DNA of 64,000 nucleotides from Blastococcus saxobsidens (GTDB taxonomy: Bacteria > Actinomycetota > Actinomycetes > Mycobacteriales > Geodermatophilaceae): NCBI RefSeq assembly GCF_002938435.1, contig NZ_POQT01000019.1:1-64000 (forward strand). The letters run 5' to 3'. Both the position numbers and the translations under genes were made by a program. Below are positions 1 to 64,000 of the stretch, piece by piece (position 1 is the stretch's first letter; each line of letters begins with the position of its first letter). The notes under the pieces are model-generated. The model made no database searches. It was not told the DNA's origin and saw only the letters and a list, made by a program, of their open reading frames with translations.

Positions 1-1684
1 CCTCGCCGGCGCCGCTGCGCCCGGCACCGCCCCGGCGGCGACGACGGCGTCGCGGCTTGGCGCCGTCCGTCGAACCCTCGGCGCCCTCGGCCGCCGGCGC
101 CTCTCCCTCGGCGGGGGCGTCGGTGCCTTCCGTGCCGCCGCCACCGCCGCGGGTGCGACGGCGGGGACGGCTGCGCCCACCGGCCGGCTTCTCCTCGTCG
201 CCGCTGCGACCGGCGGGGCCACGGGAGTCCGAGCCGCGGGACTCGCCGCCGCGTCCGGCCGGGGCCGGGCGGTTGCGCTTGCCGGTCTCGCCGAGGTCCT
301 CGAGGGTCTCGGCCTCCAGCCCCTCGCGGGTGCGCTGCGAGCGGGGCAGCCGGCCCTTCGCGCCCTCGGGGACGTCGAGGTCGCTGTAGACCCACGGGGA
401 GGTGGAGTAGGTCTCCGGCGGGTCGGCGAAGTCCAGGTCGAGCGCCTTGTTGATCAGCTGCCACCGGGGGATGTCGTCCCAGTCGACCAGGGTGACGGCG
501 ACGCCGGTGCTCCCCGCGCGGCCGGTGCGGCCGATGCGGTGCACGTAGGTCTTCTCGTCCTCGGGGCACTGGTAGTTCACGACGTGGCTGACGCCGGTGA
601 CGTCGATGCCGCGGGCCGCGACGTCGGTGGCGACGAGGACGTCGACCTTGCCGCTGCGGAAGGCGCGCAGCGCCTGCTCGCGGGCGCCCTGGCCGAGGTC
701 GCCGTGCACGGCGGCCGCGGCGAACCCGCGGTCGACGAGCTCGTCGGCGACCTTCTGCGCGGTGCGCTTGGTGCGGCAGAAGACCATGACCAGACCGCGG
801 TCGCGGGCCTGCAGCACGCGGGAGAGCAGCTCTGGCTTGTCCAGGTTGTGCGCCCGGTAGATGAACTGGGTGGTCTGCGGGACCGTCGAGCCCTCGTCGT
901 TGCCGTGCGCCCGGATGTGGGTCGGCTGGGTCATGAACGACCGGGACAGGGTCACGATCGGGCCGGGCATCGTCGCGGAGAAGAGCATCGTCTGCCGCTT
1001 GTCCGGGACCATCGCCAGGATCCGCTCGATGTCGGGCAGGAAGCCGAGGTCCAGCATCTCGTCGGCCTCGTCGAGGACGAGCACCTTGACCTTGCCGAGG
1101 ATCAGGTCGCCCCGCTGGGCCAGGTCGAGCAGCCGACCGGGCGTGCCGACGACGACCTCGACGCCGTTCTGCAGCGACTCGATCTGCGGCTCGAAGGCGC
1201 GCCCGCCGTAGATGGCCTGCACGCGGATGCCGCGCCTGGTGCCGGCGGTGCCGAGGTCGCGGGCGACCTGCACGCACAGCTCACGGGTGGGGACGACGAC
1301 CAGCGCCTGCGGGACACCGTCGCCACCCTCGGCCGGCGGGGTGACCCGCTGCAGCAGCGGGACGCCGAAGCCCAGGGTCTTGCCGGTGCCGGTACGGGCC
1401 TGACCGATGAGGTCGTTGCCGGCCAGCGCGAGGGGGAGCGTGAGCTCCTGGATGGCGAACGTGCGGGTGATCCCGGCGTCGGCCAGCGCGGCGACGATGT
1501 CCGGGTGCACGTCGAAGTCGCTGAACAGCGGGCTGTCGGGCGCGACGGGCGCACCGCCGAGCTCCTCGACGGTCTGCTCCAGCTCCTCGGGGGCGGGCGC
1601 GCCGGTCTCGGCGTGCTCCAGCTCGATGGCCGGGGCGTCCGGGGTGGTGGCGGTGTCGGTGGAAGCGTTCTCGGTGGAGGTCAG
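1..1684 (-). CDS. DEAD-box ATP-dependent RNA helicase (C-terminus runs out of window)
   Basis: The protein unwinds RNA duplexes using ATP, in cold adaptation, ribosome assembly or RNA decay. About 560 residues are visible. An acidic N-terminal arm (1-50) is followed by a Q motif near 76-79, Walker A ARTGTGKT (about 96-103), PTREL, DEAD (VLDEADEML), SAT and the motif VI stretch HRIGRTGRAG. A basic, Gly/Arg-rich tail typical of RhlE/CsdA-like actinobacterial helicases follows and is cut at the window edge. No ATG, GTG or TTG lies in frame near the N-terminus. The best start is a CTG at 1682-1684 behind the purine-rich AGAGGCGAG, so the start is uncertain. It is divergent from the ferritin-like gene, the arrangement seen for Rv3211/Rv3210c. 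The family call is firm; the exact subfamily is not. Confidence 0.9.
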   Translation of the reverse strand, partial: MTSTENASTDTATTPDAPAIELEHAETGAPAPEELEQTVEELGGAPVAPDSPLFSDFDVHPDIVAALADAGITRTFAIQELTLPLALAGNDLIGQARTGTGKTLGFGVPLLQRVTPPAEGGDGVPQALVVVPTRELCVQVARDLGTAGTRRGIRVQAIYGGRAFEPQIESLQNGVEVVVGTPGRLLDLAQRGDLILGKVKVLVLDEADEMLDLGFLPDIERILAMVPDKRQTMLFSATMPGPIVTLSRSFMTQPTHIRAHGNDEGSTVPQTTQFIYRAHNLDKPELLSRVLQARDRGLVMVFCRTKRTAQKVADELVDRGFAAAAVHGDLGQGAREQALRAFRSGKVDVLVATDVAARGIDVTGVSHVVNYQCPEDEKTYVHRIGRTGRAGSTGVAVTLVDWDDIPRWQLINKALDLDFADPPETYSTSPWVYSDLDVPEGAKGRLPRSQRTREGLEAETLEDLGETGKRNRPAPAGRGGESRGSDSRGPAGRSGDEEKPAGGRSRPRRRTRGGGGGTEGTDAPAEGEAPAAEGAEGSTDGAKPRRRRRRRGGAGRSGAGE

Positions 1685-2004
1685 TGGTCTCGCCTCTGGT
1701 CTGCTGGGGGACCGGCTGCGGTAGCGGTGTCGCCGCCTCGCGCCCGTCCCGGGTCTGGTGTCGCGGGATCGGTTCCAGCGCCGACGCGGCCAGCAGAACC
1801 GGGCCTCGCCACGGCCCGGGAGACGGCCCGGGGGCGTCGTCCAGCGGTCGTCAGCGCACAGATGTACGAGCGGGCCCGAAGGCTCGCCGATTCCCATGCT
1901 AGCGCGGGCACCGGTTAGCCTCTCCGCGCCGCGCTCCCCGGTGTCGCGTCGATCACTCCTCCGGGGCACGCCGCACCGCCGTCGCCGAGTCCTGTGGAGA
2001 TGCC
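1685..2004. other. Divergent intergenic region between helicase and ferritin-like genes
   Basis: These 320 bp separate two divergently transcribed genes and should hold both promoters. I saw no convincing paired -35/-10 hexamers and no conserved RNA. Reading frames that cross the region have no homology signal that I recognise. The stretch is open in frame with the helicase for at least 40 codons without a standard start codon, which is why the helicase start is doubtful. Confidence 0.4.
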
Positions 2005-2655
2005 GTGCCCCCGGTCGAGAACACGGCCGTCGCCGACCTGCTGGGCGCGCTCGCGTACGCCGAGCTCACCGCCTTCGACCGGCTGGCCGAGGACGCGCGG
2101 ATGGCCCCCACGCTCGGCGGTCGGGCCGCGCTGGCCCGCATGGCGGCCGCCGAGATCGCCCATCACGTCCGGCTGACCGCCCGGCTGACCGAGCTGGGCG
2201 TCGATCCCGCCGAGGCGATGGCGCCCTTCGTCTCCGCCCTGGACACCTTCCACGAGAGCACCCGGCCGAGCACCTGGCTCGAGGGGCTGGTGAAGGCCTA
2301 CGTCGGCGACGGGTTGGCCACGGACTTCTACCGGGAGATCGCCGGCTTCCTCCCCGAGCCCGACCGGGGCCTGGTGCTCGAGGTGCTCGCCGACACCGGC
2401 TACGCCGACTTCGCCGTCCGCGAGGTGCGCGCGGCGATCGCCGCGAACCGCAAGGTGGCCGGCCGGCTGGCGCTGTGGGGCCGCCGGCTGGTGGGCGAGG
2501 CCATGACCCGTTCGCAGGCGGTGATCGCCGAGCACGACGGGCTGTCGGAGCTCATCGTGTCCGGCACCGGCGACCTGTCCGGCGTCGGCCGCCTGATCGA
2601 ACGGATCACCAGGTCGCACACCGAGCGGATGAAGGCGCTCGGGCTGACTCCCTGA
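2005..2655 (+). CDS. Ferritin-like (MiaE-fold) conserved actinobacterial protein
   Basis: This 216-residue, almost wholly helical protein belongs to the ferritin-like fold family found next to DUF3107 in actinobacteria (Rv3210c-like). E20, E50 and H53 (in the segment AAAEIAHH) fit the first half of a diiron E...ExxH site. Further Glu residues in the later helices could complete it. The family resembles tRNA hydroxylase MiaE in fold only, and I do not infer that reaction. The GTG start at 2005 follows GGAGATGCC. An upstream in-frame extension is not supported. The gene ends about 50 bp before a strong hairpin shared with the convergent DUF3107 gene. Substrate and role are unknown. Confidence 0.82.
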   Translation: MPPVENTAVADLLGALAYAELTAFDRLAEDARMAPTLGGRAALARMAAAEIAHHVRLTARLTELGVDPAEAMAPFVSALDTFHESTRPSTWLEGLVKAYVGDGLATDFYREIAGFLPEPDRGLVLEVLADTGYADFAVREVRAAIAANRKVAGRLALWGRRLVGEAMTRSQAVIAEHDGLSELIVSGTGDLSGVGRLIERITRSHTERMKALGLTP

Positions 2656-2707
2656 CGAGAGGCCGGGAACGTGGTGGCGCGACCCGGCGAACGGTCCGCG
2701 AAGCAGG

Positions 2708-2742
2708 GAGGGCGCCCCCGCGCATCGCGCGGGAGCGCCCTC
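2708..2742. terminator. Bidirectional hairpin terminator
   Basis: A near-perfect inverted repeat (GAGGGCGC plus CCCGCGC, a short ATC loop, then the complement) lies between the convergent ferritin-like and DUF3107 genes. It has no long U-tract, which is common for actinobacterial terminators. Confidence 0.7.
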
Positions 2743-2762
2743 TCAGGACGTGCTGTGCTGCC

Positions 2763-3005
2763 TCAGGAGCCGGTGCCGGCGATGAAGCCGACGCGGCGCT
2801 GGTCGGCCTGCGCGATCTCCACGTAGGCGATGCGGTCGACCGGCACGAGGACCTGGCGGCCCCGCTCGTCGACCAGGGTGAGCAGGCCGTCCTTGGTCGA
2901 GCCCGACATGGCCTTGGCCACCTCGGTCGCGATCTCGTCAGGGGTCTTGGGGCTGTCGATGACCAGCTCCTTGGGCGAGTGCTGGACGCCGATCTTGACT
3001 TCCAC
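2763..3005 (-). CDS. DUF3107 family protein (TB9.4-like)
   Basis: An 80-residue protein beginning VEVKIGVQHSPKEL, a signature of the DUF3107 family (Rv3208A/TB9.4 in M. tuberculosis), whose function is unknown. The GTG at 3003-3005 is preferred because GAGGAGG sits about ten bases upstream and the family begins at this point. A longer frame up to 3044 exists but lacks family support. The sequence contains alternating beta/alpha segments, a central KTPDEIATEVAKAMSG helix and ends in FIAGTGS. It lies next to a TetR regulator on the same strand, about 100 bp upstream of which no other gene intrudes, as in mycobacteria. No catalytic motif is visible. Confidence 0.9.
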   Translation of the reverse strand: MEVKIGVQHSPKELVIDSPKTPDEIATEVAKAMSGSTKDGLLTLVDERGRQVLVPVDRIAYVEIAQADQRRVGFIAGTGS

Positions 3006-3103
3006 GTAGGCGATGCCTCCTCGGTTCGCGCGACTGCTGCCCACGCTAGTCCAGCTCCTGGCGGAGGGGCCGGTCGAGCGGGTGCGCCGTCAGCGAACGC
3101 GGG

Positions 3104-3748
3104 TCAGGAGGACGACTGGTCGCCGTCGACCCGCGGGAAGCCGGAGATGCCCCGCCAGGCCAGCGCCGACATGAGCGACACCGCCTCGTCGCGGGACACC
3201 GTGCCCTTGCGGGGCAGCCACCAGCGGGCGCTGCTCTCCGCCAGCCCGGCCAGGCCCGAGGCCAGCAGCAGGGCGCGCTCCGGGTCGGCGCCGGTGTCCG
3301 CGGCGATGATGCCGGCGATCGCCTCCACGGACACGCGGGTGCCGCCGTCGACGATGGCGCGGACGTCGGCGTCGTTGCGCAGGTCGGACTCGAAGACGAG
3401 CCGGAAGGCCTCGCCGTCGGCGTCGATGAAGTCGAAGTACGCCCCGACGGCGGCGTCGACCCGGGCGCGGTTGTCCGCGGTGCCGCCCATGGCCTGGCCG
3501 ACCCGGTCGGCGAGCTCGGAGACGTGCTCCTCGAGCAACGCCAGGTACAGCTCCCGCTTGCCGGGGAAGTGCTGGTAGAGCACCGGCTTGCTGACCCCGG
3601 CGCGGTCGGCGATGTCGTCCATCGCGGCGGCGTGGAAGCCCTGGGCGACGAAGACGTCCTGCGCTGCGCGCAGCAGCTGCAGCCGTCGTGCCCCCCGGGG
3701 CAGGCGAGAGGTACGCCGGCTGGCGGCGTCGGGGCGTGTGGGCTGCAT
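3104..3748 (-). CDS. TetR/AcrR family transcriptional regulator
   Basis: A 214-residue DNA-binding regulator. The N-terminal helix-turn-helix spans about residues 43-62, with MDDIADRAGVSKPVLYQHF matching the TetR signature. A helical ligand/dimerisation domain follows with no recognisable ligand site. The ATG at 3746-3748 gives the family-typical length; a longer frame extending to 4297 is antisense to the hydrolase and is rejected. The gene is divergent from the alpha/beta hydrolase with 70 bp between them, so it may regulate that gene and itself. The equivalent mycobacterial gene is Rv3208. Target and inducer are unknown. Confidence 0.93.
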   Translation of the reverse strand: MQPTRPDAASRRTSRLPRGARRLQLLRAAQDVFVAQGFHAAAMDDIADRAGVSKPVLYQHFPGKRELYLALLEEHVSELADRVGQAMGGTADNRARVDAAVGAYFDFIDADGEAFRLVFESDLRNDADVRAIVDGGTRVSVEAIAGIIAADTGADPERALLLASGLAGLAESSARWWLPRKGTVSRDEAVSLMSALAWRGISGFPRVDGDQSSS

Positions 3749-3818
3749 GGCAGGGGGATGGTACCGACGAGGTGCGGACGGGCACGGGACCCGTCGCCCG
3801 GCGCTACCGTCGCAGGCG

Positions 3819-4850
3819 ATGTCCGACGCCCTGCTCTCGCCGACGCCGCTGCCGCCGCTGGAGGGCCTGGTGCCCCCGTGGCCGGAACAGGAGCTGCCGG
3901 TGCGCGGCGGCGCGGTCGTCCTGCGGCACACCCCCTGGACCGGCCCGGTGGACGGCGGGGACGCCGTGCGGGAGCGGGCCGTGTACGTGCACGGGCTCGG
4001 CGGCGCCTCGACCAACTGGACCGACCTCGCCGCGCTGCTCGCCGTCCGCTTCGAGGGGTGGGCGGTGGACCTGCCGGGCTTCGGCCGTTCGGTGCCCCCG
4101 CCGCGGAGCCGGTACTCCGTGCGCGGGCACGTGCGGACGGTGGTCGACGTGCTCGAACACGTCATGGCGCTCCCCGGGGAGGCGACCGGGCGGCCGGTGC
4201 ACCTGGTGGGCAACTCGCTGGGCGGCCTGGTGAGCCTGCTCGTGGCCGCCCGGCGGCCCGACCTCGTGGCGACGCTGACACTGGTGTCCCCGGCCATGCC
4301 CGTCTACCGGGTCCCGCCGGCGTTCAGCCGGGCCCTGCTGCTGCTCCTGCTGCCGGGCGTCCCGGCGCTGGCGGAGCGCCGGCTGGCCGGGGTGCGACCC
4401 GAGGACAACGTCCGCGCGATGGTGCGGATGTGCTTCGGCGACCCCTCGAACGTCCCGCCCGAGCGGATCGAGCAGGCCGCGCAGGAGATGCGCGAGCGCG
4501 CCGGTCAGCCGTGGGCGGACCGGGCCCTGGCCCGGAGCATGCGCGGGCTCATCACGTCCTACCTGCGCGTCGGTCGCGCGAACGCCTGGCGGGCGGCGCG
4601 CAGCCTGCGCATGCCCACCCTCGTGGTCTGGGGCAGCCGGGACCGCCTGGTGGACCCCGCCCTCGCCCCGCGCCTGGCCGCCGCGGTCCCGGATGCCCGG
4701 CTCCTGGTGCTGGACGGCGTCGGCCACGTGGCGATGCTGGAGGCCGCCGAGCCGACCGCGCGGGCGATCCTCGGCCTGGTCGAGGAGCGACCCGGGATGA
4801 GCGCGTCGGGTCCGACTGTCGCCGATGCACGACGGAGCGTGAGACGCTGA
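3819..4850 (+). CDS. Alpha/beta hydrolase
   Basis: A 343-residue alpha/beta-hydrolase-fold enzyme, probably a cytosolic esterase or lipase-like hydrolase. The oxyanion-hole segment HGLGG lies at about 58-62 and the nucleophile elbow GNSLGG has Ser133. An acidic residue in WGSRDRLVDP and a late His in GVGHVAML complete the triad. A cap region of about 100 residues separates the elbow from the acid. The ATG at 3819 is chosen because translation upstream would cross the divergent TetR promoter. It is adjacent to a TetR regulator and upstream of a DUF3152 gene. Substrate cannot be told from sequence. Confidence 0.88.
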   Translation: MSDALLSPTPLPPLEGLVPPWPEQELPVRGGAVVLRHTPWTGPVDGGDAVRERAVYVHGLGGASTNWTDLAALLAVRFEGWAVDLPGFGRSVPPPRSRYSVRGHVRTVVDVLEHVMALPGEATGRPVHLVGNSLGGLVSLLVAARRPDLVATLTLVSPAMPVYRVPPAFSRALLLLLLPGVPALAERRLAGVRPEDNVRAMVRMCFGDPSNVPPERIEQAAQEMRERAGQPWADRALARSMRGLITSYLRVGRANAWRAARSLRMPTLVVWGSRDRLVDPALAPRLAAAVPDARLLVLDGVGHVAMLEAAEPTARAILGLVEERPGMSASGPTVADARRSVRR

Positions 4851-4893
4851 GGTCCTCAGCGCGGCGGGGGATCGAGGGCAGGGAGTTCAGCCG

Positions 4894-5808
4894 GTGGGAG
4901 GACGTCTGACCGACGGTCGCCCGGCGGGGCGTCCCCGGCCGCTGGCCGCCCACCCGGAACCGCGGGTGCGGACCTCTCGTCGACCCCCCGAGCGCGAGCG
5001 CAGCTGGTTCCGCCGGTTCGTCCGCCGGCACGGCTGGCGGGCCTACGCCCTCCCGTTCCTGGCCGTCGCCACGGTGGTGGTCCTGGTCGACCTGGTCCTC
5101 CACCCGCCCGGGTCGGCGCCGGCGACGCCTGCGGCCGCTCCCACCACGGCGACCCCACCGGCCGCGGCGACGACGTCCGGACCCGCAGCCCTGACCGCGT
5201 CCGCCCCGACCGCGCCCGCCCAGGGCGACGCCGGCCCCACCGAGCCCGTTCCCGCGGCGGTCGCCGACTACGTGGAGCAGGGCGCCGGCACGCTGTCGAT
5301 CGTCGACGGGAGCTCGCAGGTCTACGGCACGGGACCGCTGAAGCGCTTCGTCGTCGAGGTGGAGGACGGCATCGGCGTCGACGGGGCGGTGTTCGCCGAG
5401 GCCGTGACGCAGACCCTCGCCGACCCGCGCTCGTGGGGCAACGGCGGGCGGATGTCCTTCCAGCGGGTCGGCATCGCCGAGGCCGACGCGCGTCAGTACG
5501 ACTTCCGCGTGAGCCTGGTCAGCCCCGGCAACATGGAGACCTACTGCCCCGGGGTGGGGACCGGTGGCTACACCTCCTGCCGCTACGGCGAGCGGGCGGT
5601 CATCAACCTGGCGCGGTGGGCCACGGCGGTCCCGCACTACGACGGCGACCTCGCCACCTACCGGCCCTACGTCATCAACCACGAGGTCGGGCACGCCCTC
5701 GGCAACGGCCACAGGCCCTGCCCGGGAGCGGGTCAGATCGCGCCGGTCATGCAGCAGCAGACGCTCGGGCTGGACGGCTGCGGAAAGAACGCCTGGCCCT
5801 TCCCCTGA
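4894..5808 (+). CDS. DUF3152 membrane-anchored zinc-protease-like protein
   Basis: A 304-residue protein of the DUF3152 family (Rv3207c-like). An Arg/Pro-rich cytoplasmic N-terminus leads to one membrane segment at about 47-66. A low-complexity Ala/Thr/Pro linker and an extracellular domain follow. The domain holds HEVGHALGNGH, an extended zinc-binding HExxHxxGxxH motif, with a following Met in APVMQQQ that may be a Met-turn. These are metzincin features, so a secreted-side zinc peptidase is a reasonable inference, though no substrate is known. Four Cys in the domain may form disulfides. The start is GTG at 4894; it is followed after about 115 bp by an ABC transporter operon. Confidence 0.88.
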   Translation: MGGRLTDGRPAGRPRPLAAHPEPRVRTSRRPPERERSWFRRFVRRHGWRAYALPFLAVATVVVLVDLVLHPPGSAPATPAAAPTTATPPAAATTSGPAALTASAPTAPAQGDAGPTEPVPAAVADYVEQGAGTLSIVDGSSQVYGTGPLKRFVVEVEDGIGVDGAVFAEAVTQTLADPRSWGNGGRMSFQRVGIAEADARQYDFRVSLVSPGNMETYCPGVGTGGYTSCRYGERAVINLARWATAVPHYDGDLATYRPYVINHEVGHALGNGHRPCPGAGQIAPVMQQQTLGLDGCGKNAWPFP

Positions 5809-5924
5809 GGCCTTCGGGCAGCAGCGCGGAAAGGCTGTCGCGCGGTCCTGCGCAGGGCTAACGTCGTCCCCGGTGCGCCGGGAAGCCTGGTCGGCAGTCG
5901 AGTTCCGACTGCGATCGGAGTGCC

Positions 5925-6827
5925 ATGGACACCACCGCTGCGCTGCGCACCGAGCACCTGAGCAAGCGCTTCGGCACCACCCTCGCGGTGGACGGCCTCG
6001 ACCTCACCGTCCCGGCCGGTGAGGTGTTCGGCTTCCTCGGCCCCAACGGCGCCGGCAAGTCGACGACGATCCGCATGCTCCTGGGGCTGCTGCGGCCCAC
6101 CGGCGGCGCCGCGTGGATCTTCGGTGACCGGGCCGACGACGTGCAGCGCGCGCACCGGCACCTGGCCTACGTCCCGGCCGACGTCGCCCTCTGGCCGACG
6201 CTCACCGGTCAGGAGTGCCTGGACCTGCTCGCCGGCGTCGGCCCCGGTACCGACCTGGCCTACCGGGACGAGCTGGTCGGGCGGTTCGCCCTGGAACCCG
6301 ACCGCCGGGCCGGCACCTACTCGACCGGCAACCGGCAGAAGGTCGCCCTCGTGGCCGCCTTCGCGACCCGGGCGCCGCTGCTGGTCCTCGACGAGCCGAC
6401 CAGCGGCCTGGACCCGCTCATGGAGCGGGAGTTCCGGCGGTGCATCGCCGAGGCGGCCGACCGGGGGCAGACGGTCTTCCTGAGCTCGCACCAGCTCGCC
6501 GAGGTGGACGCCGTCTGCACGCGGGTGGGCATCCTGCGGCGGGGGCGCCTGGTGGAGGTCGCCGGCCTGGCCGAGCTGCGGCGGCTGCGCCGGTCGGAGG
6601 TCGTCGTGGACCTCGCCCGGCCGGCGCCGGAGCTGCGCCGGCTGGCGGAGCTCCCGGGGGTGGCCGACGTGCGGGAGGTCTCCGACCTGCGCCTCACCCT
6701 GGCGCTCACCGGCCCACCCGGTCCGGTGCTCGGCGCCCTCGCCGAGGCCGACGTCGTGCGGATCGACGTCCGGGAGCCGTCGCTGGAGGAGATCTTCCTG
6801 GACTACTACGGGGAGGTGCCGGCGTGA
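5925..6827 (+). CDS. ABC transporter ATP-binding protein
   Basis: A 300-residue ATPase of the drug/polyketide exporter class (CcmA/DrrA-like). The Walker A GPNGAGKST lies at about 43-51, the signature is YSTGNRQKV (a variant of LSGGQ), Walker B is LLVLDEPTSGLDP, and the switch His is in SSHQL. The C-terminal 80 residues form the usual accessory domain. It overlaps the permease gene by 4 bp (GTGA), so the two are translationally coupled and form one exporter at the membrane. The substitution of SGG by STGN in the signature is common in this subfamily. The exported substrate is unknown. Confidence 0.93.
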   Translation: MDTTAALRTEHLSKRFGTTLAVDGLDLTVPAGEVFGFLGPNGAGKSTTIRMLLGLLRPTGGAAWIFGDRADDVQRAHRHLAYVPADVALWPTLTGQECLDLLAGVGPGTDLAYRDELVGRFALEPDRRAGTYSTGNRQKVALVAAFATRAPLLVLDEPTSGLDPLMEREFRRCIAEAADRGQTVFLSSHQLAEVDAVCTRVGILRRGRLVEVAGLAELRRLRRSEVVVDLARPAPELRRLAELPGVADVREVSDLRLTLALTGPPGPVLGALAEADVVRIDVREPSLEEIFLDYYGEVPA

Positions 6828-8464
6828 CCGCGACGACCACGCGACGTCCGCCACGGGCGCCGGCTGCCGGAGCGGGCGGCTCGCCGGGCCGCCTGGTGAC
6901 CGGCATCGCCGTGCGCCAGGTGCGCCGGGGCACGCTCGTCGTCACCCTGCTCGCCGGGCTGCTCCCGGCGTTCGTCGCGATCCAGTACCGGTCCACGTTC
7001 GAGGGGACCATCGGCCCGGCCTCCCTCGCGGCGCTGGCCGACAACCCGGCCATCCGCACCCTGTTCGGGCCCGCGGTGGCGCTCGACGACGCCGGCGGTT
7101 TCACCGTCTGGCGGCTCGGCACCGTGCTCGGGGTGCTCGTCGGGGTGTGGGCGGCGCTCACCGGCACGCGCACCACCCGTGCCGAGGAGGAGGCCGGGCG
7201 CTGGGACCTGCTGCTCGGCGGCCGCCTCTCGCTGCCCACGGTCGTGCGCCGTCACCTCGGCGTCCTGCTCGTCGCCGCCGCGCTCCCGGGCGCCGCGCTG
7301 GCCGTCGGCCTGCTGCTGGCCGGCACCGCTGCCCTCGGGGCGGTGCTCTTCGGGGCGGCGCTCGCGGGCATCGGGATGACGGGGGCGGCGCTGGGTGTGC
7401 TGGCTGCCCAGCTCGCACCGGAGCGGCGGACGGCCTCCGGGATGGCCGTCGCCGTCCTGCTGACCGGCCTGCTGATGCGCATGGTCGGCGACGGGGTGCC
7501 CGCGCTGGCGTGGCTGCACTGGTTCAGCCCGTTCGGCCTGCTCGGACGGGTCGAGCCCTACGCGGGTGACCGGCCGCTGCCCGTGCTGGTCCTCCTGGCG
7601 ATGGTCGCGGTCGCCGGCAGTGGCGCCGTCGTCATGGCCGGCGGTCGGGACGTGGGCCGCGGCAGGCTGGCCGCCCGGGACACCGGCCGGCGGGCGAGCC
7701 GGCTGCTGCGGTCGCTGCCCGGACTGGCCGTCCACCGGATGCGGCGGCCCGTGCTCGCCTGGGGTGCCGGTCTGGGCGCCTACTTCCTGCTCATCGGGCT
7801 GCTGGCGACGTCGATGATCGACTTCCTCCGGGAGAACCGGGCCTTCGCCGACATGGCGGCGCAGGCCGGATTCGCCCAGCTCGGGTCGGTCCAGGGGTAC
7901 GTAGCGGCGCTGTTCGCGCTGCTGGCCGTCCCGCTCGGTGCGTTCGCCGCCACCCGGATCGCGGCCACCGCCGCCGACGAGCGCGCCGGCCGGCTGTCGC
8001 TGCTCTACGCCTCACCGGTCGGCCGGGTCCGCTGGGTGCTGACGGAGACGGCAGCGGGCGCGGGCGCGGTGCTGCTGCTCGCCGCGATCGCGGGACTCGC
8101 CACCTGGGCGGGTGCCGCCTGGGTGGGCGCCGGACTCGGTCCGGGGGAGGCGCTGGCCGGCGCGCTGAGCGTCGTGCCGGTCGCCCTGCTCTGCCTGGGG
8201 GCGGCGCTGGCGGCGCTCGGCTGGGCGCCGTCGGCCGTCCTGGGCCTGGGCGTGCTGCCCGCGGCGGGCGGCTACCTGCTGCTCGTGCTCGCCGACTCGT
8301 TCCGCTGGCCCGCGTGGGTGGGGGACCTCTCGCCCTTCACGCACCTGGCCGCCGTCCCGGCCGAGCCGTGGGACGTCGCGGGGGCGGTGGTGATGATGGC
8401 GCTGGCCGCGGTGCTCGCCGCCGCGGGACTGACCCGGTACGGCAGCCGGGACCTGCGCGGCTGA
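6824..8464 (+). CDS. ABC transporter permease (polyketide-antibiotic exporter type)
   Basis: A 546-residue membrane protein with about twelve hydrophobic segments in two halves, consistent with the fused permeases annotated as exporters of polyketide antibiotics. The first segment follows a basic, Arg-rich N-terminus, and the two halves each begin with a long periplasmic stretch (for instance around 30-90 and 310-350). GTG at 6824 overlaps the ATPase stop. Together with the upstream ATPase it makes a complete exporter. No biosynthetic cluster is next to it, so self-resistance or lipid export are equally possible. Confidence 0.9.
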   Translation: MTATTTRRPPRAPAAGAGGSPGRLVTGIAVRQVRRGTLVVTLLAGLLPAFVAIQYRSTFEGTIGPASLAALADNPAIRTLFGPAVALDDAGGFTVWRLGTVLGVLVGVWAALTGTRTTRAEEEAGRWDLLLGGRLSLPTVVRRHLGVLLVAAALPGAALAVGLLLAGTAALGAVLFGAALAGIGMTGAALGVLAAQLAPERRTASGMAVAVLLTGLLMRMVGDGVPALAWLHWFSPFGLLGRVEPYAGDRPLPVLVLLAMVAVAGSGAVVMAGGRDVGRGRLAARDTGRRASRLLRSLPGLAVHRMRRPVLAWGAGLGAYFLLIGLLATSMIDFLRENRAFADMAAQAGFAQLGSVQGYVAALFALLAVPLGAFAATRIAATAADERAGRLSLLYASPVGRVRWVLTETAAGAGAVLLLAAIAGLATWAGAAWVGAGLGPGEALAGALSVVPVALLCLGAALAALGWAPSAVLGLGVLPAAGGYLLLVLADSFRWPAWVGDLSPFTHLAAVPAEPWDVAGAVVMMALAAVLAAAGLTRYGSRDLRG

Positions 8465-8561
8465 CCTCCCGGGCGGTGGGAAGAGCTGGGCCTGTCACGC
8501 TGTTGTCCGCGTGAACGCTGGTCCTGCGGGGCCGCTGTCGAGAAGACCCGAGGAGCAAGCC

Positions 8562-9722
8562 GTGTCCCTGCCACCCCTGGTGGAGCCCGCCGCCGACCTG
8601 TCCGTCGAGGAGGTCCGCCGCTACAGCCGCCACCTGATCATCCCCGACGTCGGGATGGACGGGCAGAAGCGCCTGAAGAACGCCAAGGTCCTCGCCGTCG
8701 GCGCCGGTGGTCTCGGGTCGCCGGTGCTGATGTACCTCGCGGCGGCCGGTGTCGGCACGCTCGGGATCGTCGAGTTCGACACCGTCGACGAGTCCAACCT
8801 GCAGCGCCAGATCATCCACGGGCAGTCCGACGTGGGCCGGTCCAAGGCCGAGAGCGCGCGCGACTCCATCAAGGAGATCAACCCGCTGATCGATGTCCGG
8901 CTGCACGAGACGCGGCTGGACAGCGACAACGTGATGGACATCTTCAGCCAGTACGACCTCATCGTCGACGGCACCGACAACTTCGCCACGCGCTACCTGG
9001 TCAACGACGCGTGCGTGCTGCTGGACAAGCCCTACGTGTGGGGCTCGATCTACCGCTTCGACGGCCAGGTCTCGGTGTTCTGGAACGAGCACGGCCCGAA
9101 CTACCGTGACCTGTACCCGGTCCCGCCGCCGCCCGGCATGGTCCCGTCGTGCGCCGAGGGCGGCGTGCTCGGCGTGCTGTGCGCCACCGTCGGCGCCATC
9201 CAGGCGACCGAGGCCGTCAAGCTGATCACCGGCGTCGGCGAGACGCTGCTCGGCCGGCTCATGGTCTACGACGCCCTCGAGATGACGTTCCGCGAGATCA
9301 AGGTGCGCAAGGACCCCGAGGGTGAGCCGATCACCGGCCTCATCGACTACGAGGCCTTCTGCGGCGTCGTGTCCGAGGAGGCCCAGGAGGCGGCCGCCGG
9401 CTCGACCATCACCGTCGACGAGCTCAAGGACATGATGGACGCCGGCAAGGAGTTCGAGCTGATCGACGTCCGGGAGCCCAACGAGTACGAGATCGTCTCG
9501 ATCCCGGGCGCGAAGCTCATCCCCAAGGACGAGATCCTCTCCGGCCGGGCGCTGGCGCAGCTGCCGCAGGACAAGCCGATCGTGCTGCACTGCAAGACCG
9601 GCGTGCGGTCCGCCGAGGCGCTGGCCGCGGTCAAGAACGCCGGCTTCAAGGACGCCGTGCACGTGCAGGGCGGCGTGACGGCGTGGGCCACGCGGATCGA
9701 CAAGGCGCTCCCCACGTACTGA
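8562..9722 (+). CDS. moeZ: Adenylyltransferase/sulfurtransferase MoeZ
   Basis: A 386-residue fusion of an E1-like adenylyltransferase (about 1-260) and a rhodanese domain (about 285-386). It activates and sulfurates small sulfur-carrier proteins for molybdopterin, thiamine and cysteine supply. The nucleotide loop GAGGLG lies at 47-52, the SNLQRQ motif near 79-84 and the rhodanese active loop CKTGVR has Cys344. The CxxC zinc pairs of E. coli MoeB are absent, as is usual for actinobacterial MoeZ. GTG at 8562 is preferred over the in-frame GTG at 8511 because AGGAG lies just upstream. A hairpin repeat starts 4 bp after the stop. Confidence 0.95.
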   Translation: MSLPPLVEPAADLSVEEVRRYSRHLIIPDVGMDGQKRLKNAKVLAVGAGGLGSPVLMYLAAAGVGTLGIVEFDTVDESNLQRQIIHGQSDVGRSKAESARDSIKEINPLIDVRLHETRLDSDNVMDIFSQYDLIVDGTDNFATRYLVNDACVLLDKPYVWGSIYRFDGQVSVFWNEHGPNYRDLYPVPPPPGMVPSCAEGGVLGVLCATVGAIQATEAVKLITGVGETLLGRLMVYDALEMTFREIKVRKDPEGEPITGLIDYEAFCGVVSEEAQEAAAGSTITVDELKDMMDAGKEFELIDVREPNEYEIVSIPGAKLIPKDEILSGRALAQLPQDKPIVLHCKTGVRSAEALAAVKNAGFKDAVHVQGGVTAWATRIDKALPTY

Positions 9723-9726
9723 CCGC

Positions 9727-9799
9727 GAGGTGCTGGAACGGCCCCCGTCCAGGGGCCCGTGCTGAGCTTGCGAAGCGCGGGGAGGACGGGGGTCCTTCA
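9727..9799 (+). repeat. Dispersed hairpin element, copy A
   Basis: The element begins GAGGTGCTGGAACGGCCCCC, has an inner arm AGCTTGCGAAG and ends GGACGGGGGTCCTTC. The outer arms GGCCCCCGTCC and GGACGGGGGTCC are complementary. It follows moeZ directly and could act as its terminator. Confidence 0.85.
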
Positions 9800-9857
9800 G
9801 CCGGTCCGCTTTTCTGATCGAGAGGCGGGCCGGGCCCTCGGCATGTTCACTTCTCCC

Positions 9858-10439
9858 ATGTCCGACTTCTCGCCCGTCGAGCTCCTGGAGCTCTTCCAGC
9901 GTGCCCAGAACCAGTTCACCGACCGGGTCGACGCGGTCGAGCCGGACCGCTGGGAGGACCCCTCGCTGCCCGGCTGGACGGTCTCCGACCTGGTCGCGCA
10001 CCTGGTCAGCGAGCAGCTGTGGGTGCCGCCGCTGATGGCCGGCGAGCCGTACGCCGAGGGCCGGTTCCCCGACGACACCAGCGATCTGCTGGGCAACGAC
10101 CCGCTCCTGGGCTGGGAGTCCGCCGCCGACGGCGCGCTGTCGGCGTTCGCCGAGGACGAGGGTCTGATCCGCACCGTGCACCTGTCGCGGGGGCCCACTC
10201 CCGCCGCCGAGTACATCTTCGAGATGACGACGGACCTCACCGTCCACGCCTGGGACCTCGCGCACTCGACCGGCGGCGACACGGAACTGGACGGCGAGCT
10301 GGTGACCGCCGCGCTCGTGTATGCCGAGCGGCTGCCGGAGGACGGCATCCCCGGGGTCTTCGAGGCGCCGCTGGACGTCTCGGCCTCCGCCGATCCACAG
10401 ACGCGGCTGCTGGCCCGCTTCGGGCGCAAGGCGGTCTGA
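9858..10439 (+). CDS. Maleylpyruvate isomerase/DinB-fold protein (TIGR03086-like)
   Basis: A 193-residue protein of the mycothiol-dependent maleylpyruvate isomerase N-terminal fold. It has the signatures WEDPSLPGWTVSDLVAHLVSE near 30-50 and the segment FEMTTDLTVHAWDLAHSTG. The latter carries the His/Asp pattern that in the family coordinates a metal. This corresponds to Rv3205c-like proteins in the same position. The first Met at 9843 and the one at 9858 are both possible; I used the second because family members begin MSDF-like. Members are thought to use mycothiol or an unknown substrate, so no reaction is claimed. It follows the repeat after moeZ. Confidence 0.8.
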   Translation: MSDFSPVELLELFQRAQNQFTDRVDAVEPDRWEDPSLPGWTVSDLVAHLVSEQLWVPPLMAGEPYAEGRFPDDTSDLLGNDPLLGWESAADGALSAFAEDEGLIRTVHLSRGPTPAAEYIFEMTTDLTVHAWDLAHSTGGDTELDGELVTAALVYAERLPEDGIPGVFEAPLDVSASADPQTRLLARFGRKAV

Positions 10440-10526
10440 GCCACGGTACGGGGAGAAATGGCCCGGAGCCGGACATCCCGCCGCCGCAGATGTCCGGCTG
10501 CGGACGACGCTTGCCATGATCGACGG

Positions 10527-10820
10527 GTGGCCGAGGAAGCTGTCGACGTCGACGAGGCGGTGTTCGACGCCGTCGCGGGCATCCCGCCGGGCCGGGTGAG
10601 CACCTACGGGGCCATCGGCCGGCTGGTCGGCGTCGGGCCACGGCGGGTGGCGCGGGCGCTGTCGCAGGGCGGGGGAGCGGTGCCCTGGTACCGGGTCGTG
10701 CGCGCGGACGGTTCGATGGCCGAGCCGGTCCGGGTGCGGCAGGCGGCGCTCCTCGCGGCCGAGGGCGTGCCGGTGCGCGACGGCAGGGTCGTGCTCGACG
10801 CGGTGGGCTGGCCCGACTGA
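10527..10820 (+). CDS. Alkyltransferase-like DNA-binding protein (ATL)
   Basis: A 97-residue protein equal to the DNA-binding domain of O6-alkylguanine-DNA alkyltransferase. The helix-turn-helix VSTYGAIGRLVGVGPRRVARAL is visible from about residue 24, with the Tyr and Arg that flip and hold the damaged base. The methyl-acceptor motif PCHRV is replaced by PWYRV (53-57), so Trp54 stands where the catalytic Cys would be. Such proteins bind O6-alkylguanine without repairing it and pass it to nucleotide excision repair. GTG at 10527 starts the domain cleanly. It lies two genes upstream of adnA, as in mycobacteria (Rv3204). Confidence 0.9.
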   Translation: MAEEAVDVDEAVFDAVAGIPPGRVSTYGAIGRLVGVGPRRVARALSQGGGAVPWYRVVRADGSMAEPVRVRQAALLAAEGVPVRDGRVVLDAVGWPD

Positions 10821-10947
10821 GGCCGGCGGACGAGAACCACGTGGGGCGCGGTCACCGGCGGATGTCCGCCGCATGTCCGGCTTTCCCCGGTGCACCATTT
10901 CCGCGCATTCGCTTCAGTCGTCCGGAATGGCTGCCGATCTCCGGTGC

Positions 10948-11112
10948 ATGAACACCATGGCGTGCCGGGCAGTGGCCCAGGCCGGGCTGGTCGCCGGAAC
11001 CGCATCCCTGGACGAGGAGCGGGCCTTCCCGCTCCTGCTGGTCGCGGGCTGGCTCACCACCGCGGCCGACCTGATGCTGGAGCAGGCGCTCCTGGACTCC
11101 CTGGCGGCCTGA
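10948..11112 (+). CDS. Small hypothetical protein (54 aa)
   Basis: A possible small protein beginning MNTMACRAVAQAGLVAG and ending in the helical stretch MLEQALLDSLAA. Codon third positions are strongly G/C, and the sequence has a plausible amphipathic helix content. No domain is recognised and no clear ribosome-binding site precedes ATG 10948. An upstream in-frame start at 10873 would add 25 residues with poor codon bias. It lies between the alkyltransferase-like gene and adnA on the same strand. It may be real or a chance frame in an intergenic space. Confidence 0.4.
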   Translation: MNTMACRAVAQAGLVAGTASLDEERAFPLLLVAGWLTTAADLMLEQALLDSLAA

Positions 11113-11175
11113 CCCTCTCGTTCCACCCGTCACGTCCGGCGCAGGATCGTCGTACCCCCGTGCTTCCATCGAGGG

Positions 11176-14100
11176 GTGGCACAGCGCGGGGGTGAAGCAG
11201 GTCCGGTCTACCGGCTCCTGCCGGGCGAGCCCCCGCACACCACGCCGCCGGTGCTGGACCCGACGCAGCAGGCCGTCGTCGACCACCCCGGCGGGCCGCT
11301 GCTCGTGCTCGCCGGCCCCGGTACGGGCAAGACGACGACGATCGTCGAGGCCGTCGCCCGCCGCATCGACGCCGGCATCGACCCGGAGCAGATCCTCGTC
11401 CTGACCTTCAGCCGCAAGGCTGCGGCGGAGCTGCGCACCCGCATCACCTCCCGCGTCGCCCGCACCATCCGCGAGCCGCTGGCCCGTACGTTCCACTCCT
11501 ACGCCTACGGCGTCCTCCGCCGAGCCGCCGTGCTCCGCGGGGACCCGCCGCCGCGGCTGCTCACCTCCGCCGAGCAGGACGCCGTCGTCGCCGAGCTGCT
11601 GCGCGGTGACGCCGAGGGCGTCGGCACCGTGCGCTGGCCCGACGACCTGGCGCCGGCGCTGGCCACCGAGGGCTTCCGGGCGGAGCTGCGCGAGCTGCTG
11701 CTGCGCGCCACCGAGCGCGGGGTCGGGGCGGCGCAGCTGGCCGCCTGGGGGCGGGAGACCGGCAACGAGCACTGGGTGCACGCGGCGGCGTTCCAGCAGC
11801 AGTACGAGAACGTCAGCGACTTCTGGGTGGCCTCGCGCGGTGACGCCTCGGGCTACGACCCCGCCGAGCTGGTCCGCCAGGCCATCCTCGAACTGAGCGA
11901 GGACCCGGAGCTCCTGCGCCAGGAGCGGGAGCGCGCCCGCTGGCTGTTCGTCGACGAGTACCAGGACACCGATCCCGCCCAGGTCGAGCTGCTGGAGCTG
12001 CTGGCCGGCGGCGGTGCCAACCTGGTCGCCGTCGGTGACCCGGACCAGTCGATCTACGCCTTCCGCGGCGCCGAGCCCCGCGGCATCGTCGAGTTCCCCG
12101 ACCGCTTCCGGCACACCGACGGCCGCGCGGCCGGCAGGCTGTCGCTCGGCGTGTGCCGCCGGTCGGGCGAGGAACTGCTGCGGGTCAGCCGGCAGGTCGC
12201 CGAGGGGCTGCCCGGGCCGTGGGAGCACCGCCGGCTGGCCGCCGGCGAGGGCGCCCCACCCGGCGAGGCCGAGGTGCACGTCTTCGGTTCCACCGCGGTC
12301 GAGGCCGCCTACGTCGCCGACGTGCTCCGGCGGGCGCACCTGCTCGACGGCGTCCCGTGGTCCCGGATGGCCGTCGTCGTGCGCACGGCCGCGGTGCTGG
12401 GGCCCTTCCGGCGGGCGCTCGCCTCGGCCGGGGTGCCGGTCACCGTCTCCACCGACGACCTCCCGCTGGCCGCCCAGCCCGCGGTGGCTCCCTTCCTGCA
12501 CACGCTGACGGCGCTGCTCCCCGGGCCGGACGGCGAACCGGCGGGCCTGGACGAACCGGCGGCGGAGGCGTTGCTCGCCTCCCCGCTGGGCGGTGCCACC
12601 GTGCTCGACCTGCGCCGCCTGCGCCGCGCGGTCCGCATCGCGCTGGCCAAGCAGGGCGTCGATGCCGCCGAACGGGGCGCCCCGCTGGCGATGGCGCTGG
12701 CCGACGAGGCGCTGCTGGAGGCGCTGCCCGAGCACGTCGTCCGCCCCGCCGCGCGGGTGGCCGCGGTCATGGCCGCCGGACGGTTCGCCCTGGCGCAGGG
12801 CGGCACCGCCGAGGACGTGCTGTGGGCGATGTGGCAGACCAGCGGGCTGGCCACCCGGTGGGCGCGGGCCAGTGCCGCCGACGGCCCGTCGGGGGCCGTG
12901 GCCGACCGCGACCTCGACGCCGTCGTCGCGCTGTTCGACGCCGCCGCCGGCTTCGTAGACCGACTGCCCTCGGCCGACGTCCGCGCGTTCGTCGCGCACC
13001 TGTCGGCGCAGGAACTCCCGGGTGACACCGGCGCCGCGCGCGCCGTGGCGGGCGAGACGGTGCGGCTGCTCACCGCGCACGCCTCCAAGGGTCTGGAGTG
13101 GGAACTGGTCTGCGTCTCCGGCGTGCAGGAGGGCGTCTGGCCGGACCTGCGGGAACGGGCGTCGCTGCTCGGCGCCGAGGTCCTGGTGGAGAAGGTTGCC
13201 GGCATCGACGGTGCCCGCACCGACCGCCGCACCCTCGCGCTCGCCGAGGAGCGCCGGCTCTTCTACGTCGCCTGCACCCGCGCGCGCCGCCGGCTGCTGG
13301 TCACCGCCGTCGAGGGCGCCCTGGACGGCGCCGACGCTGGGGCGACCGCCTCCCGCTTCCTCGACCTGGTCGAGCCGCCGCCGGCCGACGGCCGCCCGCT
13401 CACCGAGCTGCCGCGGGCACTGACGCTGTCCGCCCTCGTCGCCGAGCTGCGGCGCGCGCTCACCGATCCGCACACCCCCGCGCCCAGGCGGTCGGCGGCG
13501 GCCTCGGTGCTGCGCCGGCTGGCCGACGACGGCGTGCCCGGCGCCGCCCCCGCCCGCTGGTGGGGGCTGGCACCGCTGTCCGACGACGCCCCCCTGGTGC
13601 CGGAGGAGGAGCCGGTGCGGGTGCGGCCGTCGGCCATCGAGACCTTCCAGAAGTGCCCCCTGCGCTGGGTGCTCGGCGCGGTGGGCGCGGAGGCCTCCCC
13701 GGACGCGACCCGCACCGTCGGCACGGCGGTGCACGCCGTGGCGCAGCAGGTCGCCGAGGGGCTGTCCGCCGCCGACGCGCGCGCCGTCCTGGACGACGAG
13801 CTCGACCAGCTGGACCTCGGGCCCGGGTGGGCCGACCAGCGGCAGCGGGTCCACGCCCAGGACATGCTCGACCGCTTCCTCCGCTGGCACGTCGCCAACG
13901 GCCGGGAGCTGCTCACCGCCGAGGGCAGCGTCGACGTCGTGGTCGGGCGGGCGCGGATCCGCGGCCAGGTGGACCGGCTGGAGCGCGACGGCGAGGGGCG
14001 CCTGGTCGTCGTCGACCTCAAGACCGGCAAGACGGCGGTCAGGAACACCGAGGAGCACGGCCAGCTCGCCGCCTACCAGGTGGCGATCGCCGCCGGCGGC

Positions 14101-14358
14101 TTCGCCGAGCACGGCACCGTGCCCGGCGGCGCCGCGTTGCTGCAGGTCGGCACCGGCGCCAAGGCCAAGGAGCAGCACCAGGAGCCCCTGCCCGCCGACG
14201 TGCCGCTGGACCAGACCTGGGCGGGACAGCTCGTGGCCGAGGTGGGTGAGGGCATGGGCGGCGGAACCTTCGAGGTCCGTACCGGCACCCACTGCTCCCG
14301 CTGCCCGGCCCGGCGCAGCTGCCCGCTGCAGGAGCGCGGCCGGCAGGTGACCGGATGA
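11176..14358 (+). CDS. adnA: AdnA, helicase-nuclease subunit of the AdnAB DSB-resection complex
   Basis: A 1060-residue UvrD/AddB-like subunit that, with AdnB, resects double-strand DNA ends in actinobacteria. The N-terminal helicase has Walker A GPGTGKTT (about 47-54) and VDEYQDTD (about 258-265). Later motifs GDPDQSIYAFRGA and TAHASKGLEWE are intact, suggesting an active ATPase. The C-terminal RecB-family nuclease has GQVDRLE and the catalytic pair D947-x-K949 in VDLKTGK. Cys827, Cys1040, Cys1043 and Cys1049 form the AddB-type 4Fe-4S staple that embraces the nuclease domain. GTG 11176 is used. The stop overlaps the adnB start by 4 bp. Confidence 0.95.
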   Translation: MAQRGGEAGPVYRLLPGEPPHTTPPVLDPTQQAVVDHPGGPLLVLAGPGTGKTTTIVEAVARRIDAGIDPEQILVLTFSRKAAAELRTRITSRVARTIREPLARTFHSYAYGVLRRAAVLRGDPPPRLLTSAEQDAVVAELLRGDAEGVGTVRWPDDLAPALATEGFRAELRELLLRATERGVGAAQLAAWGRETGNEHWVHAAAFQQQYENVSDFWVASRGDASGYDPAELVRQAILELSEDPELLRQERERARWLFVDEYQDTDPAQVELLELLAGGGANLVAVGDPDQSIYAFRGAEPRGIVEFPDRFRHTDGRAAGRLSLGVCRRSGEELLRVSRQVAEGLPGPWEHRRLAAGEGAPPGEAEVHVFGSTAVEAAYVADVLRRAHLLDGVPWSRMAVVVRTAAVLGPFRRALASAGVPVTVSTDDLPLAAQPAVAPFLHTLTALLPGPDGEPAGLDEPAAEALLASPLGGATVLDLRRLRRAVRIALAKQGVDAAERGAPLAMALADEALLEALPEHVVRPAARVAAVMAAGRFALAQGGTAEDVLWAMWQTSGLATRWARASAADGPSGAVADRDLDAVVALFDAAAGFVDRLPSADVRAFVAHLSAQELPGDTGAARAVAGETVRLLTAHASKGLEWELVCVSGVQEGVWPDLRERASLLGAEVLVEKVAGIDGARTDRRTLALAEERRLFYVACTRARRRLLVTAVEGALDGADAGATASRFLDLVEPPPADGRPLTELPRALTLSALVAELRRALTDPHTPAPRRSAAASVLRRLADDGVPGAAPARWWGLAPLSDDAPLVPEEEPVRVRPSAIETFQKCPLRWVLGAVGAEASPDATRTVGTAVHAVAQQVAEGLSAADARAVLDDELDQLDLGPGWADQRQRVHAQDMLDRFLRWHVANGRELLTAEGSVDVVVGRARIRGQVDRLERDGEGRLVVVDLKTGKTAVRNTEEHGQLAAYQVAIAAGGFAEHGTVPGGAALLQVGTGAKAKEQHQEPLPADVPLDQTWAGQLVAEVGEGMGGGTFEVRTGTHCSRCPARRSCPLQERGRQVTG

Positions 14359-17300
14359 CCCGAGGTTCTGGACGGCCCCGTCCCGGGTTCCCTCGCGAGC
14401 GTGCGAGCGGAGGGGAGGACGAGGTCCTTCAACAGCTGTCCTTCGACGACCTGTTCGCCGGTGCCCCGGCCGACGAGCCGGCGCCTCGCCGGCTGCTCAC
14501 CCCGGCCGAGGTCGCCGCACGCTGCGGGCTCTCCTACGCGCCGTCCGACGAGCAGGCCGGCGTCGTGTCCGCGCCGGCCGACCGGCCCCTGGTCGTCGTG
14601 GCGGGGGCGGGATCGGGCAAGACCGAGACGATGGCCGCGCGGGTGTCCTGGCTGGTGGCCAACCGGATCATCGAGCCCGAGGCGATCCTCGGGCTCACCT
14701 TCACCCGCAAGGCCGCGAGCGAGCTCAACGAGCGGATCCGGCTGCGGCTGGGCGCGCTCGCCCGCCACCCGGACACCGAGCCCGATCTGAAGGAGCGGCT
14801 GGGGATCGCCCAGCCGACGGTGTCGACCTACCACGGCTACGCGGCGGCGCTGGTCGCCGAGCACGGGCTGCGCATCGGGGTGGAGCCCGGCGCGGGCGTC
14901 CTCGGCCCGGCGATGTGCTGGGGCCAGGCGACGACGGCGGTCGCCGCGTGGACCGGGGACATGTCCGACGTGCCGCTCTCCCTGCTCACCACCGTCGAGG
15001 ACGTGCTGGCGCTGGCGGCGGAGATGGGCGAGCACGACGTCGCCCCCGCCGCCCTCCGCGCGTGGACCGCCCGGCTCGAGACGCAGATCGCCGGCTACCC
15101 CGACGCCCCGAAGAAGAAGGGGCCCTACGCCGCGGTGACCGAGATGCTCGCCCGGCAGCGGGCCCGGGTGGCGCTGCTGCCGCTGGTCGAGGCCTTCGAG
15201 GCGCGCAAGCGGGCGATGGGCTCGATCGACTACGCCGACCAGGTCGCCTATGCCGCGCGGATCGCCGTGGCGTCGGCGGAGGTCGGCCACCGCGAGCGCG
15301 CCCGCTGGAAGGTCGTGCTGCTCGACGAGTACCAGGACACCAGCGTCGGGCAGCTGCGCATGCTCGAGGCGCTCTTCGGCGGCGACAGCGGCCACCCCGT
15401 GCTGGCCGTCGGCGACCCGCGCCAGTCCATCTACGGCTGGCGCGGCGCGTCGGCCGGCACGATCGAGCGGTTCGCCCGCACCTTCCCCGGCCACCCGGGA
15501 CGCCGGGCCGAGCGGCTGACCCTGGCCACCAGCTGGCGCAACGACGAGGCGGTGCTCGCCGTCGCCAACGCCGTCTCCGGGATGCTGCCCGAGCCGGCCT
15601 CCCCGTTGCCCGATCTGGCTCCGGCGCCGACCGCCGGACGCGGCGCGGTGACCGTCGGGCTCTACGAGACCGTGGCGGAGGAGACCGCCGCCCTGGCCGA
15701 CCGGTTCGCCGCCTGCTGGGAGGGCCGCGACGCCGCCCTGCCGGCCCGGGACGACGGCCGCCCGGCCTCCATGGCGGTGCTGGTCCGCACCCGCAAGCAG
15801 CTGCCGGGCATCGCGGCGGCGCTGCGCGAGCGCGGCCTGCCGGTCGAGGTGGTGGGGCTGGGCGGGCTGCTCGAGGTGCCCGAGGTCTCCGACGTCGTCG
15901 CCACCCTGACGGTGCTGGTCGACCCCACCGCCGGTGACGCCATGGGCCGGCTGCTCACCGGGGCGCGCTGGCGGATCGGCCCGCGCGACCTCGCGGCGCT
16001 CGAGGCGCGGGCCCGGGCGCTGGTGCACTCCCGCCGCCCGGCCCCGCCCGCCGAAGGGGAGGCTGCCGCGGCGGCCACCGCCGAGCCGCCGCAGGAGCGG
16101 GGCAGCATCGTCGAGGCGATCGACGACCTCGGCGACGCCGAGCAGTACTCGCCCACCGGCTACCGGCGGCTGCGCCGCCTGGGCGGCGAGCTGGCCCACC
16201 TGCGCAACCGGATCGGTGAGTCGCTGCCCGACCTGGTCGACGAGGTGGCCCGGACGCTGGGCCTGGAGACCGAGCTGGCCAGCGCGCCCGGGGTCAGCCC
16301 CGCCGGCGCGCGCGCGCACCTGGACGCCCTGCACGGGGTGGCGGCGGAGTTCACCCAGCTGGCCGAGCTGCCCTCGCTGCCGGCGTTCCTGGGCTACCTG
16401 CGTGACGCCGAGGAGCGCGAGCGCGGGCTGGAACCGGGAGAGGTGGCGGTCAACCCGGAGGCCGTCCAGCTGCTCACCGGGCACTCGGCCAAGGGCCTGG
16501 AGTGGGACGTCGTCGCCGTGCCGGGGATGACGGTCGACCAGTTCCCCGCGCGGTCCAACGCCAGCGACTCCTGGATCAAGGACCCGGGTGCCGTCCCGGT
16601 CGACCTGCGGCTCACCGACCGCGAGGAGCTGCCCCGTCTGAAGCTGCCCGTGCCCGGGTCCGGCGACCAGGCGGTGGTGCGCGACGCGCTGGAGGAGTAC
16701 GTCCAGGACTGGAAGGACTTCGGCCGGGACGAGGAGATCCGGCTGGGGTACGTCGCCGTCACCCGCGCCAAGCGGCTGCTGCTGTGCTCGGGCAGCTGGT
16801 GGCGGGACGGGATCAAGCCGTGCGGGCCGTCGTCGCTGCTGCACACCGCCAAGGAGGCCTGCGAGGCCGGCGCCGGCACGGTGGTGCACTGGGCGCCGGC
16901 GCCCGAGGACGGCGCGACCAACCCGGCGCTGGAGGAGTGGCCGGTCGGGCAGTGGCCGGCCGATCCGCTGTCGGAGCCCCGCCGCCGCGCACTGACCGCT
17001 GCCGCCCAGCTGGTCGAGGGTGCCGCGTCCCACCCGCTGGACCCCGACCTCCCGCTCGGCGAGCCCGACGAGCTCGTCGCCCAGTGGGTGCGCGACGCCG
17101 ATCTGCTGCTGCGCGAACGGGCCGTCGCCTCCAGCCCCACGGTGGAGGTCCCGCTGCCCTCGCACCTCTCGGTGTCGGCGCTCGTGACGCTGCGCCGGGA
17201 CCCGGGCGAGCTGGCCCGCCGGCTGCGCCGTCCCATGCCCGCCGCGCCGGCACCCCAGGCCCGTAGGGGCACCGCCTTCCACGCCTGGCTCGAGGAGCGG

Positions 17301-17744
17301 TTCGGGGCAGCTCGGCTGGTCGACCTCGACGAGCTGCCGGGCTCCGGTGACGAACTGGCCGCCCCCGACGACGCGCTCGGGGAGCTCCGGGAGGCGTTCC
17401 TCGCCAGCGAGTGGGCCGACCGGCAGCCGGTCGAGGTCGAGGTGCCGTTCGAGACGCCGCTGGGCCCGTTGACCCTGCGCGGCCGGATCGACGCCGTCTT
17501 CCAGCGCGAGGACGGCGGCTACGAGGTCATCGACTGGAAGACCGGCCCGCCCCCGACCGGTGCCGAGCTGGCCGCGGTCGCGGTGCAGCTGGCCGCCTAC
17601 CGGCTCGGCTGGTCCCGGCTCACCGGTGTGCCGGTGGAGCAGGTCAGCGCCGGCTTCCACCACGTGGCCGCCAAGGAGACGATCCGCCCCGTCGACCTGC
17701 TCGACGAGGCCGGCCTCCTGGCGCTGGTCACCGGAACGGACTGA
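14355..17744 (+). CDS. adnB: AdnB, helicase-nuclease subunit of AdnAB
   Basis: A 1129-residue partner of AdnA. Walker A GAGSGKTE lies near residues 84-91, LLDEYQDTS near 322-330, GDPRQSIYGWRGASAG and GHSAKGLEWDVV follow, and a RecB-type nuclease ends the protein with RIDAV and D1060-W-K-T-G. It has no Fe-S Cys staple, as expected for AdnB. The ATG at 14355 overlaps the adnA stop (ATGA). Residues 3-26 are encoded by a copy of the dispersed hairpin element. There is no other ATG, GTG or TTG before the helicase core, so the repeat appears to supply the translated N-terminus. Confidence 0.95.
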   Translation: MTRGSGRPRPGFPRERASGGEDEVLQQLSFDDLFAGAPADEPAPRRLLTPAEVAARCGLSYAPSDEQAGVVSAPADRPLVVVAGAGSGKTETMAARVSWLVANRIIEPEAILGLTFTRKAASELNERIRLRLGALARHPDTEPDLKERLGIAQPTVSTYHGYAAALVAEHGLRIGVEPGAGVLGPAMCWGQATTAVAAWTGDMSDVPLSLLTTVEDVLALAAEMGEHDVAPAALRAWTARLETQIAGYPDAPKKKGPYAAVTEMLARQRARVALLPLVEAFEARKRAMGSIDYADQVAYAARIAVASAEVGHRERARWKVVLLDEYQDTSVGQLRMLEALFGGDSGHPVLAVGDPRQSIYGWRGASAGTIERFARTFPGHPGRRAERLTLATSWRNDEAVLAVANAVSGMLPEPASPLPDLAPAPTAGRGAVTVGLYETVAEETAALADRFAACWEGRDAALPARDDGRPASMAVLVRTRKQLPGIAAALRERGLPVEVVGLGGLLEVPEVSDVVATLTVLVDPTAGDAMGRLLTGARWRIGPRDLAALEARARALVHSRRPAPPAEGEAAAAATAEPPQERGSIVEAIDDLGDAEQYSPTGYRRLRRLGGELAHLRNRIGESLPDLVDEVARTLGLETELASAPGVSPAGARAHLDALHGVAAEFTQLAELPSLPAFLGYLRDAEERERGLEPGEVAVNPEAVQLLTGHSAKGLEWDVVAVPGMTVDQFPARSNASDSWIKDPGAVPVDLRLTDREELPRLKLPVPGSGDQAVVRDALEEYVQDWKDFGRDEEIRLGYVAVTRAKRLLLCSGSWWRDGIKPCGPSSLLHTAKEACEAGAGTVVHWAPAPEDGATNPALEEWPVGQWPADPLSEPRRRALTAAAQLVEGAASHPLDPDLPLGEPDELVAQWVRDADLLLRERAVASSPTVEVPLPSHLSVSALVTLRRDPGELARRLRRPMPAAPAPQARRGTAFHAWLEERFGAARLVDLDELPGSGDELAAPDDALGELREAFLASEWADRQPVEVEVPFETPLGPLTLRGRIDAVFQREDGGYEVIDWKTGPPPTGAELAAVAVQLAAYRLGWSRLTGVPVEQVSAGFHHVAAKETIRPVDLLDEAGLLALVTGTD
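14361..14431 (+). repeat. Dispersed hairpin element, copy B, inside the 5' end of adnB
   Basis: GAGGTTCTGGACGGCCCCG at the left, the inner CTCGCGAGCGTGCGAG and GGACGAGGTCCTTCA at the right match the element seen at other gene ends. Here it sits in the reading frame of adnB rather than between genes. Confidence 0.85.
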
Positions 17745-17872
17745 CCGATCCCGGGGCGCGCGGGCGCATCCCGCGATCCGGCTGGTTGCGGCACCCGGCC
17801 GGAGCGCGTTCCCATTCCCGTGTCACGTGCGGGGGATGACGGGACCGTCCGGACGAGCACTCGGAGGGCACG

Positions 17873-18292
17873 ATGGACCTGTCGCCGCGGCGCACCGTGC
17901 GGGCGCTCGTCGCATCGAGCGCCGTGCCGCTCCTGGCCGCCTGCGGTGCTGGCGAAGTGATCTCGGTCGCCGACGTGACCGTTCTCGTCTCCGAGCGGAC
18001 AGGTGCCGGCATGGACGCTCTCGGTGGTGGCCGGCTGGAGGTGTCGGGTGGCTGCCTGGGCGCCGGGGGCTCCGTGATCGTCTGGCCGCACGGCACCGAG
18101 GTGGTCGACGACGACCCGTTGACGATCGCGGTCCCCGGCCACGGGACCTACGGCCTCGGGGACGAGGTGGAGGTCGGAGGGGGCTTCGTCCTCGAACACT
18201 CCTCCCGGAACTGGGAGCTCGGTCCTTTCGACGTCGCGGGCGTGACCGTCCCCGCCCCCTGTGCGGAGCACGACGTCTTCCTCGCTCGCTGA
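17873..18292 (+). CDS. Putative lipoprotein
   Basis: A 139-residue exported protein. It has a basic N-terminus (SPRRTVR), a short hydrophobic core and the lipobox LLAAC at about 19-23, so Cys23 should be diacylated and tether it to the outer membrane face. The mature part is Gly-rich with two further Cys (in GGCLG and PAPCAEH) that could pair. I recognise no domain. ATG 17873 follows CGGAGGGCACG. It stands alone after adnB, about 70 bp before a VOC gene on the same strand. Function unknown. Confidence 0.75.
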   Translation: MDLSPRRTVRALVASSAVPLLAACGAGEVISVADVTVLVSERTGAGMDALGGGRLEVSGGCLGAGGSVIVWPHGTEVVDDDPLTIAVPGHGTYGLGDEVEVGGGFVLEHSSRNWELGPFDVAGVTVPAPCAEHDVFLAR

Positions 18293-18363
18293 CGCCGGTC
18301 TCGGGTCCGCGGCCCCGCCGGCACGCAGCGCGCACCCGTCGGTCCGGACGAGAGGATGGCGCC

Positions 18364-18747
18364 ATGGACGTCCTGAGCAGCCGCATCCTGCTGCGACCGT
18401 CGGACACACGGCGGTCGCAGTCGTTCTACCGGGACGTCCTCGGGCTGGCGGTGCATCGCGAGTTCGGTCCGGCGGAGCATCCCGGAATGGTCTTCTTCCT
18501 GGGGAACGGTCTGCTGGAGGTCTCCGGCCGGTCATCGGAACGCCCCGAGGGCCTGGCCCTGTGGCTGCAGGTCCGGGACGTCGCCGCCGAGCACCGTCGT
18601 CTCACGGCGGCCGACGTGACGGTCATCCAGCCACCCCGACTGGAGCCGTGGGGGTTGGTCGAGATGTGGATCGAGGACCCCGACGGCGTCCGGATCGCGC
18701 TGGTCGAGATCCCGGATGCGCATCCTCTGCGCCGCGACCAGCGATGA
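18364..18747 (+). CDS. VOC (glyoxalase/bleomycin-resistance fold) family protein
   Basis: A 127-residue single-module vicinal-oxygen-chelate protein. The two beta-alpha-beta-beta-beta repeats are visible. The first contains SQSFYRDVLGLAVHREF and the second contains [13 protein letters not shown] and ends with MWIEDPDGVRIALVEIP. The metal-binding Glu would be one of those in EMWIEDPDG and the C-terminal VEIP. ATG 18364 follows GAGAGGATGGCGCC. Members range from glyoxalases to antibiotic-binding proteins; nothing here picks one. It converges on an epoxide-hydrolase-like gene across a hairpin terminator. Confidence 0.85.
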   Translation: MDVLSSRILLRPSDTRRSQSFYRDVLGLAVHREFGPAEHPGMVFFLGNGLLEVSGRSSERPEGLALWLQVRDVAAEHRRLTAADVTVIQPPRLEPWGLVEMWIEDPDGVRIALVEIPDAHPLRRDQR

Positions 18748-18802
18748 GACGACGCTCAGGTCCTCCGCGTCCAGCTGCGAGACGTTCCCGCGGGACCCCG
18801 AG

Positions 18803-18826
18803 CCGGCCGCCGCGGGAGGCGGCCGG
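18803..18826. terminator. Hairpin terminator between convergent genes
   Basis: Perfect 9-bp arms CCGGCCGCC and GGCGGCCGG flank a 6-base loop, four bases from the stop of the minus-strand hydrolase and 55 bases after the VOC gene. Confidence 0.65.
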
Positions 18827-18829
18827 GCG

Positions 18830-19681
18830 TCAGGTCGAGGCGACGCGGTCCAGGATCGCGGCGGCCAGCTGCTCCGGTGCCTGCTCGGGGACCCAGTGCG
18901 TGATGCCCGGCAGCTCCACGAATCGGTAGTCGCCGGTCACGAACTCCTCGCACGCGAGCGCCGCGGTCCGCCCGATGGCGACGTCGTTGTCGCTCCAGAC
19001 GTAGGTGGTCGGCACCGACACCTTGTCCACGCGGATGTCGGAGCTCATGGCGCGGTACCAGTTCAGCGCGGCGGTCAGCGCACCCGGCGCCGAGAGCACG
19101 GCCACGTACTCGTCGACGGCCTCGGGGGAGACGCCGGTCTCGCCCTCGGCACCCAGCAGCATCCGGCGCAGCCGCCGGGCGTCGTCGGCCAGGAGCACCT
19201 CCTCGGCCTTGCCCCGCTGCCAGAACAGCCGGATGTAGGCCGAGCGCTCCTTCTGCTCGGGGTCGACCCTGAAGGCGGCGGTGTATGCGGCGGGGTGCGG
19301 CACCGACACCGCGGTCAGCGAGCGGACGCGGTCGGCGTGCCAGGCGGCCAGCGTCCACGCGACGTTGGCGCCCCAGTCGTGGCCCACGACGTCGGCCATG
19401 GGGATCTCCAGCGCCGTCATGAGGTCCGCGCTCACCTGCGCGAGGTTCTGCATGGCGTAGGCCTCGACCTCGTCCGGTCGCGCGCCGGGGGAGTAGCCGA
19501 GCTGGTCGGGTGCATACGTGCGCAGGCCGGCCTGGGTGAGCAGCGGCGTCACCGCGGCCCACGAGGCCGACGTCTGCGGGAAGCCGTGCAGCAGCAGCAC
19601 CGGGCGCCCGTCCTCCGGGCCGTCGACCCGCACGTCGAAGGTCAGGTCGCCGACGTCCACGCGCAGCAGCTCTCCAGGCAT
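18830..19681 (-). CDS. Alpha/beta hydrolase, epoxide hydrolase-like
   Basis: A 283-residue alpha/beta hydrolase. The oxyanion segment is HGFPQTSASW (about 33-42), the nucleophile elbow is GHDWGA with an Asp nucleophile near residue 100, a later acid lies in WSDNDVAIG and the base is His in ELPGITHWVPEQ. An Asp nucleophile with HDWG is diagnostic of epoxide hydrolases and haloalkane dehalogenases. The HGFP motif favours epoxide hydrolase. The ATG at 19679-19681 begins MPGELLRVDVGD. Upstream on the same strand is an acetyltransferase, separated by an 8-bp-periodic repeat. Substrate unknown. Confidence 0.88.
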   Translation of the reverse strand: MPGELLRVDVGDLTFDVRVDGPEDGRPVLLLHGFPQTSASWAAVTPLLTQAGLRTYAPDQLGYSPGARPDEVEAYAMQNLAQVSADLMTALEIPMADVVGHDWGANVAWTLAAWHADRVRSLTAVSVPHPAAYTAAFRVDPEQKERSAYIRLFWQRGKAEEVLLADDARRLRRMLLGAEGETGVSPEAVDEYVAVLSAPGALTAALNWYRAMSSDIRVDKVSVPTTYVWSDNDVAIGRTAALACEEFVTGDYRFVELPGITHWVPEQAPEQLAAAILDRVAST

Positions 19682-19734
19682 GGGCGCGACGCTATCGGGG
19701 GCCCGCACCCGGCGCCGTACGCGGTACCTGCACG

Positions 19735-19762
19735 TCGACAGGTCGACATCTCGACAAGTCGA
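19735..19762. repeat. 8-bp-periodic TCGACA array
   Basis: TCGACA occurs at 19735, 19743 and 19751, and TCGA at 19759, an exact 8-bp spacing. It lies between the acetyltransferase stop and the hydrolase start on the minus strand. A related array lies at 54425-54465. Confidence 0.6.
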
Positions 19763-19766
19763 GGAG

Positions 19767-20273
19767 TCAACTGCCGAGCCGGAGCCCCAGCTGGTGGACC
19801 CGCAGCCCCTCGGGGGAGACGAGCAGGTCCTCCGGTGCCATCCCGAGCCGGTGGGCCACGGCGAGGGACGGCGCGTTCGCCTCGTGCACGAGCGCCACCA
19901 GGTGCGGCACCCCGGCCGAGCGCGCCCGCTGGACGACCGCGCGCGCCGCCGTCGTCGCACGACCGCGACCCCAGTGCGCCCGCCCGAGGCGCCAGCCGAT
20001 CTCCAGCTCGCCGGTGGGGCCCCAGTCCGCACCCCACGGCTGCACCCCGGCGAAGCCGACCACCTCACTGTCGACCACGAGGGAGAACAGGCACAACCCC
20101 GAGTCCCGTGCGAGCTGCTGCTGCCGCCCGACGAAGGCCTCGTACCAGGGCAGGTCCCGCACGAGCCCGGTACCGATGTAGCGCATGACCTCCGGGTCGT
20201 CGAACAGCCGGTGCCATGCGACGGCGTCCTCGTCCAGGGGCACGCGCAGCAGCGGTCCGGTTCTTTCGGGCAC
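19767..20273 (-). CDS. GNAT family N-acetyltransferase
   Basis: A 168-residue acetyltransferase of the RimJ/RimL-like GNAT class. The acetyl-CoA-binding segment is RLGRAHWGRGRATTAARAVV (about 103-122), followed by a typical GVPHLVALVHEANAPSLAVAHRLGM segment. Such enzymes acetylate N-termini of proteins or small amines. GTG at 20271-20273 (PERTGPLLRVPLDEDA follows) gives the family-length product. It is divergent from the M20 dipeptidase with 57 bp between starts. The acceptor is not predictable. Confidence 0.87.
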   Translation of the reverse strand: MPERTGPLLRVPLDEDAVAWHRLFDDPEVMRYIGTGLVRDLPWYEAFVGRQQQLARDSGLCLFSLVVDSEVVGFAGVQPWGADWGPTGELEIGWRLGRAHWGRGRATTAARAVVQRARSAGVPHLVALVHEANAPSLAVAHRLGMAPEDLLVSPEGLRVHQLGLRLGS

Positions 20274-20330
20274 GGCTGCGACGCTAACGGGGGCGTGGTC
20301 GGCCCCCCGGCCGCGGCTACGGTCGACGCC

Positions 20331-21737
20331 GTGACCAGCGAGCGCGAGTACGTCACCGCCCACCTCGACGACCTGCACGCCGACCTCGGCGCCTGGCTGC
20401 GCATCCCGTCGATCTCCGCGGACCCGGCGCACGCCGACGACGTCGCCGCCAGCGCGGCGTGGCTGGCCGAGGCGCTCACCCGCACCGGCTTCCCGACCGT
20501 GGAGATCTGGCCGACCGCCGGTGCGCCCGCCGTCTTCGCCGAGTGGCCGTCGGCGGACGCCGACGCACCAGTCGCGCTGGTCTACGGCCACCACGACGTG
20601 CAGCCGGTGGACCCGCCGGAGCTGTGGGTGCACCCGCCGTTCGAGCCCACTCGGGTCGAGGGGCCCGACGGCCCGGAGCTGCACGCCCGCGGCGCCATCG
20701 ACGACAAGGGAAACGTCGCCTTCCACCTCCTCGGCATCCGCGCGCACCTCGCCGCCACCGGCCGCGACACCCCCGCGGTCACGGTGAAGCTGCTCATCGA
20801 GGGCGAGGAGGAGTCCGGTTCCCCGCACTTCGAGGCTCTGCTGCGGGAGAAGGCCGACCGGCTGGCGTGCGACGTCGTCGTCGTCAGCGACACCGGCATG
20901 GCCGCTCCCGACGTGCCCAGCGCGGTGACCGCCATGCGGGGGCTCGCCGACGCCGAGATCACCCTGCGCGGTCCCGCCGTCGACCTCCATTCGGGCTCGT
21001 TCGGCGGGGCCGTCCCCAATCCGCTGCACGCCCTGGCGGAGCTGATCGCGAAGCTGCACGACGACCAGGGCCGCGTGACCATCCCGGGCTTCTACGACAA
21101 GGTCCGCTCGCTGTCCGACCGCGAGCGCGAGCTCATGAGCCGCGTCCCGTTCGACGAGCAGACCTGGCTCGCCGGCCCGGCGGCGTCCCGGGCGACGTAC
21201 GGCGAGGCCGGCTACAGCACCCTGGAACGCACCGGCGCCCGCCCGACCGCCGAGGTCAACGGCATGTGGGGCGGCTACACCGGCCCCGGCCACAAGACGA
21301 TCATCCCGGCCGAGGCGCACGCCAAGGTCACCTTCCGGCTGGTGTCCGACCAGCGGCCGGAGGACGTCGGACCGCTGCTGCGCGCCTGGGTCCAGGACAA
21401 CGTCCCGGCCGGCATCGAGGCGGAGGTGCACACCCCGCCCGGGGGCGTCGCGCCGTGCGCCAGCGACCTGGACTCCCCGCACATGGACGCGCTGCTGGCT
21501 GCCATCGGCCAGGCCTTCGACACCGACCCGGGCGACGTGCTGTTCACGCGGGAGGGCGGCAGCGGTCCCGAGGCGGCGATCGTGGCGGCGCTGGGTGCCC
21601 CGCTGCTGTTCCTCGGCGCCGGTCTCCCCACCGACCGCATCCACTCGCCGAACGAGCGGGTGCTGCTGCCGATGCTCTACCGCGGCGCCGAGGCGGCGGC
21701 GCACCTCTGGCGGGAGCTGGCCGCTCGCCGCAGCTAG
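20331..21737 (+). CDS. M20 family dipeptidase
   Basis: A 468-residue zinc exopeptidase of the M20A/CNDP-like class that cleaves dipeptides or N-acyl amino acids. Metal-binding motifs are present: GHHDVQPVD (His and Asp near 86-88), GAIDDKGN (bridging Asp), EGEEESGSP (catalytic Glu and ligand Glu) and SDTGM, with a late His in RIHSPNER. The central lid domain contains the HSGSFGGAVPNP and VNGMWGGYTGPGHKT segments typical of these dipeptidases. GTG 20331 begins at VTSEREYV. The 3' end overlaps the convergent methyltransferase by 4 bp. Confidence 0.93.
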   Translation: MTSEREYVTAHLDDLHADLGAWLRIPSISADPAHADDVAASAAWLAEALTRTGFPTVEIWPTAGAPAVFAEWPSADADAPVALVYGHHDVQPVDPPELWVHPPFEPTRVEGPDGPELHARGAIDDKGNVAFHLLGIRAHLAATGRDTPAVTVKLLIEGEEESGSPHFEALLREKADRLACDVVVVSDTGMAAPDVPSAVTAMRGLADAEITLRGPAVDLHSGSFGGAVPNPLHALAELIAKLHDDQGRVTIPGFYDKVRSLSDRERELMSRVPFDEQTWLAGPAASRATYGEAGYSTLERTGARPTAEVNGMWGGYTGPGHKTIIPAEAHAKVTFRLVSDQRPEDVGPLLRAWVQDNVPAGIEAEVHTPPGGVAPCASDLDSPHMDALLAAIGQAFDTDPGDVLFTREGGSGPEAAIVAALGAPLLFLGAGLPTDRIHSPNERVLLPMLYRGAEAAAHLWRELAARRS

Positions 21738-22507
21738 GGGAGCGTCCCGACGACGACGGTGGCGGCCCGCTCGTCGTCGGTGACCAGCCGGGCCTGCAGA
21801 CCGGCGGCGGTGACCGTCTCGAGCGCGGCGGCGGCCTGGCCCTCGCTGCACTCGAACAGCAGCGAGCCGCCGGGCGCGAGCCAGTCGGGGGCACCGGCGG
21901 CGACGCGGCGGGCGAGCGCGAGCCCGTCCGGCCCGCCGTCGAGCGCCGTCCGGGGCTCGTGGTCGCGGGCCTCCGGCGGCATGAGCGCGACGGCGTCGGT
22001 GGGCACGTACGGCACGTTGGCGGTGAGGACGGCGACCCGGCCGCGGAGCCCGTCCGGCAGTGCGTCGAACAGGTCGCCCTGGTGCACCAGGGCGCCGGGC
22101 AGGTTCGTCCGCGCGCAGGCCACCGACGCGGGCTCGACGTCGGACGCGTGCAGGTCGATGCCCGGCACGGCCGCGCGGAGGGCCGCTCCCACCGCACCCG
22201 TTCCGCAGCACAGGTCGACGACGACCGAGCCGGGCCGGGCGAGCGCCGCCGCCTCGAGCACCAGCGCCTCGGTGCGCCGGCGGGGGACGAACACCCCGGC
22301 AGCGACGGCGATCCGCAGCCCGCAGAACTCCGCCCAGCCCAGGAGCACCTCCAGCGGCGTCCCGGCCACCCGTCGCTCGACCAGCCGGTCGAGCTCCTGC
22401 CGGTCGGTGGCCGCGACGGCGAGCAGCTGCGCCTCGTCCTCGGCGAACACGCACCCGGCTACCCGAAGTCGGCGGACCACGTCCACGTCGGGGGACGCGT
22501 GCTGCAC
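21734..22507 (-). CDS. Putative protein N5-glutamine methyltransferase (PrmC/HemK-related)
   Basis: A 257-residue SAM-dependent methyltransferase related to PrmC but in the actinobacterial paralogue group of unknown target. The SAM site is VVDLCCGTGAVGAAL (about 94-108), followed by an acidic SDVEPASV. The catalytic NPPY loop is the variant NVPYVP, which still places Asn and Tyr around the glutamine amide. The N-terminal helical domain is short. GTG 22505-22507 has GGGAGG upstream. It is divergent from the DUF2510 gene with a 50-bp shared promoter region. Whether it modifies release factors is uncertain because a true prmC would normally sit beside prfA. Confidence 0.85.
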   Translation of the reverse strand: MQHASPDVDVVRRLRVAGCVFAEDEAQLLAVAATDRQELDRLVERRVAGTPLEVLLGWAEFCGLRIAVAAGVFVPRRRTEALVLEAAALARPGSVVVDLCCGTGAVGAALRAAVPGIDLHASDVEPASVACARTNLPGALVHQGDLFDALPDGLRGRVAVLTANVPYVPTDAVALMPPEARDHEPRTALDGGPDGLALARRVAAGAPDWLAPGGSLLFECSEGQAAAALETVTAAGLQARLVTDDERAATVVVGTLP

Positions 22508-22557
22508 AGGACCTCCGGGAGGGGGAGCGGTCGTGGGGGACGACCTAGGCTGACGGC

Positions 22558-23451
22558 GTGACCGGAGCCGGGCAGACCCCTCCGCCGGGCTGGTACCCCG
22601 ATCCCGGTGGCGCCCCCGGCATGGTGCGCTGGTGGGACGGCGGTACCTGGTCCGACGTCATGATGCCGTCCGGTCCCGGGGTCGCGGTGCGCACCGCTCC
22701 CGGCGCCGCCCAGCACCGTGAGGTCGAGCTGTCCCCGGCGGATCAGGCGGAGACCGGCCGGACGCCCCGCCGGTCGGCGGTGTGGATCGCCCTCGTGGCG
22801 GTCGTCGTCCTGGTCGGTGCCGTGGTCGGCACGCTGCTCGCCCTGCGACCGGACGGGGACCGGTCCGACCGCACGGCGGCGCCGTCGACCAGCGCCGTCC
22901 CGTCCCAGCCGGGTGGCGGCTCCGCCTTCCCGTCGGGGATGGTGCGGATCACCGACCGGGCCGCCGGGATCTCCTACCCCTACCTCGGGGAGGGGTGGTC
23001 GGAGTTCGACCTGGGCCTGCAGCTGGAGACGACGGAGACGACGGGTCAGTACTTCACGACGCAGGAGGGCACCCCCGACGGCGGGATCTTCATCAGCCAG
23101 TGCACCTCCGGGCCGGTGGCCGCGGAGTACGGCTACGCCGGTCCCTCGACGCTGCAGTCGACGGTGACCCGGCTGGCGGCCAGCGTGCGCGGCAACTACT
23201 ACCCGGGCCCCAACGAGCGCGAGGTGCTGCGCGACGAGGCGCGCACCGTCGACGGGCGCGCTGCCCATCTCGTCGAGTTCACGCTGACCTGGGACGTCGA
23301 GGGCTACGACGCCACGGGGGAGCGGGCCGCGCTGCTGCTGATCGACGTCGGCCGACCGGCCCCGGCGCTGGTGTACATCTCCATCCCCAACACGCACGCG
23401 GAGCTCTACGGCGTCATCGACCGCGTCCTCGAGGACATCGACGTGCTGTGA
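22558..23451 (+). CDS. DUF2510-containing membrane-anchored protein
   Basis: A 297-residue protein that opens with a DUF2510 module (PPGWYPDPGG then RWWDGGTWS, about 9-32), a short domain frequent at the cytoplasmic end of actinobacterial membrane proteins. A linker and a single transmembrane segment at about 75-97 follow, then a Ser/Pro-rich spacer and an extracellular alpha/beta domain of about 170 residues with no recognised family. GTG 22558. No partner is evident. It is followed by a 149-bp gap with a hairpin. A role in envelope processes is likely only by topology. Confidence 0.8.
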   Translation: MTGAGQTPPPGWYPDPGGAPGMVRWWDGGTWSDVMMPSGPGVAVRTAPGAAQHREVELSPADQAETGRTPRRSAVWIALVAVVVLVGAVVGTLLALRPDGDRSDRTAAPSTSAVPSQPGGGSAFPSGMVRITDRAAGISYPYLGEGWSEFDLGLQLETTETTGQYFTTQEGTPDGGIFISQCTSGPVAAEYGYAGPSTLQSTVTRLAASVRGNYYPGPNEREVLRDEARTVDGRAAHLVEFTLTWDVEGYDATGERAALLLIDVGRPAPALVYISIPNTHAELYGVIDRVLEDIDVL

Positions 23452-23490
23452 CGGCTGCTTGATGATCAGGCGACCTGGTCATGGAGGGTG

Positions 23491-23516
23491 CTGGCTCACC
23501 GTCGACCGTGAGCCAG
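23491..23516. terminator. Hairpin terminator
   Basis: CTGGCTCAC and GTGAGCCAG form a perfect 9-bp stem with an 8-base loop, 40 bp after the DUF2510 gene and 85 bp before the first M16 peptidase. Confidence 0.55.
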
Positions 23517-23600
23517 GACCCCGCGAGGTGAGCCGGCGGCCCACCCCCGACGGGTGCACCGCAGGGCGGCGGTCGGCCGCCCGCGGCTACTGTCGGATGC

Positions 23601-24911
23601 GTGACTGCAGCTGGTACCGAACTGACCCTGCGGCACCCGATCGAACGGTTCACGCTGGAGAACGGCCTGCGGGTCGTCCTCGCTCCTGACCGCAGCGTGC
23701 CGGTGGTGGCGGTGAGCGTCTACTACGACGTCGGGATGCGCAACGAACCCGAGGGCCGCACCGGCTTCGCCCACCTCTTCGAGCACCTGATGTTCCAGGG
23801 GTCGGCCAACGTCGCGAAGATGGAGCACGCCCGCCTCGTCCAGGCCGCCGGCGGCACCTTCAACGGGTCCACGCACCAGGACTACACGAACTACTTCCAG
23901 GCGCTGCCCGCCGAGGCGCTGGAGCGCGCCCTGTTCCTCGAGGCCGACCGCATGGCGGCGCCGGCGATCACCGAGGAGAACCTCCGCAACCAGATCGACG
24001 TCGTGAAGGAGGAGATCCGGGTCAACGTGCTCAACCGGCCCTACGGCGCCTTTCCCTGGCTGCAGCTTCCCGAGATCGCCTTCGACAGCTTCGCCAACAC
24101 CCACGACGGCTACGGGTCCTTCGTCGACCTGGAGTCCTCCACCGTCGACGACGCCACCGACTTCTTCTCCCGGTACTACGCCCCGGGCAACGCGGTGCTG
24201 TGCATCGGCGGTGACCTCGACGTCGGCGAGACCGAGAAGCTGGTCCGCCGCTGGTTCGGGCCCGTCCCGGCGCGCGACGTGCCACCCCTCCCGCCCACCG
24301 GCGAGCCGTCGCCCACCACCGTGCGCTCCGCCGTGGTCGAGGATCCGCTGGCCCCCGCCCCGGCGCTGGCGCTCGGCTGGCGGGTGCCCGACCCGGTCGG
24401 CGACTTCGACACCTACCTCGGCTCCGTGCTGCTGGCCGAGGTCCTCAGCGAGGGCGACGCCTCGCGGTTGGAGCGCCGGCTCGTCCACGGGGACCGGATC
24501 GCGATCGCCCAGAGCAGCTACGTGGGCATGTTCGGCGACCCGTGCGACGTCCGCGACGCCACCCTGTTCACCACCCAGGTCCACCACCCGGCCGGCGTCC
24601 CGGCCGAGCGGGTGACCGCCGCGGTGCACGAGGAGATCGCCCGCATCGCGGCCGACGGGGTCGACGCCGAGGAGCTGCGCCGGGTCCAGGCGCGCACCGA
24701 GGCCCAGCTGCTCCAGCAGGCGGACTCGATCCTGGGCCGCACGCTGTCCTTCGCGGCCGCCGAGCTCATCCACGGGCGCGCCGAGCTGGCCGGTGAGCTG
24801 GCCGCGCGGCTCGCCGCGGTGACCCCCGAGGCGGTGCAGGTCGCCGCCCGCGGCCTGGATCCAGGCACCGTCGCCATGCTCGAACTGCGACCGGCAGGGG
24901 GCGCCCGATGA
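23601..24911 (+). CDS. M16 family zinc peptidase (catalytic partner)
   Basis: A 436-residue M16 peptidase. The inverted zinc motif HLFEH (about 57-61, in GFAHLFEHLMFQG) and the downstream Glu in EADRMAAPAITEENL are intact, so this is the catalytically competent half. It has two M16 domains, and the C-terminal one is degenerate. GTG 23601 lies after the sequence TACTGTCGGATGC. The second M16 gene overlaps its stop by 4 bp, and the pair should form a heterodimer like mitochondrial processing peptidase or the Sphingomonas Sph2681/2682 type. It probably degrades peptides in the cytosol, since no signal peptide is present. Confidence 0.93.
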   Translation: MTAAGTELTLRHPIERFTLENGLRVVLAPDRSVPVVAVSVYYDVGMRNEPEGRTGFAHLFEHLMFQGSANVAKMEHARLVQAAGGTFNGSTHQDYTNYFQALPAEALERALFLEADRMAAPAITEENLRNQIDVVKEEIRVNVLNRPYGAFPWLQLPEIAFDSFANTHDGYGSFVDLESSTVDDATDFFSRYYAPGNAVLCIGGDLDVGETEKLVRRWFGPVPARDVPPLPPTGEPSPTTVRSAVVEDPLAPAPALALGWRVPDPVGDFDTYLGSVLLAEVLSEGDASRLERRLVHGDRIAIAQSSYVGMFGDPCDVRDATLFTTQVHHPAGVPAERVTAAVHEEIARIAADGVDAEELRRVQARTEAQLLQQADSILGRTLSFAAAELIHGRAELAGELAARLAAVTPEAVQVAARGLDPGTVAMLELRPAGGAR

Positions 24912-26281
24912 CCGGCAGCCGGCCGAACCTCATCCCGCCGCTGGGCGAGCCCCGGCCGCAGCCGGTGCCCGTCGCCGAGGAGACGACGCTGCCCAACGGC
25001 CTGCGTCTCGTCGTCGTGCCGCGCCCGGGTGTGCCGCTGGTGGAGCTGCGGCTGCGCGTGCCGTTCGCCGCGGCCAACGCACGCAACGCCGGGGTGCACG
25101 CCGCTCGCGGCGCCGTCCTCTCCGGGGCGGTCCTGCTCGGCACGCAGCAGCACGACCAGACCGGGATCGCGCAGCTGCTGCAGAGCCACGGCGCGGAGAT
25201 GTCGGTGGCCACCGACGCCGACCGGCTGCTGTTCGCCACCACGCTGCTGCCCACCGGGCTGGGCCCGGTGCTCGGCGTCCTCGCCGAGCTGCTCACCGCG
25301 GCCTCCTACCCGGCCGGTCAGGTCGACGGCGAGCGGGACCGGCTGGCCGAGCGGATCGCCATCGCCCGCAGCCAGCCGGGCACCATCGCCCGGTCGGCCC
25401 TGGCCACCCGGCGGTTCGGCTCCCACCCGTACGCGATCGGGCTGCCCGACGCCGAGCTGGTCTCGGCCGTGCGCGCACCTGCCCTGCGGCGGCTGCACCG
25501 GGAACGGGTGCTGCCCGCCGGGAGCATCCTCGTGCTCGTCGGCGACCTCGACCCGCGCGCCGCGACCGACACCGTCGCCGCCGCGCTCGAGGGCTGGACC
25601 GGCAGCGGCAAGGCCGTGGAGGCCCCGCCGGTCACCGAGCTGCGGCCGGCGGGCATCGAGATCGTCGACCGCCCGGGGGCGGTGCAGTCCAACCTGCGCC
25701 TGGGCGGCCCCGCGCCGCGGCGCACCGACGCCGACCTGCCCGCCGCCCGCCTCGCCGCGATGATCTACGGCGGGTACTTCTCCTCCCGGCTGGTGGAGAA
25801 CATCCGCGAGCACAAGGGCTACAGCTACAGCCCGCGCAGCGCCATCGACCACCAGCGGGCGACGTCGTCGTTCCTGGTGGAGGCCGACGTGGCGACCGAG
25901 GTCACCGGCGCGGCGCTGCTGGAGACGGTCTACGAGCTGGGCCGGATCGCGCTCACCCCGGTCTCCGAGGCCGAGCTCGACGCCGCCCGCCGGTACGTCC
26001 TCGGCAGCATGGCGCTGTCCACGGCCACGCACGCGGGGCTGGCCAGCACGGTGTCGGCCCTCCTCGGCGCCGGTCTCCCGGCCGACTGGCTGCGCACGCA
26101 CCAGCAGGACCTGGCGGCCGTCACCGTCGACCAGGTGCGGGAGGCGGCCGCCCGGTACCTGGCCCCGGAGAAGCTGACGACCGTCGTCGTCGGTGACGCC
26201 GGCCGGGTCGCCGACGAGCTGGGCACCCTGGCTCCGGTCACGGTCACGGTCACGGTGACCGGGAGCGGCGAGCCGGTATGA
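24908..26281 (+). CDS. M16 family peptidase-like protein (non-catalytic partner)
   Basis: A 457-residue M16 homologue lacking the HxxEH zinc site: the equivalent segment reads NAGVHAARGAVLSGA. The C-terminal substrate-binding Arg/Tyr pair survives in LVENIREHKGYSYSPR. This division of labour, one zinc-bearing and one substrate-binding subunit, is typical for dimeric M16B enzymes. It overlaps both neighbours by 4 bp (upstream M16, downstream nudC), so all three are probably translated from one mRNA. The extreme C-terminus TVTVTVTG is encoded by a GGTCAC hexamer repeat at 26236-26259. Confidence 0.9.
   Translation: MTGSRPNLIPPLGEPRPQPVPVAEETTLPNGLRLVVVPRPGVPLVELRLRVPFAAANARNAGVHAARGAVLSGAVLLGTQQHDQTGIAQLLQSHGAEMSVATDADRLLFATTLLPTGLGPVLGVLAELLTAASYPAGQVDGERDRLAERIAIARSQPGTIARSALATRRFGSHPYAIGLPDAELVSAVRAPALRRLHRERVLPAGSILVLVGDLDPRAATDTVAAALEGWTGSGKAVEAPPVTELRPAGIEIVDRPGAVQSNLRLGGPAPRRTDADLPAARLAAMIYGGYFSSRLVENIREHKGYSYSPRSAIDHQRATSSFLVEADVATEVTGAALLETVYELGRIALTPVSEAELDAARRYVLGSMALSTATHAGLASTVSALLGAGLPADWLRTHQQDLAAVTVDQVREAAARYLAPEKLTTVVVGDAGRVADELGTLAPVTVTVTVTGSGEPV
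26236..26259 (+). repeat. GGTCAC hexamer repeat in the M16-like C-terminus
   Basis: Three copies of GGTCAC are followed by GGTGAC. Unit gain or loss stays in frame and would only lengthen the TVTV tail. Confidence 0.7.
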
Positions 26282-27168
26282 CCGGCGGCGACGGGCGCCG
26301 GCCGCTGCTCTCGCGGACCGCGCACGACCGGGCCCACCTGGCCCGGTTGCTGCCCGACCCGGCACGCGGGCGGCCGGTGCGCGTCCTGACGGTCGACGCG
26401 CAGCGCACCGTCCCGGTGCAGGAGGGTCCGTCCGGGCCGGTCCTGGTCTGGGACGAACGGCCCGAGCTGCCCACCGGGGCGGTGTACCTGGGCGAGGCCG
26501 ACGGCGTGCCCTACGCCGCGGTCCGCGGCGAGCGTGCGCTGACCGTCAACGGGCGGGCCGTCGACCTCTGGGCCGGCCTGCGCGACGTGGGCGCCGAGCT
26601 GGGCGACCTCGACGCCGGTCTGCTCGCCGAGGCCGTGGGCATCCTCGAGTGGCACGACAGGCACCGGTTCAGCCCGCTGACCGGCGAGCCGACCACGGTG
26701 GAGCGCGCCGGCTGGACGCAGCGCGACCCGTCCACCGGGACCGAGTTCTTCCCGCGCGTGGACCCCGCCGTGATCATGCTCGTCCACGACGGGGCCGACC
26801 GCGTCGTCCTCGGGCGGCAGGCGGTCTGGCCGCCCGGGCGCTTCTCCATCCTCGCCGGCTTCGTGGAGCCGGGGGAGTCGGCCGAGATGGCCGTCGCCCG
26901 CGAGGTCGAGGAGGAGGTCGGCCTCCGGGTGACCGACGTGCGCTACGTCGCCAGCCAGCCGTGGCCGTTCCCGCAGTCGCTGATGCTCGGGTTCGTCGCC
27001 CGTGTCGACGGCGCGCGGGAGATCCGGGTCGATCCCACCGAGATCGCGGAGGCGCGCTGGTTCACCCGCGACGAGCTGCGCACTCCCGACGGCCGGCTCG
27101 TGATCCCGCCGTCGATCTCCATCGCCCGGCACATCCTCGACCTCTGGGTGAACGACGAGCTCGGCTGA
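26278..27168 (+). CDS. nudC: NAD(+)/NADH pyrophosphatase NudC (zinc-ribbon degenerate)
   Basis: A 296-residue Nudix hydrolase that splits NADH to NMNH and AMP and may remove NAD caps from RNA. The Nudix box begins GFVEPGESAEMAVAREVEEE and is complete. The diagnostic SQPWPFPQS follows at about 223-231. The usual four zinc-ribbon Cys before the Nudix domain are all replaced: the region reads HRFSPLTGEPTTVERAGW and continues to FFPRVDPAV with no Cys. ATG 26278 overlaps the upstream gene. In mycobacteria nudC lies in the same block (Rv3199c). Activity is expected, with structure stabilised without zinc. Confidence 0.92.
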   Translation: MTGGDGRRPLLSRTAHDRAHLARLLPDPARGRPVRVLTVDAQRTVPVQEGPSGPVLVWDERPELPTGAVYLGEADGVPYAAVRGERALTVNGRAVDLWAGLRDVGAELGDLDAGLLAEAVGILEWHDRHRFSPLTGEPTTVERAGWTQRDPSTGTEFFPRVDPAVIMLVHDGADRVVLGRQAVWPPGRFSILAGFVEPGESAEMAVAREVEEEVGLRVTDVRYVASQPWPFPQSLMLGFVARVDGAREIRVDPTEIAEARWFTRDELRTPDGRLVIPPSISIARHILDLWVNDELG

Positions 27169-27171
27169 TCC

Positions 27172-27825
27172 TCAGCCACCGAATCGGCCGGCGAGCACCA
27201 GCGCCGGCCGGTCGGGGTGGTCGGCCAGCACGACGGCGTCTGCCAGCCCTGCGGGGTCGACCTCGTCGTCGTAGCGGTCGAAGGCGGGCAGCGTCCACGC
27301 GTCCTCGGGCCGGGTCCGGCGCCGGCGGGCGGCCGGGCTCACTCGCAGGTGCACCACGACGTCCAGCACGAGGCCCACCCCCTGCAGCAGCGCTCCCGGC
27401 ACGAGCACCACGGCGCCCGGGGGTGCCGGCCGGCGGGGGAGTCGCGAGGCGCGGTCCCGGGCGAGATCCCACAGCACCGGCAGGTACTCGCCGCTCCCGC
27501 CCGGTCCGAGGGGGCCGAGGACCTCGCGGTTGAGTGCTCCGACGTCCAGCCAGTCGGTGTACCGCGCGTCGGGGTCTGTCCGGCCATGCTCCAGGCGCAG
27601 GGAGGCGGGCCGGTAGAAACCGGTCGCCGGGACGACGACGGCGCCCCGCCCCAGCGCCGGCAGGCGTGCGGCGACCGCCTCGGCGAGCTGCTCGGGCGCG
27701 GCGACCTCGGGCCCGTCGACGGCCACCCGCAGCGCAGCGGCACCCGGTTCGGCGGGGGTGGCGGCCAGCAGGGCGGCGAGGCGGTCGGCCAGGGCCTCGG
27801 GGGAGAGCGGCTCCGGCCGGGTCAG
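27172..27825 (-). CDS. Uridine kinase-like protein with degenerate P-loop
   Basis: A roughly 217-residue protein related to actinobacterial proteins annotated as uridine kinases. It keeps the layout of P-loop, FYRPASLRLEHGR, DARYTDWLDVGAL, RD/SR/P stretch, VLVPGALLQG and a C-terminal RPALVLAGRFGG. The P-loop itself is poor: AVDGPEVAAPEQLA lacks the G-K-S/T, so ATP use is doubtful. The first standard start, GTG 27724-27726, falls within the first beta strand. A CTG at 27823-27825 overlaps the ANTAR stop (CTGA) and gives a complete N-terminus, so I used it. It is last in the mycoredoxin-ANTAR operon. Confidence 0.7.
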   Translation of the reverse strand: MTRPEPLSPEALADRLAALLAATPAEPGAAALRVAVDGPEVAAPEQLAEAVAARLPALGRGAVVVPATGFYRPASLRLEHGRTDPDARYTDWLDVGALNREVLGPLGPGGSGEYLPVLWDLARDRASRLPRRPAPPGAVVLVPGALLQGVGLVLDVVVHLRVSPAARRRRTRPEDAWTLPAFDRYDDEVDPAGLADAVVLADHPDRPALVLAGRFGG

Positions 27826-28424
27826 GACCGGCCGTCCGCTGCGGCGACGACGTCCTGCGGCGCCGGCTGGGGCCGCAGGACGGTGGTGGGGACGACGACC
27901 GGGGCGGCAGCCCCGACGGCGGCCGACGCCTCGCCGGTCAGCCCGTCGAGCACTTCGCGGGCGAGGTCGACGACCGGGCGCCCCGCGGTGCGCGCCTGCC
28001 GGCGCAGCTCCTCGAACGCCGCGCGCAGGCTCGTCCCGTGCCGTTCGGCGAGGACGCCGATCGCCCGCTCCGTGGAGACCCGCGAGGCGAGGGCGTGCTC
28101 CAGCTGGGCGATCGTGCGCTCCAGCGCGGCGACGCGGACGTCGACCGGGTCGGTGTCGCCCGGTACGCCGGAGGGGCCGCGGGCGGACCGCCGGGCGTCG
28201 CGGTCCGGCTCGGGGAGCCCCCCCAGCTCGTCGGCCACCAGGTCGGCCAGCGTCATGCCCTCGACGACGTCCCCGACCAGCTCTCCGGTGGTCGAGCCGG
28301 GCACCGGGATGACGGCCCAGCCCCTAGCCGTGCGGGCCAGCGCCACCCCCGGGGAGCGATCGACGGCCGGGACGGTGGGGGCTGGCCCGTCGCGCTCGTC
28401 GGACGGCCGGGGACCGGGGACCAC
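27822..28424 (-). CDS. ANTAR domain-containing protein
   Basis: A 200-residue protein. The middle-to-C-terminal helix bundle VSTERAIGVLAERHGTSL and the following AFEELRRQARTAGRPV (about 117-155) match the ANTAR RNA-binding domain, which prevents transcription termination by binding paired hexaloop hairpins. The N-terminal part (1-90) has no recognised GAF or PAS sensor. A low-complexity Ala/Pro tail follows. GTG 28424 lies 6 bp after the mycoredoxin stop. Its target RNA is unknown; the operon partners suggest a link to oxidative stress, but that is inference from position. Confidence 0.8.
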   Translation of the reverse strand: MVPGPRPSDERDGPAPTVPAVDRSPGVALARTARGWAVIPVPGSTTGELVGDVVEGMTLADLVADELGGLPEPDRDARRSARGPSGVPGDTDPVDVRVAALERTIAQLEHALASRVSTERAIGVLAERHGTSLRAAFEELRRQARTAGRPVVDLAREVLDGLTGEASAAVGAAAPVVVPTTVLRPQPAPQDVVAAADGRS

Positions 28425-28430
28425 GGGTGC

Positions 28431-28697
28431 TCACGCCTCCGGTTGGTGCGCGAGCTGCGCCTTGACCTGGTCGATGCTCGGATTCGTCAGAGCCGTGCCG
28501 TCGGTGAACAGCAGCGTCGGGACGGTCCGGTTCCCGCCGTTGGCCTGCATGACCAGGTCGGCGGCGGACGCGTCGTTCTCGATGTCGACCTCGGCGAACT
28601 CGATGCCCTCGCGCTGCATGAGCTTCTTGAGCCGCACGCAGTACCCGCACCAGCTGGTGGTGTACATGGTGACGGCGGCGCCGGGGGTCGTGGTCAT
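28431..28697 (-). CDS. mrx1: Mycoredoxin (glutaredoxin-like)
   Basis: An 88-residue thioredoxin-fold reductase that removes mycothiol from oxidised proteins. The active site WCGYC lies at about 16-20, the cis-Pro loop is NRTVPTLLF and the final helix follows SIDQVKAQLA. It matches mycoredoxin-1 (Rv3198A), which sits between nudC and uvrD2 in mycobacteria, the same order as here. ATG 28695-28697 has AGGGAG upstream. A SigR-type promoter (GGAAG, 18 bp, GTT) lies at 28769-28795 on the same strand, about 65 nt before the start, consistent with disulfide-stress control. Confidence 0.94.
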   Translation of the reverse strand: MTTTPGAAVTMYTTSWCGYCVRLKKLMQREGIEFAEVDIENDASAADLVMQANGGNRTVPTLLFTDGTALTNPSIDQVKAQLAHQPEA

Positions 28698-28768
28698 CGC
28701 GGGGAGTCTCCCTGTTCGTGCCGGGTGGGTCCAGCCCCGGTGCGGGGTGGCGTGCTGCAGTGATCGAG

Positions 28769-28795
28769 AACGCTGCGCCCCTGGGGATGCTTCCC
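28769..28795 (-). promoter_or_regulatory. SigR-type promoter for the mycoredoxin operon
   Basis: On the minus strand GGAAG is followed after 18 bp by GTT, close to the GGAAT-N18-GTT consensus of SigR/SigH. The position, about 65 nt upstream of a thiol-redox gene, fits the regulon. Confidence 0.55.
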
Positions 28796-28877
28796 GCCGG
28801 TGTCGGCACGGGCTGGGAGGATCGGCACCGGCCGACGGGGTCGGGTGCGTGGGGCGAGGCGAGGAGGGGTGGCGGCG

Positions 28878-30872
28878 ATGTCGCAGGCGGAGGCGGAGGC
28901 CGTGCTCAGCGGCCTCGACGACGAGCAGCGCACGGCGGCGCAGGCGGTGTCGGGCCCGGTCTGCATCCTCGCCGGCGCGGGCACGGGCAAGACCCGCACG
29001 ATCACCCACCGGATCGCCTACGGCGTGCACACCGGCACCTACGTCCCCGAGCAGGTGCTGGCGGTGACGTTCACCGCCCGCGCCGCCGGTGAGCTGCGGT
29101 CCCGGCTGGCCGGGCTGGGCGTCGGCGGGGTGCAGGCGCGCACCTTCCACGCCGCCGCCATGCGCCAGCTCCGCTACTTCGCCCCGCGCGTGCTCGGCGG
29201 GCCCATGCCCTCGCTGATCGAGAACAAGCTGCGGGTCGTGGCCTCGGCGGCCACCCGCAACCGCCTCACCACCGACCGCACGAGCCTGCGCGACCTCGCC
29301 AGCGAGATCGAGTGGGCCAAGACCACCCTGGCCACGCCGGAGGACTACGCGGCGCGGGCGAAGGCGGCCGGGCGGGACACGCCGTTCGAGCCGGCCGCGG
29401 TGGCGGCGGTCTACGAGAGCTACGAATCGGCCAAGCAGCGCGACGGATCGCTGGACTTCGAGGACCTGCTGCTCGTCACCGCCTACGCGCTGGAGGAGCA
29501 CCAGGACGTCGCCCGGCAGGTGCGCGCCCAGTACCGGCACTTCGTCGTCGACGAGTACCAGGACGTCAACCCCCTCCAGCAGCGGCTGCTCGACGCCTGG
29601 CTCGGCGGCCGCGCCGAGCTCTGCGTCGTCGGCGACCCGAACCAGACGATCTACTCGTTCACCGGCGCCAACCCCGACTACCTGCTCGGCTTCGCCGACC
29701 GCTATCCCGACGCCGAGGTGGTCAAGCTCGAACGCGACTACCGGTCCACCCCCCAGGTGGTGGGCCTGGCGAACAAGCTCATCGGCATGGCTCCCCGGCG
29801 GAAGGGGCTGCCCGGGCTGCGGCTGCTCGGTCAGCGACCCGAAGGCGCCGAGCCCCGGTTCGCCGAGTACCCCGACGAGCCCGCCGAGGCGGCCGCGGTC
29901 GCCGCCCGCTGCCGGGCGCTCATCGACGAGGGCCTGCCCGCGGCGGAGATCGCCGTGCTGTTCCGCATCAACGCGCAGTCGGAGGTCTACGAGAACGCAC
30001 TGGCCGCGGCGGGCGTGCCGTACGTGCTCAAGGGCGGCGAGCGCTTCTTCGAGCGGCCCGAGGTCCGCGAGGCCGTCCTGCTGCTGCGCGGTGCGGCGGC
30101 CGGCGGCAACGACCCCGGGATGCTCGTCCCCGCAGTCCGTGACGTCCTCGCCTCCACCGGCTGGGCCGAGCACCGGCCACCGCCGGGCGGCGCGGCACGC
30201 GACCGCTGGCAGTCGCTGGCCGCGCTGGTCGATCTCGCCGTCGACCTGGTGGCGGAGAACCCCTCGCTGGACCTCGCCGGCTTCGTCACCCACCTCGCCG
30301 AGCGGGCCGACCAGCAGCACGCGCCCACCGTCCAGGGCGTCACCCTCGCCTCGATGCACGCGGCCAAGGGCCTGGAGTGGGACGTCGTGTTCGTCGTCGG
30401 CCTCGTCGAGGGCGTGCTGCCGATCGCGCAGTCGTTCAGCAAGCCCGACGCCGTCGAGGAGGAGCGGCGGTTGCTCTACGTCGCCATCACCCGGGCCCGG
30501 GAGCAGCTGACCCTGTCCTGGTCCCTGTCGCGCAACCCCGGTGGGCGCCGCTCCCGGCCGCGCAGCCAGTTCCTCACCGGCCTCGCGCCGGAGTCCGGGC
30601 CCACCGCACCGCCCGCCCGGCGGCCGGCCAAGCGGCCCAAGGTGGTGCTCGAGGGCGAGGCCGGCGAGCTGTTCGAGCGGCTGCGGACCTGGCGCAGCCA
30701 GGCGGCGCAGTCGGCGTCGGTGCCGGCCTACGTCGTCTTCACCGACGCCACCCTGCAGGCGATCGCCGAGAGCCGGCCGGCGAACCTGCGGGAGCTGGCC
30801 GGGTTGCCCGGCATCGGCGCCAAGAAGCTCGAGCTCTACGGCGAGGACGTGCTGGCCGCGGTCAGCGGCTGA
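28878..30872 (+). CDS. uvrD2: ATP-dependent DNA helicase UvrD2
   Basis: A 664-residue superfamily 1 DNA helicase with a C-terminal HRDC domain, acting in repair. Motifs are intact: AGAGTGKTR (about 32-40), VVDEYQDVNP, GDPNQTIYSFTGA, HAAKGLEWDVV and VAITRARE. HRDC spans about 590-660 (LRELAGLPGIGAKKLELYG). Mycobacterial UvrD2 has a tetracysteine zinc motif between helicase core and HRDC. Here that stretch is a short basic linker without Cys. ATG 28878 follows GAGGAGGGG. It is divergent from the mycoredoxin operon, sharing a 180-bp promoter region. Confidence 0.93.
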   Translation: MSQAEAEAVLSGLDDEQRTAAQAVSGPVCILAGAGTGKTRTITHRIAYGVHTGTYVPEQVLAVTFTARAAGELRSRLAGLGVGGVQARTFHAAAMRQLRYFAPRVLGGPMPSLIENKLRVVASAATRNRLTTDRTSLRDLASEIEWAKTTLATPEDYAARAKAAGRDTPFEPAAVAAVYESYESAKQRDGSLDFEDLLLVTAYALEEHQDVARQVRAQYRHFVVDEYQDVNPLQQRLLDAWLGGRAELCVVGDPNQTIYSFTGANPDYLLGFADRYPDAEVVKLERDYRSTPQVVGLANKLIGMAPRRKGLPGLRLLGQRPEGAEPRFAEYPDEPAEAAAVAARCRALIDEGLPAAEIAVLFRINAQSEVYENALAAAGVPYVLKGGERFFERPEVREAVLLLRGAAAGGNDPGMLVPAVRDVLASTGWAEHRPPPGGAARDRWQSLAALVDLAVDLVAENPSLDLAGFVTHLAERADQQHAPTVQGVTLASMHAAKGLEWDVVFVVGLVEGVLPIAQSFSKPDAVEEERRLLYVAITRAREQLTLSWSLSRNPGGRRSRPRSQFLTGLAPESGPTAPPARRPAKRPKVVLEGEAGELFERLRTWRSQAAQSASVPAYVVFTDATLQAIAESRPANLRELAGLPGIGAKKLELYGEDVLAAVSG

Positions 30873-30950
30873 GCGGCTCCGGGCCGTCGCCGAGTGCGAC
30901 GACAGGCGGGTCCCGGCACGCCCAGGAGCCCGTCCGGAGGAAGTCCGGTT

Positions 30951-30986
30951 AATTCGTTTGACCGGTTCTGAGCAGGACCCTATGGT
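30951..30986 (+). promoter_or_regulatory. WhiB7-type promoter of the whiB7 leader
   Basis: TTGACC at 30958-30963 and TATGGT at 30981-30986 are 17 bp apart, a good housekeeping promoter. Immediately upstream of the -35 lies the AT-rich TTAATTCG, rare in this genome. WhiB7 binds exactly such a block with its AT hook to activate its own promoter. Confidence 0.75.
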
Positions 30987-31063
30987 CCTGACCACACGAG
31001 TTGCACCCCCGTGCGAGCCCGGCCGTCGGCCGGGACGCCGACCGAGGAAGGAGGGGCATTTCG

Positions 31064-31372
31064 ATGATCACCACGACGTGGACTGCCCCGTCCGCCGATC
31101 TCCTCGGCCTGGGCGGCGCTGACGTGCGCACGATCGGCTCCGCCCTGTCCGGCGCCGCCGCTCCGTTGCAGGGGACCGGCCTGCCCGCTGTCGCCTGCGA
31201 GCGCACCGCTCCGGTGACCGCCTCGCTCGCCACCGCCCGCACCGACGCCCTCGTCGTCGGCCGGCGTCGCGTGCACGCGCCGATCGCCGAGCGCTTCATC
31301 GCACCCAGCTACCTGCCCACGAACGACGGCACCACCCTCGGGATCCACCCCTCGGGGAGACCGCAGAGCTAG
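31064..31372 (+). CDS. Upstream reading frame in the whiB7 leader (102 aa)
   Basis: A 102-residue frame beginning MITTTWTAPSADLLGLGG with a strong ribosome-binding site (GGAAGGAGGGG). It lies between the whiB7 promoter and the whiB7 terminator. I recognise no domain. It contains GVARGRRR-like basic stretches (VVGRRRVHAPIAERF) and ends GIHPSGRPQS, 20 bp before the terminator hairpin. In mycobacteria and Streptomyces the whiB7/wblC leader carries a translated upstream frame whose stalling controls termination. This one is longer than those I know, so it may be both leader and real protein. Confidence 0.65.
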   Translation: MITTTWTAPSADLLGLGGADVRTIGSALSGAAAPLQGTGLPAVACERTAPVTASLATARTDALVVGRRRVHAPIAERFIAPSYLPTNDGTTLGIHPSGRPQS

Positions 31373-31391
31373 CGCTCGACCGGTCCTCCTC

Positions 31392-31434
31392 GAGGCCGCG
31401 GAACCCGAACCCGGGATCCGCGGCCTCTTTGCTT
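31392..31434 (+). terminator. whiB7: Intrinsic terminator/attenuator in the whiB7 leader
   Basis: GAGGCCGCGG and CCGCGGCCTC form a perfect 10-bp stem followed by TTTGCTT. It lies 20 bp after the upstream frame and 77 bp before whiB7, placing whiB7 under read-through control. A second small stem with a UUCG loop follows at 31452-31465. Confidence 0.75.
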
Positions 31435-31510
31435 CCTCCGCGGCACCCGGCCCGACTTCGGTCGGCGGGCCCCCGCCGGCCGTACCAGACGAGTACGAGG
31501 AGGAGCGGCA

Positions 31511-31879
31511 GTGCAGCAGACGATCGACCGCCCGACGTCCCACCGCCGACCCGGGCTCCCCCGGACCGGGGGACCGACGCCGACCTTTCCCCACCCGCCC
31601 CACCGGGGACGGCCTCGCCCGCCCCTGTCACCCGCCCCGGTGCGGCTTCCGCTGCCGTGCCGGGTGGAGGACCCCGACCTGTGGTTCGCCGAGAACCCGA
31701 GCGAGCTCGAGCTCGCCAAGGGCTTCTGCGGCGACTGCCCGGTGCGCCAGTCGTGCCTGGCCGGCGCGCTCGACCGCGCGGAGCCGTGGGGCGTCTGGGG
31801 CGGCGAGATCTTCGAGCGGGGCGCGGTCATCGCCCGGAAGCGGCCGCGTGGCCGCCCCCGGAAGGTGGTCGCCGCGTGA
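31511..31879 (+). CDS. whiB7: WhiB7 (WblC) redox-sensing antibiotic-resistance activator
   Basis: A 122-residue WhiB protein that binds a 4Fe-4S cluster and the housekeeping sigma factor to activate intrinsic drug-resistance genes. Cys50, Cys73, Cys76 and Cys82 give the C-x22-CxxC-x5-C pattern, the turn GVWGG lies at 94-98 and the C-terminal AT hook RPRGRPRK at 111-118 identifies WhiB7 rather than other WhiBs. The N-terminal 40 residues are a Pro/Arg-rich arm. GTG 31511 follows GAGGAGGAG. It sits between uvrD2 and an ABC1 kinase as in Rv3197A. Its 500-nt leader carries promoter, upstream frame and terminator. Confidence 0.97.
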   Translation: MQQTIDRPTSHRRPGLPRTGGPTPTFPHPPHRGRPRPPLSPAPVRLPLPCRVEDPDLWFAENPSELELAKGFCGDCPVRQSCLAGALDRAEPWGVWGGEIFERGAVIARKRPRGRPRKVVAA

Positions 31880-31929
31880 GCCCCGGAGCCAGTGACCGAC
31901 AGTCCCTCAGCACGGGAAAGGAACCAGCG

Positions 31930-32094
31930 ATGTACTCCATCGAGCACGAGATGGCCCGCAGCAGATTCGCCGAGCTGCAGGCCGAGGCCCAGGCCGCCAC
32001 GCGCGCCCGGCGTCTCTACCTGGCGCGACGGGCCAACCGTCGGGCCGAGCGCGCGGTCCGCCGGGCCGCCCGCGCCAGCGCCGCCGTCTACTGA
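31930..32094 (+). CDS. Small basic helical protein (54 aa) downstream of whiB7
   Basis: A 54-residue protein, MYSIEHEMARSRFAELQAEA and then an Arg/Ala-rich helix ending SAAVY. ATG 31930 follows GGAAAGGAACC at the right spacing. The gene lies 50 bp after whiB7 on the same strand, so it is probably co-transcribed. The sequence reads as one long charged amphipathic helix with no membrane segment. Similar tiny Arg-rich proteins recur in actinobacterial genomes, but I know of no function. It could be a conserved whiB7 partner. Confidence 0.75.
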   Translation: MYSIEHEMARSRFAELQAEAQAATRARRLYLARRANRRAERAVRRAARASAAVY

Positions 32095-32102
32095 ACACAC
32101 GG

Positions 32103-32232
32103 CGATCCTCCGGACCGCACCGCGACCACGTGCCGTCCCCGTCACGTGGAGCGCGTCCGTCCTGCCTGCGCGGAGCCCTCCGGGCCCCACTCGGCACGAC
32201 CACACCGCGACGTGGCGCAGTCCGGAGGATCG
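32103..32232. repeat. Long inverted repeat between convergent genes
   Basis: CGATCCTCCGGAC at 32103-32115 is the exact reverse complement of 32220-32232, with partial pairing continuing inward and two CACGTG sites in the interior. It may terminate both flanking transcripts. Confidence 0.55.
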
Positions 32233-32238
32233 TGACGC

Positions 32239-33561
32239 TCAGTCCGCGAAGCCGGGCAGCCACTCCTCGAGCACCGCACGCCAGTCGGCGGCGGCGTCGA
32301 GCTGGCAGAGCACGCCGATCGACCCGATCGTCACCCGGTGGATCAGCAGGTACGCCGGCGGCAGGTTCAGCTGGCGGCCGAGGCGGTTGGCCTCGGTGCG
32401 CGGGTCGGCGATGCGCGCCGCCTGCTCCTGCATCCAGGTTCGCGTGAAGTGGAAGCGGGGTCCGGCGACCGGCTCGAGCAGCGGTCGCAGGTAGTCCAGG
32501 ACGCCTTCGGGGTCGATGTCGACCCCAGGCCGCACGAAGCCCTCCGAACGGAGGTCGGCCAGCACCTCGGCGGCCCGCCCGGCCAGCGCCCAGCGCAGCA
32601 GCCGGCCGATCGGCTCCGGGTGCCCGTCGGGCAGCCGGGCGGTCGCGCCGAAGTCGATGACGCCCAGGCGCCCGTCCGGGACCAGCCGGAAGTTGCCCGG
32701 GTGCGGGTCCGCGTGCAGGAGCCCGGCGCGCTGCGGGCCCGAGAAGTGCAGCACCGCCAGCAGCCGCCCCGCGCGGTCCCGCTGCTCGCGCGAACCGCCG
32801 GCGATGATCCGGGACAGCGGCGTGCCCTCGAGCCACTCGGAGACCACGACCTTCGGCGCGCTGGCCACCACCCGCGGCACCGCGATCTCCGCGTCCCCGG
32901 CATAGGCGGCGGCGAAGGCGCGCTGCGCGTCGGCCTCCAGGCCGTAGTCCAGTTCCTCGATCACCCGTGCCTTCAGCTCGGCGATGAGCGGCTTGACGTC
33001 CAGCCCCGGGAACAGCGTCGAGAACAGGCGCGCGAACCGGGCCAGCTGGTTGAGGTCGGCCATCAGCGCGGTACCCGCGCCGGGGTACTGGATCTTGACC
33101 GCGACATCGCGACCGTCCCGCCACGTCGCCCGGTGCACCTGCCCGATGCTCGCCGCGGCCGCCGGTGCGTCGTCGAACTCCTTGAAGCGCTGCCGCCACG
33201 TCCCACCCAGCTGCTGGGCGAGGACCGCGTGCACGGTCCGCACGGGCATCGGCGGTGCTGCCTCCTGCAGCTTGGTCAGCGCCTCCCGGTACGGCGCCGC
33301 CATCTCCTCCGGGACCGCCGCCTCGAACACCGACAGCGTCTGGCCGAGCTTCATGGCCCCGCCCTTGAGCTGGCCGAGGACGGCGAAGAGCTGCTCGGCG
33401 GTGCGCTGCTGCAGCTCGGCGTTCACCGTCTCCGCCGACTGCCCGGAGAGCCGCTTGCCCAGGCCGAGCGTGGCCCGGCCGGCGGCGCCCAGGGGCAGGG
33501 ACGCCAGGCGCGCGCTGCGCGCCACCGATCCCCGTGGCATCACCGGTCGCTCGTCACTCAC
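32239..33561 (-). CDS. ABC1 (AarF/UbiB) atypical kinase family protein
   Basis: A 440-residue ABC1-family protein (Rv3197-like). The family-specific KxGQ segment appears as LKGGAMKLGQTLS (about 65-77). The Ala-rich nucleotide loop is AAAASIGQVHRA with AVKIQYPG carrying the ATP-binding Lys. The catalytic region is LLHADPHPGNF and the metal-binding DFG is VIDFGA. In mycobacteria the neighbour of whiB7 in this family has been linked to macrolide tolerance. In other bacteria such proteins support quinone synthesis. GTG 33561 starts VSDERPV. It converges on the whiB7 operon. Confidence 0.93.
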   Translation of the reverse strand: MSDERPVMPRGSVARSARLASLPLGAAGRATLGLGKRLSGQSAETVNAELQQRTAEQLFAVLGQLKGGAMKLGQTLSVFEAAVPEEMAAPYREALTKLQEAAPPMPVRTVHAVLAQQLGGTWRQRFKEFDDAPAAAASIGQVHRATWRDGRDVAVKIQYPGAGTALMADLNQLARFARLFSTLFPGLDVKPLIAELKARVIEELDYGLEADAQRAFAAAYAGDAEIAVPRVVASAPKVVVSEWLEGTPLSRIIAGGSREQRDRAGRLLAVLHFSGPQRAGLLHADPHPGNFRLVPDGRLGVIDFGATARLPDGHPEPIGRLLRWALAGRAAEVLADLRSEGFVRPGVDIDPEGVLDYLRPLLEPVAGPRFHFTRTWMQEQAARIADPRTEANRLGRQLNLPPAYLLIHRVTIGSIGVLCQLDAAADWRAVLEEWLPGFAD

Positions 33562-33627
33562 GCGTCCTCCTCGCCGGCGACCCGCCGGAGCGGCGCCGTG
33601 TCGTGTGCGGTGAGCCCGTGAGCTCGC

Positions 33628-34788
33628 TCAGCGGCCCATTGTCGCCTGCCCGGAGGGCGTCGCGCCGGGAGGAGCCGGATCGTCCCCTCCCGGGGGGACC
33701 ACGTCGGCGTCCATGGCGCCGCACCCGCAGGACGGATGCGCAGGCCATCGGCGCAGCCGCGGGACCAGGTCGGGTGGGCGCACCTCGACGGTGGCGCCGA
33801 GGGTCACAGGTGCGCCGGCCCCGTCCAGGTAGGCCAGCACCTGGTTGGCGGCCAGCAGGGCGGTGAGCAGGCAGGTGGCCGTCGAGCCGCTGGCCGGCGC
33901 CTCCGCCGCCGTGAGCTGGGCGGCCAGGCGTGGCCAGCGGGAGTCGCAGTCCCGCCGGTGCAGGTCGGCGCAGCGCAGGCAGCTCGTCGCACCGGGCACC
34001 ACGAGGGGGCCGACGATGCCGATCTCGCCCCGGACCGTGGCCACCAGGTGCGCGCCGTCGTCCGCCCGGCCGGCCACGACCGGGTCCGACGCCGCCCACG
34101 GCCGGGTGAGCACGGTGAGGTCCGGCACGGTCCCGGGCGGAAGCGCGCGCAGGTCGGCCGCCGGGTTCACCCGGCGCACCGCATCTGCGGCGGCGAGCGC
34201 CCGCGGCCGTCCCTCGTCGTCCGCGGTCAGCCCGCCGACGACGGCATCGGCCGCCGTCACCACGCCGGTGTCGCGGACCACGACCCGCCCGACACCGCTG
34301 GCCGACAGCACGGCTGCCAGGGGTGTGCCCACCCGCGTCGCGCCGTCGACGACGACGGCGGACAGCCCGCGGGCGCGCCACACGGCCGACCGCGGCGACC
34401 GGACCGCCGCGGGAAGCTCGACGGCCGCCCGCGCGACGGCGGCCGGGCCCGCACCGACAGCGAGCAGGTCGGTGGGGTCGAGATCGGTGAGCAGGTCGGC
34501 CCGGCGCAGGGCGTCGAGGGCGGCGTCGACGAGCCGGGGGTCGAGCCCCGCACCGGCCGCCTCCGCCCGAACCGCGCGCTGGGACCGCCTGCCGTCCAGG
34601 CCCCGCAGCACCGCGGGCAGGTCCCCGGCCGGGTCGAGGAGCACCCCGTCGGTGGAGTCGACGCCCCCGACCTGCACGGTGTCCCCGTCGCCGTGCAGCA
34701 GCGGGGTGGCCGCGGGGAGCAGGGGATGGGCGTTCTCGATCACGGAGGCAGCGTCGCAGCCGCGACCGGGGGACGCGGGGTTCTCCAC
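33628..34788 (-). CDS. ThiF/E1-like family protein with zinc site
   Basis: A 386-residue protein related to the E1-like adenylating family. The core Rossmann part is visible (VVVDGATRVGTPLAAVLSAS, lacking a clean GxGxxG), with a TATCLLTALLAANQVLAYLDG segment typical of ThiF C-termini. Four Cys (SCLRCADLHR and HPSCGCGAMD) look like a zinc site. The glycine loop is degenerate, so adenylation is uncertain; such proteins also occur as precursor-binding partners in peptide modification. GTG at 34788 is the longest start; GTG at 34743 (VIENAHPL) is an alternative. It lies downstream of DUF5679 and may be independent. Confidence 0.75.
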   Translation of the reverse strand: MENPASPGRGCDAASVIENAHPLLPAATPLLHGDGDTVQVGGVDSTDGVLLDPAGDLPAVLRGLDGRRSQRAVRAEAAGAGLDPRLVDAALDALRRADLLTDLDPTDLLAVGAGPAAVARAAVELPAAVRSPRSAVWRARGLSAVVVDGATRVGTPLAAVLSASGVGRVVVRDTGVVTAADAVVGGLTADDEGRPRALAAADAVRRVNPAADLRALPPGTVPDLTVLTRPWAASDPVVAGRADDGAHLVATVRGEIGIVGPLVVPGATSCLRCADLHRRDCDSRWPRLAAQLTAAEAPASGSTATCLLTALLAANQVLAYLDGAGAPVTLGATVEVRPPDLVPRLRRWPAHPSCGCGAMDADVVPPGGDDPAPPGATPSGQATMGR

Positions 34789-34804
34789 AGGTCCGGAACG
34801 GCGA

Positions 34805-34833
34805 ACGGCGGCGTCCAGGCAGGACGCCGCCGT
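34805..34833. terminator. Hairpin terminator
   Basis: ACGGCGGCGTCC and GGACGCCGCCGT form a perfect 12-bp stem with a 5-base loop between the DUF5679 gene and the ThiF-like gene. Confidence 0.65.
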
Positions 34834-34836
34834 CGT

Positions 34837-34908
34837 GAGGTGCCGGGGCGGCCACCCTCCCGGGGCCCGCGCCGAGCGTGCGAGGCGTGGGTAGGAGGGT
34901 GGTCCTTC
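34837..34908 (+). repeat. Dispersed hairpin element, copy C
   Basis: GAGGTGCCGGGGCGGCCACC and GGAGGGTGGTCCTTC carry the outer stem with different bases from other copies, but each arm matches the other (GGCCACCCTCC with GGAGGGTGGTCC). It abuts the DUF5679 stop. Confidence 0.8.
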
Positions 34909-34909
34909 T

Positions 34910-35062
34910 TCAGGCCTTGCCGAGGATCCGGTTCATCTTGGTGCCGCAGACGGGGCAGGTGCCCTGCGCCATCCGGCGACCGGACTCGCTGACCTTGACC
35001 TCACCGTCGAAGTCGCGCTTCTCCTTGCACTTCACGCAGTAGCCGTTGTAGCTCTCCGCCAC
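34910..35062 (-). CDS. DUF5679 small zinc-ribbon protein
   Basis: A 50-residue protein beginning VAESYNGYCVKCKEKR and ending CPVCGTKMNRILGKA, the DUF5679 signature. Two CxxC pairs (Cys9/Cys12 and Cys36/Cys39) make a zinc ribbon. It is rich in Lys/Arg between the pairs, so nucleic-acid or ribosome binding is plausible but unproven. GTG 35060-35062 has GAGGAG six bases upstream. The stop is contiguous with a dispersed hairpin element. High conservation of this tiny protein across actinobacteria argues for a core role. Confidence 0.92.
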   Translation of the reverse strand: MAESYNGYCVKCKEKRDFDGEVKVSESGRRMAQGTCPVCGTKMNRILGKA

Positions 35063-35472
35063 GGGATCTCCTCGTCTCCGGGGCGCTCCGGCTCGCACGC
35101 CGGGCGCCGTTGCGCGAGCACGCTACCCGGGCGGACCCCGCTCGATGCCGTCGGCGGCGTAGCCGCCCACCCGCCGCCGGGCCGTCGGTCGCACTGCGTC
35201 ACCCACAGCTGTGGACAGACCTGTGGACGCGATGGGGAGGAGCAGGCGTGTCGCTGTGCGTGGCCGGGGGACGGCCGGGGGACACCTCGCGCTCCGCAGC
35301 CGTGGACGCGCCGTGGAACTGCGGGGATGCCCCCATCCGGCTTGTGGACGGGAGGGTGGCGCTCCGTCGTCACCGTCTGGAGACGCGGTCGTGTCCACCG
35401 TCCGTGCGACCTGCACCCGAGAGGGTGTCCGCGCGCAGGCGCGACGCCGGTCGGGTGTCTTACGGTTCCTCC
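35063..35472. other. Gene-poor region with TGTGGAC-like motifs
   Basis: About 410 bp between divergent DUF5679 and metallopeptidase genes. No supported gene is seen. GTGGAC cores occur at 35211, 35223, 35302 and 35344. TGTGGACAG and TGTGGACGC resemble reverse-orientation DnaA boxes (TTGTCCACA) with one or two mismatches. A CCACAGCTGTGG palindrome lies at 35203-35214. Confidence 0.4.
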
Positions 35473-36063
35473 GTGCCCGCGACCCCGCCCGATGCCACCG
35501 CCCTGCCAGAACCGGCGGACGGCGATGTCGTGGAGGTCCGGCGCAGCCCCCGCCGTCGCCGCACGGTGACCGCCTACCGGGAGATGGGGCGCACCGTCGT
35601 GCTGATCCCGGCGGCGTTCAGCCCCGCCGAGGAGCAGCGCTGGGTGGCCCAGATGGTCGCCAAGCTGCGCACTCGTGAGGAGCGCCGCAAGCGCTCGCTG
35701 GGCGGGGACAACGAGCTGATGGCCCGAGCACGATCGCTGTCGGCGGCCTACCTCGACGGGCTGGCGGAGCCGGCCGGCGTCCGGTGGGTCGACAACCAGC
35801 ACCGCCGCTGGGGTTCCTGCACCCCGGCCGATCGCAGCATCCGGTTGTCCAGCCGGCTGCAGTCGATGCCCGACTACGTCGTCGACTACGTGCTGGTGCA
35901 CGAGCTGGTGCACCTGCTCGAGCCGGGCCACGACGAGCGCTTCTGGGCGCTGGTCGCCCGCTATCCGCGGGCGGAGCGCGCCCGCGGTTTCCTCGAGGGC
36001 GTGGAGCTCGCCGCCACGGCCGGTGCGGCCGGGCAGGAGCCCACGCCCGACGACGTGGACTGA
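35473..36063 (+). CDS. YgjP-like (DUF45) zinc metallopeptidase
   Basis: A 196-residue protein of the YgjP/DUF45 M48-like family. The signature RWGSC precedes the zinc motif HELVHLLEPGHDERFW, with HExxH plus a downstream His. The N-terminal half carries the family segment RRSPRRRRTVTAYREMG. GTG 35473 follows GGTTCCTCC and is chosen because upstream codons lose the family match. It converges on DUF2342 across two tail-to-tail hairpin elements. E. coli YgjP has been linked to nucleotide hydrolysis, so peptidase activity should not be assumed. Confidence 0.88.
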   Translation: MPATPPDATALPEPADGDVVEVRRSPRRRRTVTAYREMGRTVVLIPAAFSPAEEQRWVAQMVAKLRTREERRKRSLGGDNELMARARSLSAAYLDGLAEPAGVRWVDNQHRRWGSCTPADRSIRLSSRLQSMPDYVVDYVLVHELVHLLEPGHDERFWALVARYPRAERARGFLEGVELAATAGAAGQEPTPDDVD

Positions 36064-36123
36064 CGGCCCCCTCCAGAGGCTCGGCCGGAGCGGGCGAGGG
36101 CTGAGGGGGAGGGGGTCCTCTTA
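36064..36123 (+). repeat. Dispersed hairpin element, copy D1
   Basis: GGCCCCCTCCAGAGGCTCGG through GGAGGGGGTCCTC. It starts at the YgjP-like stop codon. The outer arms pair as CCCCCTCC with GGAGGGGG. Confidence 0.75.
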
Positions 36124-36182
36124 CTGCTCCCCACCGCTCGCACGCTCGCGGCGGGGCCTGCAGCAGGGCCGTTCCAGCACGT
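36124..36182 (-). repeat. Dispersed hairpin element, copy D2 (degenerate)
   Basis: On the minus strand GTGCTGGAACGGCCCTGCTG and the inner GCGAGCGTGCGAGC identify the element. It faces D1 tail-to-tail between two convergent genes. Confidence 0.7.
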
Positions 36183-36204
36183 CACCCGGCCGGCGCCGGG
36201 GGTG

Positions 36205-37557
36205 CTACTGGTCCTCGGGCTTCTCCGGCTCGGCGTCGTCGGCGGTGAGGGCCCGCAGCTCGTCGTCCAGCCCCTGCCGGGCGACGAAGTCCAGCGGCTC
36301 GTCGAGGTCGTCGGACGTGGGCAGCAGGTCGGGGTGGGACCAGAGCCCGTCGCGGGCGTCCGATCCGTGCTGCTGCGTCATGGCGCCCCACACCGTGGCG
36401 GCGTCCCGCAGTCGTCGGGGACGCAGCTGGAGCCCCACGAGTGTGGCGAAGGTCTGCTCGGCGGGTCCACCGGAGGCGCGCCGACGGCGCATGGTCTCGG
36501 CGAGCGCCGCATGACCGGGGAGCCGGTCGGCGGCGGCCGCCGCGACGACGGTGTCCACCCAGCCCTCGACCAGGGCCAGCAGGGTCTCCAGCCGGCGGAG
36601 CGCCATCTGCTGCTCGGGCGTCTCCTCCGGCTCCAGCACCCCGCTGCCCAGCAGCCGCTGGATGCTCTCCGGGTCGCTCGGGTCGATGCCGCCCATGCCG
36701 CCGGCCATCGCCTCGTTGATGCCGCGCTCGATGGCCTCGCGGTCGATGGAGATGCCACGGGCGTAGGCGTGCACCGCGTCCTGCAGCTGCTGGCGCAGCC
36801 ACGGCACGTGGGCGAACAGCCGCTGCGACGCCGCCTCGCGCAGCGCGACGAACAGCCGCACCTCGTCGGCCGGGCGGTCCAGGCCCTCGGCGAACGCGGC
36901 GAGGTTCTGCGGCACCAGCACCCCCGTGCCGGCCGGTGCGAGCGGGAGCCCGACGTCGGTGCTGGTGAGCACCTCCTCGGCCAGCTTGCCCATGGCCTGC
37001 CCGACCTGGGCGCCGAACATCAGGCCACCCATCCTGCCCATGATCCCGGCGATCGGCCCGAACGACATCGCGGCCTCCTGGGGGAGGGCGCTGGTCATGG
37101 CGGCGACGACCTTCTCGGCCAGCGGGTCGATCAGCGCAGTCCAGGCGGGCAGGGTCTGCTCGACCCACTCCACGCGCGACCACGCGGCGGTGCGCTCGAT
37201 GCCGGAGGGCAGCTCGGTCACCTGGTCCAGCCACAGGTCGGCCAGCCGCAGCGACTCGGCCGCACCGGAGCGCTCGGGATCGGACGCCGGCTGGTGGCCG
37301 GCCGCCAGCCCGCTGATGGCGCCCTGGCGGGCGAGGTCCCAGTTGACGGGGCCGCCCGACCAGTTCATGAGCTTCTGCAGCTCGGCGAACAGCGGCATCT
37401 TGCCGAGCACGTCCTCGGGGGAGCCGCCGCCGGCGATGCCGCCGAACAGCGCGCCCAGGCCGAAGGGGTCACCGCCGCCCTGGTCCCCGCCGCGCCCGGG
37501 CTCCCGGCGCTCGGGGTCGCGGTCGGGCGGGCCGAATCCGAAGGGCACGTCGCTCAT
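36205..37557 (-). CDS. DUF2342 zincin-like protein
   Basis: A 450-residue protein of the DUF2342 family (Rv3195-like), described as zincin-like. Gly-rich N-terminal stretches (about 20-45) precede a large helical domain. That domain carries VLVPQNLAAFAEGLDRP, RLFVALREAASQRLFAHVPWL and later TLVGLQLRPRRLRDAATVW, which mark the family. A canonical HExxH is not visible, so protease activity is uncertain. GTG/ATG at 37557 begins MSDVPFGFG. It is divergent from the PDZ protease gene, with a hairpin element in between. The two are neighbours in mycobacteria as well. Confidence 0.9.
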   Translation of the reverse strand: MSDVPFGFGPPDRDPERREPGRGGDQGGGDPFGLGALFGGIAGGGSPEDVLGKMPLFAELQKLMNWSGGPVNWDLARQGAISGLAAGHQPASDPERSGAAESLRLADLWLDQVTELPSGIERTAAWSRVEWVEQTLPAWTALIDPLAEKVVAAMTSALPQEAAMSFGPIAGIMGRMGGLMFGAQVGQAMGKLAEEVLTSTDVGLPLAPAGTGVLVPQNLAAFAEGLDRPADEVRLFVALREAASQRLFAHVPWLRQQLQDAVHAYARGISIDREAIERGINEAMAGGMGGIDPSDPESIQRLLGSGVLEPEETPEQQMALRRLETLLALVEGWVDTVVAAAAADRLPGHAALAETMRRRRASGGPAEQTFATLVGLQLRPRRLRDAATVWGAMTQQHGSDARDGLWSHPDLLPTSDDLDEPLDFVARQGLDDELRALTADDAEPEKPEDQ

Positions 37558-37576
37558 GGGTCCACGGTAGACGCCG

Positions 37577-37632
37577 GAAGGACCCCGTCCCCCTCACCGC
37601 TCGCACGCTCGCGGCGAGCCTCCGGACGGGGC
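37577..37632 (-). repeat. Dispersed hairpin element, copy E
   Basis: On the minus strand GGCCCCGTCCGGAGGCTCGC is followed by GCGAGCGTGCGAGC and GGACGGGGTCCTTCC. It lies in a divergent promoter region, unlike most copies. Confidence 0.8.
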
Positions 37633-37687
37633 CACGGGTCCGCGGGCCTCCGGCGTCCTCCAGCGGCGCGACATAGGCTCGCGCCTC

Positions 37688-38710
37688 GTGACCCGTCGGA
37701 CCGCCGTCCTCAGCGTGGGCGCCGTGCTGCTCCTGGTGTTCGGCGTCCTCGGCACCACGGTGCCGGTGCCGTACGTCGCGCAGGTGCCCGGACCCACCTT
37801 CGACACCCTGGGCGACATCGACGGCGAGCCGATCATCTCGGTGCAGGGACGGGAGCCCGACGAGACCGAGGGCACCCTGACCCTGACCACGGTCGGCGTC
37901 AGCCGGGGCGGGCTCAGCCTCGTGCAGGCCGTGCGTGGGTGGTTCGACGACGAGGTCGCCGTCGTCCCCGAGGAGGCCGTGTACCCACCCGACCGCAGCG
38001 AGGAGGAGACCCGCCAGGCCAACCGGCAGGCGTTCATCACCTCCGAGCAGGCGGCGGAGAGCGTGGCGCTGGCCGAGCTGGGCTTCCCCCGGAAGGTCGT
38101 CGTCCGGGAGGTGCCGGCGGAGTCGCCGTCCGAGGGGCGGCTGGAGGAGGGCGACGCCCTCGAGTCGGTCGACGGGCGCCCGGTGCCGGACTCCCAGGTG
38201 CTGGCCGACGTGCTGAGCGGCATCCCGGCCGGCACGACGGTGACCGTCGGCTACACCCGGCTGGGCGAGCCGGGCACGACGACCATCACCACGCGGGCGG
38301 CCGAGGACCGGCAGGGCTCGCTGCTCGGCGTCTCGGTGCTCGACCAGCCCTCCGCCCCGTTCGACGTCGACATCGAGGTGGCCGACGTCGGCGGCCCCTC
38401 GGCCGGTCTGATGCTGACCCTCGGGATCCTCGATCTCGTCGGCGACGAGAACCTCACCGGCGGGAAGGCCGTCGCCGGCACGGGCACGATCGACCTGGAG
38501 GGCGCCGTCGGGCCGATCGGCGGCATCGGGCTGAAGATGGCCGCCGCGCGCGACATCGGCGCCGAGCTCTTCCTGGTGCCGGCCGGGAACTGCGCCGAGG
38601 CCGTGGCCGCACCCGACACCGGTGTCCCGATGGCCAAGGTGGCCACCCTCGACGACGCCCTGGAGGCGCTCGCCGACCTCCGCGCCGGACGGACGCCCGA
38701 GTCCTGCTGA
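37688..38710 (+). CDS. Secreted PDZ-domain Lon-like (S16) protease
   Basis: A 340-residue membrane-anchored protease (Rv3194c/YlbL-like). One N-terminal transmembrane segment (about 8-28) is followed by the conserved VPYVAQVPGPTFDTLG and a PDZ domain near 125-195. A C-terminal Lon-type domain carries catalytic Ser238 (GGPSAGL) and Lys283 (IGLKMAAA). The active domain lies outside the cytoplasm. GTG 37688. A 230-bp gap with a 16-bp palindrome separates it from UPF0182, as in mycobacteria. It is likely to process envelope proteins. Confidence 0.93.
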   Translation: MTRRTAVLSVGAVLLLVFGVLGTTVPVPYVAQVPGPTFDTLGDIDGEPIISVQGREPDETEGTLTLTTVGVSRGGLSLVQAVRGWFDDEVAVVPEEAVYPPDRSEEETRQANRQAFITSEQAAESVALAELGFPRKVVVREVPAESPSEGRLEEGDALESVDGRPVPDSQVLADVLSGIPAGTTVTVGYTRLGEPGTTTITTRAAEDRQGSLLGVSVLDQPSAPFDVDIEVADVGGPSAGLMLTLGILDLVGDENLTGGKAVAGTGTIDLEGAVGPIGGIGLKMAAARDIGAELFLVPAGNCAEAVAAPDTGVPMAKVATLDDALEALADLRAGRTPESC

Positions 38711-38722
38711 CCTCGGCACCCC

Positions 38723-38738
38723 GGCCGGACGTCCGGCC
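38723..38738. repeat. 16-bp perfect palindrome
   Basis: GGCCGGACGTCCGGCC lies 13 bp after the PDZ protease stop in the 230-bp space before UPF0182. It could be a binding site or a terminator stem. I see nothing else certain in this space. Confidence 0.5.
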
Positions 38739-38940
38739 GCGCCGCCCCCGCGGCACGACGCCGTCCCCGTGGGGGAAGCTGTGCACGGTCGACGGCGACC
38801 ACGGCCCGACCGGGAACCACGTGCCGCGTGGTGCGTTGTCCTGGGGAGGCCGGGGTGCACCCGGCCGTGCACCGTCCGGCCCTCGCGGCCGGTCCCACCG
38901 TGGCCCCCAGGGCCACGCCTGCAACTGAAGGAGCCCGCTC

Positions 38941-41901
38941 GTGGCCATGCGGCCCCCCGTGCCGGTACCGACGCTGTCGCGGCGCGCCAAGCTGGTCATC
39001 GGCGCCATCGCCGTGCTGCTGGCGCTGTTCACCGTCGTCGGGACGCTGACGAACGTCTACGTCGACTACCTCTGGTTCGACGCGACCGGCTTCACCGAGG
39101 TGTTCTGGACCGAGCTCCAGACCCGCGTGCTGCTCTTCGCCGTGGCCGGCGTGGCCACCGGCGGGCTGACGGCGCTGGCGATGTACCTCGCCTACCGGTT
39201 CCGCCCCACGTTCCGGCCGATGTCGCTGGAGCAGCAGAACCTGGAGCGCTACCGGCAGTCGCTGGAGTCGCGCCGCGGCCTGGTGCTCACCGGCATCGCC
39301 GTCGTGCTGGGCCTGTTCGCCGGCTTCACCGCCCAGGCGAACTGGGAGACGTGGCTGTCCTTCCGGAACAGCACCGACTTCGGCCGGACCGACCCGCAGT
39401 TCGGTGTCGACCTGTCGTTCTTCGTCTTCGACTACCCCTTCTACCGGCTGCTGCTCGGTTTCGGGTTCGCCATCGCGATCCTGGCGCTGATCGGCTCGCT
39501 GCTCACCCACTACATCTTCGGCGGGCTGCGGCTGCAGACGCCCGGCCAGAAGCTGACCGGGGGAGCCCGGGTGCAGCTGTCGGTGCTGCTCGGCGTGTTC
39601 GTCGCCCTCAAGGCGGTCGCCTACTGGCTGGACCGGTACGGGCTGGTCTACTCCGACCGCGGTGGCGTCTTCACCGGCGCGAGCTACACCGACGTCAACG
39701 CGCTGCTGGTGCCCAAGACGATCCTGGTCTTCGTCGCCGCGGTCTGCGCCCTGGCGTTCTTCGCCAACATCGTCGTCCGCAACTTCCTGCTGCCGGCCGC
39801 GGCACTGGTGCTGCTGCTGGTGTCGAGCCTGGTCATCGGCGTGGCCTACCCGGCGATCGTCCAGCAGTTCGTCGTCAACCCGAGCGCGAACGAGAAGGAA
39901 GCCCCCTACATCGAGCGGGCCATCGAGTCGACCCGGGTGGCCTACGGTCTCGACGACATCGACTACGTCGACTACGCGCAGCAGACCACGGGCGACGAGG
40001 TGGACCCGGACGTCGCGCTGGCCGAGCTCCGGAACGACACCGAGACGATCCCGAACGCCCGACTGCTGGACCCCAACGTCCTGACCGACACGTTCACCGC
40101 CCGCCAGCAGATCCGCAACGTGTACGGGTTCCCCGAGAAGCTCGACATCGACCGTTACACCATCGACGGCGAGACCGGTGACTACGTGGTGGCGGTACGC
40201 GAGCTGGACAGCGCCGGGCTGTCGGAGAACCAGAGCACCTGGATCAACCGGCACACCGTCTACACCCACGGGCACGGTTTCGTCGCCGCTCCGGCGAACG
40301 AGGTCGTGGCCGGCTCCGAGGGTGGCGAGCCGAACTTCACCACGGGCGACCTGCCGACCCAGGGGGACATCCCGGTCGAGGAGAGCCGGATCTACTACGG
40401 CGAGCTGATCCAGGACTACTCGGTGGTCGGGGCTCCGGAGGGCGTCGCGCCGCGGGAGTTCGACCTGCCGGAGGGCGGATCGGAGGATCGCCAGATCAAC
40501 AACACGTACGAGGGCGAGGGCGGCGTCTCGGTCGGAAGCTTCTTCCGGCAGCTGACCTTCGCGATCTACTACCGGGAGCGGAACTTCCTGCTCTCCAACG
40601 CGGTGAACGAGGAGTCGAAGGTCCTCTACGTCCGCGACCCGCGCGAGCGGGTGGAGAAGGTGGCGCCCTTCTTGGAGGTCGACGGCGACCCGTACCCCGC
40701 GGTGATCGACGGCCGGGTCACCTGGATCCTCGACGGCTACACGACGTCGGACTTCTACCCCTACTCCGAGCAGATGCAGCTCGGCGAGGCGGTGGCGGAC
40801 GCGCTCACGGGCACCGGCACGACCGCCCTGCCGAACCAGACGGTGAACTACATCCGCAACTCGGTGAAGGCCACCGTCGACGCCTACGACGGCACGGTGA
40901 CGCTCTACGCCTGGGACGAGGAGGACCCGGTCCTCAGGACGTTCATGAAGGCGTTCCCCGGCGTGGTCGAGCCCAAGAGCGAGATGGGCGAGGAACTGAT
41001 CAGCCACGTCCGGTACCCGGAGGACCTGTTCAAGGTGCAGCGGGACATCCTGACCCGGTACCACGTCGACGACCCGATCGCCTTCTACGAGGGTAGCGAC
41101 CGGTGGCAGATCCCGGACGACCCGACCCGGAACGTCGAGGAGAACCAGCCGCCGTACTACATCCTGGCCCAGCGGCCGGGTGACGACGAGGCGACGTTCC
41201 AGCTGACCAGTGCGCTGAACGCCTTCCAGCGGGAGAACCTGTCGGCGTTCATCTCGGCGTCGAGCGCGCCGGAGACCTACGGCGATCTCCAGGTGCTGCA
41301 ACTGCCCGGCAACACGCCGTTCCGCGGTCCGGGTCAGGTGCAGAACGCGTTCATCACCAACAACCAGGTGCGCCCCGACCTCACTCTCTTCGACAGCGCG
41401 AACTCCGACGCGGTGTTCGGCAACCTGCTGACGCTGCCGATCGGCGATGCCGGGTTGCTGTACGTGGAGCCGCTCTACGTGGAGAGCACCGGGGAGGGCG
41501 GCTTCCCGCTGCTCCAGCGGGTGCTGGTCAACTTCGGTGACCGCATCGGCTACGCCAACACCCTCTCCGAGGCGCTGGACCAGGTGTTCGGCGACGGCGC
41601 AGGGGTGGTCGCGTCCGACGCCGACGGGGTGCCGACCGAGGCGGAGGAGGGGGAGGACACCCCCGGCGTGGAGCAGCCGGCCGACCCGACCGACGTGCCG
41701 ATCCCTCCGGACGGCACGGACGGTCTGCCGGCCGCGCCGGACATGGATCAGGCCGTCCGGGACATCAACGCCGCGCTCGAGGCGCTGGCCGGCGCCCAGC
41801 GGTCCGGTGACTTCGCCGGTCAGGGCGAGGCGCTGGCCGATCTGCAGGAAGCTGTGACGGCCTACCAGCGGGCGCAGCAGGAGGCCGGCGGAGGGGGCTG
41901 A
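38941..41901 (+). CDS. UPF0182 family large membrane protein
   Basis: A 986-residue protein of the UPF0182 family (Rv3193c-like). About seven transmembrane segments fill the first 330 residues, including YLWFDATGFTEVFWTELQT after the first one. A large extracytoplasmic domain of about 530 residues follows, and an acidic, Pro-rich low-complexity tail begins near 895 (EAEEGEDTPGVEQPADPTD). GTG 38941. A perfect 12-bp hairpin with a GCCG loop ends the unit at 41919-41946. The function is unknown. High conservation and size suggest an envelope role. Confidence 0.95.
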   Translation: MAMRPPVPVPTLSRRAKLVIGAIAVLLALFTVVGTLTNVYVDYLWFDATGFTEVFWTELQTRVLLFAVAGVATGGLTALAMYLAYRFRPTFRPMSLEQQNLERYRQSLESRRGLVLTGIAVVLGLFAGFTAQANWETWLSFRNSTDFGRTDPQFGVDLSFFVFDYPFYRLLLGFGFAIAILALIGSLLTHYIFGGLRLQTPGQKLTGGARVQLSVLLGVFVALKAVAYWLDRYGLVYSDRGGVFTGASYTDVNALLVPKTILVFVAAVCALAFFANIVVRNFLLPAAALVLLLVSSLVIGVAYPAIVQQFVVNPSANEKEAPYIERAIESTRVAYGLDDIDYVDYAQQTTGDEVDPDVALAELRNDTETIPNARLLDPNVLTDTFTARQQIRNVYGFPEKLDIDRYTIDGETGDYVVAVRELDSAGLSENQSTWINRHTVYTHGHGFVAAPANEVVAGSEGGEPNFTTGDLPTQGDIPVEESRIYYGELIQDYSVVGAPEGVAPREFDLPEGGSEDRQINNTYEGEGGVSVGSFFRQLTFAIYYRERNFLLSNAVNEESKVLYVRDPRERVEKVAPFLEVDGDPYPAVIDGRVTWILDGYTTSDFYPYSEQMQLGEAVADALTGTGTTALPNQTVNYIRNSVKATVDAYDGTVTLYAWDEEDPVLRTFMKAFPGVVEPKSEMGEELISHVRYPEDLFKVQRDILTRYHVDDPIAFYEGSDRWQIPDDPTRNVEENQPPYYILAQRPGDDEATFQLTSALNAFQRENLSAFISASSAPETYGDLQVLQLPGNTPFRGPGQVQNAFITNNQVRPDLTLFDSANSDAVFGNLLTLPIGDAGLLYVEPLYVESTGEGGFPLLQRVLVNFGDRIGYANTLSEALDQVFGDGAGVVASDADGVPTEAEEGEDTPGVEQPADPTDVPIPPDGTDGLPAAPDMDQAVRDINAALEALAGAQRSGDFAGQGEALADLQEAVTAYQRAQQEAGGGG

Positions 41902-41918
41902 CGGCGGCCTCCGCGGCG

Positions 41919-41946
41919 GGTGGGTGCCGGGCCGCCGGCACCCACC
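41919..41946 (+). terminator. Hairpin terminator of UPF0182
   Basis: GGTGGGTGCCGG and CCGGCACCCACC form a perfect 12-bp stem with a 4-base loop, 17 bp after the UPF0182 stop and just before a tRNA gene. Confidence 0.75.
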
Positions 41947-41977
41947 CCCCGCGCCGGTGGTAGCCTGATCTCACCGA

Positions 41978-42054
41978 CGCGGGGTGGAGCAGCTCGGTAG
42001 CTCGCTGGGCTCATAACCCAGAGGTCGCAGGTTCGAATCCTGTCCCCGCTACCA
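41978..42054 (+). tRNA. tRNA-fMet (CAT), initiator, copy 1
   Basis: 77 nt with encoded CCA. The CAT anticodon sits in a loop with a stem ending in three G:C pairs (CTGGG/CCCAG), the D-stem has A11:U24 and position 1 is C unpaired with T72. These are initiator marks. T72 replaces the usual A72, still leaving 1:72 unpaired. Confidence 0.96.
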
Positions 42055-42059
42055 CCACG

Positions 42060-42089
42060 AAGGCCCGGTCCCCCAGGGGACCGGGCCTT
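42060..42089 (+). terminator. Terminator after tRNA-fMet copy 1
   Basis: AAGGCCCGGTCCC and GGGACCGGGCCTT form a 13-bp stem 6 bp after the CCA end. Confidence 0.8.
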
Positions 42090-42103
42090 CGTCGTCGTCG
42101 GGG

Positions 42104-42667
42104 TCAGACCGTGCTGAGCCGGTCGTCGCGCTCGTCGCGCTCGTCGCGAACGGGAGCGTCCGTCCAGTCCCGCGACCACGGGTCGGACTGGCGCGGCTGG
42201 GCACTGCGCCGGTAGGGCACCGGGCGGATCCGCGTCGCGGCCGCGGCGGCGTGCGCGACCGGCTGCCCGGAGGGCCGGCGCACGGGGGCCGGGGGAGCGG
42301 GGTCGACGCCCGCCGGGCGTGCCGGCGGCGCGAGGACGTGCGCCGGCTTGCCGGGGCGGTTGCTCAGACCGGTGAAGACGTTGTTCGGACGGGTCCGGTC
42401 CTCGTCCGCCACCGGGGTGCCCGCCATCGGCCTGGCCGGGGCGGCCGGGAACGGCTCGCGCCGCGGCGGGTTCGCCGGGTCGGGGAGCCGGAGCTCGGCG
42501 AGCTCCTTCCACGTCGAGTGCCGCAGCCCGTCGACGGTGCACCGCACCCGGACGGACACGCGGCCGTCGGACGTGTGCCGCCAGCCCAGGAGCTCGCCGG
42601 AGTACCAGATCCCACGGTGGTGGATCTCGACCGGCTGCGGGTCGCCGACGAACGTGCTCGTCGTCAT
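42104..42667 (-). CDS. Hypothetical protein (187 aa)
   Basis: A 187-residue protein with an N-terminal globular part of about 60 residues (VEIHHRGIWYSGELLGWRHT, then RVRCTVDGLRHSTWKELAELR) that reads as a small beta-rich domain. A long Pro/Ala/Arg-rich disordered tail follows and ends VRDERDERDDRLSTV. No family is recognised. ATG 42665-42667 begins MTTSTFVGD; a longer start at 42727 lacks support. It lies antisense between the two initiator tRNA genes. Small single-domain proteins with such tails are frequent in Geodermatophilaceae. Confidence 0.65.
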   Translation of the reverse strand: MTTSTFVGDPQPVEIHHRGIWYSGELLGWRHTSDGRVSVRVRCTVDGLRHSTWKELAELRLPDPANPPRREPFPAAPARPMAGTPVADEDRTRPNNVFTGLSNRPGKPAHVLAPPARPAGVDPAPPAPVRRPSGQPVAHAAAAATRIRPVPYRRSAQPRQSDPWSRDWTDAPVRDERDERDDRLSTV

Positions 42668-42800
42668 GTCCCCCGCCACGAGCCGGACTGTAGGCGGGTG
42701 CGTGGTGCCCGGCGGGAAGGCGCGCAACGCTCCTGGGGCACGTGGGACAGGGCAGTCCCACGACTCACACGAGCACCCGGTAGCCGCTCCCGTGGCGGGC

Positions 42801-43883
42801 TCAGCGCACCCGGCCGGCCAGCACCTCCGCCGCGCGGTCGGCGTCGGCCTCGGTGTTGGGCAGGTGGAAGGCCAGCCGCAGCCGGCCGGCGCGCATGCCG
42901 CCCACCACCCCGGCCGCGGCCAGGGCGGCGTCGGTCCCTGGTGGCACCGCGAGGCTCACGATGGCGGAGTTCCCCGGGGGGAGGCCGACGGCGGCGCGGA
43001 ACCGGTCGGCCAGTCCCACGGCGTGCTCGTGCAGCGCCTCCCGCCCGACGCCGCTGAGCAGCTCGAGGGCGGGTGCCTGCCCCACCCAGGAGAGCCAGGC
43101 AGGGGAGACGTCGAACCGGCGGGCGCCGGGGGCCAGCCGCAGCGGCGTGCCGTAGATGCTGGTCCAGGGGTCGTCCCCGGCGTACCACCCGGCCGAGTGC
43201 GGGACGAGGGTGTCCAGCGCGTCGGCGCGGACGGTGGCGAAGCAGGTGCCCCGCGGGCCGAGGAGCCACTTGTAGCCGCCGCCGGTCGTGTAGGCGAACC
43301 TGCCCGCGTCGACCGGCAGCCAGCCGACCGCCTGGGTGGTGTCCAGCAGCACGCGGGTGCCGGTGGCCCCGGTCGCCCGGGTCAGCTCGTCGAGGTCGGC
43401 CACCCGGCCGTCGGCGGACTGGACGGCGGACACGGCGACGAGGGTGGTGGCGGGCGTGACGGCGTCCGGCAGGGCCTCGAGCGGCACCTCGCGCACCCGT
43501 ACCCCGCGGGCGGCCTGGGCGAGGAACGGGAAGAGCACGCTGGTGAACTCACCCGACGCGGTCAGCACCTCGCTGCCGTCGGGCAGCGCCGCCGCCACGA
43601 GGCCGGCGAAGGCGCTGACCGTGCTGCCGATCGCCACGTCGGAGGGCTCGACGCCGACGAGGCCGGCGTACGCGGCGCGCGCCGTCGCCACGGAGCGGTC
43701 GTAGTCCGGGGCGTGAGCCCGCCCGGCCTGCCAGGTGCCGAGCGCCTCCTGCACCGCTCGCACCGTGCTCCGGGGCGGGAGGCCGACGGCGGCCGTGTTC
43801 AGGTAGGTCGTCTCCGGGGCGAACTCCGCCTGGGCGGCGCGGAGCCGTCCTGGCGTGGCGGCGGTCGGGGCGGCATCGGTCAC
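42801..43883 (-). CDS. Class V aminotransferase-like PLP enzyme
   Basis: A 360-residue PLP-dependent enzyme of the class V aminotransferase/cysteine desulfurase fold. The PLP-phosphate loop precedes GSTVSAFAG, the Asp is in LLDTTQAVGW, and the lysine that carries PLP is in TTGGGYKWLLGPRG (about residue 202). The C-terminal domain ends with RLRLAFHLPNTEADADRAAE. The reaction cannot be set; no Cys desulfurase loop is visible. GTG at 43881-43883 gives the normal length. It lies between the two tRNA genes. Confidence 0.87.
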   Translation of the reverse strand: MTDAAPTAATPGRLRAAQAEFAPETTYLNTAAVGLPPRSTVRAVQEALGTWQAGRAHAPDYDRSVATARAAYAGLVGVEPSDVAIGSTVSAFAGLVAAALPDGSEVLTASGEFTSVLFPFLAQAARGVRVREVPLEALPDAVTPATTLVAVSAVQSADGRVADLDELTRATGATGTRVLLDTTQAVGWLPVDAGRFAYTTGGGYKWLLGPRGTCFATVRADALDTLVPHSAGWYAGDDPWTSIYGTPLRLAPGARRFDVSPAWLSWVGQAPALELLSGVGREALHEHAVGLADRFRAAVGLPPGNSAIVSLAVPPGTDAALAAAGVVGGMRAGRLRLAFHLPNTEADADRAAEVLAGRVR

Positions 43884-43964
43884 GGGCGGATCCTGCCCGT
43901 CTCCGGGCCCTCCCGGACCGGGCTGCGGCATGGGATCGGCGCGGGTGTATGGTTGGTCTACCGA

Positions 43965-44041
43965 CGCGGGGTGGAGCAGCTCGGTAGCTCGCTGGGCTCA
44001 TAACCCAGAGGTCGCAGGTTCGAATCCTGTCCCCGCTACCA
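43965..44041 (+). tRNA. tRNA-fMet (CAT), initiator, copy 2
   Basis: Identical over 77 nt to the copy at 41978, including encoded CCA, three G:C pairs in the anticodon stem, A11:U24 and C1/T72. TATGGT at 43948-43953 could be its -10. Confidence 0.96.
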
Positions 44042-44044
44042 CTA

Positions 44045-44078
44045 CGAGGGCCCGGTCACCACGGTGACCGGGCCCTCG
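44045..44078 (+). terminator. Terminator after tRNA-fMet copy 2
   Basis: CGAGGGCCCGGTCACC and GGTGACCGGGCCCTCG form a stem of up to 16 bp directly after the tRNA. The sequence differs from the terminator of copy 1. Confidence 0.8.
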
Positions 44079-44172
44079 TCGTTCCTCCCCACCCCCGGTT
44101 GTGCGTGATGCAACCTTTTCCCCGCCGATATGGCCGGGTGTGTTGTGTGTCACCCGTCCGTGTCTCTAGCGT

Positions 44173-44187
44173 TCGGTCACCGACCGA
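44173..44187. promoter_or_regulatory. Operator-like palindrome before the P450 gene
   Basis: TCGGTC and GACCGA flank a 3-bp spacer, 20 bp before the P450 start. The symmetry suits a regulator dimer, but no regulator is adjacent. Confidence 0.35.
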
Positions 44188-44206
44188 TCCGCAGGGGAGT
44201 GACCAG

Positions 44207-45523
44207 GTGTCCGTCGACGCAGCAGCCACGCAGGGAACCGTTCCGCTTCCGCGGCGTGCCGGGGCCGAGGACCTCGGCATCGACCTCTCCGACCGCGACT
44301 TCTGGCTCCTCCCGCCGGCCGAGCGGCACGCCGTCTTCGACCGGCTGCGCGAGGTGCGCCCGTTCGCCTTCTTCGCCGAGCCGGAGATCCCGAACCTGGA
44401 GAGCGGTCCCGGCTACCACGCGGTCACCCGGTACGCCGACCTGGAGGCGATCAGCTGCCAGCCGGCCGTCTTCTGCTCCGGCAAGGGGGCGGTTTCCATC
44501 CAGGACATCCCGGCCGACCTGAACGACTTCTACGGGTCGCTGATCAGCATGGACGACCCCCGGCACGCCCGGATCCGGCGGATCGTCTCCAAGACGTTCT
44601 CGCCGCGGATGCTCGAGCGGGTCGTCGGCTCGGTGGAGAGCATCGTCGACGAGGTGCTCGCCGAGGCGCGGTGGAAGGCGGCGGCAGGGGACGGCACCAT
44701 CGACGTCGTCGCCGACCTGGCCGCGCCGATCCCGCTGCGGGTCATCTGCGACATGATGGGCATCCCCGCCGAGGATCGGGCGATGGTCCTGGCGAAGTCG
44801 AACGTGATCCTCTCCGGCGGTGACCCGGAGCTCGTCGAGGACGCGGACGACCCGCTGACCGGCCTGCTGATGGCCGGCATCGAGCTGGCCGGGCTGATGG
44901 AGCGCCTGGCCGCCGAGCGCGTGGGAAACCCGCGCGACGACCTCACCACCGCGCTGGTCACCACCGAGGTGGACGGCGAGCGGCTCAGCCACCAGGAGAT
45001 CGCGTCCTTCTTCATCCTGCTGCTGGTGGCCGGCAACGAGACCACGCGCAACGCCATCTCCCAGGGACTGCTGGCGCTGCAGGAGCACCCGGAGCAGCGG
45101 GCCCGCTGGGTCGCCGAGCCCGAGCTGACCCGCACCGCGGTGGAGGAGATCGTCCGCTGGACCAGCCCGATCACCTGGATGCGCCGGACCGCCACGCAGG
45201 ACGGCGAGCTGAACGGCTACCGCTTCGCCGCCGGTGACAAGTTCCTGCTCTTCTACGCCGCGGCCAACCGGGACCCCGCGGTCTTCGCCGAGCCGCACCG
45301 CTTCGACCTGGCACGGGACCCGAACCCGCACGTCGGTTTCGGGTCGAAGGGGCCGCACTTCTGCCTGGGTGCCCACCTGGCCCGCCGGGAGCTCGCGGTC
45401 ACCTTCCGCAAGGTGTTCGAGCAGCTGCCCGACCTGGAGATCACCGGTCCGCCGGCGCGGCTGCGGTCCTCCTTCGTCAACGGCCTCAAGCGCCTGCCCG
45501 CCCGACTGGGAGGCGACGCATGA
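44207..45523 (+). CDS. Cytochrome P450
   Basis: A 438-residue haem-thiolate monooxygenase. The I-helix is LLLVAGNETTRN (oxygen-activating Thr), the ExxR is EEIVRW, and the haem loop is GFGSKGPHFCLGAHLAR with Cys386 as axial ligand. The C-helix HARIRRIVSK is also typical. The gene overlaps its ferredoxin by 4 bp (ATGA), a complete electron-transfer pair. GTG 44207 follows AGGGGAG. The sequence resembles the CYP125/CYP142-like group in its general features, but the substrate cannot be assigned. Confidence 0.94.
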   Translation: MSVDAAATQGTVPLPRRAGAEDLGIDLSDRDFWLLPPAERHAVFDRLREVRPFAFFAEPEIPNLESGPGYHAVTRYADLEAISCQPAVFCSGKGAVSIQDIPADLNDFYGSLISMDDPRHARIRRIVSKTFSPRMLERVVGSVESIVDEVLAEARWKAAAGDGTIDVVADLAAPIPLRVICDMMGIPAEDRAMVLAKSNVILSGGDPELVEDADDPLTGLLMAGIELAGLMERLAAERVGNPRDDLTTALVTTEVDGERLSHQEIASFFILLLVAGNETTRNAISQGLLALQEHPEQRARWVAEPELTRTAVEEIVRWTSPITWMRRTATQDGELNGYRFAAGDKFLLFYAAANRDPAVFAEPHRFDLARDPNPHVGFGSKGPHFCLGAHLARRELAVTFRKVFEQLPDLEITGPPARLRSSFVNGLKRLPARLGGDA

Positions 45524-45738
45524 CGCGGATCGTGCTCGACGGCGAGCGGTGCGTCGGCTCGGGGGCGTGCGAGGCGCTGGCGCCCGACTTCTTCGAGGTG
45601 GGCGACGACGGCGTCGTGGCGGTGCTGCGGCCGGAACCGGAGGCCGGTGACCTGCCCGACGTCGAGGCGGCCGTGCAGCAGTGCCCGACGAGGGCACTGG
45701 CGCTGGTGTCGGAACAGCCGGCCGGGGCCGCCGGTTGA
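45520..45738 (+). CDS. Ferredoxin, 3Fe-4S type
   Basis: A 72-residue ferredoxin, MTRIVLDGERCVGSGACEAL, with Cys11, Cys17 and a third Cys in QQCPTRAL. The pattern C-x5-C...CP, lacking the usual second CxxC, is the 3Fe-4S type paired with bacterial P450s. ATG overlaps the P450 stop, so the two are made in equal amounts. No reductase gene is nearby; electrons would come from a ferredoxin reductase elsewhere in the genome. Confidence 0.93.
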   Translation: MTRIVLDGERCVGSGACEALAPDFFEVGDDGVVAVLRPEPEAGDLPDVEAAVQQCPTRALALVSEQPAGAAG

Positions 45739-45746
45739 CTCCCGGC

Positions 45747-46037
45747 ATGGAGACCACCGTCATCGACGTCCCCGAGTCCGAGCGGTTCGAGATCCGGGAC
45801 GGCGACCGCGTCCTGGGTCTGGCCGCCTACCAGCGGCGGGGTGACACCTTCGTCTTCCACCACACCGAGGTCGACCCGGACGCCGGGCAGTCCGGGCTCG
45901 GCAGCACGCTGGTGCGCGCCGCGCTGGACGAGGTGCGCTCCCGCGGCGGCTCCGTGGTGGCGAGCTGCTCGTTCGTGGCCGGCTGGATCGAGCGGCACCC
46001 CGACTACTCCGACCTCGTCGCCGACCGCGACGTCTGA
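45747..46037 (+). CDS. GNAT-like N-acetyltransferase (YjdJ type, PF14542)
   Basis: A 96-residue single-domain acetyltransferase. Short acetyl-CoA segment EVDPDAGQSGLGSTLVRAAL, then SFVAGWIERHPDYSDLV, match the small GCN5-like family. It has an unusually short core with no acceptor-binding arm. ATG 45747 begins METTVIDVPE. It is 8 bp downstream of the ferredoxin and probably co-transcribed. The acceptor is unknown; small proteins of this type acetylate simple amines. Confidence 0.88.
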   Translation: METTVIDVPESERFEIRDGDRVLGLAAYQRRGDTFVFHHTEVDPDAGQSGLGSTLVRAALDEVRSRGGSVVASCSFVAGWIERHPDYSDLVADRDV

Positions 46038-46091
46038 CCGGGAGCACTCCGCCGTAGGCGGGACGTCCCTCGGACGTCCCGCTTCCGGCGT

Positions 46092-46601
46092 CTAGAGGAC
46101 CTGGTGGCCGTACATCTCGCCGAGCGGGTCGGCGATGAGCTCGATCCGGGCGCCGTCGGGGTCGCGGAAGTACACCGAGACGCCGCTGTGGACCTCGTGC
46201 GCGACCCCGGCCTCGGTGAGCCGCTGCACGAGCTCCTCCCAGCGCTGCGGGTCGACGCTGATGGCCATGTGGTGCAGGCCGCCGAGCACCTCGGCGTACG
46301 GCCCGACGTCCAGGCCGGGGAAGTCGAAGAAGGCCAGCAGGTTGCCGTGGCCGATGTCGAAGAAGAAGTGCGAGGAGCCCGGGTAGTCGCGGTTCTCGAT
46401 CAGCTCGGTCAGGGGGAAGCCGAGGACGTCCTGGTAGAAGCGGACGGTCCGCTCGACGTCCTGGCTGATCAGCGCGGTGTGGTGCAGCCCCCGGGCGGTG
46501 GAGGCGGGGCGCTCGCCCGCCGGCCTGAGGTAGGCGTCGCGGATCCGGCCGCGCTCGGCCTCGAGGGCGGCCAGGTCACGGGTGCTCTCGGTGGTGCTCA
46601 T
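46092..46601 (-). CDS. VOC family protein
   Basis: A 169-residue protein. The N-terminal 35 residues are helical (LAALEAERGRIRDAYLRPAG), followed by a single VOC module. The module has the metal-ligand His in RGLHHTALISQDVERTVRFY, a second His/Glu in GLHHMAISV and the final RDPDGARIELIADPLG. The long N-terminal helix is common in Rv-type lactoylglutathione-lyase-like proteins. It is divergent from the monooxygenase at 46681. No substrate can be named. Confidence 0.88.
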   Translation of the reverse strand: MSTTESTRDLAALEAERGRIRDAYLRPAGERPASTARGLHHTALISQDVERTVRFYQDVLGFPLTELIENRDYPGSSHFFFDIGHGNLLAFFDFPGLDVGPYAEVLGGLHHMAISVDPQRWEELVQRLTEAGVAHEVHSGVSVYFRDPDGARIELIADPLGEMYGHQVL

Positions 46602-46680
46602 GGTGGTCTCCTCGCTGGGCGGTCACGGGCCACAACCGGCGTGCGGGCGATCTCGTTCCCCTGCCCCGTACCGTGCTCGC

Positions 46681-46989
46681 GTGATCCTCGAACACGCCCT
46701 GCTCACCGTGCGGCCCGGGGAGCAGGCGGCCTTCGAGGCGGCGTTCACCGAGGCCCGGCGGTTCATCGCCACCAGTCCCGGCTTCCGCCGGCTCACCCTG
46801 TCCCGCTGCCTCGAGCGGGACACGGGCTACCTGCTGCTGGTCGAGTGGGACCGGCTGGAGGACCACACGGAGGGCTTCCGCGGCTCTGCCGCCTACCAGC
46901 AGTGGCGGGCGCTATTGCACTCCTTCTACGACCCGTTCCCGGTGGTCGAGCACTTCACGACGGTGCTGACGGCGGACCCGGCCGCCTGA
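46681..46989 (+). CDS. Antibiotic biosynthesis monooxygenase family protein
   Basis: A 102-residue dimeric alpha+beta-barrel protein. ILEHALLTVRPGEQAAFEAA starts the fold, followed by the segment GFRRLTLSRCLERDTGYLLLVEW and the C-terminal AAYQQWRALLHSFYDPFPVV. These match the ABM family, whose members oxidise aromatic substrates or act as haem-degrading enzymes. GTG 46681. Its 3' end overlaps the convergent HTH gene by 64 bp. No active-site residue can be fixed. Confidence 0.87.
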   Translation: MILEHALLTVRPGEQAAFEAAFTEARRFIATSPGFRRLTLSRCLERDTGYLLLVEWDRLEDHTEGFRGSAAYQQWRALLHSFYDPFPVVEHFTTVLTADPAA

Positions 46990-47300
46990 CCCAGGCGGTG
47001 AGCGCCGGCCCGGTCGGCGAGCCCGCCGAGCTGCTCGGCCAGCTCGTCGAGGGGCAGGCCGAGGGCGTGCGCGAGCGCGGCCAAGGTGAAGAACGTGGGC
47101 GTCGGCACCCGCCCTGACTCGATCGTGCGCAGCACCTCGAGGCCCACGCCGGAGGTGGCCGCCACCTCCGCGGGGGACCGGTCGCCCCGGACCTGCCGCA
47201 GCAGGGCGCCTAGGCTCTTTTCCCGGCCCGTCCGGAGGCTCGCCCCGAGCGTGCGGGGGGTGAGGAGGACGTGGTCCTTCCCATACCGGGACAGCAACAC
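46926..47300 (-). CDS. XRE-type helix-turn-helix regulator with uncertain start
   Basis: The C-terminal about 85 residues form a clear Cro/C1-type HTH: LLRQVRGDRSPAEVAATSGV, then LEVLRTIESGRVPTP and FFTLAALAHALGLPLDELAEQL. No standard start lies near the expected N-terminus. The next in-frame GTG is at 47298-47300, and translation from there reads through hairpin copy F in the antisense direction. Either the repeat forms the N-terminal 20-odd residues or a non-standard start is used. The stop overlaps the convergent monooxygenase. It is divergent from map. Confidence 0.72.
   Translation of the reverse strand: MLLSRYGKDHVLLTPRTLGASLRTGREKSLGALLRQVRGDRSPAEVAATSGVGLEVLRTIESGRVPTPTFFTLAALAHALGLPLDELAEQLGGLADRAGAHRLGQAAGSAVSTVVKCSTTGNGS
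47224..47280 (+). repeat. Dispersed hairpin element, copy F
   Basis: GGCCCGTCCGGAGGCTCGCC, the inner GAGCGTGCGGG and GGACGTGGTCCTTCC. It lies between the map start and the HTH regulator and may overlap the regulator's coding region. Confidence 0.8.
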
Positions 47301-47321
47301 CGGAAGCTGCGAGGAGACACC

Positions 47322-48092
47322 GTGATCGAGCTGCGCACCCCCGGCGAACTGGATGCGATGCGGGCCGCCGGCGCGGTCGTCGCCGACATGCACGCCGCGG
47401 TGCGGGCCGCGGCGGCGCCCGGGGTCCGGCTGACCCAGCTCGACTCCATCGCCCGCGACGTCCTGGCCGACGCCGGTGCTACGTCGCCGTTCCTCGGGTA
47501 CGCGCCGCTGCCGACGACCCCGCCGTTCCCCGGTGTGCTGTGCCTGTCGGTCAACGACGTCGCCCTGCACGGCATCCCGACGCCGGAGGAGCTCGAGGAC
47601 GGCGACCTGCTCAGCGTGGACGCCGGCGCGGTGCTCGACGGCTGGGTCGGCGACGCCGCGATGACCTATCCGATCGGCACCCCGCGGCCCGAGGACCTCC
47701 GGCTCGTGGCCACCACCGAGCGGGCGCTGGAGGCGGGCATCGCCGCGGCCGTCGTCGGCAACCGGGTCGGCGACATCTCCGCCGCGATCGGGACCGTCGG
47801 CCGGGCCGGCGGGTGCGGCATCAACACCGACCAGGGCGGGCACGGGGTGGGTCGCACCATGCACGAGGCGCCGAGCGTGCCCAACGAGGGCCGTCCGGGC
47901 CGCGGGGTGCCGCTGCGTCCCGGCCTGGTCATCGCCATCGAGCCGTGGTTCCTGGCCGGGGGCAGCGACGACTACACCGTCGACGCCGACGGCTGGACGC
48001 TGCGCAGCGCCGACGGCAGCCGGGCCGCGCACGTCGAGCACACGGTCGCCGTCACCGAGGACGGCCCGAGGATCCTCACCGCCCCTCGCTGA
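47322..48092 (+). CDS. map: Type I methionine aminopeptidase
   Basis: A 256-residue dimetal aminopeptidase that removes initiator Met from new proteins. The metal ligands are visible: Asp pair in SVDAGAVLDGWVGDAAMTY, His in GGHGVGRTMHEAP, Glu in IAIEPWF and Glu in VEHTVAVTED. Substrate His in ALHGIP is present. GTG 47322 follows GAGGAGACACC. It is a standard-length type I enzyme, one of the several actinobacterial isoforms. Its neighbours on both sides give no special role. It starts 40 bp after hairpin copy F. Confidence 0.95.
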   Translation: MIELRTPGELDAMRAAGAVVADMHAAVRAAAAPGVRLTQLDSIARDVLADAGATSPFLGYAPLPTTPPFPGVLCLSVNDVALHGIPTPEELEDGDLLSVDAGAVLDGWVGDAAMTYPIGTPRPEDLRLVATTERALEAGIAAAVVGNRVGDISAAIGTVGRAGGCGINTDQGGHGVGRTMHEAPSVPNEGRPGRGVPLRPGLVIAIEPWFLAGGSDDYTVDADGWTLRSADGSRAAHVEHTVAVTEDGPRILTAPR

Positions 48093-48098
48093 CGCCGA

Positions 48099-48641
48099 TC
48101 AGAGCGGACGGGCCATCTCGATCTCCGGGCCGATGCTGCCGGTGAAGCGGTCACCCGTGTCCCGGAACCCGGCCTTCTCGTAGAAGCGCTGGGCGCAGGT
48201 GTTGTCCGCATGCACGTAGAGCCGCACGCGGGGTAGCCCCAGGCCGCGCAGCCAGTCGGTGACCGCCTCGAACAGGAGGTCCATCACGCCCCGGCCGCGG
48301 TGGTCGGGGTGCAGGTAGACCCCGGCGACGTGCCCACCGGGCTCCTCGACGACCGAGCCCTGGAAGTCCACGGCACCGGCCTTCTCGACCAGCCCGACGG
48401 CGGTGCCGACCCAGGTGCCGTCGCCGGTGATCGCGACGAACTGGCGGGCGTCCGCGTCCGGGCCGGCGTCGACCGACGACCCGCGGGCCCGCTCCTGCCA
48501 GAACTCGTCCAGGCGGCCGGCGGCCTGCGCGTACGTCTCCAGGAAGGCCTGCGGCGCGGCCTCGTCCGACAGCGCCTCCAGTCGCAGCGTCCTGATCTGC
48601 TGCCACTCGTGCGCCCGCACGGGCCGGACGGTGTGCTCCAC
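48099..48641 (-). CDS. GNAT family N-acetyltransferase
   Basis: A 180-residue acetyltransferase. The acetyl-CoA motif is VYLHPDHRGRGVMDLLFEAV (about 113-132), then the segment RVRLYVHADNTCAQRFYEKAGF. The N-terminal region contains VRPVRAHEWQQIRTLRLEAL, usual for the family. GTG at 48639-48641 lies 5 bp after the metB stop, so it is co-transcribed with cbs-metB. The acceptor amine is not known. Confidence 0.88.
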   Translation of the reverse strand: MEHTVRPVRAHEWQQIRTLRLEALSDEAAPQAFLETYAQAAGRLDEFWQERARGSSVDAGPDADARQFVAITGDGTWVGTAVGLVEKAGAVDFQGSVVEEPGGHVAGVYLHPDHRGRGVMDLLFEAVTDWLRGLGLPRVRLYVHADNTCAQRFYEKAGFRDTGDRFTGSIGPEIEMARPL

Positions 48642-48646
48642 CGGCG

Positions 48647-49779
48647 TCAGCCCATCGCCTGCTCGAGGTCGGCGAGCAGGTCGTCGACGTCCTCGATGCC
48701 GACCGACAGCCGGACGAGGTCGGCCGGCACCTCGAGCGGCGAACCGGCGGCGCTGGCGTGGGTCATCCGCCCCGGGTGCTCGATCAGCGACTCCACCCCG
48801 CCGAGGGACTCGGCGAGGGTGAACAGCTGCGTCCGCTCGCACACCGTCAGCGCCGCGTCCTCGCCGTCCCGCAGCCGGAAGGAGATCATGCCGCCGAAGC
48901 CGGACATCTGGCGCGCGGCGGTCTCGTGGCCGGGGTGGTCGGGCAGCCCCGGGTAGAGGACGGAAGCGACGTCGGACCGGGCGGAGAGGAACTCCGCGAC
49001 CCGGGCGGCGTTGGCGCAGTGCCGGTCCATCCGGACGCCGAGCGTCTTGAGGCTGCGCAGCACCATCCACGCGTCGAACGGGCTCGCGACCGCGCCCATC
49101 GCGTTGTGGTTGTACGCCAGCTGCTCGCCGAGCGTCGCGTCCCGGGTGACGAGTGCCCCGCCGACGACGTCGGAGTGCCCGCCGAGGTACTTCGTCGTCG
49201 AGTGCACGACGACGTCGGCGCCGAGCGTGAGCGGCCGCTGCAGGTAGGGCGAGGCGAAGGTGTTGTCCACGACGAGCAGGGCGCCGGCCTCGTGCGCGAT
49301 CGCCGCGGTGCGCTCGATGTCGGTGATGTTCAGCAGCGGGTTGCTGGGCGTCTCGCACCAGACCACGCGCGTCGTGGGCCGGATCGCGGCGCGCAGCGCG
49401 TCGGGGTCGTCCAGGGCGACCGGGGTGTGCTCAAGCCCCCACTCCGACAGCACGCGGGAGATCAGCCGGAACGTGCCGCCGTACGCGTCGCCACCCAGGA
49501 CGACGTGGTCGCCGGAGCGGCAGGCGGTGCGCAGCAGGGTGTCCTCCGCGGCGAGCCCGGAGGCGAACGCCAGGGCCGTCGTCCCCTCCTCGAGCGCGGC
49601 CAGCGCGGCGTGCAGCGTGTCCCGCGTCGGGTTGCCGCTGCGGCTGTACTCGTAGCCGCCGCGCAGCCCGCCGACGCCGTCCTGCTTGTAGGTGGTCGTC
49701 AGGTGCATCGGGGGGATGACCGCGCCGGTAGCCGGGTCCGGGTCCTGCCCGGCGTGGATGGCGCGGGTGTTGAAGCCGG

Positions 49780-49783
<4 letters not shown>
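48647..49783 (-). CDS. metB: Cystathionine gamma-synthase/lyase (PLP)
   Basis: A 378-residue PLP enzyme of the Cys/Met metabolism family. Tyr and Arg of [12 protein letters not shown] bind PLP from the partner subunit, Asp in [12 protein letters not shown] stacks the ring and Lys198 in [12 protein letters not shown] forms the Schiff base. The C-terminal [18 protein letters not shown] is typical of gamma-synthases/gamma-lyases. The gene overlaps cbs (GTGA), forming the reverse transsulfuration pair that converts homocysteine to cysteine, as in Rv1077-Rv1079. Synthase and lyase activities cannot be separated from sequence alone. Confidence 0.93.
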
Positions 49784-51171
<1,388 letters not shown>

Positions 51172-51294
51172 GGTGACGTCCTCCTCAGACGGCCGGGCGT
51201 GCGCCCGGTCCGCATCCGACCATCCCACCAGACGGGCGTCCGGGCACCGCGTCGCCGGTGGCGGGCCGGACGCACCCGGGACGAGGATGCGGGC

Positions 51295-52324
51295 ATGACC
51301 TCGTCCGCATCCGTCGGCACCCGGACCCTCGGCGGCCTGACCGTCTCCACCCTGGGCCTGGGCTGCATGGGCATGAGCCAGATGTACGGCGCCGCCGACC
51401 GGTCGGAGTCGATCGCCACCGGCCACCGGGCCCTCGACCTCGGCGTCACGTTCCTCGACACCTCCGACGTCTACGGCTCCGGCCACAACGAGGAGCTCGT
51501 CGGCGAGGCCATCGCCGGGCGCCGGGACGAGGTGCAGCTGGCCACCAAGTTCTCGCTGTCGCGGACCGCGGACCGCGGACGGCGGCATGCGGATCGACGG
51601 CCGGCCGGAGAACGTCCGCGCCTGCGCCGAGGCGAGCCTGCGCCGGTTGGGGGTCGACGTGATCGACCTCTACTACCAGCACCGGGTCGACCCGCAGGTG
51701 CCGATCGAGGACACGGTCGGCGCGATGGCCGAGCTGGTCGACCAGGGGAAGGTGCGGTACCTCGGGCTGTCCGAGGCGTCGGCCGCGTCCGTCCGCCGCG
51801 CGGTGGCCGTGCACCCGATCGCGGCGCTGCAGAGCGAGTGGTCGCTGTGGACCCGCGACCTGGAGGTGGCCGGGGCGGGCGGGGACACGGTGGTCGGCGT
51901 CGCCCGGCAGCACGGCATCGGGATCGTGCCGTTCAGCCCCCTGGGCCGGGGTTTCCTCACGGGCGCGATCAGCAGTCCCGACGACTTCGACGCCGACGAC
52001 TGGCGGCGCGGCCACCCGCGCTTCACCGGCGAGGCGTTCGACGCGAACCTGCGGCTGGTGGACGTCGTCCGCGAGCTGGCGACGGCGAAGGGCGTGGCGC
52101 CAGGGCAGCTGGCCCTGGCCTGGGTGCTGGCCCAGGGCGACGACGTCGTCCCCATCCCCGGGACCAAGCGGCGCGGCTACCTGGAGGAGAACGTCGGCGC
52201 CGTCGACGTGGACCTCACGGCGGAGGACCTGGCTCGGCTGGACGCCATCGCCCCGCCCGGGGTCGCCGCGGGCAGCCGGTACGTCGACGCCGGCTACTCC
52301 TACGGCGACAGCCCGGAGCGCTGA
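51295..52324 (+). pseudogene. Aldo/keto reductase, frameshifted by a 7-bp duplication
   Basis: An NADPH-dependent aldo/keto reductase split into two frames. The first part begins [20 protein letters not shown], with the catalytic Asp/Tyr in [10 protein letters not shown], through KFSLSRTAD. The second part resumes [20 protein letters not shown] and runs to YSYGDSPER. The break is at 51560-51580, where CGCGGAC is present three times in tandem. Removing one unit (7 bp) gives [11 protein letters not shown] and a continuous protein of about 340 residues, matching the family. All active-site elements are otherwise present, so this is a fresh frameshift or a slippage switch. Confidence 0.88.
51560..51580 (+). 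repeat. CGCGGAC heptamer, three tandem copies
   Basis: Three exact 7-bp units in the aldo/keto reductase. Two units restore the frame; three break it. Confidence 0.9.
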
Positions 52325-52332
52325 CCGGCGCC

Positions 52333-52545
52333 GTGGGCGAGGTGTTCCTCGGCGCCGATCTCGGGACCAGCGGGCTCGAGCTCGTCGCGCTCGACGACGG
52401 CGGTGCGGTGGTGGCCGAGGCGGAGGTTGATGTGGTGCCCCGGCGGGGCGTCGGGCCGCTGGTCGAGCCGCGAGCCCGAGCTGCGGCATGGAACGCGGGC
52501 GGCGCGGGCACCGTTGACCGAGCAGCGGGGCCGATCACGGCCCCG
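52333..52545 (+). pseudogene. Remnant of an FGGY-family carbohydrate kinase N-terminus
   Basis: From GTG 52333 the frame reads [20 protein letters not shown] and then [13 protein letters not shown], the nucleotide/phosphate loop of xylulokinase-type FGGY kinases (DLGTSxxK). After about 50 residues similarity fades, and no sugar-binding or second ATP domain follows before the next gene. The Lys after GTS is replaced by Glu. It lies directly after the broken aldo/keto reductase and looks like the remains of a deletion. It is short, so the match could be overread. Confidence 0.45.
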
Positions 52546-52570
52546 GCGAGGAAGAGGGGGCGAGCTCACC

Positions 52571-52753
52571 ATGGCATCGCTGTTCAGCAAGGTCGTCCAG
52601 CTGGCCAACAGCCCCAAGGGCAAGCAGGCGATCGCACAGGCCACGGCCAAGGCGCAGGAGCTGGCCAAGGACCCGAAGACCCGGGCGAAGATCGAGGACG
52701 TCCGCCGTCGCGTCCAGGGCGGTCGCGGCCCGGGTCCCGGCTCCGGGCACTGA
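52571..52753 (+). CDS. Small hypothetical protein (60 aa)
   Basis: A 60-residue protein, [20 protein letters not shown] with a helix through [21 protein letters not shown] and a Gly-rich end. ATG 52571 follows GAGGGGGCGAGCTCACC. Similar small Lys/Arg-rich proteins beginning MASLFSK are widespread in actinobacteria without assigned function. The DPKTRAKIE segment suggests a coiled or amphipathic helix. It sits 25 bp before the convergent hisN stop. Confidence 0.8.
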
Positions 52754-52777
52754 CCGACCGGGGCCGGTCCGCCGCCG

Positions 52778-53590
52778 TCAGACGGCGGTGGGCCGCCCCG
52801 CAGGCCGGAGCAGGCCGAGCGCGGCGTCGTGCAGCTTGCCGTTGGTGGCCAGCGCGCTGCCGCCGGCGGGACCGGGACTGCCGGTGACGTCGGTGAACCG
52901 GCCGCCGGCCTCGCGGACGATGACGTCGAGGGCGGCGAGGTCCCAGAGCGAGACCTCGGGCTCGCAGGCGACGTCCACGGCGCCCTCGGCCAGCAGCACG
53001 TAGCTCCAGAAGTCGCCGTAGGCGCGGGTGCGCCACACCGACCGGGTGAGGTCGAGGAACCCGTCGAGGAGGCCGCGCTCCTCCCAGCCGGACAGGCTGG
53101 AGTAGCTGAGGCTGGCGTCGTCGATCGCGCCGACCTCCGAGACGCGGCAGCGGGTGGCGGACTCCAGCCGCCGCCCGGTCCAGGCGCCGACGTCCTTGGC
53201 AGCCCACCAGCGCTTGTTGAGCGCCGGTGCCGAGACCAGCCCGACGACGGGCTCGTCGCCGTCGACCAGGGCGATCAGCGTGGCCCACACCGGGACGCCG
53301 CGGACGAAGTTCTTGGTGCCGTCGATCGGGTCGAGGATCCAGCGGCGGGAGCCGTGCCCGGTGGTGCCGAACTCCTCGCCCATGACGGCGTCACGCGTGC
53401 GGGCCCGGCTGAGGGTGATCCGCAGCTGCTCCTCGACGGCCCGGTCCGCGTCGGTGACCGGGGTGAGGTCGGGCTTGGTCTCGACGGTCAGGTCCTGCGC
53501 CTTGAACCGGTCCATGCTGATCGAGTCGGCCTGGTCGGCCAGCACGTGTGCCAGCCGCATGTCCTCTGAAAAGCCCCGACCCGACGTCAT
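52778..53590 (-). CDS. hisN: Histidinol-phosphatase, inositol-monophosphatase fold
   Basis: A 270-residue Mg-dependent phosphatase that hydrolyses L-histidinol phosphate. Metal-binding motifs are in order: Glu/Glu in [19 protein letters not shown] (Asp, Asp) and [15 protein letters not shown] (Asp). The lid residues and [15 protein letters not shown] match HisN of actinobacteria. ATG at 53588-53590 is used; GTG 53596 is two codons earlier. In actinobacteria this enzyme replaces the HAD or PHP-type phosphatases. It is the first gene on the strand after DUF2795, with no other histidine gene in the window. Confidence 0.92.
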
Positions 53591-53612
53591 GGGCACCCAA
53601 CCTAGCGGGCGG

Positions 53613-53795
53613 TCAGTCGAAGACCGCGGAACTGACCCCGCTCGGACCTTCGTACTCCCGGTCGGAGATCTTCCTCAGGGCCTCGAGGACCTCGCCGTCG
53701 CCGCCGTTCTGCTCGGCGTGCTGGACGATCTGGTCCTTCGACGCCGGGTAGTCCATGCCGGACAGTGCCTTCTGGATGTCGATGGGGCTCACCAT
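53613..53795 (-). CDS. DUF2795 small protein
   Basis: A 60-residue protein, MVSPIDIQKALSGMDYPASK through DGEVLEALRKISDREYEGPS, matching DUF2795. The family has a short helix-turn-helix-like bundle, and its members are common in actinobacterial stress-induced operons. ATG 53795. It lies 20 bp upstream of hisN on the same strand, so they may be co-transcribed. Function is unknown. Confidence 0.9.
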   Translation of the reverse strand: MVSPIDIQKALSGMDYPASKDQIVQHAEQNGGDGEVLEALRKISDREYEGPSGVSSAVFD

Positions 53796-53848
53796 GCGTC
53801 CGTCCCTACCCGGCGCCCGCCGGGGGATGCACGGATACCGTCGAGGGC

Positions 53849-54385
53849 GTGGACGCAGCGACGATCGTGGGGCTGCTCGCCGACCCGGTGCGGCTGAAGG
53901 TGGTGGCGGCCCTGGCGCTCGGCGCCGGCACCATCGAGGAGGTGGCGCAGGCCTCGGGCATGGGTCTCAAGGACGTCGCCCTGGCCGCCCGGCGGCTGGC
54001 GCGGGCGGGGCTGGTGCACCGCGACGGGCACGTGCTCGCCCTGCACACCGACCGGTTCGGCGCAGCCGCCCGGGCCGCCGCCGAGGCCGCTCCGGCGCCG
54101 GAACCGCTGTCGGACGACCCGGCCCAGGACGCCGTCCTGTCGGCGTTCGTCCGCGACGGCCGGCTGGTGTCCGTACCCGCGCAGCGCAGCAAGCGGCTGG
54201 TGGTCCTCGACCACCTGGTGCGCGTGTTCGAGCCCGGCGTCCGGTACCCGGAGCGGGAGGTCAACGCGCTGCTCGCCGTCTGGCACCCGGACGTCGCCGC
54301 GCTGCGCCGCTACCTGGTCGACGAGGGGCTGCTCAGCCGCGACGCCGGCGTCTACTGGCGCAGCGGCGGTCACGTCGAGGTCTGA
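53849..54385 (+). CDS. ArsR-like winged-helix regulator with DUF2087 domain
   Basis: A 178-residue protein. The N-terminal winged helix (IVGLLADPVRLKVVAALALG, then TIEEVAQASGMGLKDVALAA) is ArsR-like. The C-terminal DUF2087 portion contains RLVVLDHLVRVFEPGVRYPE and REVNALLAVWHPDVAALRRY. The two parts together form a family that binds DNA in response to an unknown cue. No metal-binding Cys is visible. GTG 53849; it is divergent from DUF2795. Confidence 0.9.
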   Translation: MDAATIVGLLADPVRLKVVAALALGAGTIEEVAQASGMGLKDVALAARRLARAGLVHRDGHVLALHTDRFGAAARAAAEAAPAPEPLSDDPAQDAVLSAFVRDGRLVSVPAQRSKRLVVLDHLVRVFEPGVRYPEREVNALLAVWHPDVAALRRYLVDEGLLSRDAGVYWRSGGHVEV

Positions 54386-54424
54386 GCCCCGCCGAGATCC
54401 CGCGATCTCGCCGCTTCAGCAGGG

Positions 54425-54465
54425 TCGATGCGTCGACATCACGGGATGTCGACAAGTCGTTCGAC
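54425..54465. repeat. TCGACA array, second locus
   Basis: TCGATG at 54425, TCGACA at 54433 and 54449, TCG at 54457, on an 8-bp spacing with one diverged unit. It includes a TCGACATC/GATGTCGA inverted pair. It shares GTCGACAAGTCG with the array at 19735-19762. Confidence 0.6.
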
Positions 54466-54496
54466 GGGGGCGCGGGCCGGGCCGGAGACTCTCCGG

Positions 54497-55207
54497 GTGG
54501 CCACCCCGACCGTCGACGCCTTCGCAGCGCTCGCGCGCTCCTCGCCGTGGCGGTGGACGACGCTGCGCTTCGGCGTGAGCTGGCCGGCGGACCGGTGGAA
54601 GCCGGGTGCGGTGCGGGCCTGGCTCCGGCGCCCGGACCGGCTGCGCGTGGAGTCGCGGGACGGCGACCTCCTGCAGGTGGTCCGGGAGCCGCCCAGGAAC
54701 CCGGCGCCGGGGCCAGCGGCCCGCCCGGACGGGCTGGTCGCGGAGCGGCGCCGGTCGTGGGAACACGACCTGGACGACCCGATGCACCAGGACTACCACT
54801 GGGTGGCGATGCTGGACCCGGTGGAGCTGGCCGACGGGCGTGATCGGGACACCGACGCCCTGGTGGCCGCCCTGGACGTGCGCTCGCTGGCGGAGGTCGA
54901 CCACGGGGGGCGCCCGGCCTGGGAGGCCGTCGTCCGGCCGACGCCGGCGTACGAGCCGCGCTGCGGCTGCTGCCCGCTGCTCCGCTCGCGGGAGGTGGAC
55001 CTGGACGAGTACCGCGACCACCCGCAGCAGATCCTGGCGGAGTACCCGGACGCCTACCGGGTGCGGCTGGACGTGGGGACCGGTGTGTGCGTGCTGACCG
55101 AGGAGCTCGGTGGGCTGCGCCCGGGGCACGGGCACGACCTGCGCATCGAGGCGGTCGACGAGCCCATGGACGACGCGCTGTTCGTGGTCCCGCGCCGGTG
55201 GTGGTGA
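54497..55207 (+). CDS. Conserved actinobacterial protein of unknown function (236 aa)
   Basis: A 236-residue protein beginning VATPTVDAFAALARSSPWRW. The middle segment RRSWEHDLDDPMHQDYHWVAML and the C-terminal CGCCPLLRSREVDLDEYRDHP give the look of an alpha/beta domain, with three Cys close together that could bind zinc. It ends DALFVVPRRWW. I do not recognise a family. GTG 54497 is chosen by codon bias. A hairpin element abuts its stop codon. It is after the TCGACA array and may be controlled there. Confidence 0.72.
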   Translation: MATPTVDAFAALARSSPWRWTTLRFGVSWPADRWKPGAVRAWLRRPDRLRVESRDGDLLQVVREPPRNPAPGPAARPDGLVAERRRSWEHDLDDPMHQDYHWVAMLDPVELADGRDRDTDALVAALDVRSLAEVDHGGRPAWEAVVRPTPAYEPRCGCCPLLRSREVDLDEYRDHPQQILAEYPDAYRVRLDVGTGVCVLTEELGGLRPGHGHDLRIEAVDEPMDDALFVVPRRWW

Positions 55208-55275
55208 GGTGCTGGAACGGCCCCGTCCGGAGGCTCGCGCCGAGCGGAGCGAGGGGTGAGAGGACGGGGTCTTTC
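55206..55275 (+). repeat. Dispersed hairpin element, copy G
   Basis: GAGGTGCTGGAACGGCCCCG, the inner CTCGCGCC/GGAGCGAG and GGACGGGGTCTTTCA. It fills the space between two convergent stop codons exactly. Confidence 0.85.
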
Positions 55276-56266
55276 AGTAGCCGGGGCCGACCTGGCCGAC
55301 GGCGCCGAGCAGGACCCGGAGCGCCCGGAGCTGGTCCTCGCGGCGCTCCGGCATCGCGGCGGCCCACGCGTCCAGCGCGCAGTCCGGGTCCTCCGCGGTG
55401 TGCCCGCACAGCGGCGGGCAGTCCGTCGCCGCCTCGGCGATGTCCTCGAACGCGGAGAGGACGTCGTCGGCGGTGACGTGCGCCAACCCGAACGAGCGGA
55501 TGCCCGGGGTGTCGATGACGGTGCCGCCGCCCGGCAGGTCGACGAGCACGGCCGACGACGACGTGTGCCGGCCCTTGCCGATCTTGCTCACGTCGCCGGT
55601 GGCCCGCAGTGCGTCGGGTACGAGCCGGTTGACCAGCGTGGACTTGCCCACGCCGGACTGGCCGACGAAGACGCTCATCCGGTCCCTCAACCGGCCCACC
55701 AGGTCCTCCAGCGGGAGCTCCCGGGACATGGGCACGGCGTCCAGGCTCAGCCCGGCGTAGCGGTCCAGCAGCGGCTGCGGCGAGGCGAGGTCGGTCTTTG
55801 TCAGGCACAGCAGCGGCTCGAGCCCGCCGGCGTAGGCGGCGACCAGGCACCGGTCCAGGAAGCCCAGCGCCGGCTCCGGGTCGGTGACCGAGGTGACGAC
55901 GACCAGCAGGTCGGCGTTGGCGACGACCACGCGCTCGGTGGGGTCGGTGTCGTCGGCGGTGCGGCGCAGCGAGGTGGTCCGCTCCTCGATGACCACGATG
56001 CGGGCCAGCGTGTCGGTCCGCCCGCTGGTGTCGCCCACGACGCGCACCCGGTCGCCGACGACGACGCCGTGCCGCCCGAGCTCCCGCGCCCGCATGGCCG
56101 TGACGTCGACCGGGGCGCCGTCGGGGCCCTCGACGCGGACCGTCATCCGTCCCCGGTCGACGGCGATCACCAGGCCGGGGACGGCGTCGTCGTGGGTGGG
56201 GCGGGTGCGCGTGCGAGGCCGCGAGCCGCGCCGGCTGGGCCGGACCCGGACGTCGTCCTCGTCCAT
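55274..56266 (-). CDS. rsgA: Ribosome small-subunit-dependent GTPase A
   Basis: A 330-residue circularly permuted GTPase that checks late 30S maturation. An OB-fold (about 30-105) precedes the G domain with motifs permuted: TKTD (G4), then GQSGVGKST (G1) and DLPGG/DTPG (G2-G3). The C-terminal zinc site is CPPLCGHTAEDPDC (Cys/Cys/His/Cys). The N-terminus is rich in Arg. ATG 56264-56266 begins MDEDDVRVRP. It is 26 bp after the aroA stop on the same strand. The stop overlaps hairpin copy G. Confidence 0.95.
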   Translation of the reverse strand: MDEDDVRVRPSRRGSRPRTRTRPTHDDAVPGLVIAVDRGRMTVRVEGPDGAPVDVTAMRARELGRHGVVVGDRVRVVGDTSGRTDTLARIVVIEERTTSLRRTADDTDPTERVVVANADLLVVVTSVTDPEPALGFLDRCLVAAYAGGLEPLLCLTKTDLASPQPLLDRYAGLSLDAVPMSRELPLEDLVGRLRDRMSVFVGQSGVGKSTLVNRLVPDALRATGDVSKIGKGRHTSSSAVLVDLPGGGTVIDTPGIRSFGLAHVTADDVLSAFEDIAEAATDCPPLCGHTAEDPDCALDAWAAAMPERREDQLRALRVLLGAVGQVGPGY

Positions 56267-56292
56267 CCGCCGGGCATCGCGCTGGTGGCCGC

Positions 56293-57576
56293 TCAGGAGT
56301 GCGCCCCGATCCGCTCGCCGAGCAGGCCCGCCCACCGCTCGCGGAAGTCCGGGAGGGTCTTGGTCACCGCGCCGGGGTCGGCCACGGTCACGCCCTCGAC
56401 GACCAGCCCGAGCACGGCGGCGGCCATGACCATCCGGTGGTCGGCGTAGGAGTCGAGCTGCGCGGGCCGGCTCGGTCCGGGCTCGATCTCCAGGCCGTCG
56501 GGCAGCTGGCGCACCCGCGCGCCGACGGCGCTGAGCACCTCGTCGAGGGCCTGCAGGCGGTCGGTCTCGTGGCCGCGCAGGTGCCCGATCCCGGTGAGCC
56601 GCGACGGCCCGTCGGCCAGGGCGCAGAGCGCGGCCAGCACGGGGGTCAGCTCACCCACCTCGCCCAGGTCGGCGACCAGCGGCCGGATCGCGGCCCCACC
56701 GGTGACCCGCAGCCCGCCGTCGGCGGTGCGGGCCACCTCGGCCCCCATCTCCGCCAGGAGGCGGTCGAGCTGCGCGCCGGGCTGGGTGGTCCGCTCCGGC
56801 CAGTCGCGCACCGTCACCTGCCCGCCGGTGACCAGCGCCGCCGCGAGGAACGGGGCGGCGTTGGAGAGGTCGGGTTCCACCACCCGGTCCAGCGCGCGCA
56901 CCGGGCCCGAGGCCACGCGCCAGCCGCGGTCGGTCGCCTCGACGTCGACGCCGTGCTCGCGCAGCGTCGTCACGGTCATCTCGACGTGCGGCATCGAGGG
57001 GACCCCGCCGGTGAGGGCGAGGTCGATGCCCGCGTCGAACCTCGCCGCGGCCAGCAGCAGCCCGGAGACGATCTGCGAGGACTCGCTCGCGTCGACGGTC
57101 ACGGCACCGCCGCGCACCCTGCCCGTGCCGCGCACGGTGAACGGCGCCCGCCCACGGCCGTCGTCGTCCACCTCGACGTCCAGCGCGCGGAGGGCGGCGA
57201 TCAGCCCGGCGTTGGGTCGCTCGCGCAGCCGCACGTCGCCGTCGACGGTCACCGCGCCGTCGGCGAGCGCGGCCACCGGCGGGAGAAAGCGCAGGATCGT
57301 GCCGGCCAGCCCGGCGTCGACCGTGACCGGGCCGTGCAGCGTGCCGGGCGTGACCAGCCAGTCCTCGCCGTCCTCGACGATCCGCACCCCGAGAGCCCGC
57401 AGCGCACCGGCCATCAGGTCGGTGTCGCGGGCCCGCAGCGGGCGGACCAGGCGGCTCGGCCCGTCGGCCAGCGCCGCGAGCACCAGCGCCCGGGCGGTGA
57501 GGGACTTGGAGCCCGGCAGGCCGACGACGGCGTCGACAGGGGATGGGTGGTGCGGCACGGGCCAGGCAGGCGTCAC
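56293..57576 (-). CDS. aroA: 3-phosphoshikimate 1-carboxyvinyltransferase (EPSP synthase)
   Basis: A 427-residue shikimate-pathway enzyme. The signatures GLPGSKSLTARALVLAAL near 19-36, LAGTILRFLPP, RERPNAGL and DYADHRMVM show the two-domain inside-out barrel; Lys and Arg in the first and last bind PEP and shikimate-3-phosphate. The common glyphosate-sensitive GNAGTxxR loop reads GLAGTILR. GTG/ATG 57576 begins MTPAWPVPHH. It heads a unit with rsgA, as in Rv3227-Rv3228. Confidence 0.96.
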   Translation of the reverse strand: MTPAWPVPHHPSPVDAVVGLPGSKSLTARALVLAALADGPSRLVRPLRARDTDLMAGALRALGVRIVEDGEDWLVTPGTLHGPVTVDAGLAGTILRFLPPVAALADGAVTVDGDVRLRERPNAGLIAALRALDVEVDDDGRGRAPFTVRGTGRVRGGAVTVDASESSQIVSGLLLAAARFDAGIDLALTGGVPSMPHVEMTVTTLREHGVDVEATDRGWRVASGPVRALDRVVEPDLSNAAPFLAAALVTGGQVTVRDWPERTTQPGAQLDRLLAEMGAEVARTADGGLRVTGGAAIRPLVADLGEVGELTPVLAALCALADGPSRLTGIGHLRGHETDRLQALDEVLSAVGARVRQLPDGLEIEPGPSRPAQLDSYADHRMVMAAAVLGLVVEGVTVADPGAVTKTLPDFRERWAGLLGERIGAHS

Positions 57577-57596
57577 GGGTCCATCCTGCCTGGCCC

Positions 57597-57652
57597 TGCG
57601 GCCCCGCTGCAGGGGCCCGCCACGAGCTTGCGAGTGGTTGGGGGGGTCCTTC
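57597..57652 (+). repeat. Dispersed hairpin element, copy H
   Basis: CGGCCCCGCTGCAGGGGCC with the inner ACGAGCTTGCGAGT and GGGGGGGTCCTTC. The arms are less perfect than in other copies. It lies after the aldehyde dehydrogenase stop. Confidence 0.7.
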
Positions 57653-57658
57653 TACCGT

Positions 57659-59122
57659 TCAGCCGGCCTGCGGCTTGTCGGCCTTCTTCACCGGGACGGT
57701 GCGCACCAGCCGCCGGTTGGCGAACTCGAACATGGCCAGCTCGGAGAGCTCGCGGCCGTAGCCGGAACGCTTCACGCCGCCGAACGGCAGCTCCGGGGAG
57801 GAGCCGGTGGGCTGGTTGATCCACACCATGCCGGCCTCGAGCCGGTCGGCCACCGAGCGCGCGCGGTCGAGGTCGCTGCTCATCACGGTGGCGCCCAGGC
57901 CGTAGGCGCTGCTGTTGGCCAGCGCGATCGCCTCGTCGGCGTCCTTGACCTTGTAGACGACGGCGGCGGGCCCGAACAGCTCCTCGTGGTAGGCCCGCAT
58001 GTCCGGCGTGACGTCGGTGAGGATGGTGGCCTCGACGAACGCACCCGCGTGGTCGGGGCGCTTGCCGCCGGCGACCACGGTGGCGCCCTTGTCGATCGCG
58101 TCCTGGATCTGCGCGTGCAGGTCCTGCGCCGCGCGCTCGCTGGACAGCGGGGCCAGCGACGTCGACGGGTCGGCCGGGTCGCCCGGGGCGAAGGTGGAGA
58201 ACGCCTGCTGGAGGCCCTGCACGAAGGGCTCGTACAGCTCCTCGGTCACGATCAGCCGCTTGGAGGCGGTGCAGGCCTGACCGGTGTTCTGCATCCGGCC
58301 CATGGTCGCGGCCTTGACCGTGGCACCCAGGTCCTCGGCGTCGAGCACGATGAACGGGTCGCTGCCGCCGAGCTCGAGCACCGACTTCTTCAGGTGCTTG
58401 CCGGCCAGCGCGCCGACGGCGCTGCCGGCCCGCTCGCTGCCGGTCAGCGTCACGCCCTGGATGCGCGGGTCGGCGATGACCTGCTCGACGTCGGCGATCC
58501 GCAGGAACGTGTTGGTGAAGACGCCCTCGGGCGCGCCGGCGTCGGTGAACAGCTGCTCGATCGCGACCGCGCACTGCGGGGTGATCTCGGCGTGCTTGAG
58601 GACGACCGTGTTGCCCAGCACGAGGTTCGGGCCGGCCACGCGGACCACCTGGTAGAAGGGGTAGTTCCACGGCTCGATGGCCAGCAGGACGCCGACCGGC
58701 TTGGTCTCGATGACCGCCTCGCCCTTGCCCATGAGCGGCTGGATGGACTGCGGCTGCAGGAAACCGGGGCCGTTGTCGGCGTAGTACTTGAGGATCATCG
58801 AGCACAGGAAGAGCTCGCCGGTGGCCTCTTCGCGGCGCTTGCCCATCTCCGTGGTGATCAGCGCGGCGAGGTCGTCCCGGCGCTCGTCCATCAGCTCGGC
58901 GGCCCGCCGGACGACGGCCGCGCGGTCCTCGACCGGGCGGTCGCGCCACTCCTGGTAGGCGGCGTGCGCGCGCTCGACGATCCCGTCGATCGCCTCGGTG
59001 GGGGTGAAGTCGAACTCCTTCTCCGTCTCCCCGGTGAACGGGTTGACGGTCGCGTAGCGCCGCTCGGCGCTGTCGCTGGCCGTCTTCGGGTGCTCGGTGG
59101 GTGGGTTCTGCGTAGCGGTCAC
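57659..59122 (-). CDS. NAD(P)-dependent aldehyde dehydrogenase, succinate-semialdehyde type
   Basis: A 487-residue aldehyde dehydrogenase. It carries the Rossmann segment [46 protein letters not shown] with the general-base Glu, and the catalytic Cys in [11 protein letters not shown]. The C-terminal [20 protein letters not shown] is typical of the succinate-semialdehyde group. The N-terminal arm (1-30) is unstructured. GTG/ATG 59122 begins MTATQNPP. It stands alone, divergent from the SRAP gene. The physiological substrate is not fixed. Confidence 0.92.
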
Positions 59123-59260
59123 GCCGTGATCCTCGTCTCTCGTCGAGCGTTGCGACAGGGGGCCCTACCCGTCGACCGCGGGCGCACGCACGGTCACCGG
59201 TCGTCGGTGGGCGCACCTAGAGTTCGAACGGTCAGCCCGATCCGTGCCGAGGAGGCGCCC

Positions 59261-60007
59261 GTGTGCGGTCGCTACGCCGCCAGCCGCAAGCCCGAGGACC
59301 TCGCGCTCGAGTTCGAGGCGGTCCCCGCCGACGGGCAGCCGGCCCTGGCCGCGGACTTCAACGTCGCCCCCACCAAGGACGTCTACGTCGTCCGGCACGC
59401 GAAGGAGCGCGACGCCGAGGGCCGGCCGACCGGTGGCGGGCACCGGGAGCTGCGCGCGGTGCGCTGGGGGCTCGTCCCGTCCTGGGCCAAGGACGTCTCC
59501 GTCGGCAACCGGATGCTCAACGCCCGCGTCGAGTCGCTGACGGAGAAGCCCGCCTTCCGGAAGGCGGCGGCGAGCCGTCGCTGCCTCGTCCCCGCCGACG
59601 GCTGGTACGAGTGGGCCAAGCGGATGGACTCCCCGACCAAGCAGCCCTACTTCATCACCCCCGAGGACGGCTCCGTGCTGGCGTTCGCCGGGCTCTGGGA
59701 GGTGTGGGGCGCGGGCGAGGACCGGCTCTACACCTGCACCGTGGTGACGGCGCCGGCCACCGGCGCCCTGACCGAGATCCACGACCGCATGCCGCTGGTC
59801 CTGCCGCCCGACCGCTGGGCCGACTGGCTGGACCCGGCCAGGGAGGACGTCGCCGAGCTGGCCGAGCCGACCCCTCCGGAGCTGGTCGAGCGGCTCGAGC
59901 TGCGGCCGGTGAGCACCGCGGTGAACAACGTGCGCAGCAACGGCCGGGAGCTGACCGCCCGCGCGGACTCGGTCAGCCTGCCGGCCGACCAGCCGGCGCT
60001 GTTCTGA
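59261..60007 (+). CDS. SRAP (YedK/HMCES) DNA-protein crosslink peptidase
   Basis: A 248-residue SOS response-associated peptidase. Cys2 after the initiator (VCGRYAAS) becomes the N-terminal nucleophile that binds abasic sites in single-stranded DNA. Asn34-like residue in FNVAPTKDV, Glu in ADGWYEWAK and His in IHDRMPLVL complete the site. GTG 59261 is fixed by the need for Cys2. It protects abasic sites at replication forks. GTTCGAAC lies 31 bp upstream but lacks the full SOS box. Confidence 0.95.
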   Translation: MCGRYAASRKPEDLALEFEAVPADGQPALAADFNVAPTKDVYVVRHAKERDAEGRPTGGGHRELRAVRWGLVPSWAKDVSVGNRMLNARVESLTEKPAFRKAAASRRCLVPADGWYEWAKRMDSPTKQPYFITPEDGSVLAFAGLWEVWGAGEDRLYTCTVVTAPATGALTEIHDRMPLVLPPDRWADWLDPAREDVAELAEPTPPELVERLELRPVSTAVNNVRSNGRELTARADSVSLPADQPALF

Positions 60008-60008
60008 C

Positions 60009-61541
60009 GTGAGCACGGCGACCGACCGGCCCCGCGCCGGCGACGAGGCCGCCGGCAGCACGGCGCTGCCCGGCTGGGTGGCGGCGGGGATCACCTTCCT
60101 GTGCTCCGGCGCCGTCCTGGTGATGGAGATCGTCGGCCTGCGGCTGATCGCGCCCTACGTCGGCGTCACGGTCCAGACGAGCACGGCGATCATCGGGTTC
60201 GCGCTGGCGGCGATCGCGCTGGGCGCCTGGACCGGCGGCGCCGTCGCCGACCGCGCGGACCCGCGCCGGCTGCTGGCCCCGCTCATGGTCGCCGGCGGTG
60301 CGCTGATCGTGGCCGTGCTGCCGCTGGTGAGGTTCACCGGCGCCGCGCTCAGCGGCGCCGACGCCGGGGGAGTGCTGCTGCTGGCGGCGGTCGCCGTGGT
60401 CGTGCCGGCGGCGCTGCTGTCCGCCGTCCCGCCGATGGTGGTGAAGCTGCAGCTGGCCAGCCTGTCGGAGACCGGCTCGGTGGTCGGCAAGCTGTCGGGC
60501 ATCGGCACGCTCGGCGGGATCGCGGCCACCTTCGCCACGGGCTTCGTGCTGGTGGCGGTGCTGCCCAGCAGCGTCATCCTGGTGGCCACCGGCGCGGTCA
60601 CCGCGCTGGCCGGGATCGCCGTCGCCGTGCTGCTGCGCCGGGTGCCCGGCGCGGGCCGCCTGCCCGCAGGCCTGCTGGTGCTGGCGGTGGCCGGCGGGGG
60701 GCTGGCGGCGGTCGCGCCGACGCCGTGCGAGGAGGAGACCGCGTACCACTGCGCGAGGGTGGTGGCCGACCCGCAGCGGGACTCCGGCCGGGTGCTGCTG
60801 CTGGACACGCTGCGCCACTCCTACGTCGACCTCGAGGACCCGACGCACCTGGAGTTCCAGTACGTGCGGGCCGTCGCCGCCGTCACCGACGCGGTGTTCG
60901 CCGAGGGGGAGCCGCTGTCCGCGCTGCACGTCGGAGGCGGCGGGCTGACGCTGCCCCGCTATCTGGCCGAGGTCCGGCCCGGCACGGAGAGCCTGGTCAT
61001 CGAGGTCGACCCCGGCGTGGTCGCGATGGACCGGGAGCAGCTGGGGCTGGAGACGTCCGAGGAGCTGCGGGTGCGCGTGGCCGACGGCCGGGTCGGGCTG
61101 GCCGAGGAGCCCGGCGGGCAGCGGGACCTGGTGGTCGGCGACGCGTTCGGCGGCCTGTCGGTGCCGTGGCAGCTGACCACCCTCGAGGCGGCGCGGCTGA
61201 TCGACCGCGCCCTGACCGACGACGGCGTCTACGCGGTCAACCTGATCGACCACCCGCCGCTGTCCTTCGTGCGCGCGGAGCTGGCCACGCTGCGGGAGGT
61301 GTTCGGCCACGTCCTGCTGCTGGCCCGCGCGCCGGCGCTCGCCGGGGAGGACGGCGGCAACCTGGTCGCCGTCGCCTCGCAGCGGCCGCTGCCGGCCGAG
61401 GAGATCGCTGCGGCGCTGGGCGAGCGGGAGCTGGAGTGGCAGGTGGCCGGCGGGGACGAGCTGGACCGGTTCGTGGGCGACGCCGGCGTGCTCACCGACG
61501 ACTTCGCCCCCGTCGACCAGCTCCTCACCCCGTACGGCTGA
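60009..61541 (+). CDS. Fused MFS-like membrane/spermidine synthase-like protein
   Basis: A 510-residue protein. About seven hydrophobic segments fill residues 20-235, then a spermidine-synthase-like methyltransferase/aminopropyltransferase domain follows. It is recognised from LHVGGGGLTLPRYLAEVRPG with EVDPGVVAMDREQLG and VVGDAFGGLSVPWQL. Such fusions are known from actinobacteria, and membrane-bound polyamine-like chemistry is suspected but not shown. GTG 60009 is one base after the SRAP stop codon, so the two form a unit. The Gly-rich and Asp motifs for dcSAM are partly altered. Confidence 0.88.
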   Translation: MSTATDRPRAGDEAAGSTALPGWVAAGITFLCSGAVLVMEIVGLRLIAPYVGVTVQTSTAIIGFALAAIALGAWTGGAVADRADPRRLLAPLMVAGGALIVAVLPLVRFTGAALSGADAGGVLLLAAVAVVVPAALLSAVPPMVVKLQLASLSETGSVVGKLSGIGTLGGIAATFATGFVLVAVLPSSVILVATGAVTALAGIAVAVLLRRVPGAGRLPAGLLVLAVAGGGLAAVAPTPCEEETAYHCARVVADPQRDSGRVLLLDTLRHSYVDLEDPTHLEFQYVRAVAAVTDAVFAEGEPLSALHVGGGGLTLPRYLAEVRPGTESLVIEVDPGVVAMDREQLGLETSEELRVRVADGRVGLAEEPGGQRDLVVGDAFGGLSVPWQLTTLEAARLIDRALTDDGVYAVNLIDHPPLSFVRAELATLREVFGHVLLLARAPALAGEDGGNLVAVASQRPLPAEEIAAALGERELEWQVAGGDELDRFVGDAGVLTDDFAPVDQLLTPYG

Positions 61542-61562
61542 CGAGCCCCGTCCCCGTCGTGG

Positions 61563-61595
61563 GGGTCACCGGCCGATGGCGGCGGTGCGGGCGCG
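61563..61595 (+). repeat. 33-bp direct repeat, copy 1
   Basis: GGGTCACCGGCCGATGGCGG and the next 13 bases are identical to 61701-61733. It lies in the 162-bp space before the YbaK gene and has no reading frame of its own. Confidence 0.85.
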
Positions 61596-61700
61596 CCCGC
61601 CGCCCGGTTCGCGGCCCTGCCGCCGCGCGGGTCAACCCGCGCCGCGGTCTCTCGAGCCGTGCCGTGGCCCGGTTCGACGGTCGGCGGTCCGGGTTGAGCC

Positions 61701-61733
61701 GGGTCACCGGCCGATGGCGGCGGTGCGGGCGCG
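61701..61733 (+). repeat. 33-bp direct repeat, copy 2 (inside the YbaK gene end)
   Basis: The same 33 bp, here covering the stop codon and last residues of the YbaK-family gene. The 138-bp offset includes a non-coding segment. Confidence 0.85.
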
Positions 61734-62177
61734 GGTGAGCCGCACCAGGTCGGCGGGCGGGAGCTCCAGCTGCAGACCACGCTTTCCGGCGCTGACCAGG
61801 ACCGTGCCGAACTCCAGGGCCGTGGCGTCGACGACGGTGGGCAGCGCCTTCTTCTGACCCAGCGGGCTGATCCCGCCGAGCACGTAACCGGTGGCCCGTT
61901 CAGCGTCCGCCGGCTCGGCCATGACCGCCTTGCGCCCGCCGGCGGCGGCCGCCAGGGCCTTGAGGTCCAGGGTGCCGCTGACCGGCACCACCGCGACGGT
62001 GAGCACCCCGTCGACGCGGGTCACCAGCGTCTTGAACACCTGGCGGGGATCGGCGCCCAGCGCGGCGACGGCGGCCTCGCCGTGGCCCTGCTCGGCCGGG
62101 TGCTCCGGGTCGTAGGGGTGCAGGGAGTGGGCCACGTTCGCCCGTTCCAGGATCCGCACCGCAGGGGTCGCTGCCAC
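61704..62177 (-). CDS. YbaK/EbsC-type aminoacyl-tRNA deacylase
   Basis: A 157-residue deacylase of the YbaK family that clears Cys-tRNAPro or similar mischarged tRNAs. The fold is visible in [56 protein letters not shown] and the final [19 protein letters not shown]. Lys in the first segment and the GISPLG loop form the pocket. GTG 62175-62177. It is divergent from sigR, with the SigR promoter between. Its last 10 codons are copied in the upstream repeat. Confidence 0.93.
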
Positions 62178-62207
62178 GGCGCGGGAGCGTAGCGAGAACC
62201 GGCGACG

Positions 62208-62235
62208 GGGAATGAGCGCGCCGCCCCTCGCCGTT
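62208..62235 (+). promoter_or_regulatory. sigR: SigR-dependent promoter of sigR
   Basis: GGGAAT at 62208-62213 and CGTT at 62232-62235 are separated by 18 bp (19 to the GTT), within the GGAAT-N18/19-GTT consensus. It lies about 140 nt upstream of the main GTG start and gives positive autoregulation. Confidence 0.75.
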
Positions 62236-62373
62236 GCACCGGCCGTGAGCAACACCGTCTCCAGCGCCCGCCCGCGGGTCGCGCACCGGCGTCCCCCGGG
62301 CCGCCCGGATGCCGCGCGGCTAGGATCGACCGAAGTGGCGCCCCGCGTCCCGGGGCTCCGGAGAGGACGGTCG

Positions 62374-63069
62374 GTGCCTGAGGAGTCCGCGGTCGACGAT
62401 CCTGGTCAGCTGCCCGAGGTGGCGGGGCCGGTCGAGGTGCCGGAGGCCCGCGAGGGTGGCAGCCGCACCGAGATCGCCGAGACCCGCGCCGAGCGCGACG
62501 CCCGGTTCGAGCGGGATGCGCTGCCCTACCTGGACCAGCTGTACCCGGCCGCCCTGCGGATGACCCGGAACCCGGCCGACGCCGAGGACCTCGTGCAGGA
62601 GACGTTCGTCAAGGCCTACTCCGCGTTCCACCAGTTCGCCGAGGGCACGAACCTCAAAGCCTGGCTGTACCGGATCCTGACGAACACCTACATCAACAGC
62701 TACCGGAAGAAGCAGCGCCAGCCGCAGCAGTACCCCACCGAGCAGGTGCAGGACTGGCAGCTGTACGCGGCCGAGGAGCACAGCTCCACCGGCCTGCGGT
62801 CGGCCGAGATCGAGGCGCTGGACCACCTGCCGGACTCCGACATCAAGGACGCCCTCCAGCAGCTGCCCGAGGACTTCCGGCTGGCGGTGTACCTCGCCGA
62901 CGTCGAGGGGTTCGCCTACAAGGAGATCGCCGAGATCATGGGCACGCCGATCGGCACGGTGATGTCGCGGCTGCACCGCGGCCGGCGGGGCCTGCAGAAG
63001 CTGCTGGCCGATTACGCCCGTGAGCGCGGATTCGTCCGTGCCGGAGCCGGTGAGGAGGCGAGCCACTGA
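62374..63069 (+). CDS. sigR: ECF sigma factor SigR/SigH
   Basis: A 231-residue group 4 sigma factor for disulfide stress. Region 2 spans about 50-110 ([29 protein letters not shown] is its start), and region 4 about 165-220 ([18 protein letters not shown] and then [20 protein letters not shown]). GTG 62374 follows GGAGAGGA. The reading frame stays open 54 codons upstream to 62212 with GTG at 62245 in frame, echoing the SigR' isoform of Streptomyces. It overlaps rsrA (TGATG), as in the SigR-RsrA unit. Confidence 0.95.
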
Positions 63070-63398
63070 TGGGCGACGACGCTTCGCAGGCCGGCGAGCC
63101 GATCGAGATCCACTCGTGCGACGACGTCCTCACGCACGTCTTCGAGTTCCTCGACCACGAGACCGGGGACGACCGCCGGGCGCTGATCGCCGAGCACCTC
63201 GAGGACTGCTCCTCCTGCCTGCGCGAGTTCGGCATCGAGCAGGAGTTCAAGGCGCTGGTGCGCCGCCGCTGCGGTGGCGACAAGCCGCCGACCGGCCTGC
63301 GCGACCGCATCAAGATGCAGCTCACCAGCGTGTCCATCGAGGACGACGGCACCACGGTGAGCGTCGAGCGCGTCACGATCGAGCGCACCGGCGACTGA
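63069..63398 (+). CDS. rsrA: RsrA-type mycothiol-system anti-sigma factor
   Basis: A 109-residue zinc anti-sigma factor. It binds SigR and releases it when its thiols form disulfides. The ZAS motif is H43-x3-C47-x2-C50 (AEHLEDCSSCLREF), with Cys17 and Cys68 as further redox or zinc ligands. The C-terminal part is a small beta domain. ATG 63069 overlaps the sigR stop by one base. A dispersed hairpin element begins at its stop codon. Confidence 0.95.
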   Translation: MGDDASQAGEPIEIHSCDDVLTHVFEFLDHETGDDRRALIAEHLEDCSSCLREFGIEQEFKALVRRRCGGDKPPTGLRDRIKMQLTSVSIEDDGTTVSVERVTIERTGD

Positions 63399-63399
63399 C

Positions 63400-63452
63400 A
63401 AAGGACCTCGTCCTCCCCACCCTTCGCAAGCTCAGGGCGGGACGAGGCCGAA
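63400..63452 (-). repeat. Dispersed hairpin element, copy I
   Basis: On the minus strand CGGCCTCGTCCCGCCCTGAG and GGACGAGGTCCTTTG form the outer stem (CTCGTCC with GGACGAG), a compensated variant of the other copies. It lies right after rsrA. Confidence 0.85.
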
Positions 63453-63455
63453 CGG

Positions 63456-63492
63456 CGAAGGCCCCGTCCCGCACTGCGGAACGGGGCCTTCG
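63456..63492. terminator. Hairpin terminator
   Basis: CGAAGGCCCCGT and ACGGGGCCTTCG form a perfect 12-bp stem between rsrA and the convergent bL37 gene. Confidence 0.75.
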
Positions 63493-63498
63493 TGCGAC

Positions 63499-63573
63499 TC
63501 AGGCGTTGGGGCGCTTGCCGTGGTTCGCCTTGTTCCCCTTGCGGGAGCGACGCTTGCGTCCGCGCTTGGACAT
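63499..63573 (-). CDS. Ribosomal protein bL37 (24 aa, AURKAIP1/COX24 type)
   Basis: A 24-residue, strongly basic peptide MSKRGRKRRSRK then GNKANHGKRPNA. It matches mycobacterial bL37, a small ribosomal protein of the large subunit found only in actinobacteria. ATG 63571-63573 has GAGAGGAGGG upstream. It is too short for most gene finders. It is convergent with rsrA across a hairpin, with the same neighbours as in mycobacteria near rshA. Confidence 0.93.
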   Translation of the reverse strand: MSKRGRKRRSRKGNKANHGKRPNA

Positions 63574-63745
63574 CGCTGCCCTCCTCTCACGTTGCAGGTG
63601 GGCCGGGCCGGCCCCTGGTTCTCGGGGACCGGGACGCGGCGCACGTATCGTGCGCGGCGGCGCCGGACCCACCAAGCTGACCGGACAAGCCTCTCACGGG
63701 GGACCCGGCCGGTGTGCCGGGCAGGGGAACGCAGGAGGAGCAGCA

Positions 63746-64000
63746 GTGCCGCAGCTGGGGATCGAGACCGTTCTGGTGGCCGGACGGGGGCCCGTCGGGT
63801 GCGCCGTCGTCGCCGCCTGCGAGCGGCTCGGGGTGAAGGCCGTGGCCGTGCACAGCGAGGTCGAGGGTTCCGCCCGGCACGTCCGGCTGGCCGACGACTC
63901 CGTCCTCCTGGGACCCGCGCCCGCCGCGGAGAGCTACCTCGCCGTCGACCGCATCGTGGAGGCCGCTCGCCGCAGGGGGGCCGATGCCGTGCTGCCCGTC
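63746..64000 (+). CDS. Biotin carboxylase-type subunit (5' end only)
   Basis: The first 85 residues of a carboxylase subunit: VLVAGRGPVGCAVVAACERL, then AVAVHSEVEGSARHVRLADD and APAAESYLAVDRIVEAARRR. This is the N-terminal preATP-grasp domain of biotin carboxylases. The common IANRGEIA reads VAGRGPVG, a variant in the loop. GTG 63746 follows GCAGGAGGAG. The rest lies beyond the window; a biotinylated partner gene lies near this place in mycobacteria (Rv3221c). Confidence 0.85.
   Translation, partial: MPQLGIETVLVAGRGPVGCAVVAACERLGVKAVAVHSEVEGSARHVRLADDSVLLGPAPAAESYLAVDRIVEAARRRGADAVLPV

Follow-up and report, generated by a model that had tools for sequence, protein, structure and literature searches.

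Integron attC sites combine a single-strand fold with a position after a stop codon and with R'/R'' core sites, and are accompanied by an integron integrase. The GTAG REPs of the REP/RAYT system, as described in excerpts of PMC3733652, are units of 20-40 nt that form imperfect hairpins in high copy number, occupy mainly co-directional and convergent intergenic regions near the 3' ends of open reading frames, and often supply a TAG stop codon with their termini; some copies lie in genes, DNA repair genes included. The same excerpts present the CGTC REPs, mostly from alphaproteobacteria, as hairpins that end in CGTC, have a stem of 8-9 bp and loops of 4-5 nt, and for which no dedicated transposase was found, and they cite the Rickettsia elements RPE-1, RPE-4 and RPE-6 as palindromes that lie in frame in functionally different proteins. 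For E. coli, the part of PMC12306157 consulted counts 446/4,072 cases of a REP at most 15 nt from a stop codon and cites 260/496 from an earlier study.

A family of repeats in the genome of Blastococcus saxobsidens shares features with all of these REPs and RPEs, and we put the probability that it is a REP-like, non-autonomous mobile palindrome at roughly 0.8. An earlier note had claimed at least ten copies of a hairpin in the window and listed ten, i.e., the whole stretch of 64,000 nt that was analysed. All ten are present, each within a few bases of where that note had placed it, and score between E 7.6e-18 and E 1.3e-5 with a covariance model (R1) trained on 14 copies, seven of them from the window (copies D2, H, and I are outside the training set); the next-best matches in the rest of the window have E 0.0021 or worse. 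Exact matches to the pattern GGACGGGGTCCTTC number 25 in the genome, against one for the reversed control, and R1 yields at least 150 matches in the whole genome, so that the absence of further copies, named in the note as grounds against a family, did not materialize. The 161 aligned rows (149 in alignment A3, 12 in A4) reduce to 147 copies after removal of duplicates and of rows shorter than 55 nt, by which D2 and I drop out; arm and wobble counts refer to the 135 copies in A3, the junction motif to 136 copies, and counts made by eye to printed sequences. The element is a high-copy, mostly intergenic imperfect palindrome, with 3/147 copies inside genes according to a custom codon-usage script whose gene starts are approximate. 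It matches no Rfam family; the sole Rfam matches above gathering score in the window are two tRNAs. A literature search found no report of these repeats in Geodermatophilaceae; in the part of PMC9686282 consulted, "palindromic" refers to CRISPR.

The unit is about 61 nt long; a 5' tag (GGTGACGTGCTGGAAC), which is optional, extends it to about 73 nt. In the long hairpin formed by one of the strands, an outer stem (10 pairs) and an inner stem (8 pairs) are separated by an internal loop and capped by a loop (GAGCNNGCGA) of about 10 nt; the 3' end of this strand is GGTCCTTC. In the shared layout proposed for the ten copies, GGTGCTGGAAC is optional and present in the long forms only (45/147 copies). 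With a core of 61 nt and two stacked stems, the element differs from the GTAG REPs, which span 20-40 bp and have a single unpaired end, GTAG, and its stems of 10 and 8 pairs and larger loop also set it apart from the CGTC REPs.

Pairing is retained while the sequence of the arms drifts. The outer arms fall into 42 distinct types among 135 copies but are fully paired in 119 of them, compared with 24.8 after re-dealing the arms. Among 140 distinct A3 rows, 92.0% of the cells are paired, double changes occur in 16 of 21 pairs, doubly changed cells number 382 versus 121.8 in shuffled data, and the covariation score is 0.416 versus 0.161, all figures that are biased toward the structure because A3 was fitted to the model. 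In the window, the claim that arms differ from copy to copy yet remain complementary holds for C, D1, and I, as well as for D2 and, with one added pair, A; the outer arms of G are the consensus, and B and F carry changes that are unpaired. Strong covariation would also fit a set of bidirectional intrinsic terminators with fixed places at gene ends, whose RNA stem is under selection, the second possibility raised in the earlier note. However, the stems of the 135 copies contain 280 G·T and 13 A·C wobbles (79 against 10 when the two positions at which G·T is usual are left aside; p 2e-14), and this bias, of which founder inheritance could be a partial source, favours the strand opposite the mRNA of the abutting gene. 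In a mobile palindrome, the conserved pairing may instead have nothing to do with a function of the RNA and stem from a hairpin that mobilisation requires, or from hairpin-templated correction.

A gene end lies on the 3' side in 110 copies, and in 92 of them its stop codon falls between -3 and +6 nt (most often at +1), i.e., in 92/147 copies genome-wide, which resembles the position of E. coli REPs after stop codons. The commonest context is that of co-directional genes that face the 3' end of the element (70/147), followed by convergent genes (39/147), the location mentioned previously. A location directly at a stop codon applies to most copies genome-wide but not to copies A, B, E, and F in the window. 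Within 9 nt downstream of GGTCCTT, 82/104 copies have one of the trinucleotides TCA, CTA, or TTA (7% in control stretches). Gene starts are faced by 33/147 copies, with the same trinucleotides in 14/28 (6% in controls) and a -10-like TANNNT at the 3' junction in 17/33, compared with 0/231 control stretches, which were taken at other distances and are not element-free promoters. The docking signature is missing in 18/110 copies facing gene ends and in 16/33 facing gene starts. At the stop junctions, TGA is preceded by C in 64/74 cases (versus 218/323; p 0.001), and for TAG a preceding G (11/14 versus 22/41) shows no significant excess (p 0.12); unlike in GTAG REPs, the docking motif is mostly CTGA (64/92) and rarely GTAG (11/92).

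At these junctions, the 3' end GGTCCTTC docks directly upstream of a short motif that contains A and T, in most cases TCA or CTA. Because such motifs, in a genome of 75% G+C, are mainly encountered in stop codons (read from the opposite strand) and -10 boxes, the copies gather at gene ends and promoters, and a few lie in frame within genes. By contrast to the tight 3' junction, the 5' junction is loose, and its formation may be accompanied by a loss of flanking DNA. Such asymmetry is at odds with an origin as a classical MITE, from a DNA transposon bounded by terminal inverted repeats. The element is small, occurs in many copies, and has imperfectly complementary ends (GAACGGCC and GGTCCTTC), as a MITE would, but these ends are the base of the imperfect hairpin with its usual mismatch, and no target-site duplication was seen by eye at pairs of empty and filled sites, where the relatives have diverged; a MITE origin is very improbable.

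The copies of the window illustrate the range of docking sites. Copy A (9725..9798, plus strand; R1 75.5 bits, E 1.1e-16), a long form with the 5' tag, is flanked by the stop codon of a ThiF/rhodanese gene (9722) and, on the other side, by a hairpin resembling a terminator (by eye, about 9800-9836). The TCAG that its 3' end joins does not serve as a stop codon, in particular not as that of the plus-strand MDMPI_N gene (Pfam) located there. Copy C (34847..34908, plus; 68.4 bits), with the arms CCACCCTCC and GGAGGGTGG, is followed at 34910 by the TCA complementary to the stop codon of a minus-strand gene; a separate hairpin beyond it (34803-34835) is itself a weak, chance-level match to R1. Copy D1 (36061..36121, plus; 75.1 bits), with the arms CCCCCTCC and GGAGGGGG, overlaps a stop codon ending at 36063 and is arranged tail to tail with D2 (36122..36185, minus; 31.5 bits, E 1.3e-5; 5' tag at 36167-36185), whose 3' end was lost or replaced by D1. 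Copy G (55204..55275, plus; 65.9 bits), another long form, lies between convergent genes with its 3' end on the stop codon of an RsgA-like GTPase gene (Pfam). Copy H (57596..57652, plus; 42 bits, E 3e-8), whose right arm is partly deleted, is 6 nt from the stop codon of an aldehyde dehydrogenase gene (Pfam), with a separate hairpin beyond it (about 57560-57595, by eye). Copy I (63400..63453, minus; 52.5 bits) directly follows the stop codon (63398) of a zf-HC2 gene (Pfam) and precedes a separate terminator-like hairpin at 63456-63492.

Copies E and F are located upstream of gene starts. Copy E (37577..37637, minus; 80 bits, E 7.6e-18) lies between divergent starts, with its 3' end 7 nt from the -10-like TACCGT of the plus-strand gene, and is absent in the relative G009. 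Copy F (47221..47280, plus; 66.6 bits) separates an HTH gene (minus) from a peptidase M24 gene (plus; both Pfam). The element-free relatives G009 and G017 retain about 60 bp at this site, including an ATG for the minus-strand gene, which are missing in B. saxobsidens and in G005, where the element is present.

Sites are occupied in a mosaic manner. In a search of relatives, as proposed in the earlier note, R1 matches, ranging from 2 to at least 150 per genome, are present in 22 of the 23 genomes of the genus, B. saxobsidens included; G016 has 2 and G007 has 4, and one genome (G001) has none. Occupancy, orientation, and arm type vary among relatives at the same gene end; at site G, 10 of the 23 genomes carry the element, 2 a fragment, and 11 nothing (by eye), and the arms differ. 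Copies are also inherited stably, because some close pairs share the arm type at the same site (C with G009, H with G005). Most empty sites are not base-perfect because the relatives have diverged, and mobility is inferred from such comparisons.

The mosaic pattern at orthologous stop codons is difficult to reconcile with bidirectional terminators, despite the placement of copies after stop codons and between convergent genes. A further inverted repeat is equally frequent at gene ends with (24/92) and without the element (63/215); the gene at site A is followed by a terminator-like hairpin whether the element is present or absent (by eye), and at site I, G009 has a terminator-like hairpin but no element. 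In a stretch made up of the final 4 nt of each copy and 12 nt of flank, runs of at least four T are found in 4/147 copies in the plus reading and 0/147 in the minus reading. Together with the strand favoured by the wobbles, the copies facing gene starts, and the complete lack of R1 matches in one genome of the genus, this led to rejection of the terminator reading, which we regard as extremely doubtful; the REP-like alternative offered alongside it is supported. A related scenario, in which the element arrived by transposition but is now kept as a 3'-UTR hairpin that lowers or protects the expression of the upstream gene, agrees with the 92 copies at stop codons and has a precedent in what was proposed for E. 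coli REPs at most 15 nt from stop codons (discussed in PMC12306157). Here too the wobbles favour the other strand, and occupancy is not conserved among relatives at most of the sites examined, which makes this scenario unlikely.

Copies also seem to have been added to occupied sites. The copy at G compared with that of G005, and locus L160, are probable examples of serial docking, in which the 5' end of a new copy at an occupied stop codon would join the loop of the older copy, giving rise to trails of half-elements. In array C7, tandem duplication is the better explanation because the half-units are identical repeats. Half-unit arrays could likewise result from non-enzymatic spread by template switching and quasi-palindrome correction during replication or repair, which would also account for the many different paired arms, as expected from hairpin-templated correction, and for the lack of a detectable enzyme. 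Since docking at stop codons and -10 boxes of scattered loci is not explained by this process itself, we consider it quite unlikely as the mode of spread.

In-frame copies provide a further parallel to described palindromes. Copy B (14370..14430, plus; 72.3 bits) lies within the first part of an open reading frame and encodes part of the predicted N-terminus, MTRGSGRPRPGFPRERASGGEDEVLQQLSFDDL, of an AddA-like UvrD-helicase/PDDEXK protein (Pfam); the frame is open in 13/13 occupied sites. Seven loci flagged at this site by a loose motif (L039, L044, L046, L058, L063, L067, and L068) have no R1 match at the junction and were dropped as non-element. Further in-frame copies lie in the predicted RecD2, a metal P-type ATPase, and the C-terminus of PanD, so that insertions are found in frame in putative proteins of different function. 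In this respect the element recalls the Rickettsia RPEs; unlike these, it is rarely intragenic, with most copies located at gene ends.

Searches for Y1_Tnp and RVT_1 revealed no mobilising enzyme. As the earlier note had observed, there is no transposase nearby, at least among 16 Pfam-scanned proteins of the window. The Y1_Tnp domain of RAYTs, detected in 5/14 control genomes, is absent from B. saxobsidens (0/1), the genus (0/23), and the family (0/96, B. saxobsidens included in both), which distinguishes the element from the GTAG REPs, places it next to the transposase-less CGTC REPs, and led to rejection of a RAYT as mover. A mechanism driven by reverse transcriptase was considered because of the tight 3' and loose 5' junctions and rejected, because RVT_1 is absent here and, in the 4/23 genomes that have it (G005, G007, G018, and G022), unrelated to copy number (4 to 137 R1 matches). 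Spread by phages or plasmids was also rejected, as copy E (86 nt) had no match in phage or plasmid collections and one element pattern none in viral contigs. The R1 family occurs in 28/38 genomes and 9/12 genera of Geodermatophilaceae and in 0/295 other genomes of the class, where filters were stricter and few candidates were scored per genome; as far as sampled, it is confined to this family.

The reading as a REP-like mobile palindrome presumes that a single DNA strand in its folded state is what is moved or recognised. Within this reading, we tentatively propose a more specific version, possible but not the likelier outcome: the folded strand would be mobilised by an enzyme other than an HUH-Y1 (RAYT) transposase, which would target the AT-containing stop codons and -10 boxes of GC-rich genomes; the element would re-dock at occupied stops, leaving countable trails of half-elements, and would have been co-opted as coding sequence in repair helicases (AddA-like, RecD2). 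The finding extends REP-like biology to an actinobacterial family without a detected RAYT domain, in which the docking signature, a stop codon or a -10 box, predicts the destinations of copies and half-element trails look like a record of successive insertions at a single site. Because the number of matches ranges from none to at least 150 within one genus, the movement of transposase-less REPs becomes testable, and the in-frame copies offer a tractable case of a palindromic repeat turned into protein sequence in DNA-repair enzymes.

All ten hairpin elements named in the window (A, B, C, D1, D2, E, F, G, H, and I) were recovered with R1, a covariance model of the element built from 14 copies, among which D2, H, and I of these ten were left out; their E-values range from 7.6e-18 to 1.3e-5, and the next matches lie at 0.0021 or above. 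The search for further copies that the earlier note had proposed yielded at least 150 R1 matches in the genome of B. saxobsidens (G000; 4.52 Mb in 86 contigs, with the window at C19:1-64000). One window protein has its best relatives in Blastococcus, at up to 96% identity. Matches with E-values of 1e-4 or better are present in 22 of the 23 genomes of the genus, own included (from 2 to at least 150 each), with zero in the remaining one (G001), and in 28 of the 38 genomes and nine of the twelve genera of the family sample. Beyond the family, a sample of 295 genomes from the class gave no R1 match, under stricter filters and with few candidates scored in each. One genome of the family sample (G335) has zero matches and represents a second natural case of absence besides G001; three other sampled members of its genus (g126) have 73, 138, and 142.

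The core of the element reads approximately GGCCCCGTCC - RGRGG - CTCGCCCC - GAGCNNGCGA - GGGGTGAG - RR - GGACGGGGTCCTTC and folds into a 10-pair outer stem, an internal loop of 5+2 nt, an 8-pair inner stem, and a terminal loop of about 10 nt; in 45 of 147 copies, it is preceded by a 5' tag with TGCTGGAAC, or a close variant of it, at its end. The compensatory stem changes claimed in the earlier note are borne out by the larger alignment: two-sided changes occur at 16 of the 21 pairs (382 cells vs. 121.8 after shuffling; 140 distinct aligned rows). Among 135 copies, the outer arms comprise 42 different 8-mers, with complete pairing between the two arms of a copy in 119 cases (24.8 when the 3' arms are re-dealt), and the inner arms comprise 47, paired in 104 cases (22.7 after re-dealing). 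Because arm pairing far exceeds that of the re-dealt controls, pairing is maintained while the sequence of the stems drifts. At one locus (L005; G000:C4:7819-7847), the element lacks its hairpin, and GTGACGTGCTGGAACGGACGGGGTCCTTC remains.

The stem cells of the same 135 copies hold 280 G·T against 13 A·C on the strand as written, and the excess persists when the two positions that are usually G·T are omitted (79 vs. 10; p = 2e-14), which places the constraint on that strand, although a founder effect could contribute to the wobble bias. Since the constrained strand is opposite to the mRNA of the 3'-side gene in 110 of 147 copies, the folded form would more probably be a strand of DNA than the tail of that mRNA.

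A role as bidirectional terminators, one of two readings offered in the earlier note, is not supported. Another 9-bp inverted repeat follows within 100 nt beyond the element at 24 of 92 gene ends; the corresponding counts are 63 of 215 for gene ends that lack an element and 38 of 288 for intragenic stretches. Element-bearing gene ends are thus not depleted of their own hairpins, although by this test most gene ends of both kinds lack one. Four consecutive T beside the stem occur in 4 of the 147 copies when read one way and in none when read the other way. We reject the terminator reading on these results and on the mosaic occupancy described next.

Occupancy of the orthologous sites in relatives is a mosaic. 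Among 29 loci inspected by eye at site A, 15 are without the element, two hold a fragment, and twelve hold an element with varying arms, eleven of them in the orientation opposite to that in B. saxobsidens and one (L017) with one copy each way; a terminator-like hairpin comes next in most stretches, whether or not an element is present, and some stretches end before it. Site G, inspected by eye in 23 genomes, has an element in ten, a fragment in two, and none in eleven; the arm types vary, and every one of the 23 has the stop codon. Among five relatives, occupancy is also mosaic at sites C, D, E, F, H, and I. Some close pairs have the same arm type at a site, as at site C (with G009) and site H (with G005), which indicates that copies are also inherited.

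At site G of G005, the 5' half of a copy like that of B. saxobsidens extends up to the loop (GAGCGT), and next to it a complete copy with different arms ends at the same stop; the same layout is found at L160 in G000 and at the G sites of two relatives (L207, L210). These layouts suggest re-docking at an occupied stop, whereby a new copy would dock at the stop, its 5' end would join the loop of the old copy, and the old 3' half would be lost. An array on contig C7 (L157; G000:C7:71360-71600), in which the last of four identical 45-bp half-element units in tandem enters a full element, is better explained by tandem duplication. At site F, about 60 bp present in G009 and G017 are missing from B. 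saxobsidens and G005, among them an ATG of the HTH gene on the other strand (window 46926-47300); copy F seems to have taken the place of this gene's start region. Elsewhere in the window, a 123-nt repeat with 94% identity (41973-42095 and 43960-44082) contains two tRNA-Met (CAT) genes, separated by about 2 kb.

Several copies would be read in frame. Copy B lies within the overlapping start of a UvrD-helicase/PDDEXK gene, a junction that has an R1 match in 12 of 78 loci of relatives. At all 13 occupied sites, the window included, the reading frame stays open across the 70 codons shown, a count uncorrected for kinship among the 13, which span Blastococcus, Geodermatophilus, and Modestobacter. 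The predicted peptides resemble RPRSGFPRELASGGENGVLQQ, and the frames run into QLSFDDL or its counterpart, or straight into LPGM (L054). The closest locus (L009, 96%) is without the element. Five other loci (L039, L044, L058, L063, and L068) have other sequence with GAGC/GCGAGC motifs after the upstream stop; there, the overlapping frame runs into a stop codon, and the helicase gene seems to begin further down. The subtype of copy B has three sites in G000, and the other two likewise fall within coding frames. One is close to the C-terminal end of PanD (aa 364 of 389; domain 223-336); the other, on the opposite strand, lies within a RecD2-like helicase, at aa 495, with the HHH and AAA domains on either side (residues counted from the preceding stop codon). 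A copy of the common type separates the HMA domain from the ATPase domain in a heavy-metal P-type ATPase; another copy lies in a frame that is AAA ATPase-like, and a third is close to the C-terminal end of a frame for which Pfam gave no match. The copies in helicases bear a notable likeness to the REPs inside repair genes, including recBCD and UvrD/Rep kin, that form part of the account of Di Nocera and colleagues (PMC3733652).

The other reading of the earlier note, a REP-like element, is supported: the element behaves like a REP but lacks two defining features of the GTAG group, and its stem is unlike that of CGTC REPs. We file it as a REP-like variant. PF01797 (Y1_Tnp) gave no match in the 23 genomes of the genus or the 96 of the family, own included, whereas 5 of 14 control genomes did. 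A reverse transcriptase as mover was rejected, because the presence of RVT_1 does not track the number of R1 matches among the genomes of the genus. Copy E (86 nt) had no match in plasmids or phages, nor had one pattern in viral contigs.

The positions of 147 distinct copies were classed by neighboring genes called from codon usage. The placement between convergent genes, previously described as frequent, applies to 39 copies, but a position between co-directional genes, with the gene end toward the 3' side of the element, is commoner (70); 16 and 15 copies in two classes face a gene start, three were called intragenic, and four have a one-sided neighbor. The described proximity to stop codons stands for 92 of the 110 copies with a gene end on the 3' side (stop at -3 to +6 nt, most commonly at 1 nt; 57 co-directional, 34 convergent, and one at a contig end), but not for copy A, which adjoins a TCAG that is no stop of the gene there. 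Stop distances on the 5' side are not comparably sharp. Without recourse to gene calls, the 9 nt that follow GGTCCTT include TCA, CTA, or TTA in 82 of 104 copies (7% of control stretches). C precedes TGA at 64 of 74 element-adjacent stops, compared with 218 of 323 stops at the same loci, which include the adjacent ones (p = 0.001); a preference for G before TAG at element-adjacent stops is not significant (p = 0.12). Among copies facing a gene start, the stop-like triplets occur within the same distance in 14 of 28 (6% of controls), and a -10-like TANNNT lies within 13 nt past the element, or overlaps its last two bases, in 17 of 33, compared with none of 231 control stretches and 1 of 110 copies facing a gene end; nine of these 17 have it starting 3 nt past the element. 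Our reading is that the element prefers a short AT-containing motif, and that in this genome such motifs amount to stop codons and -10 boxes.
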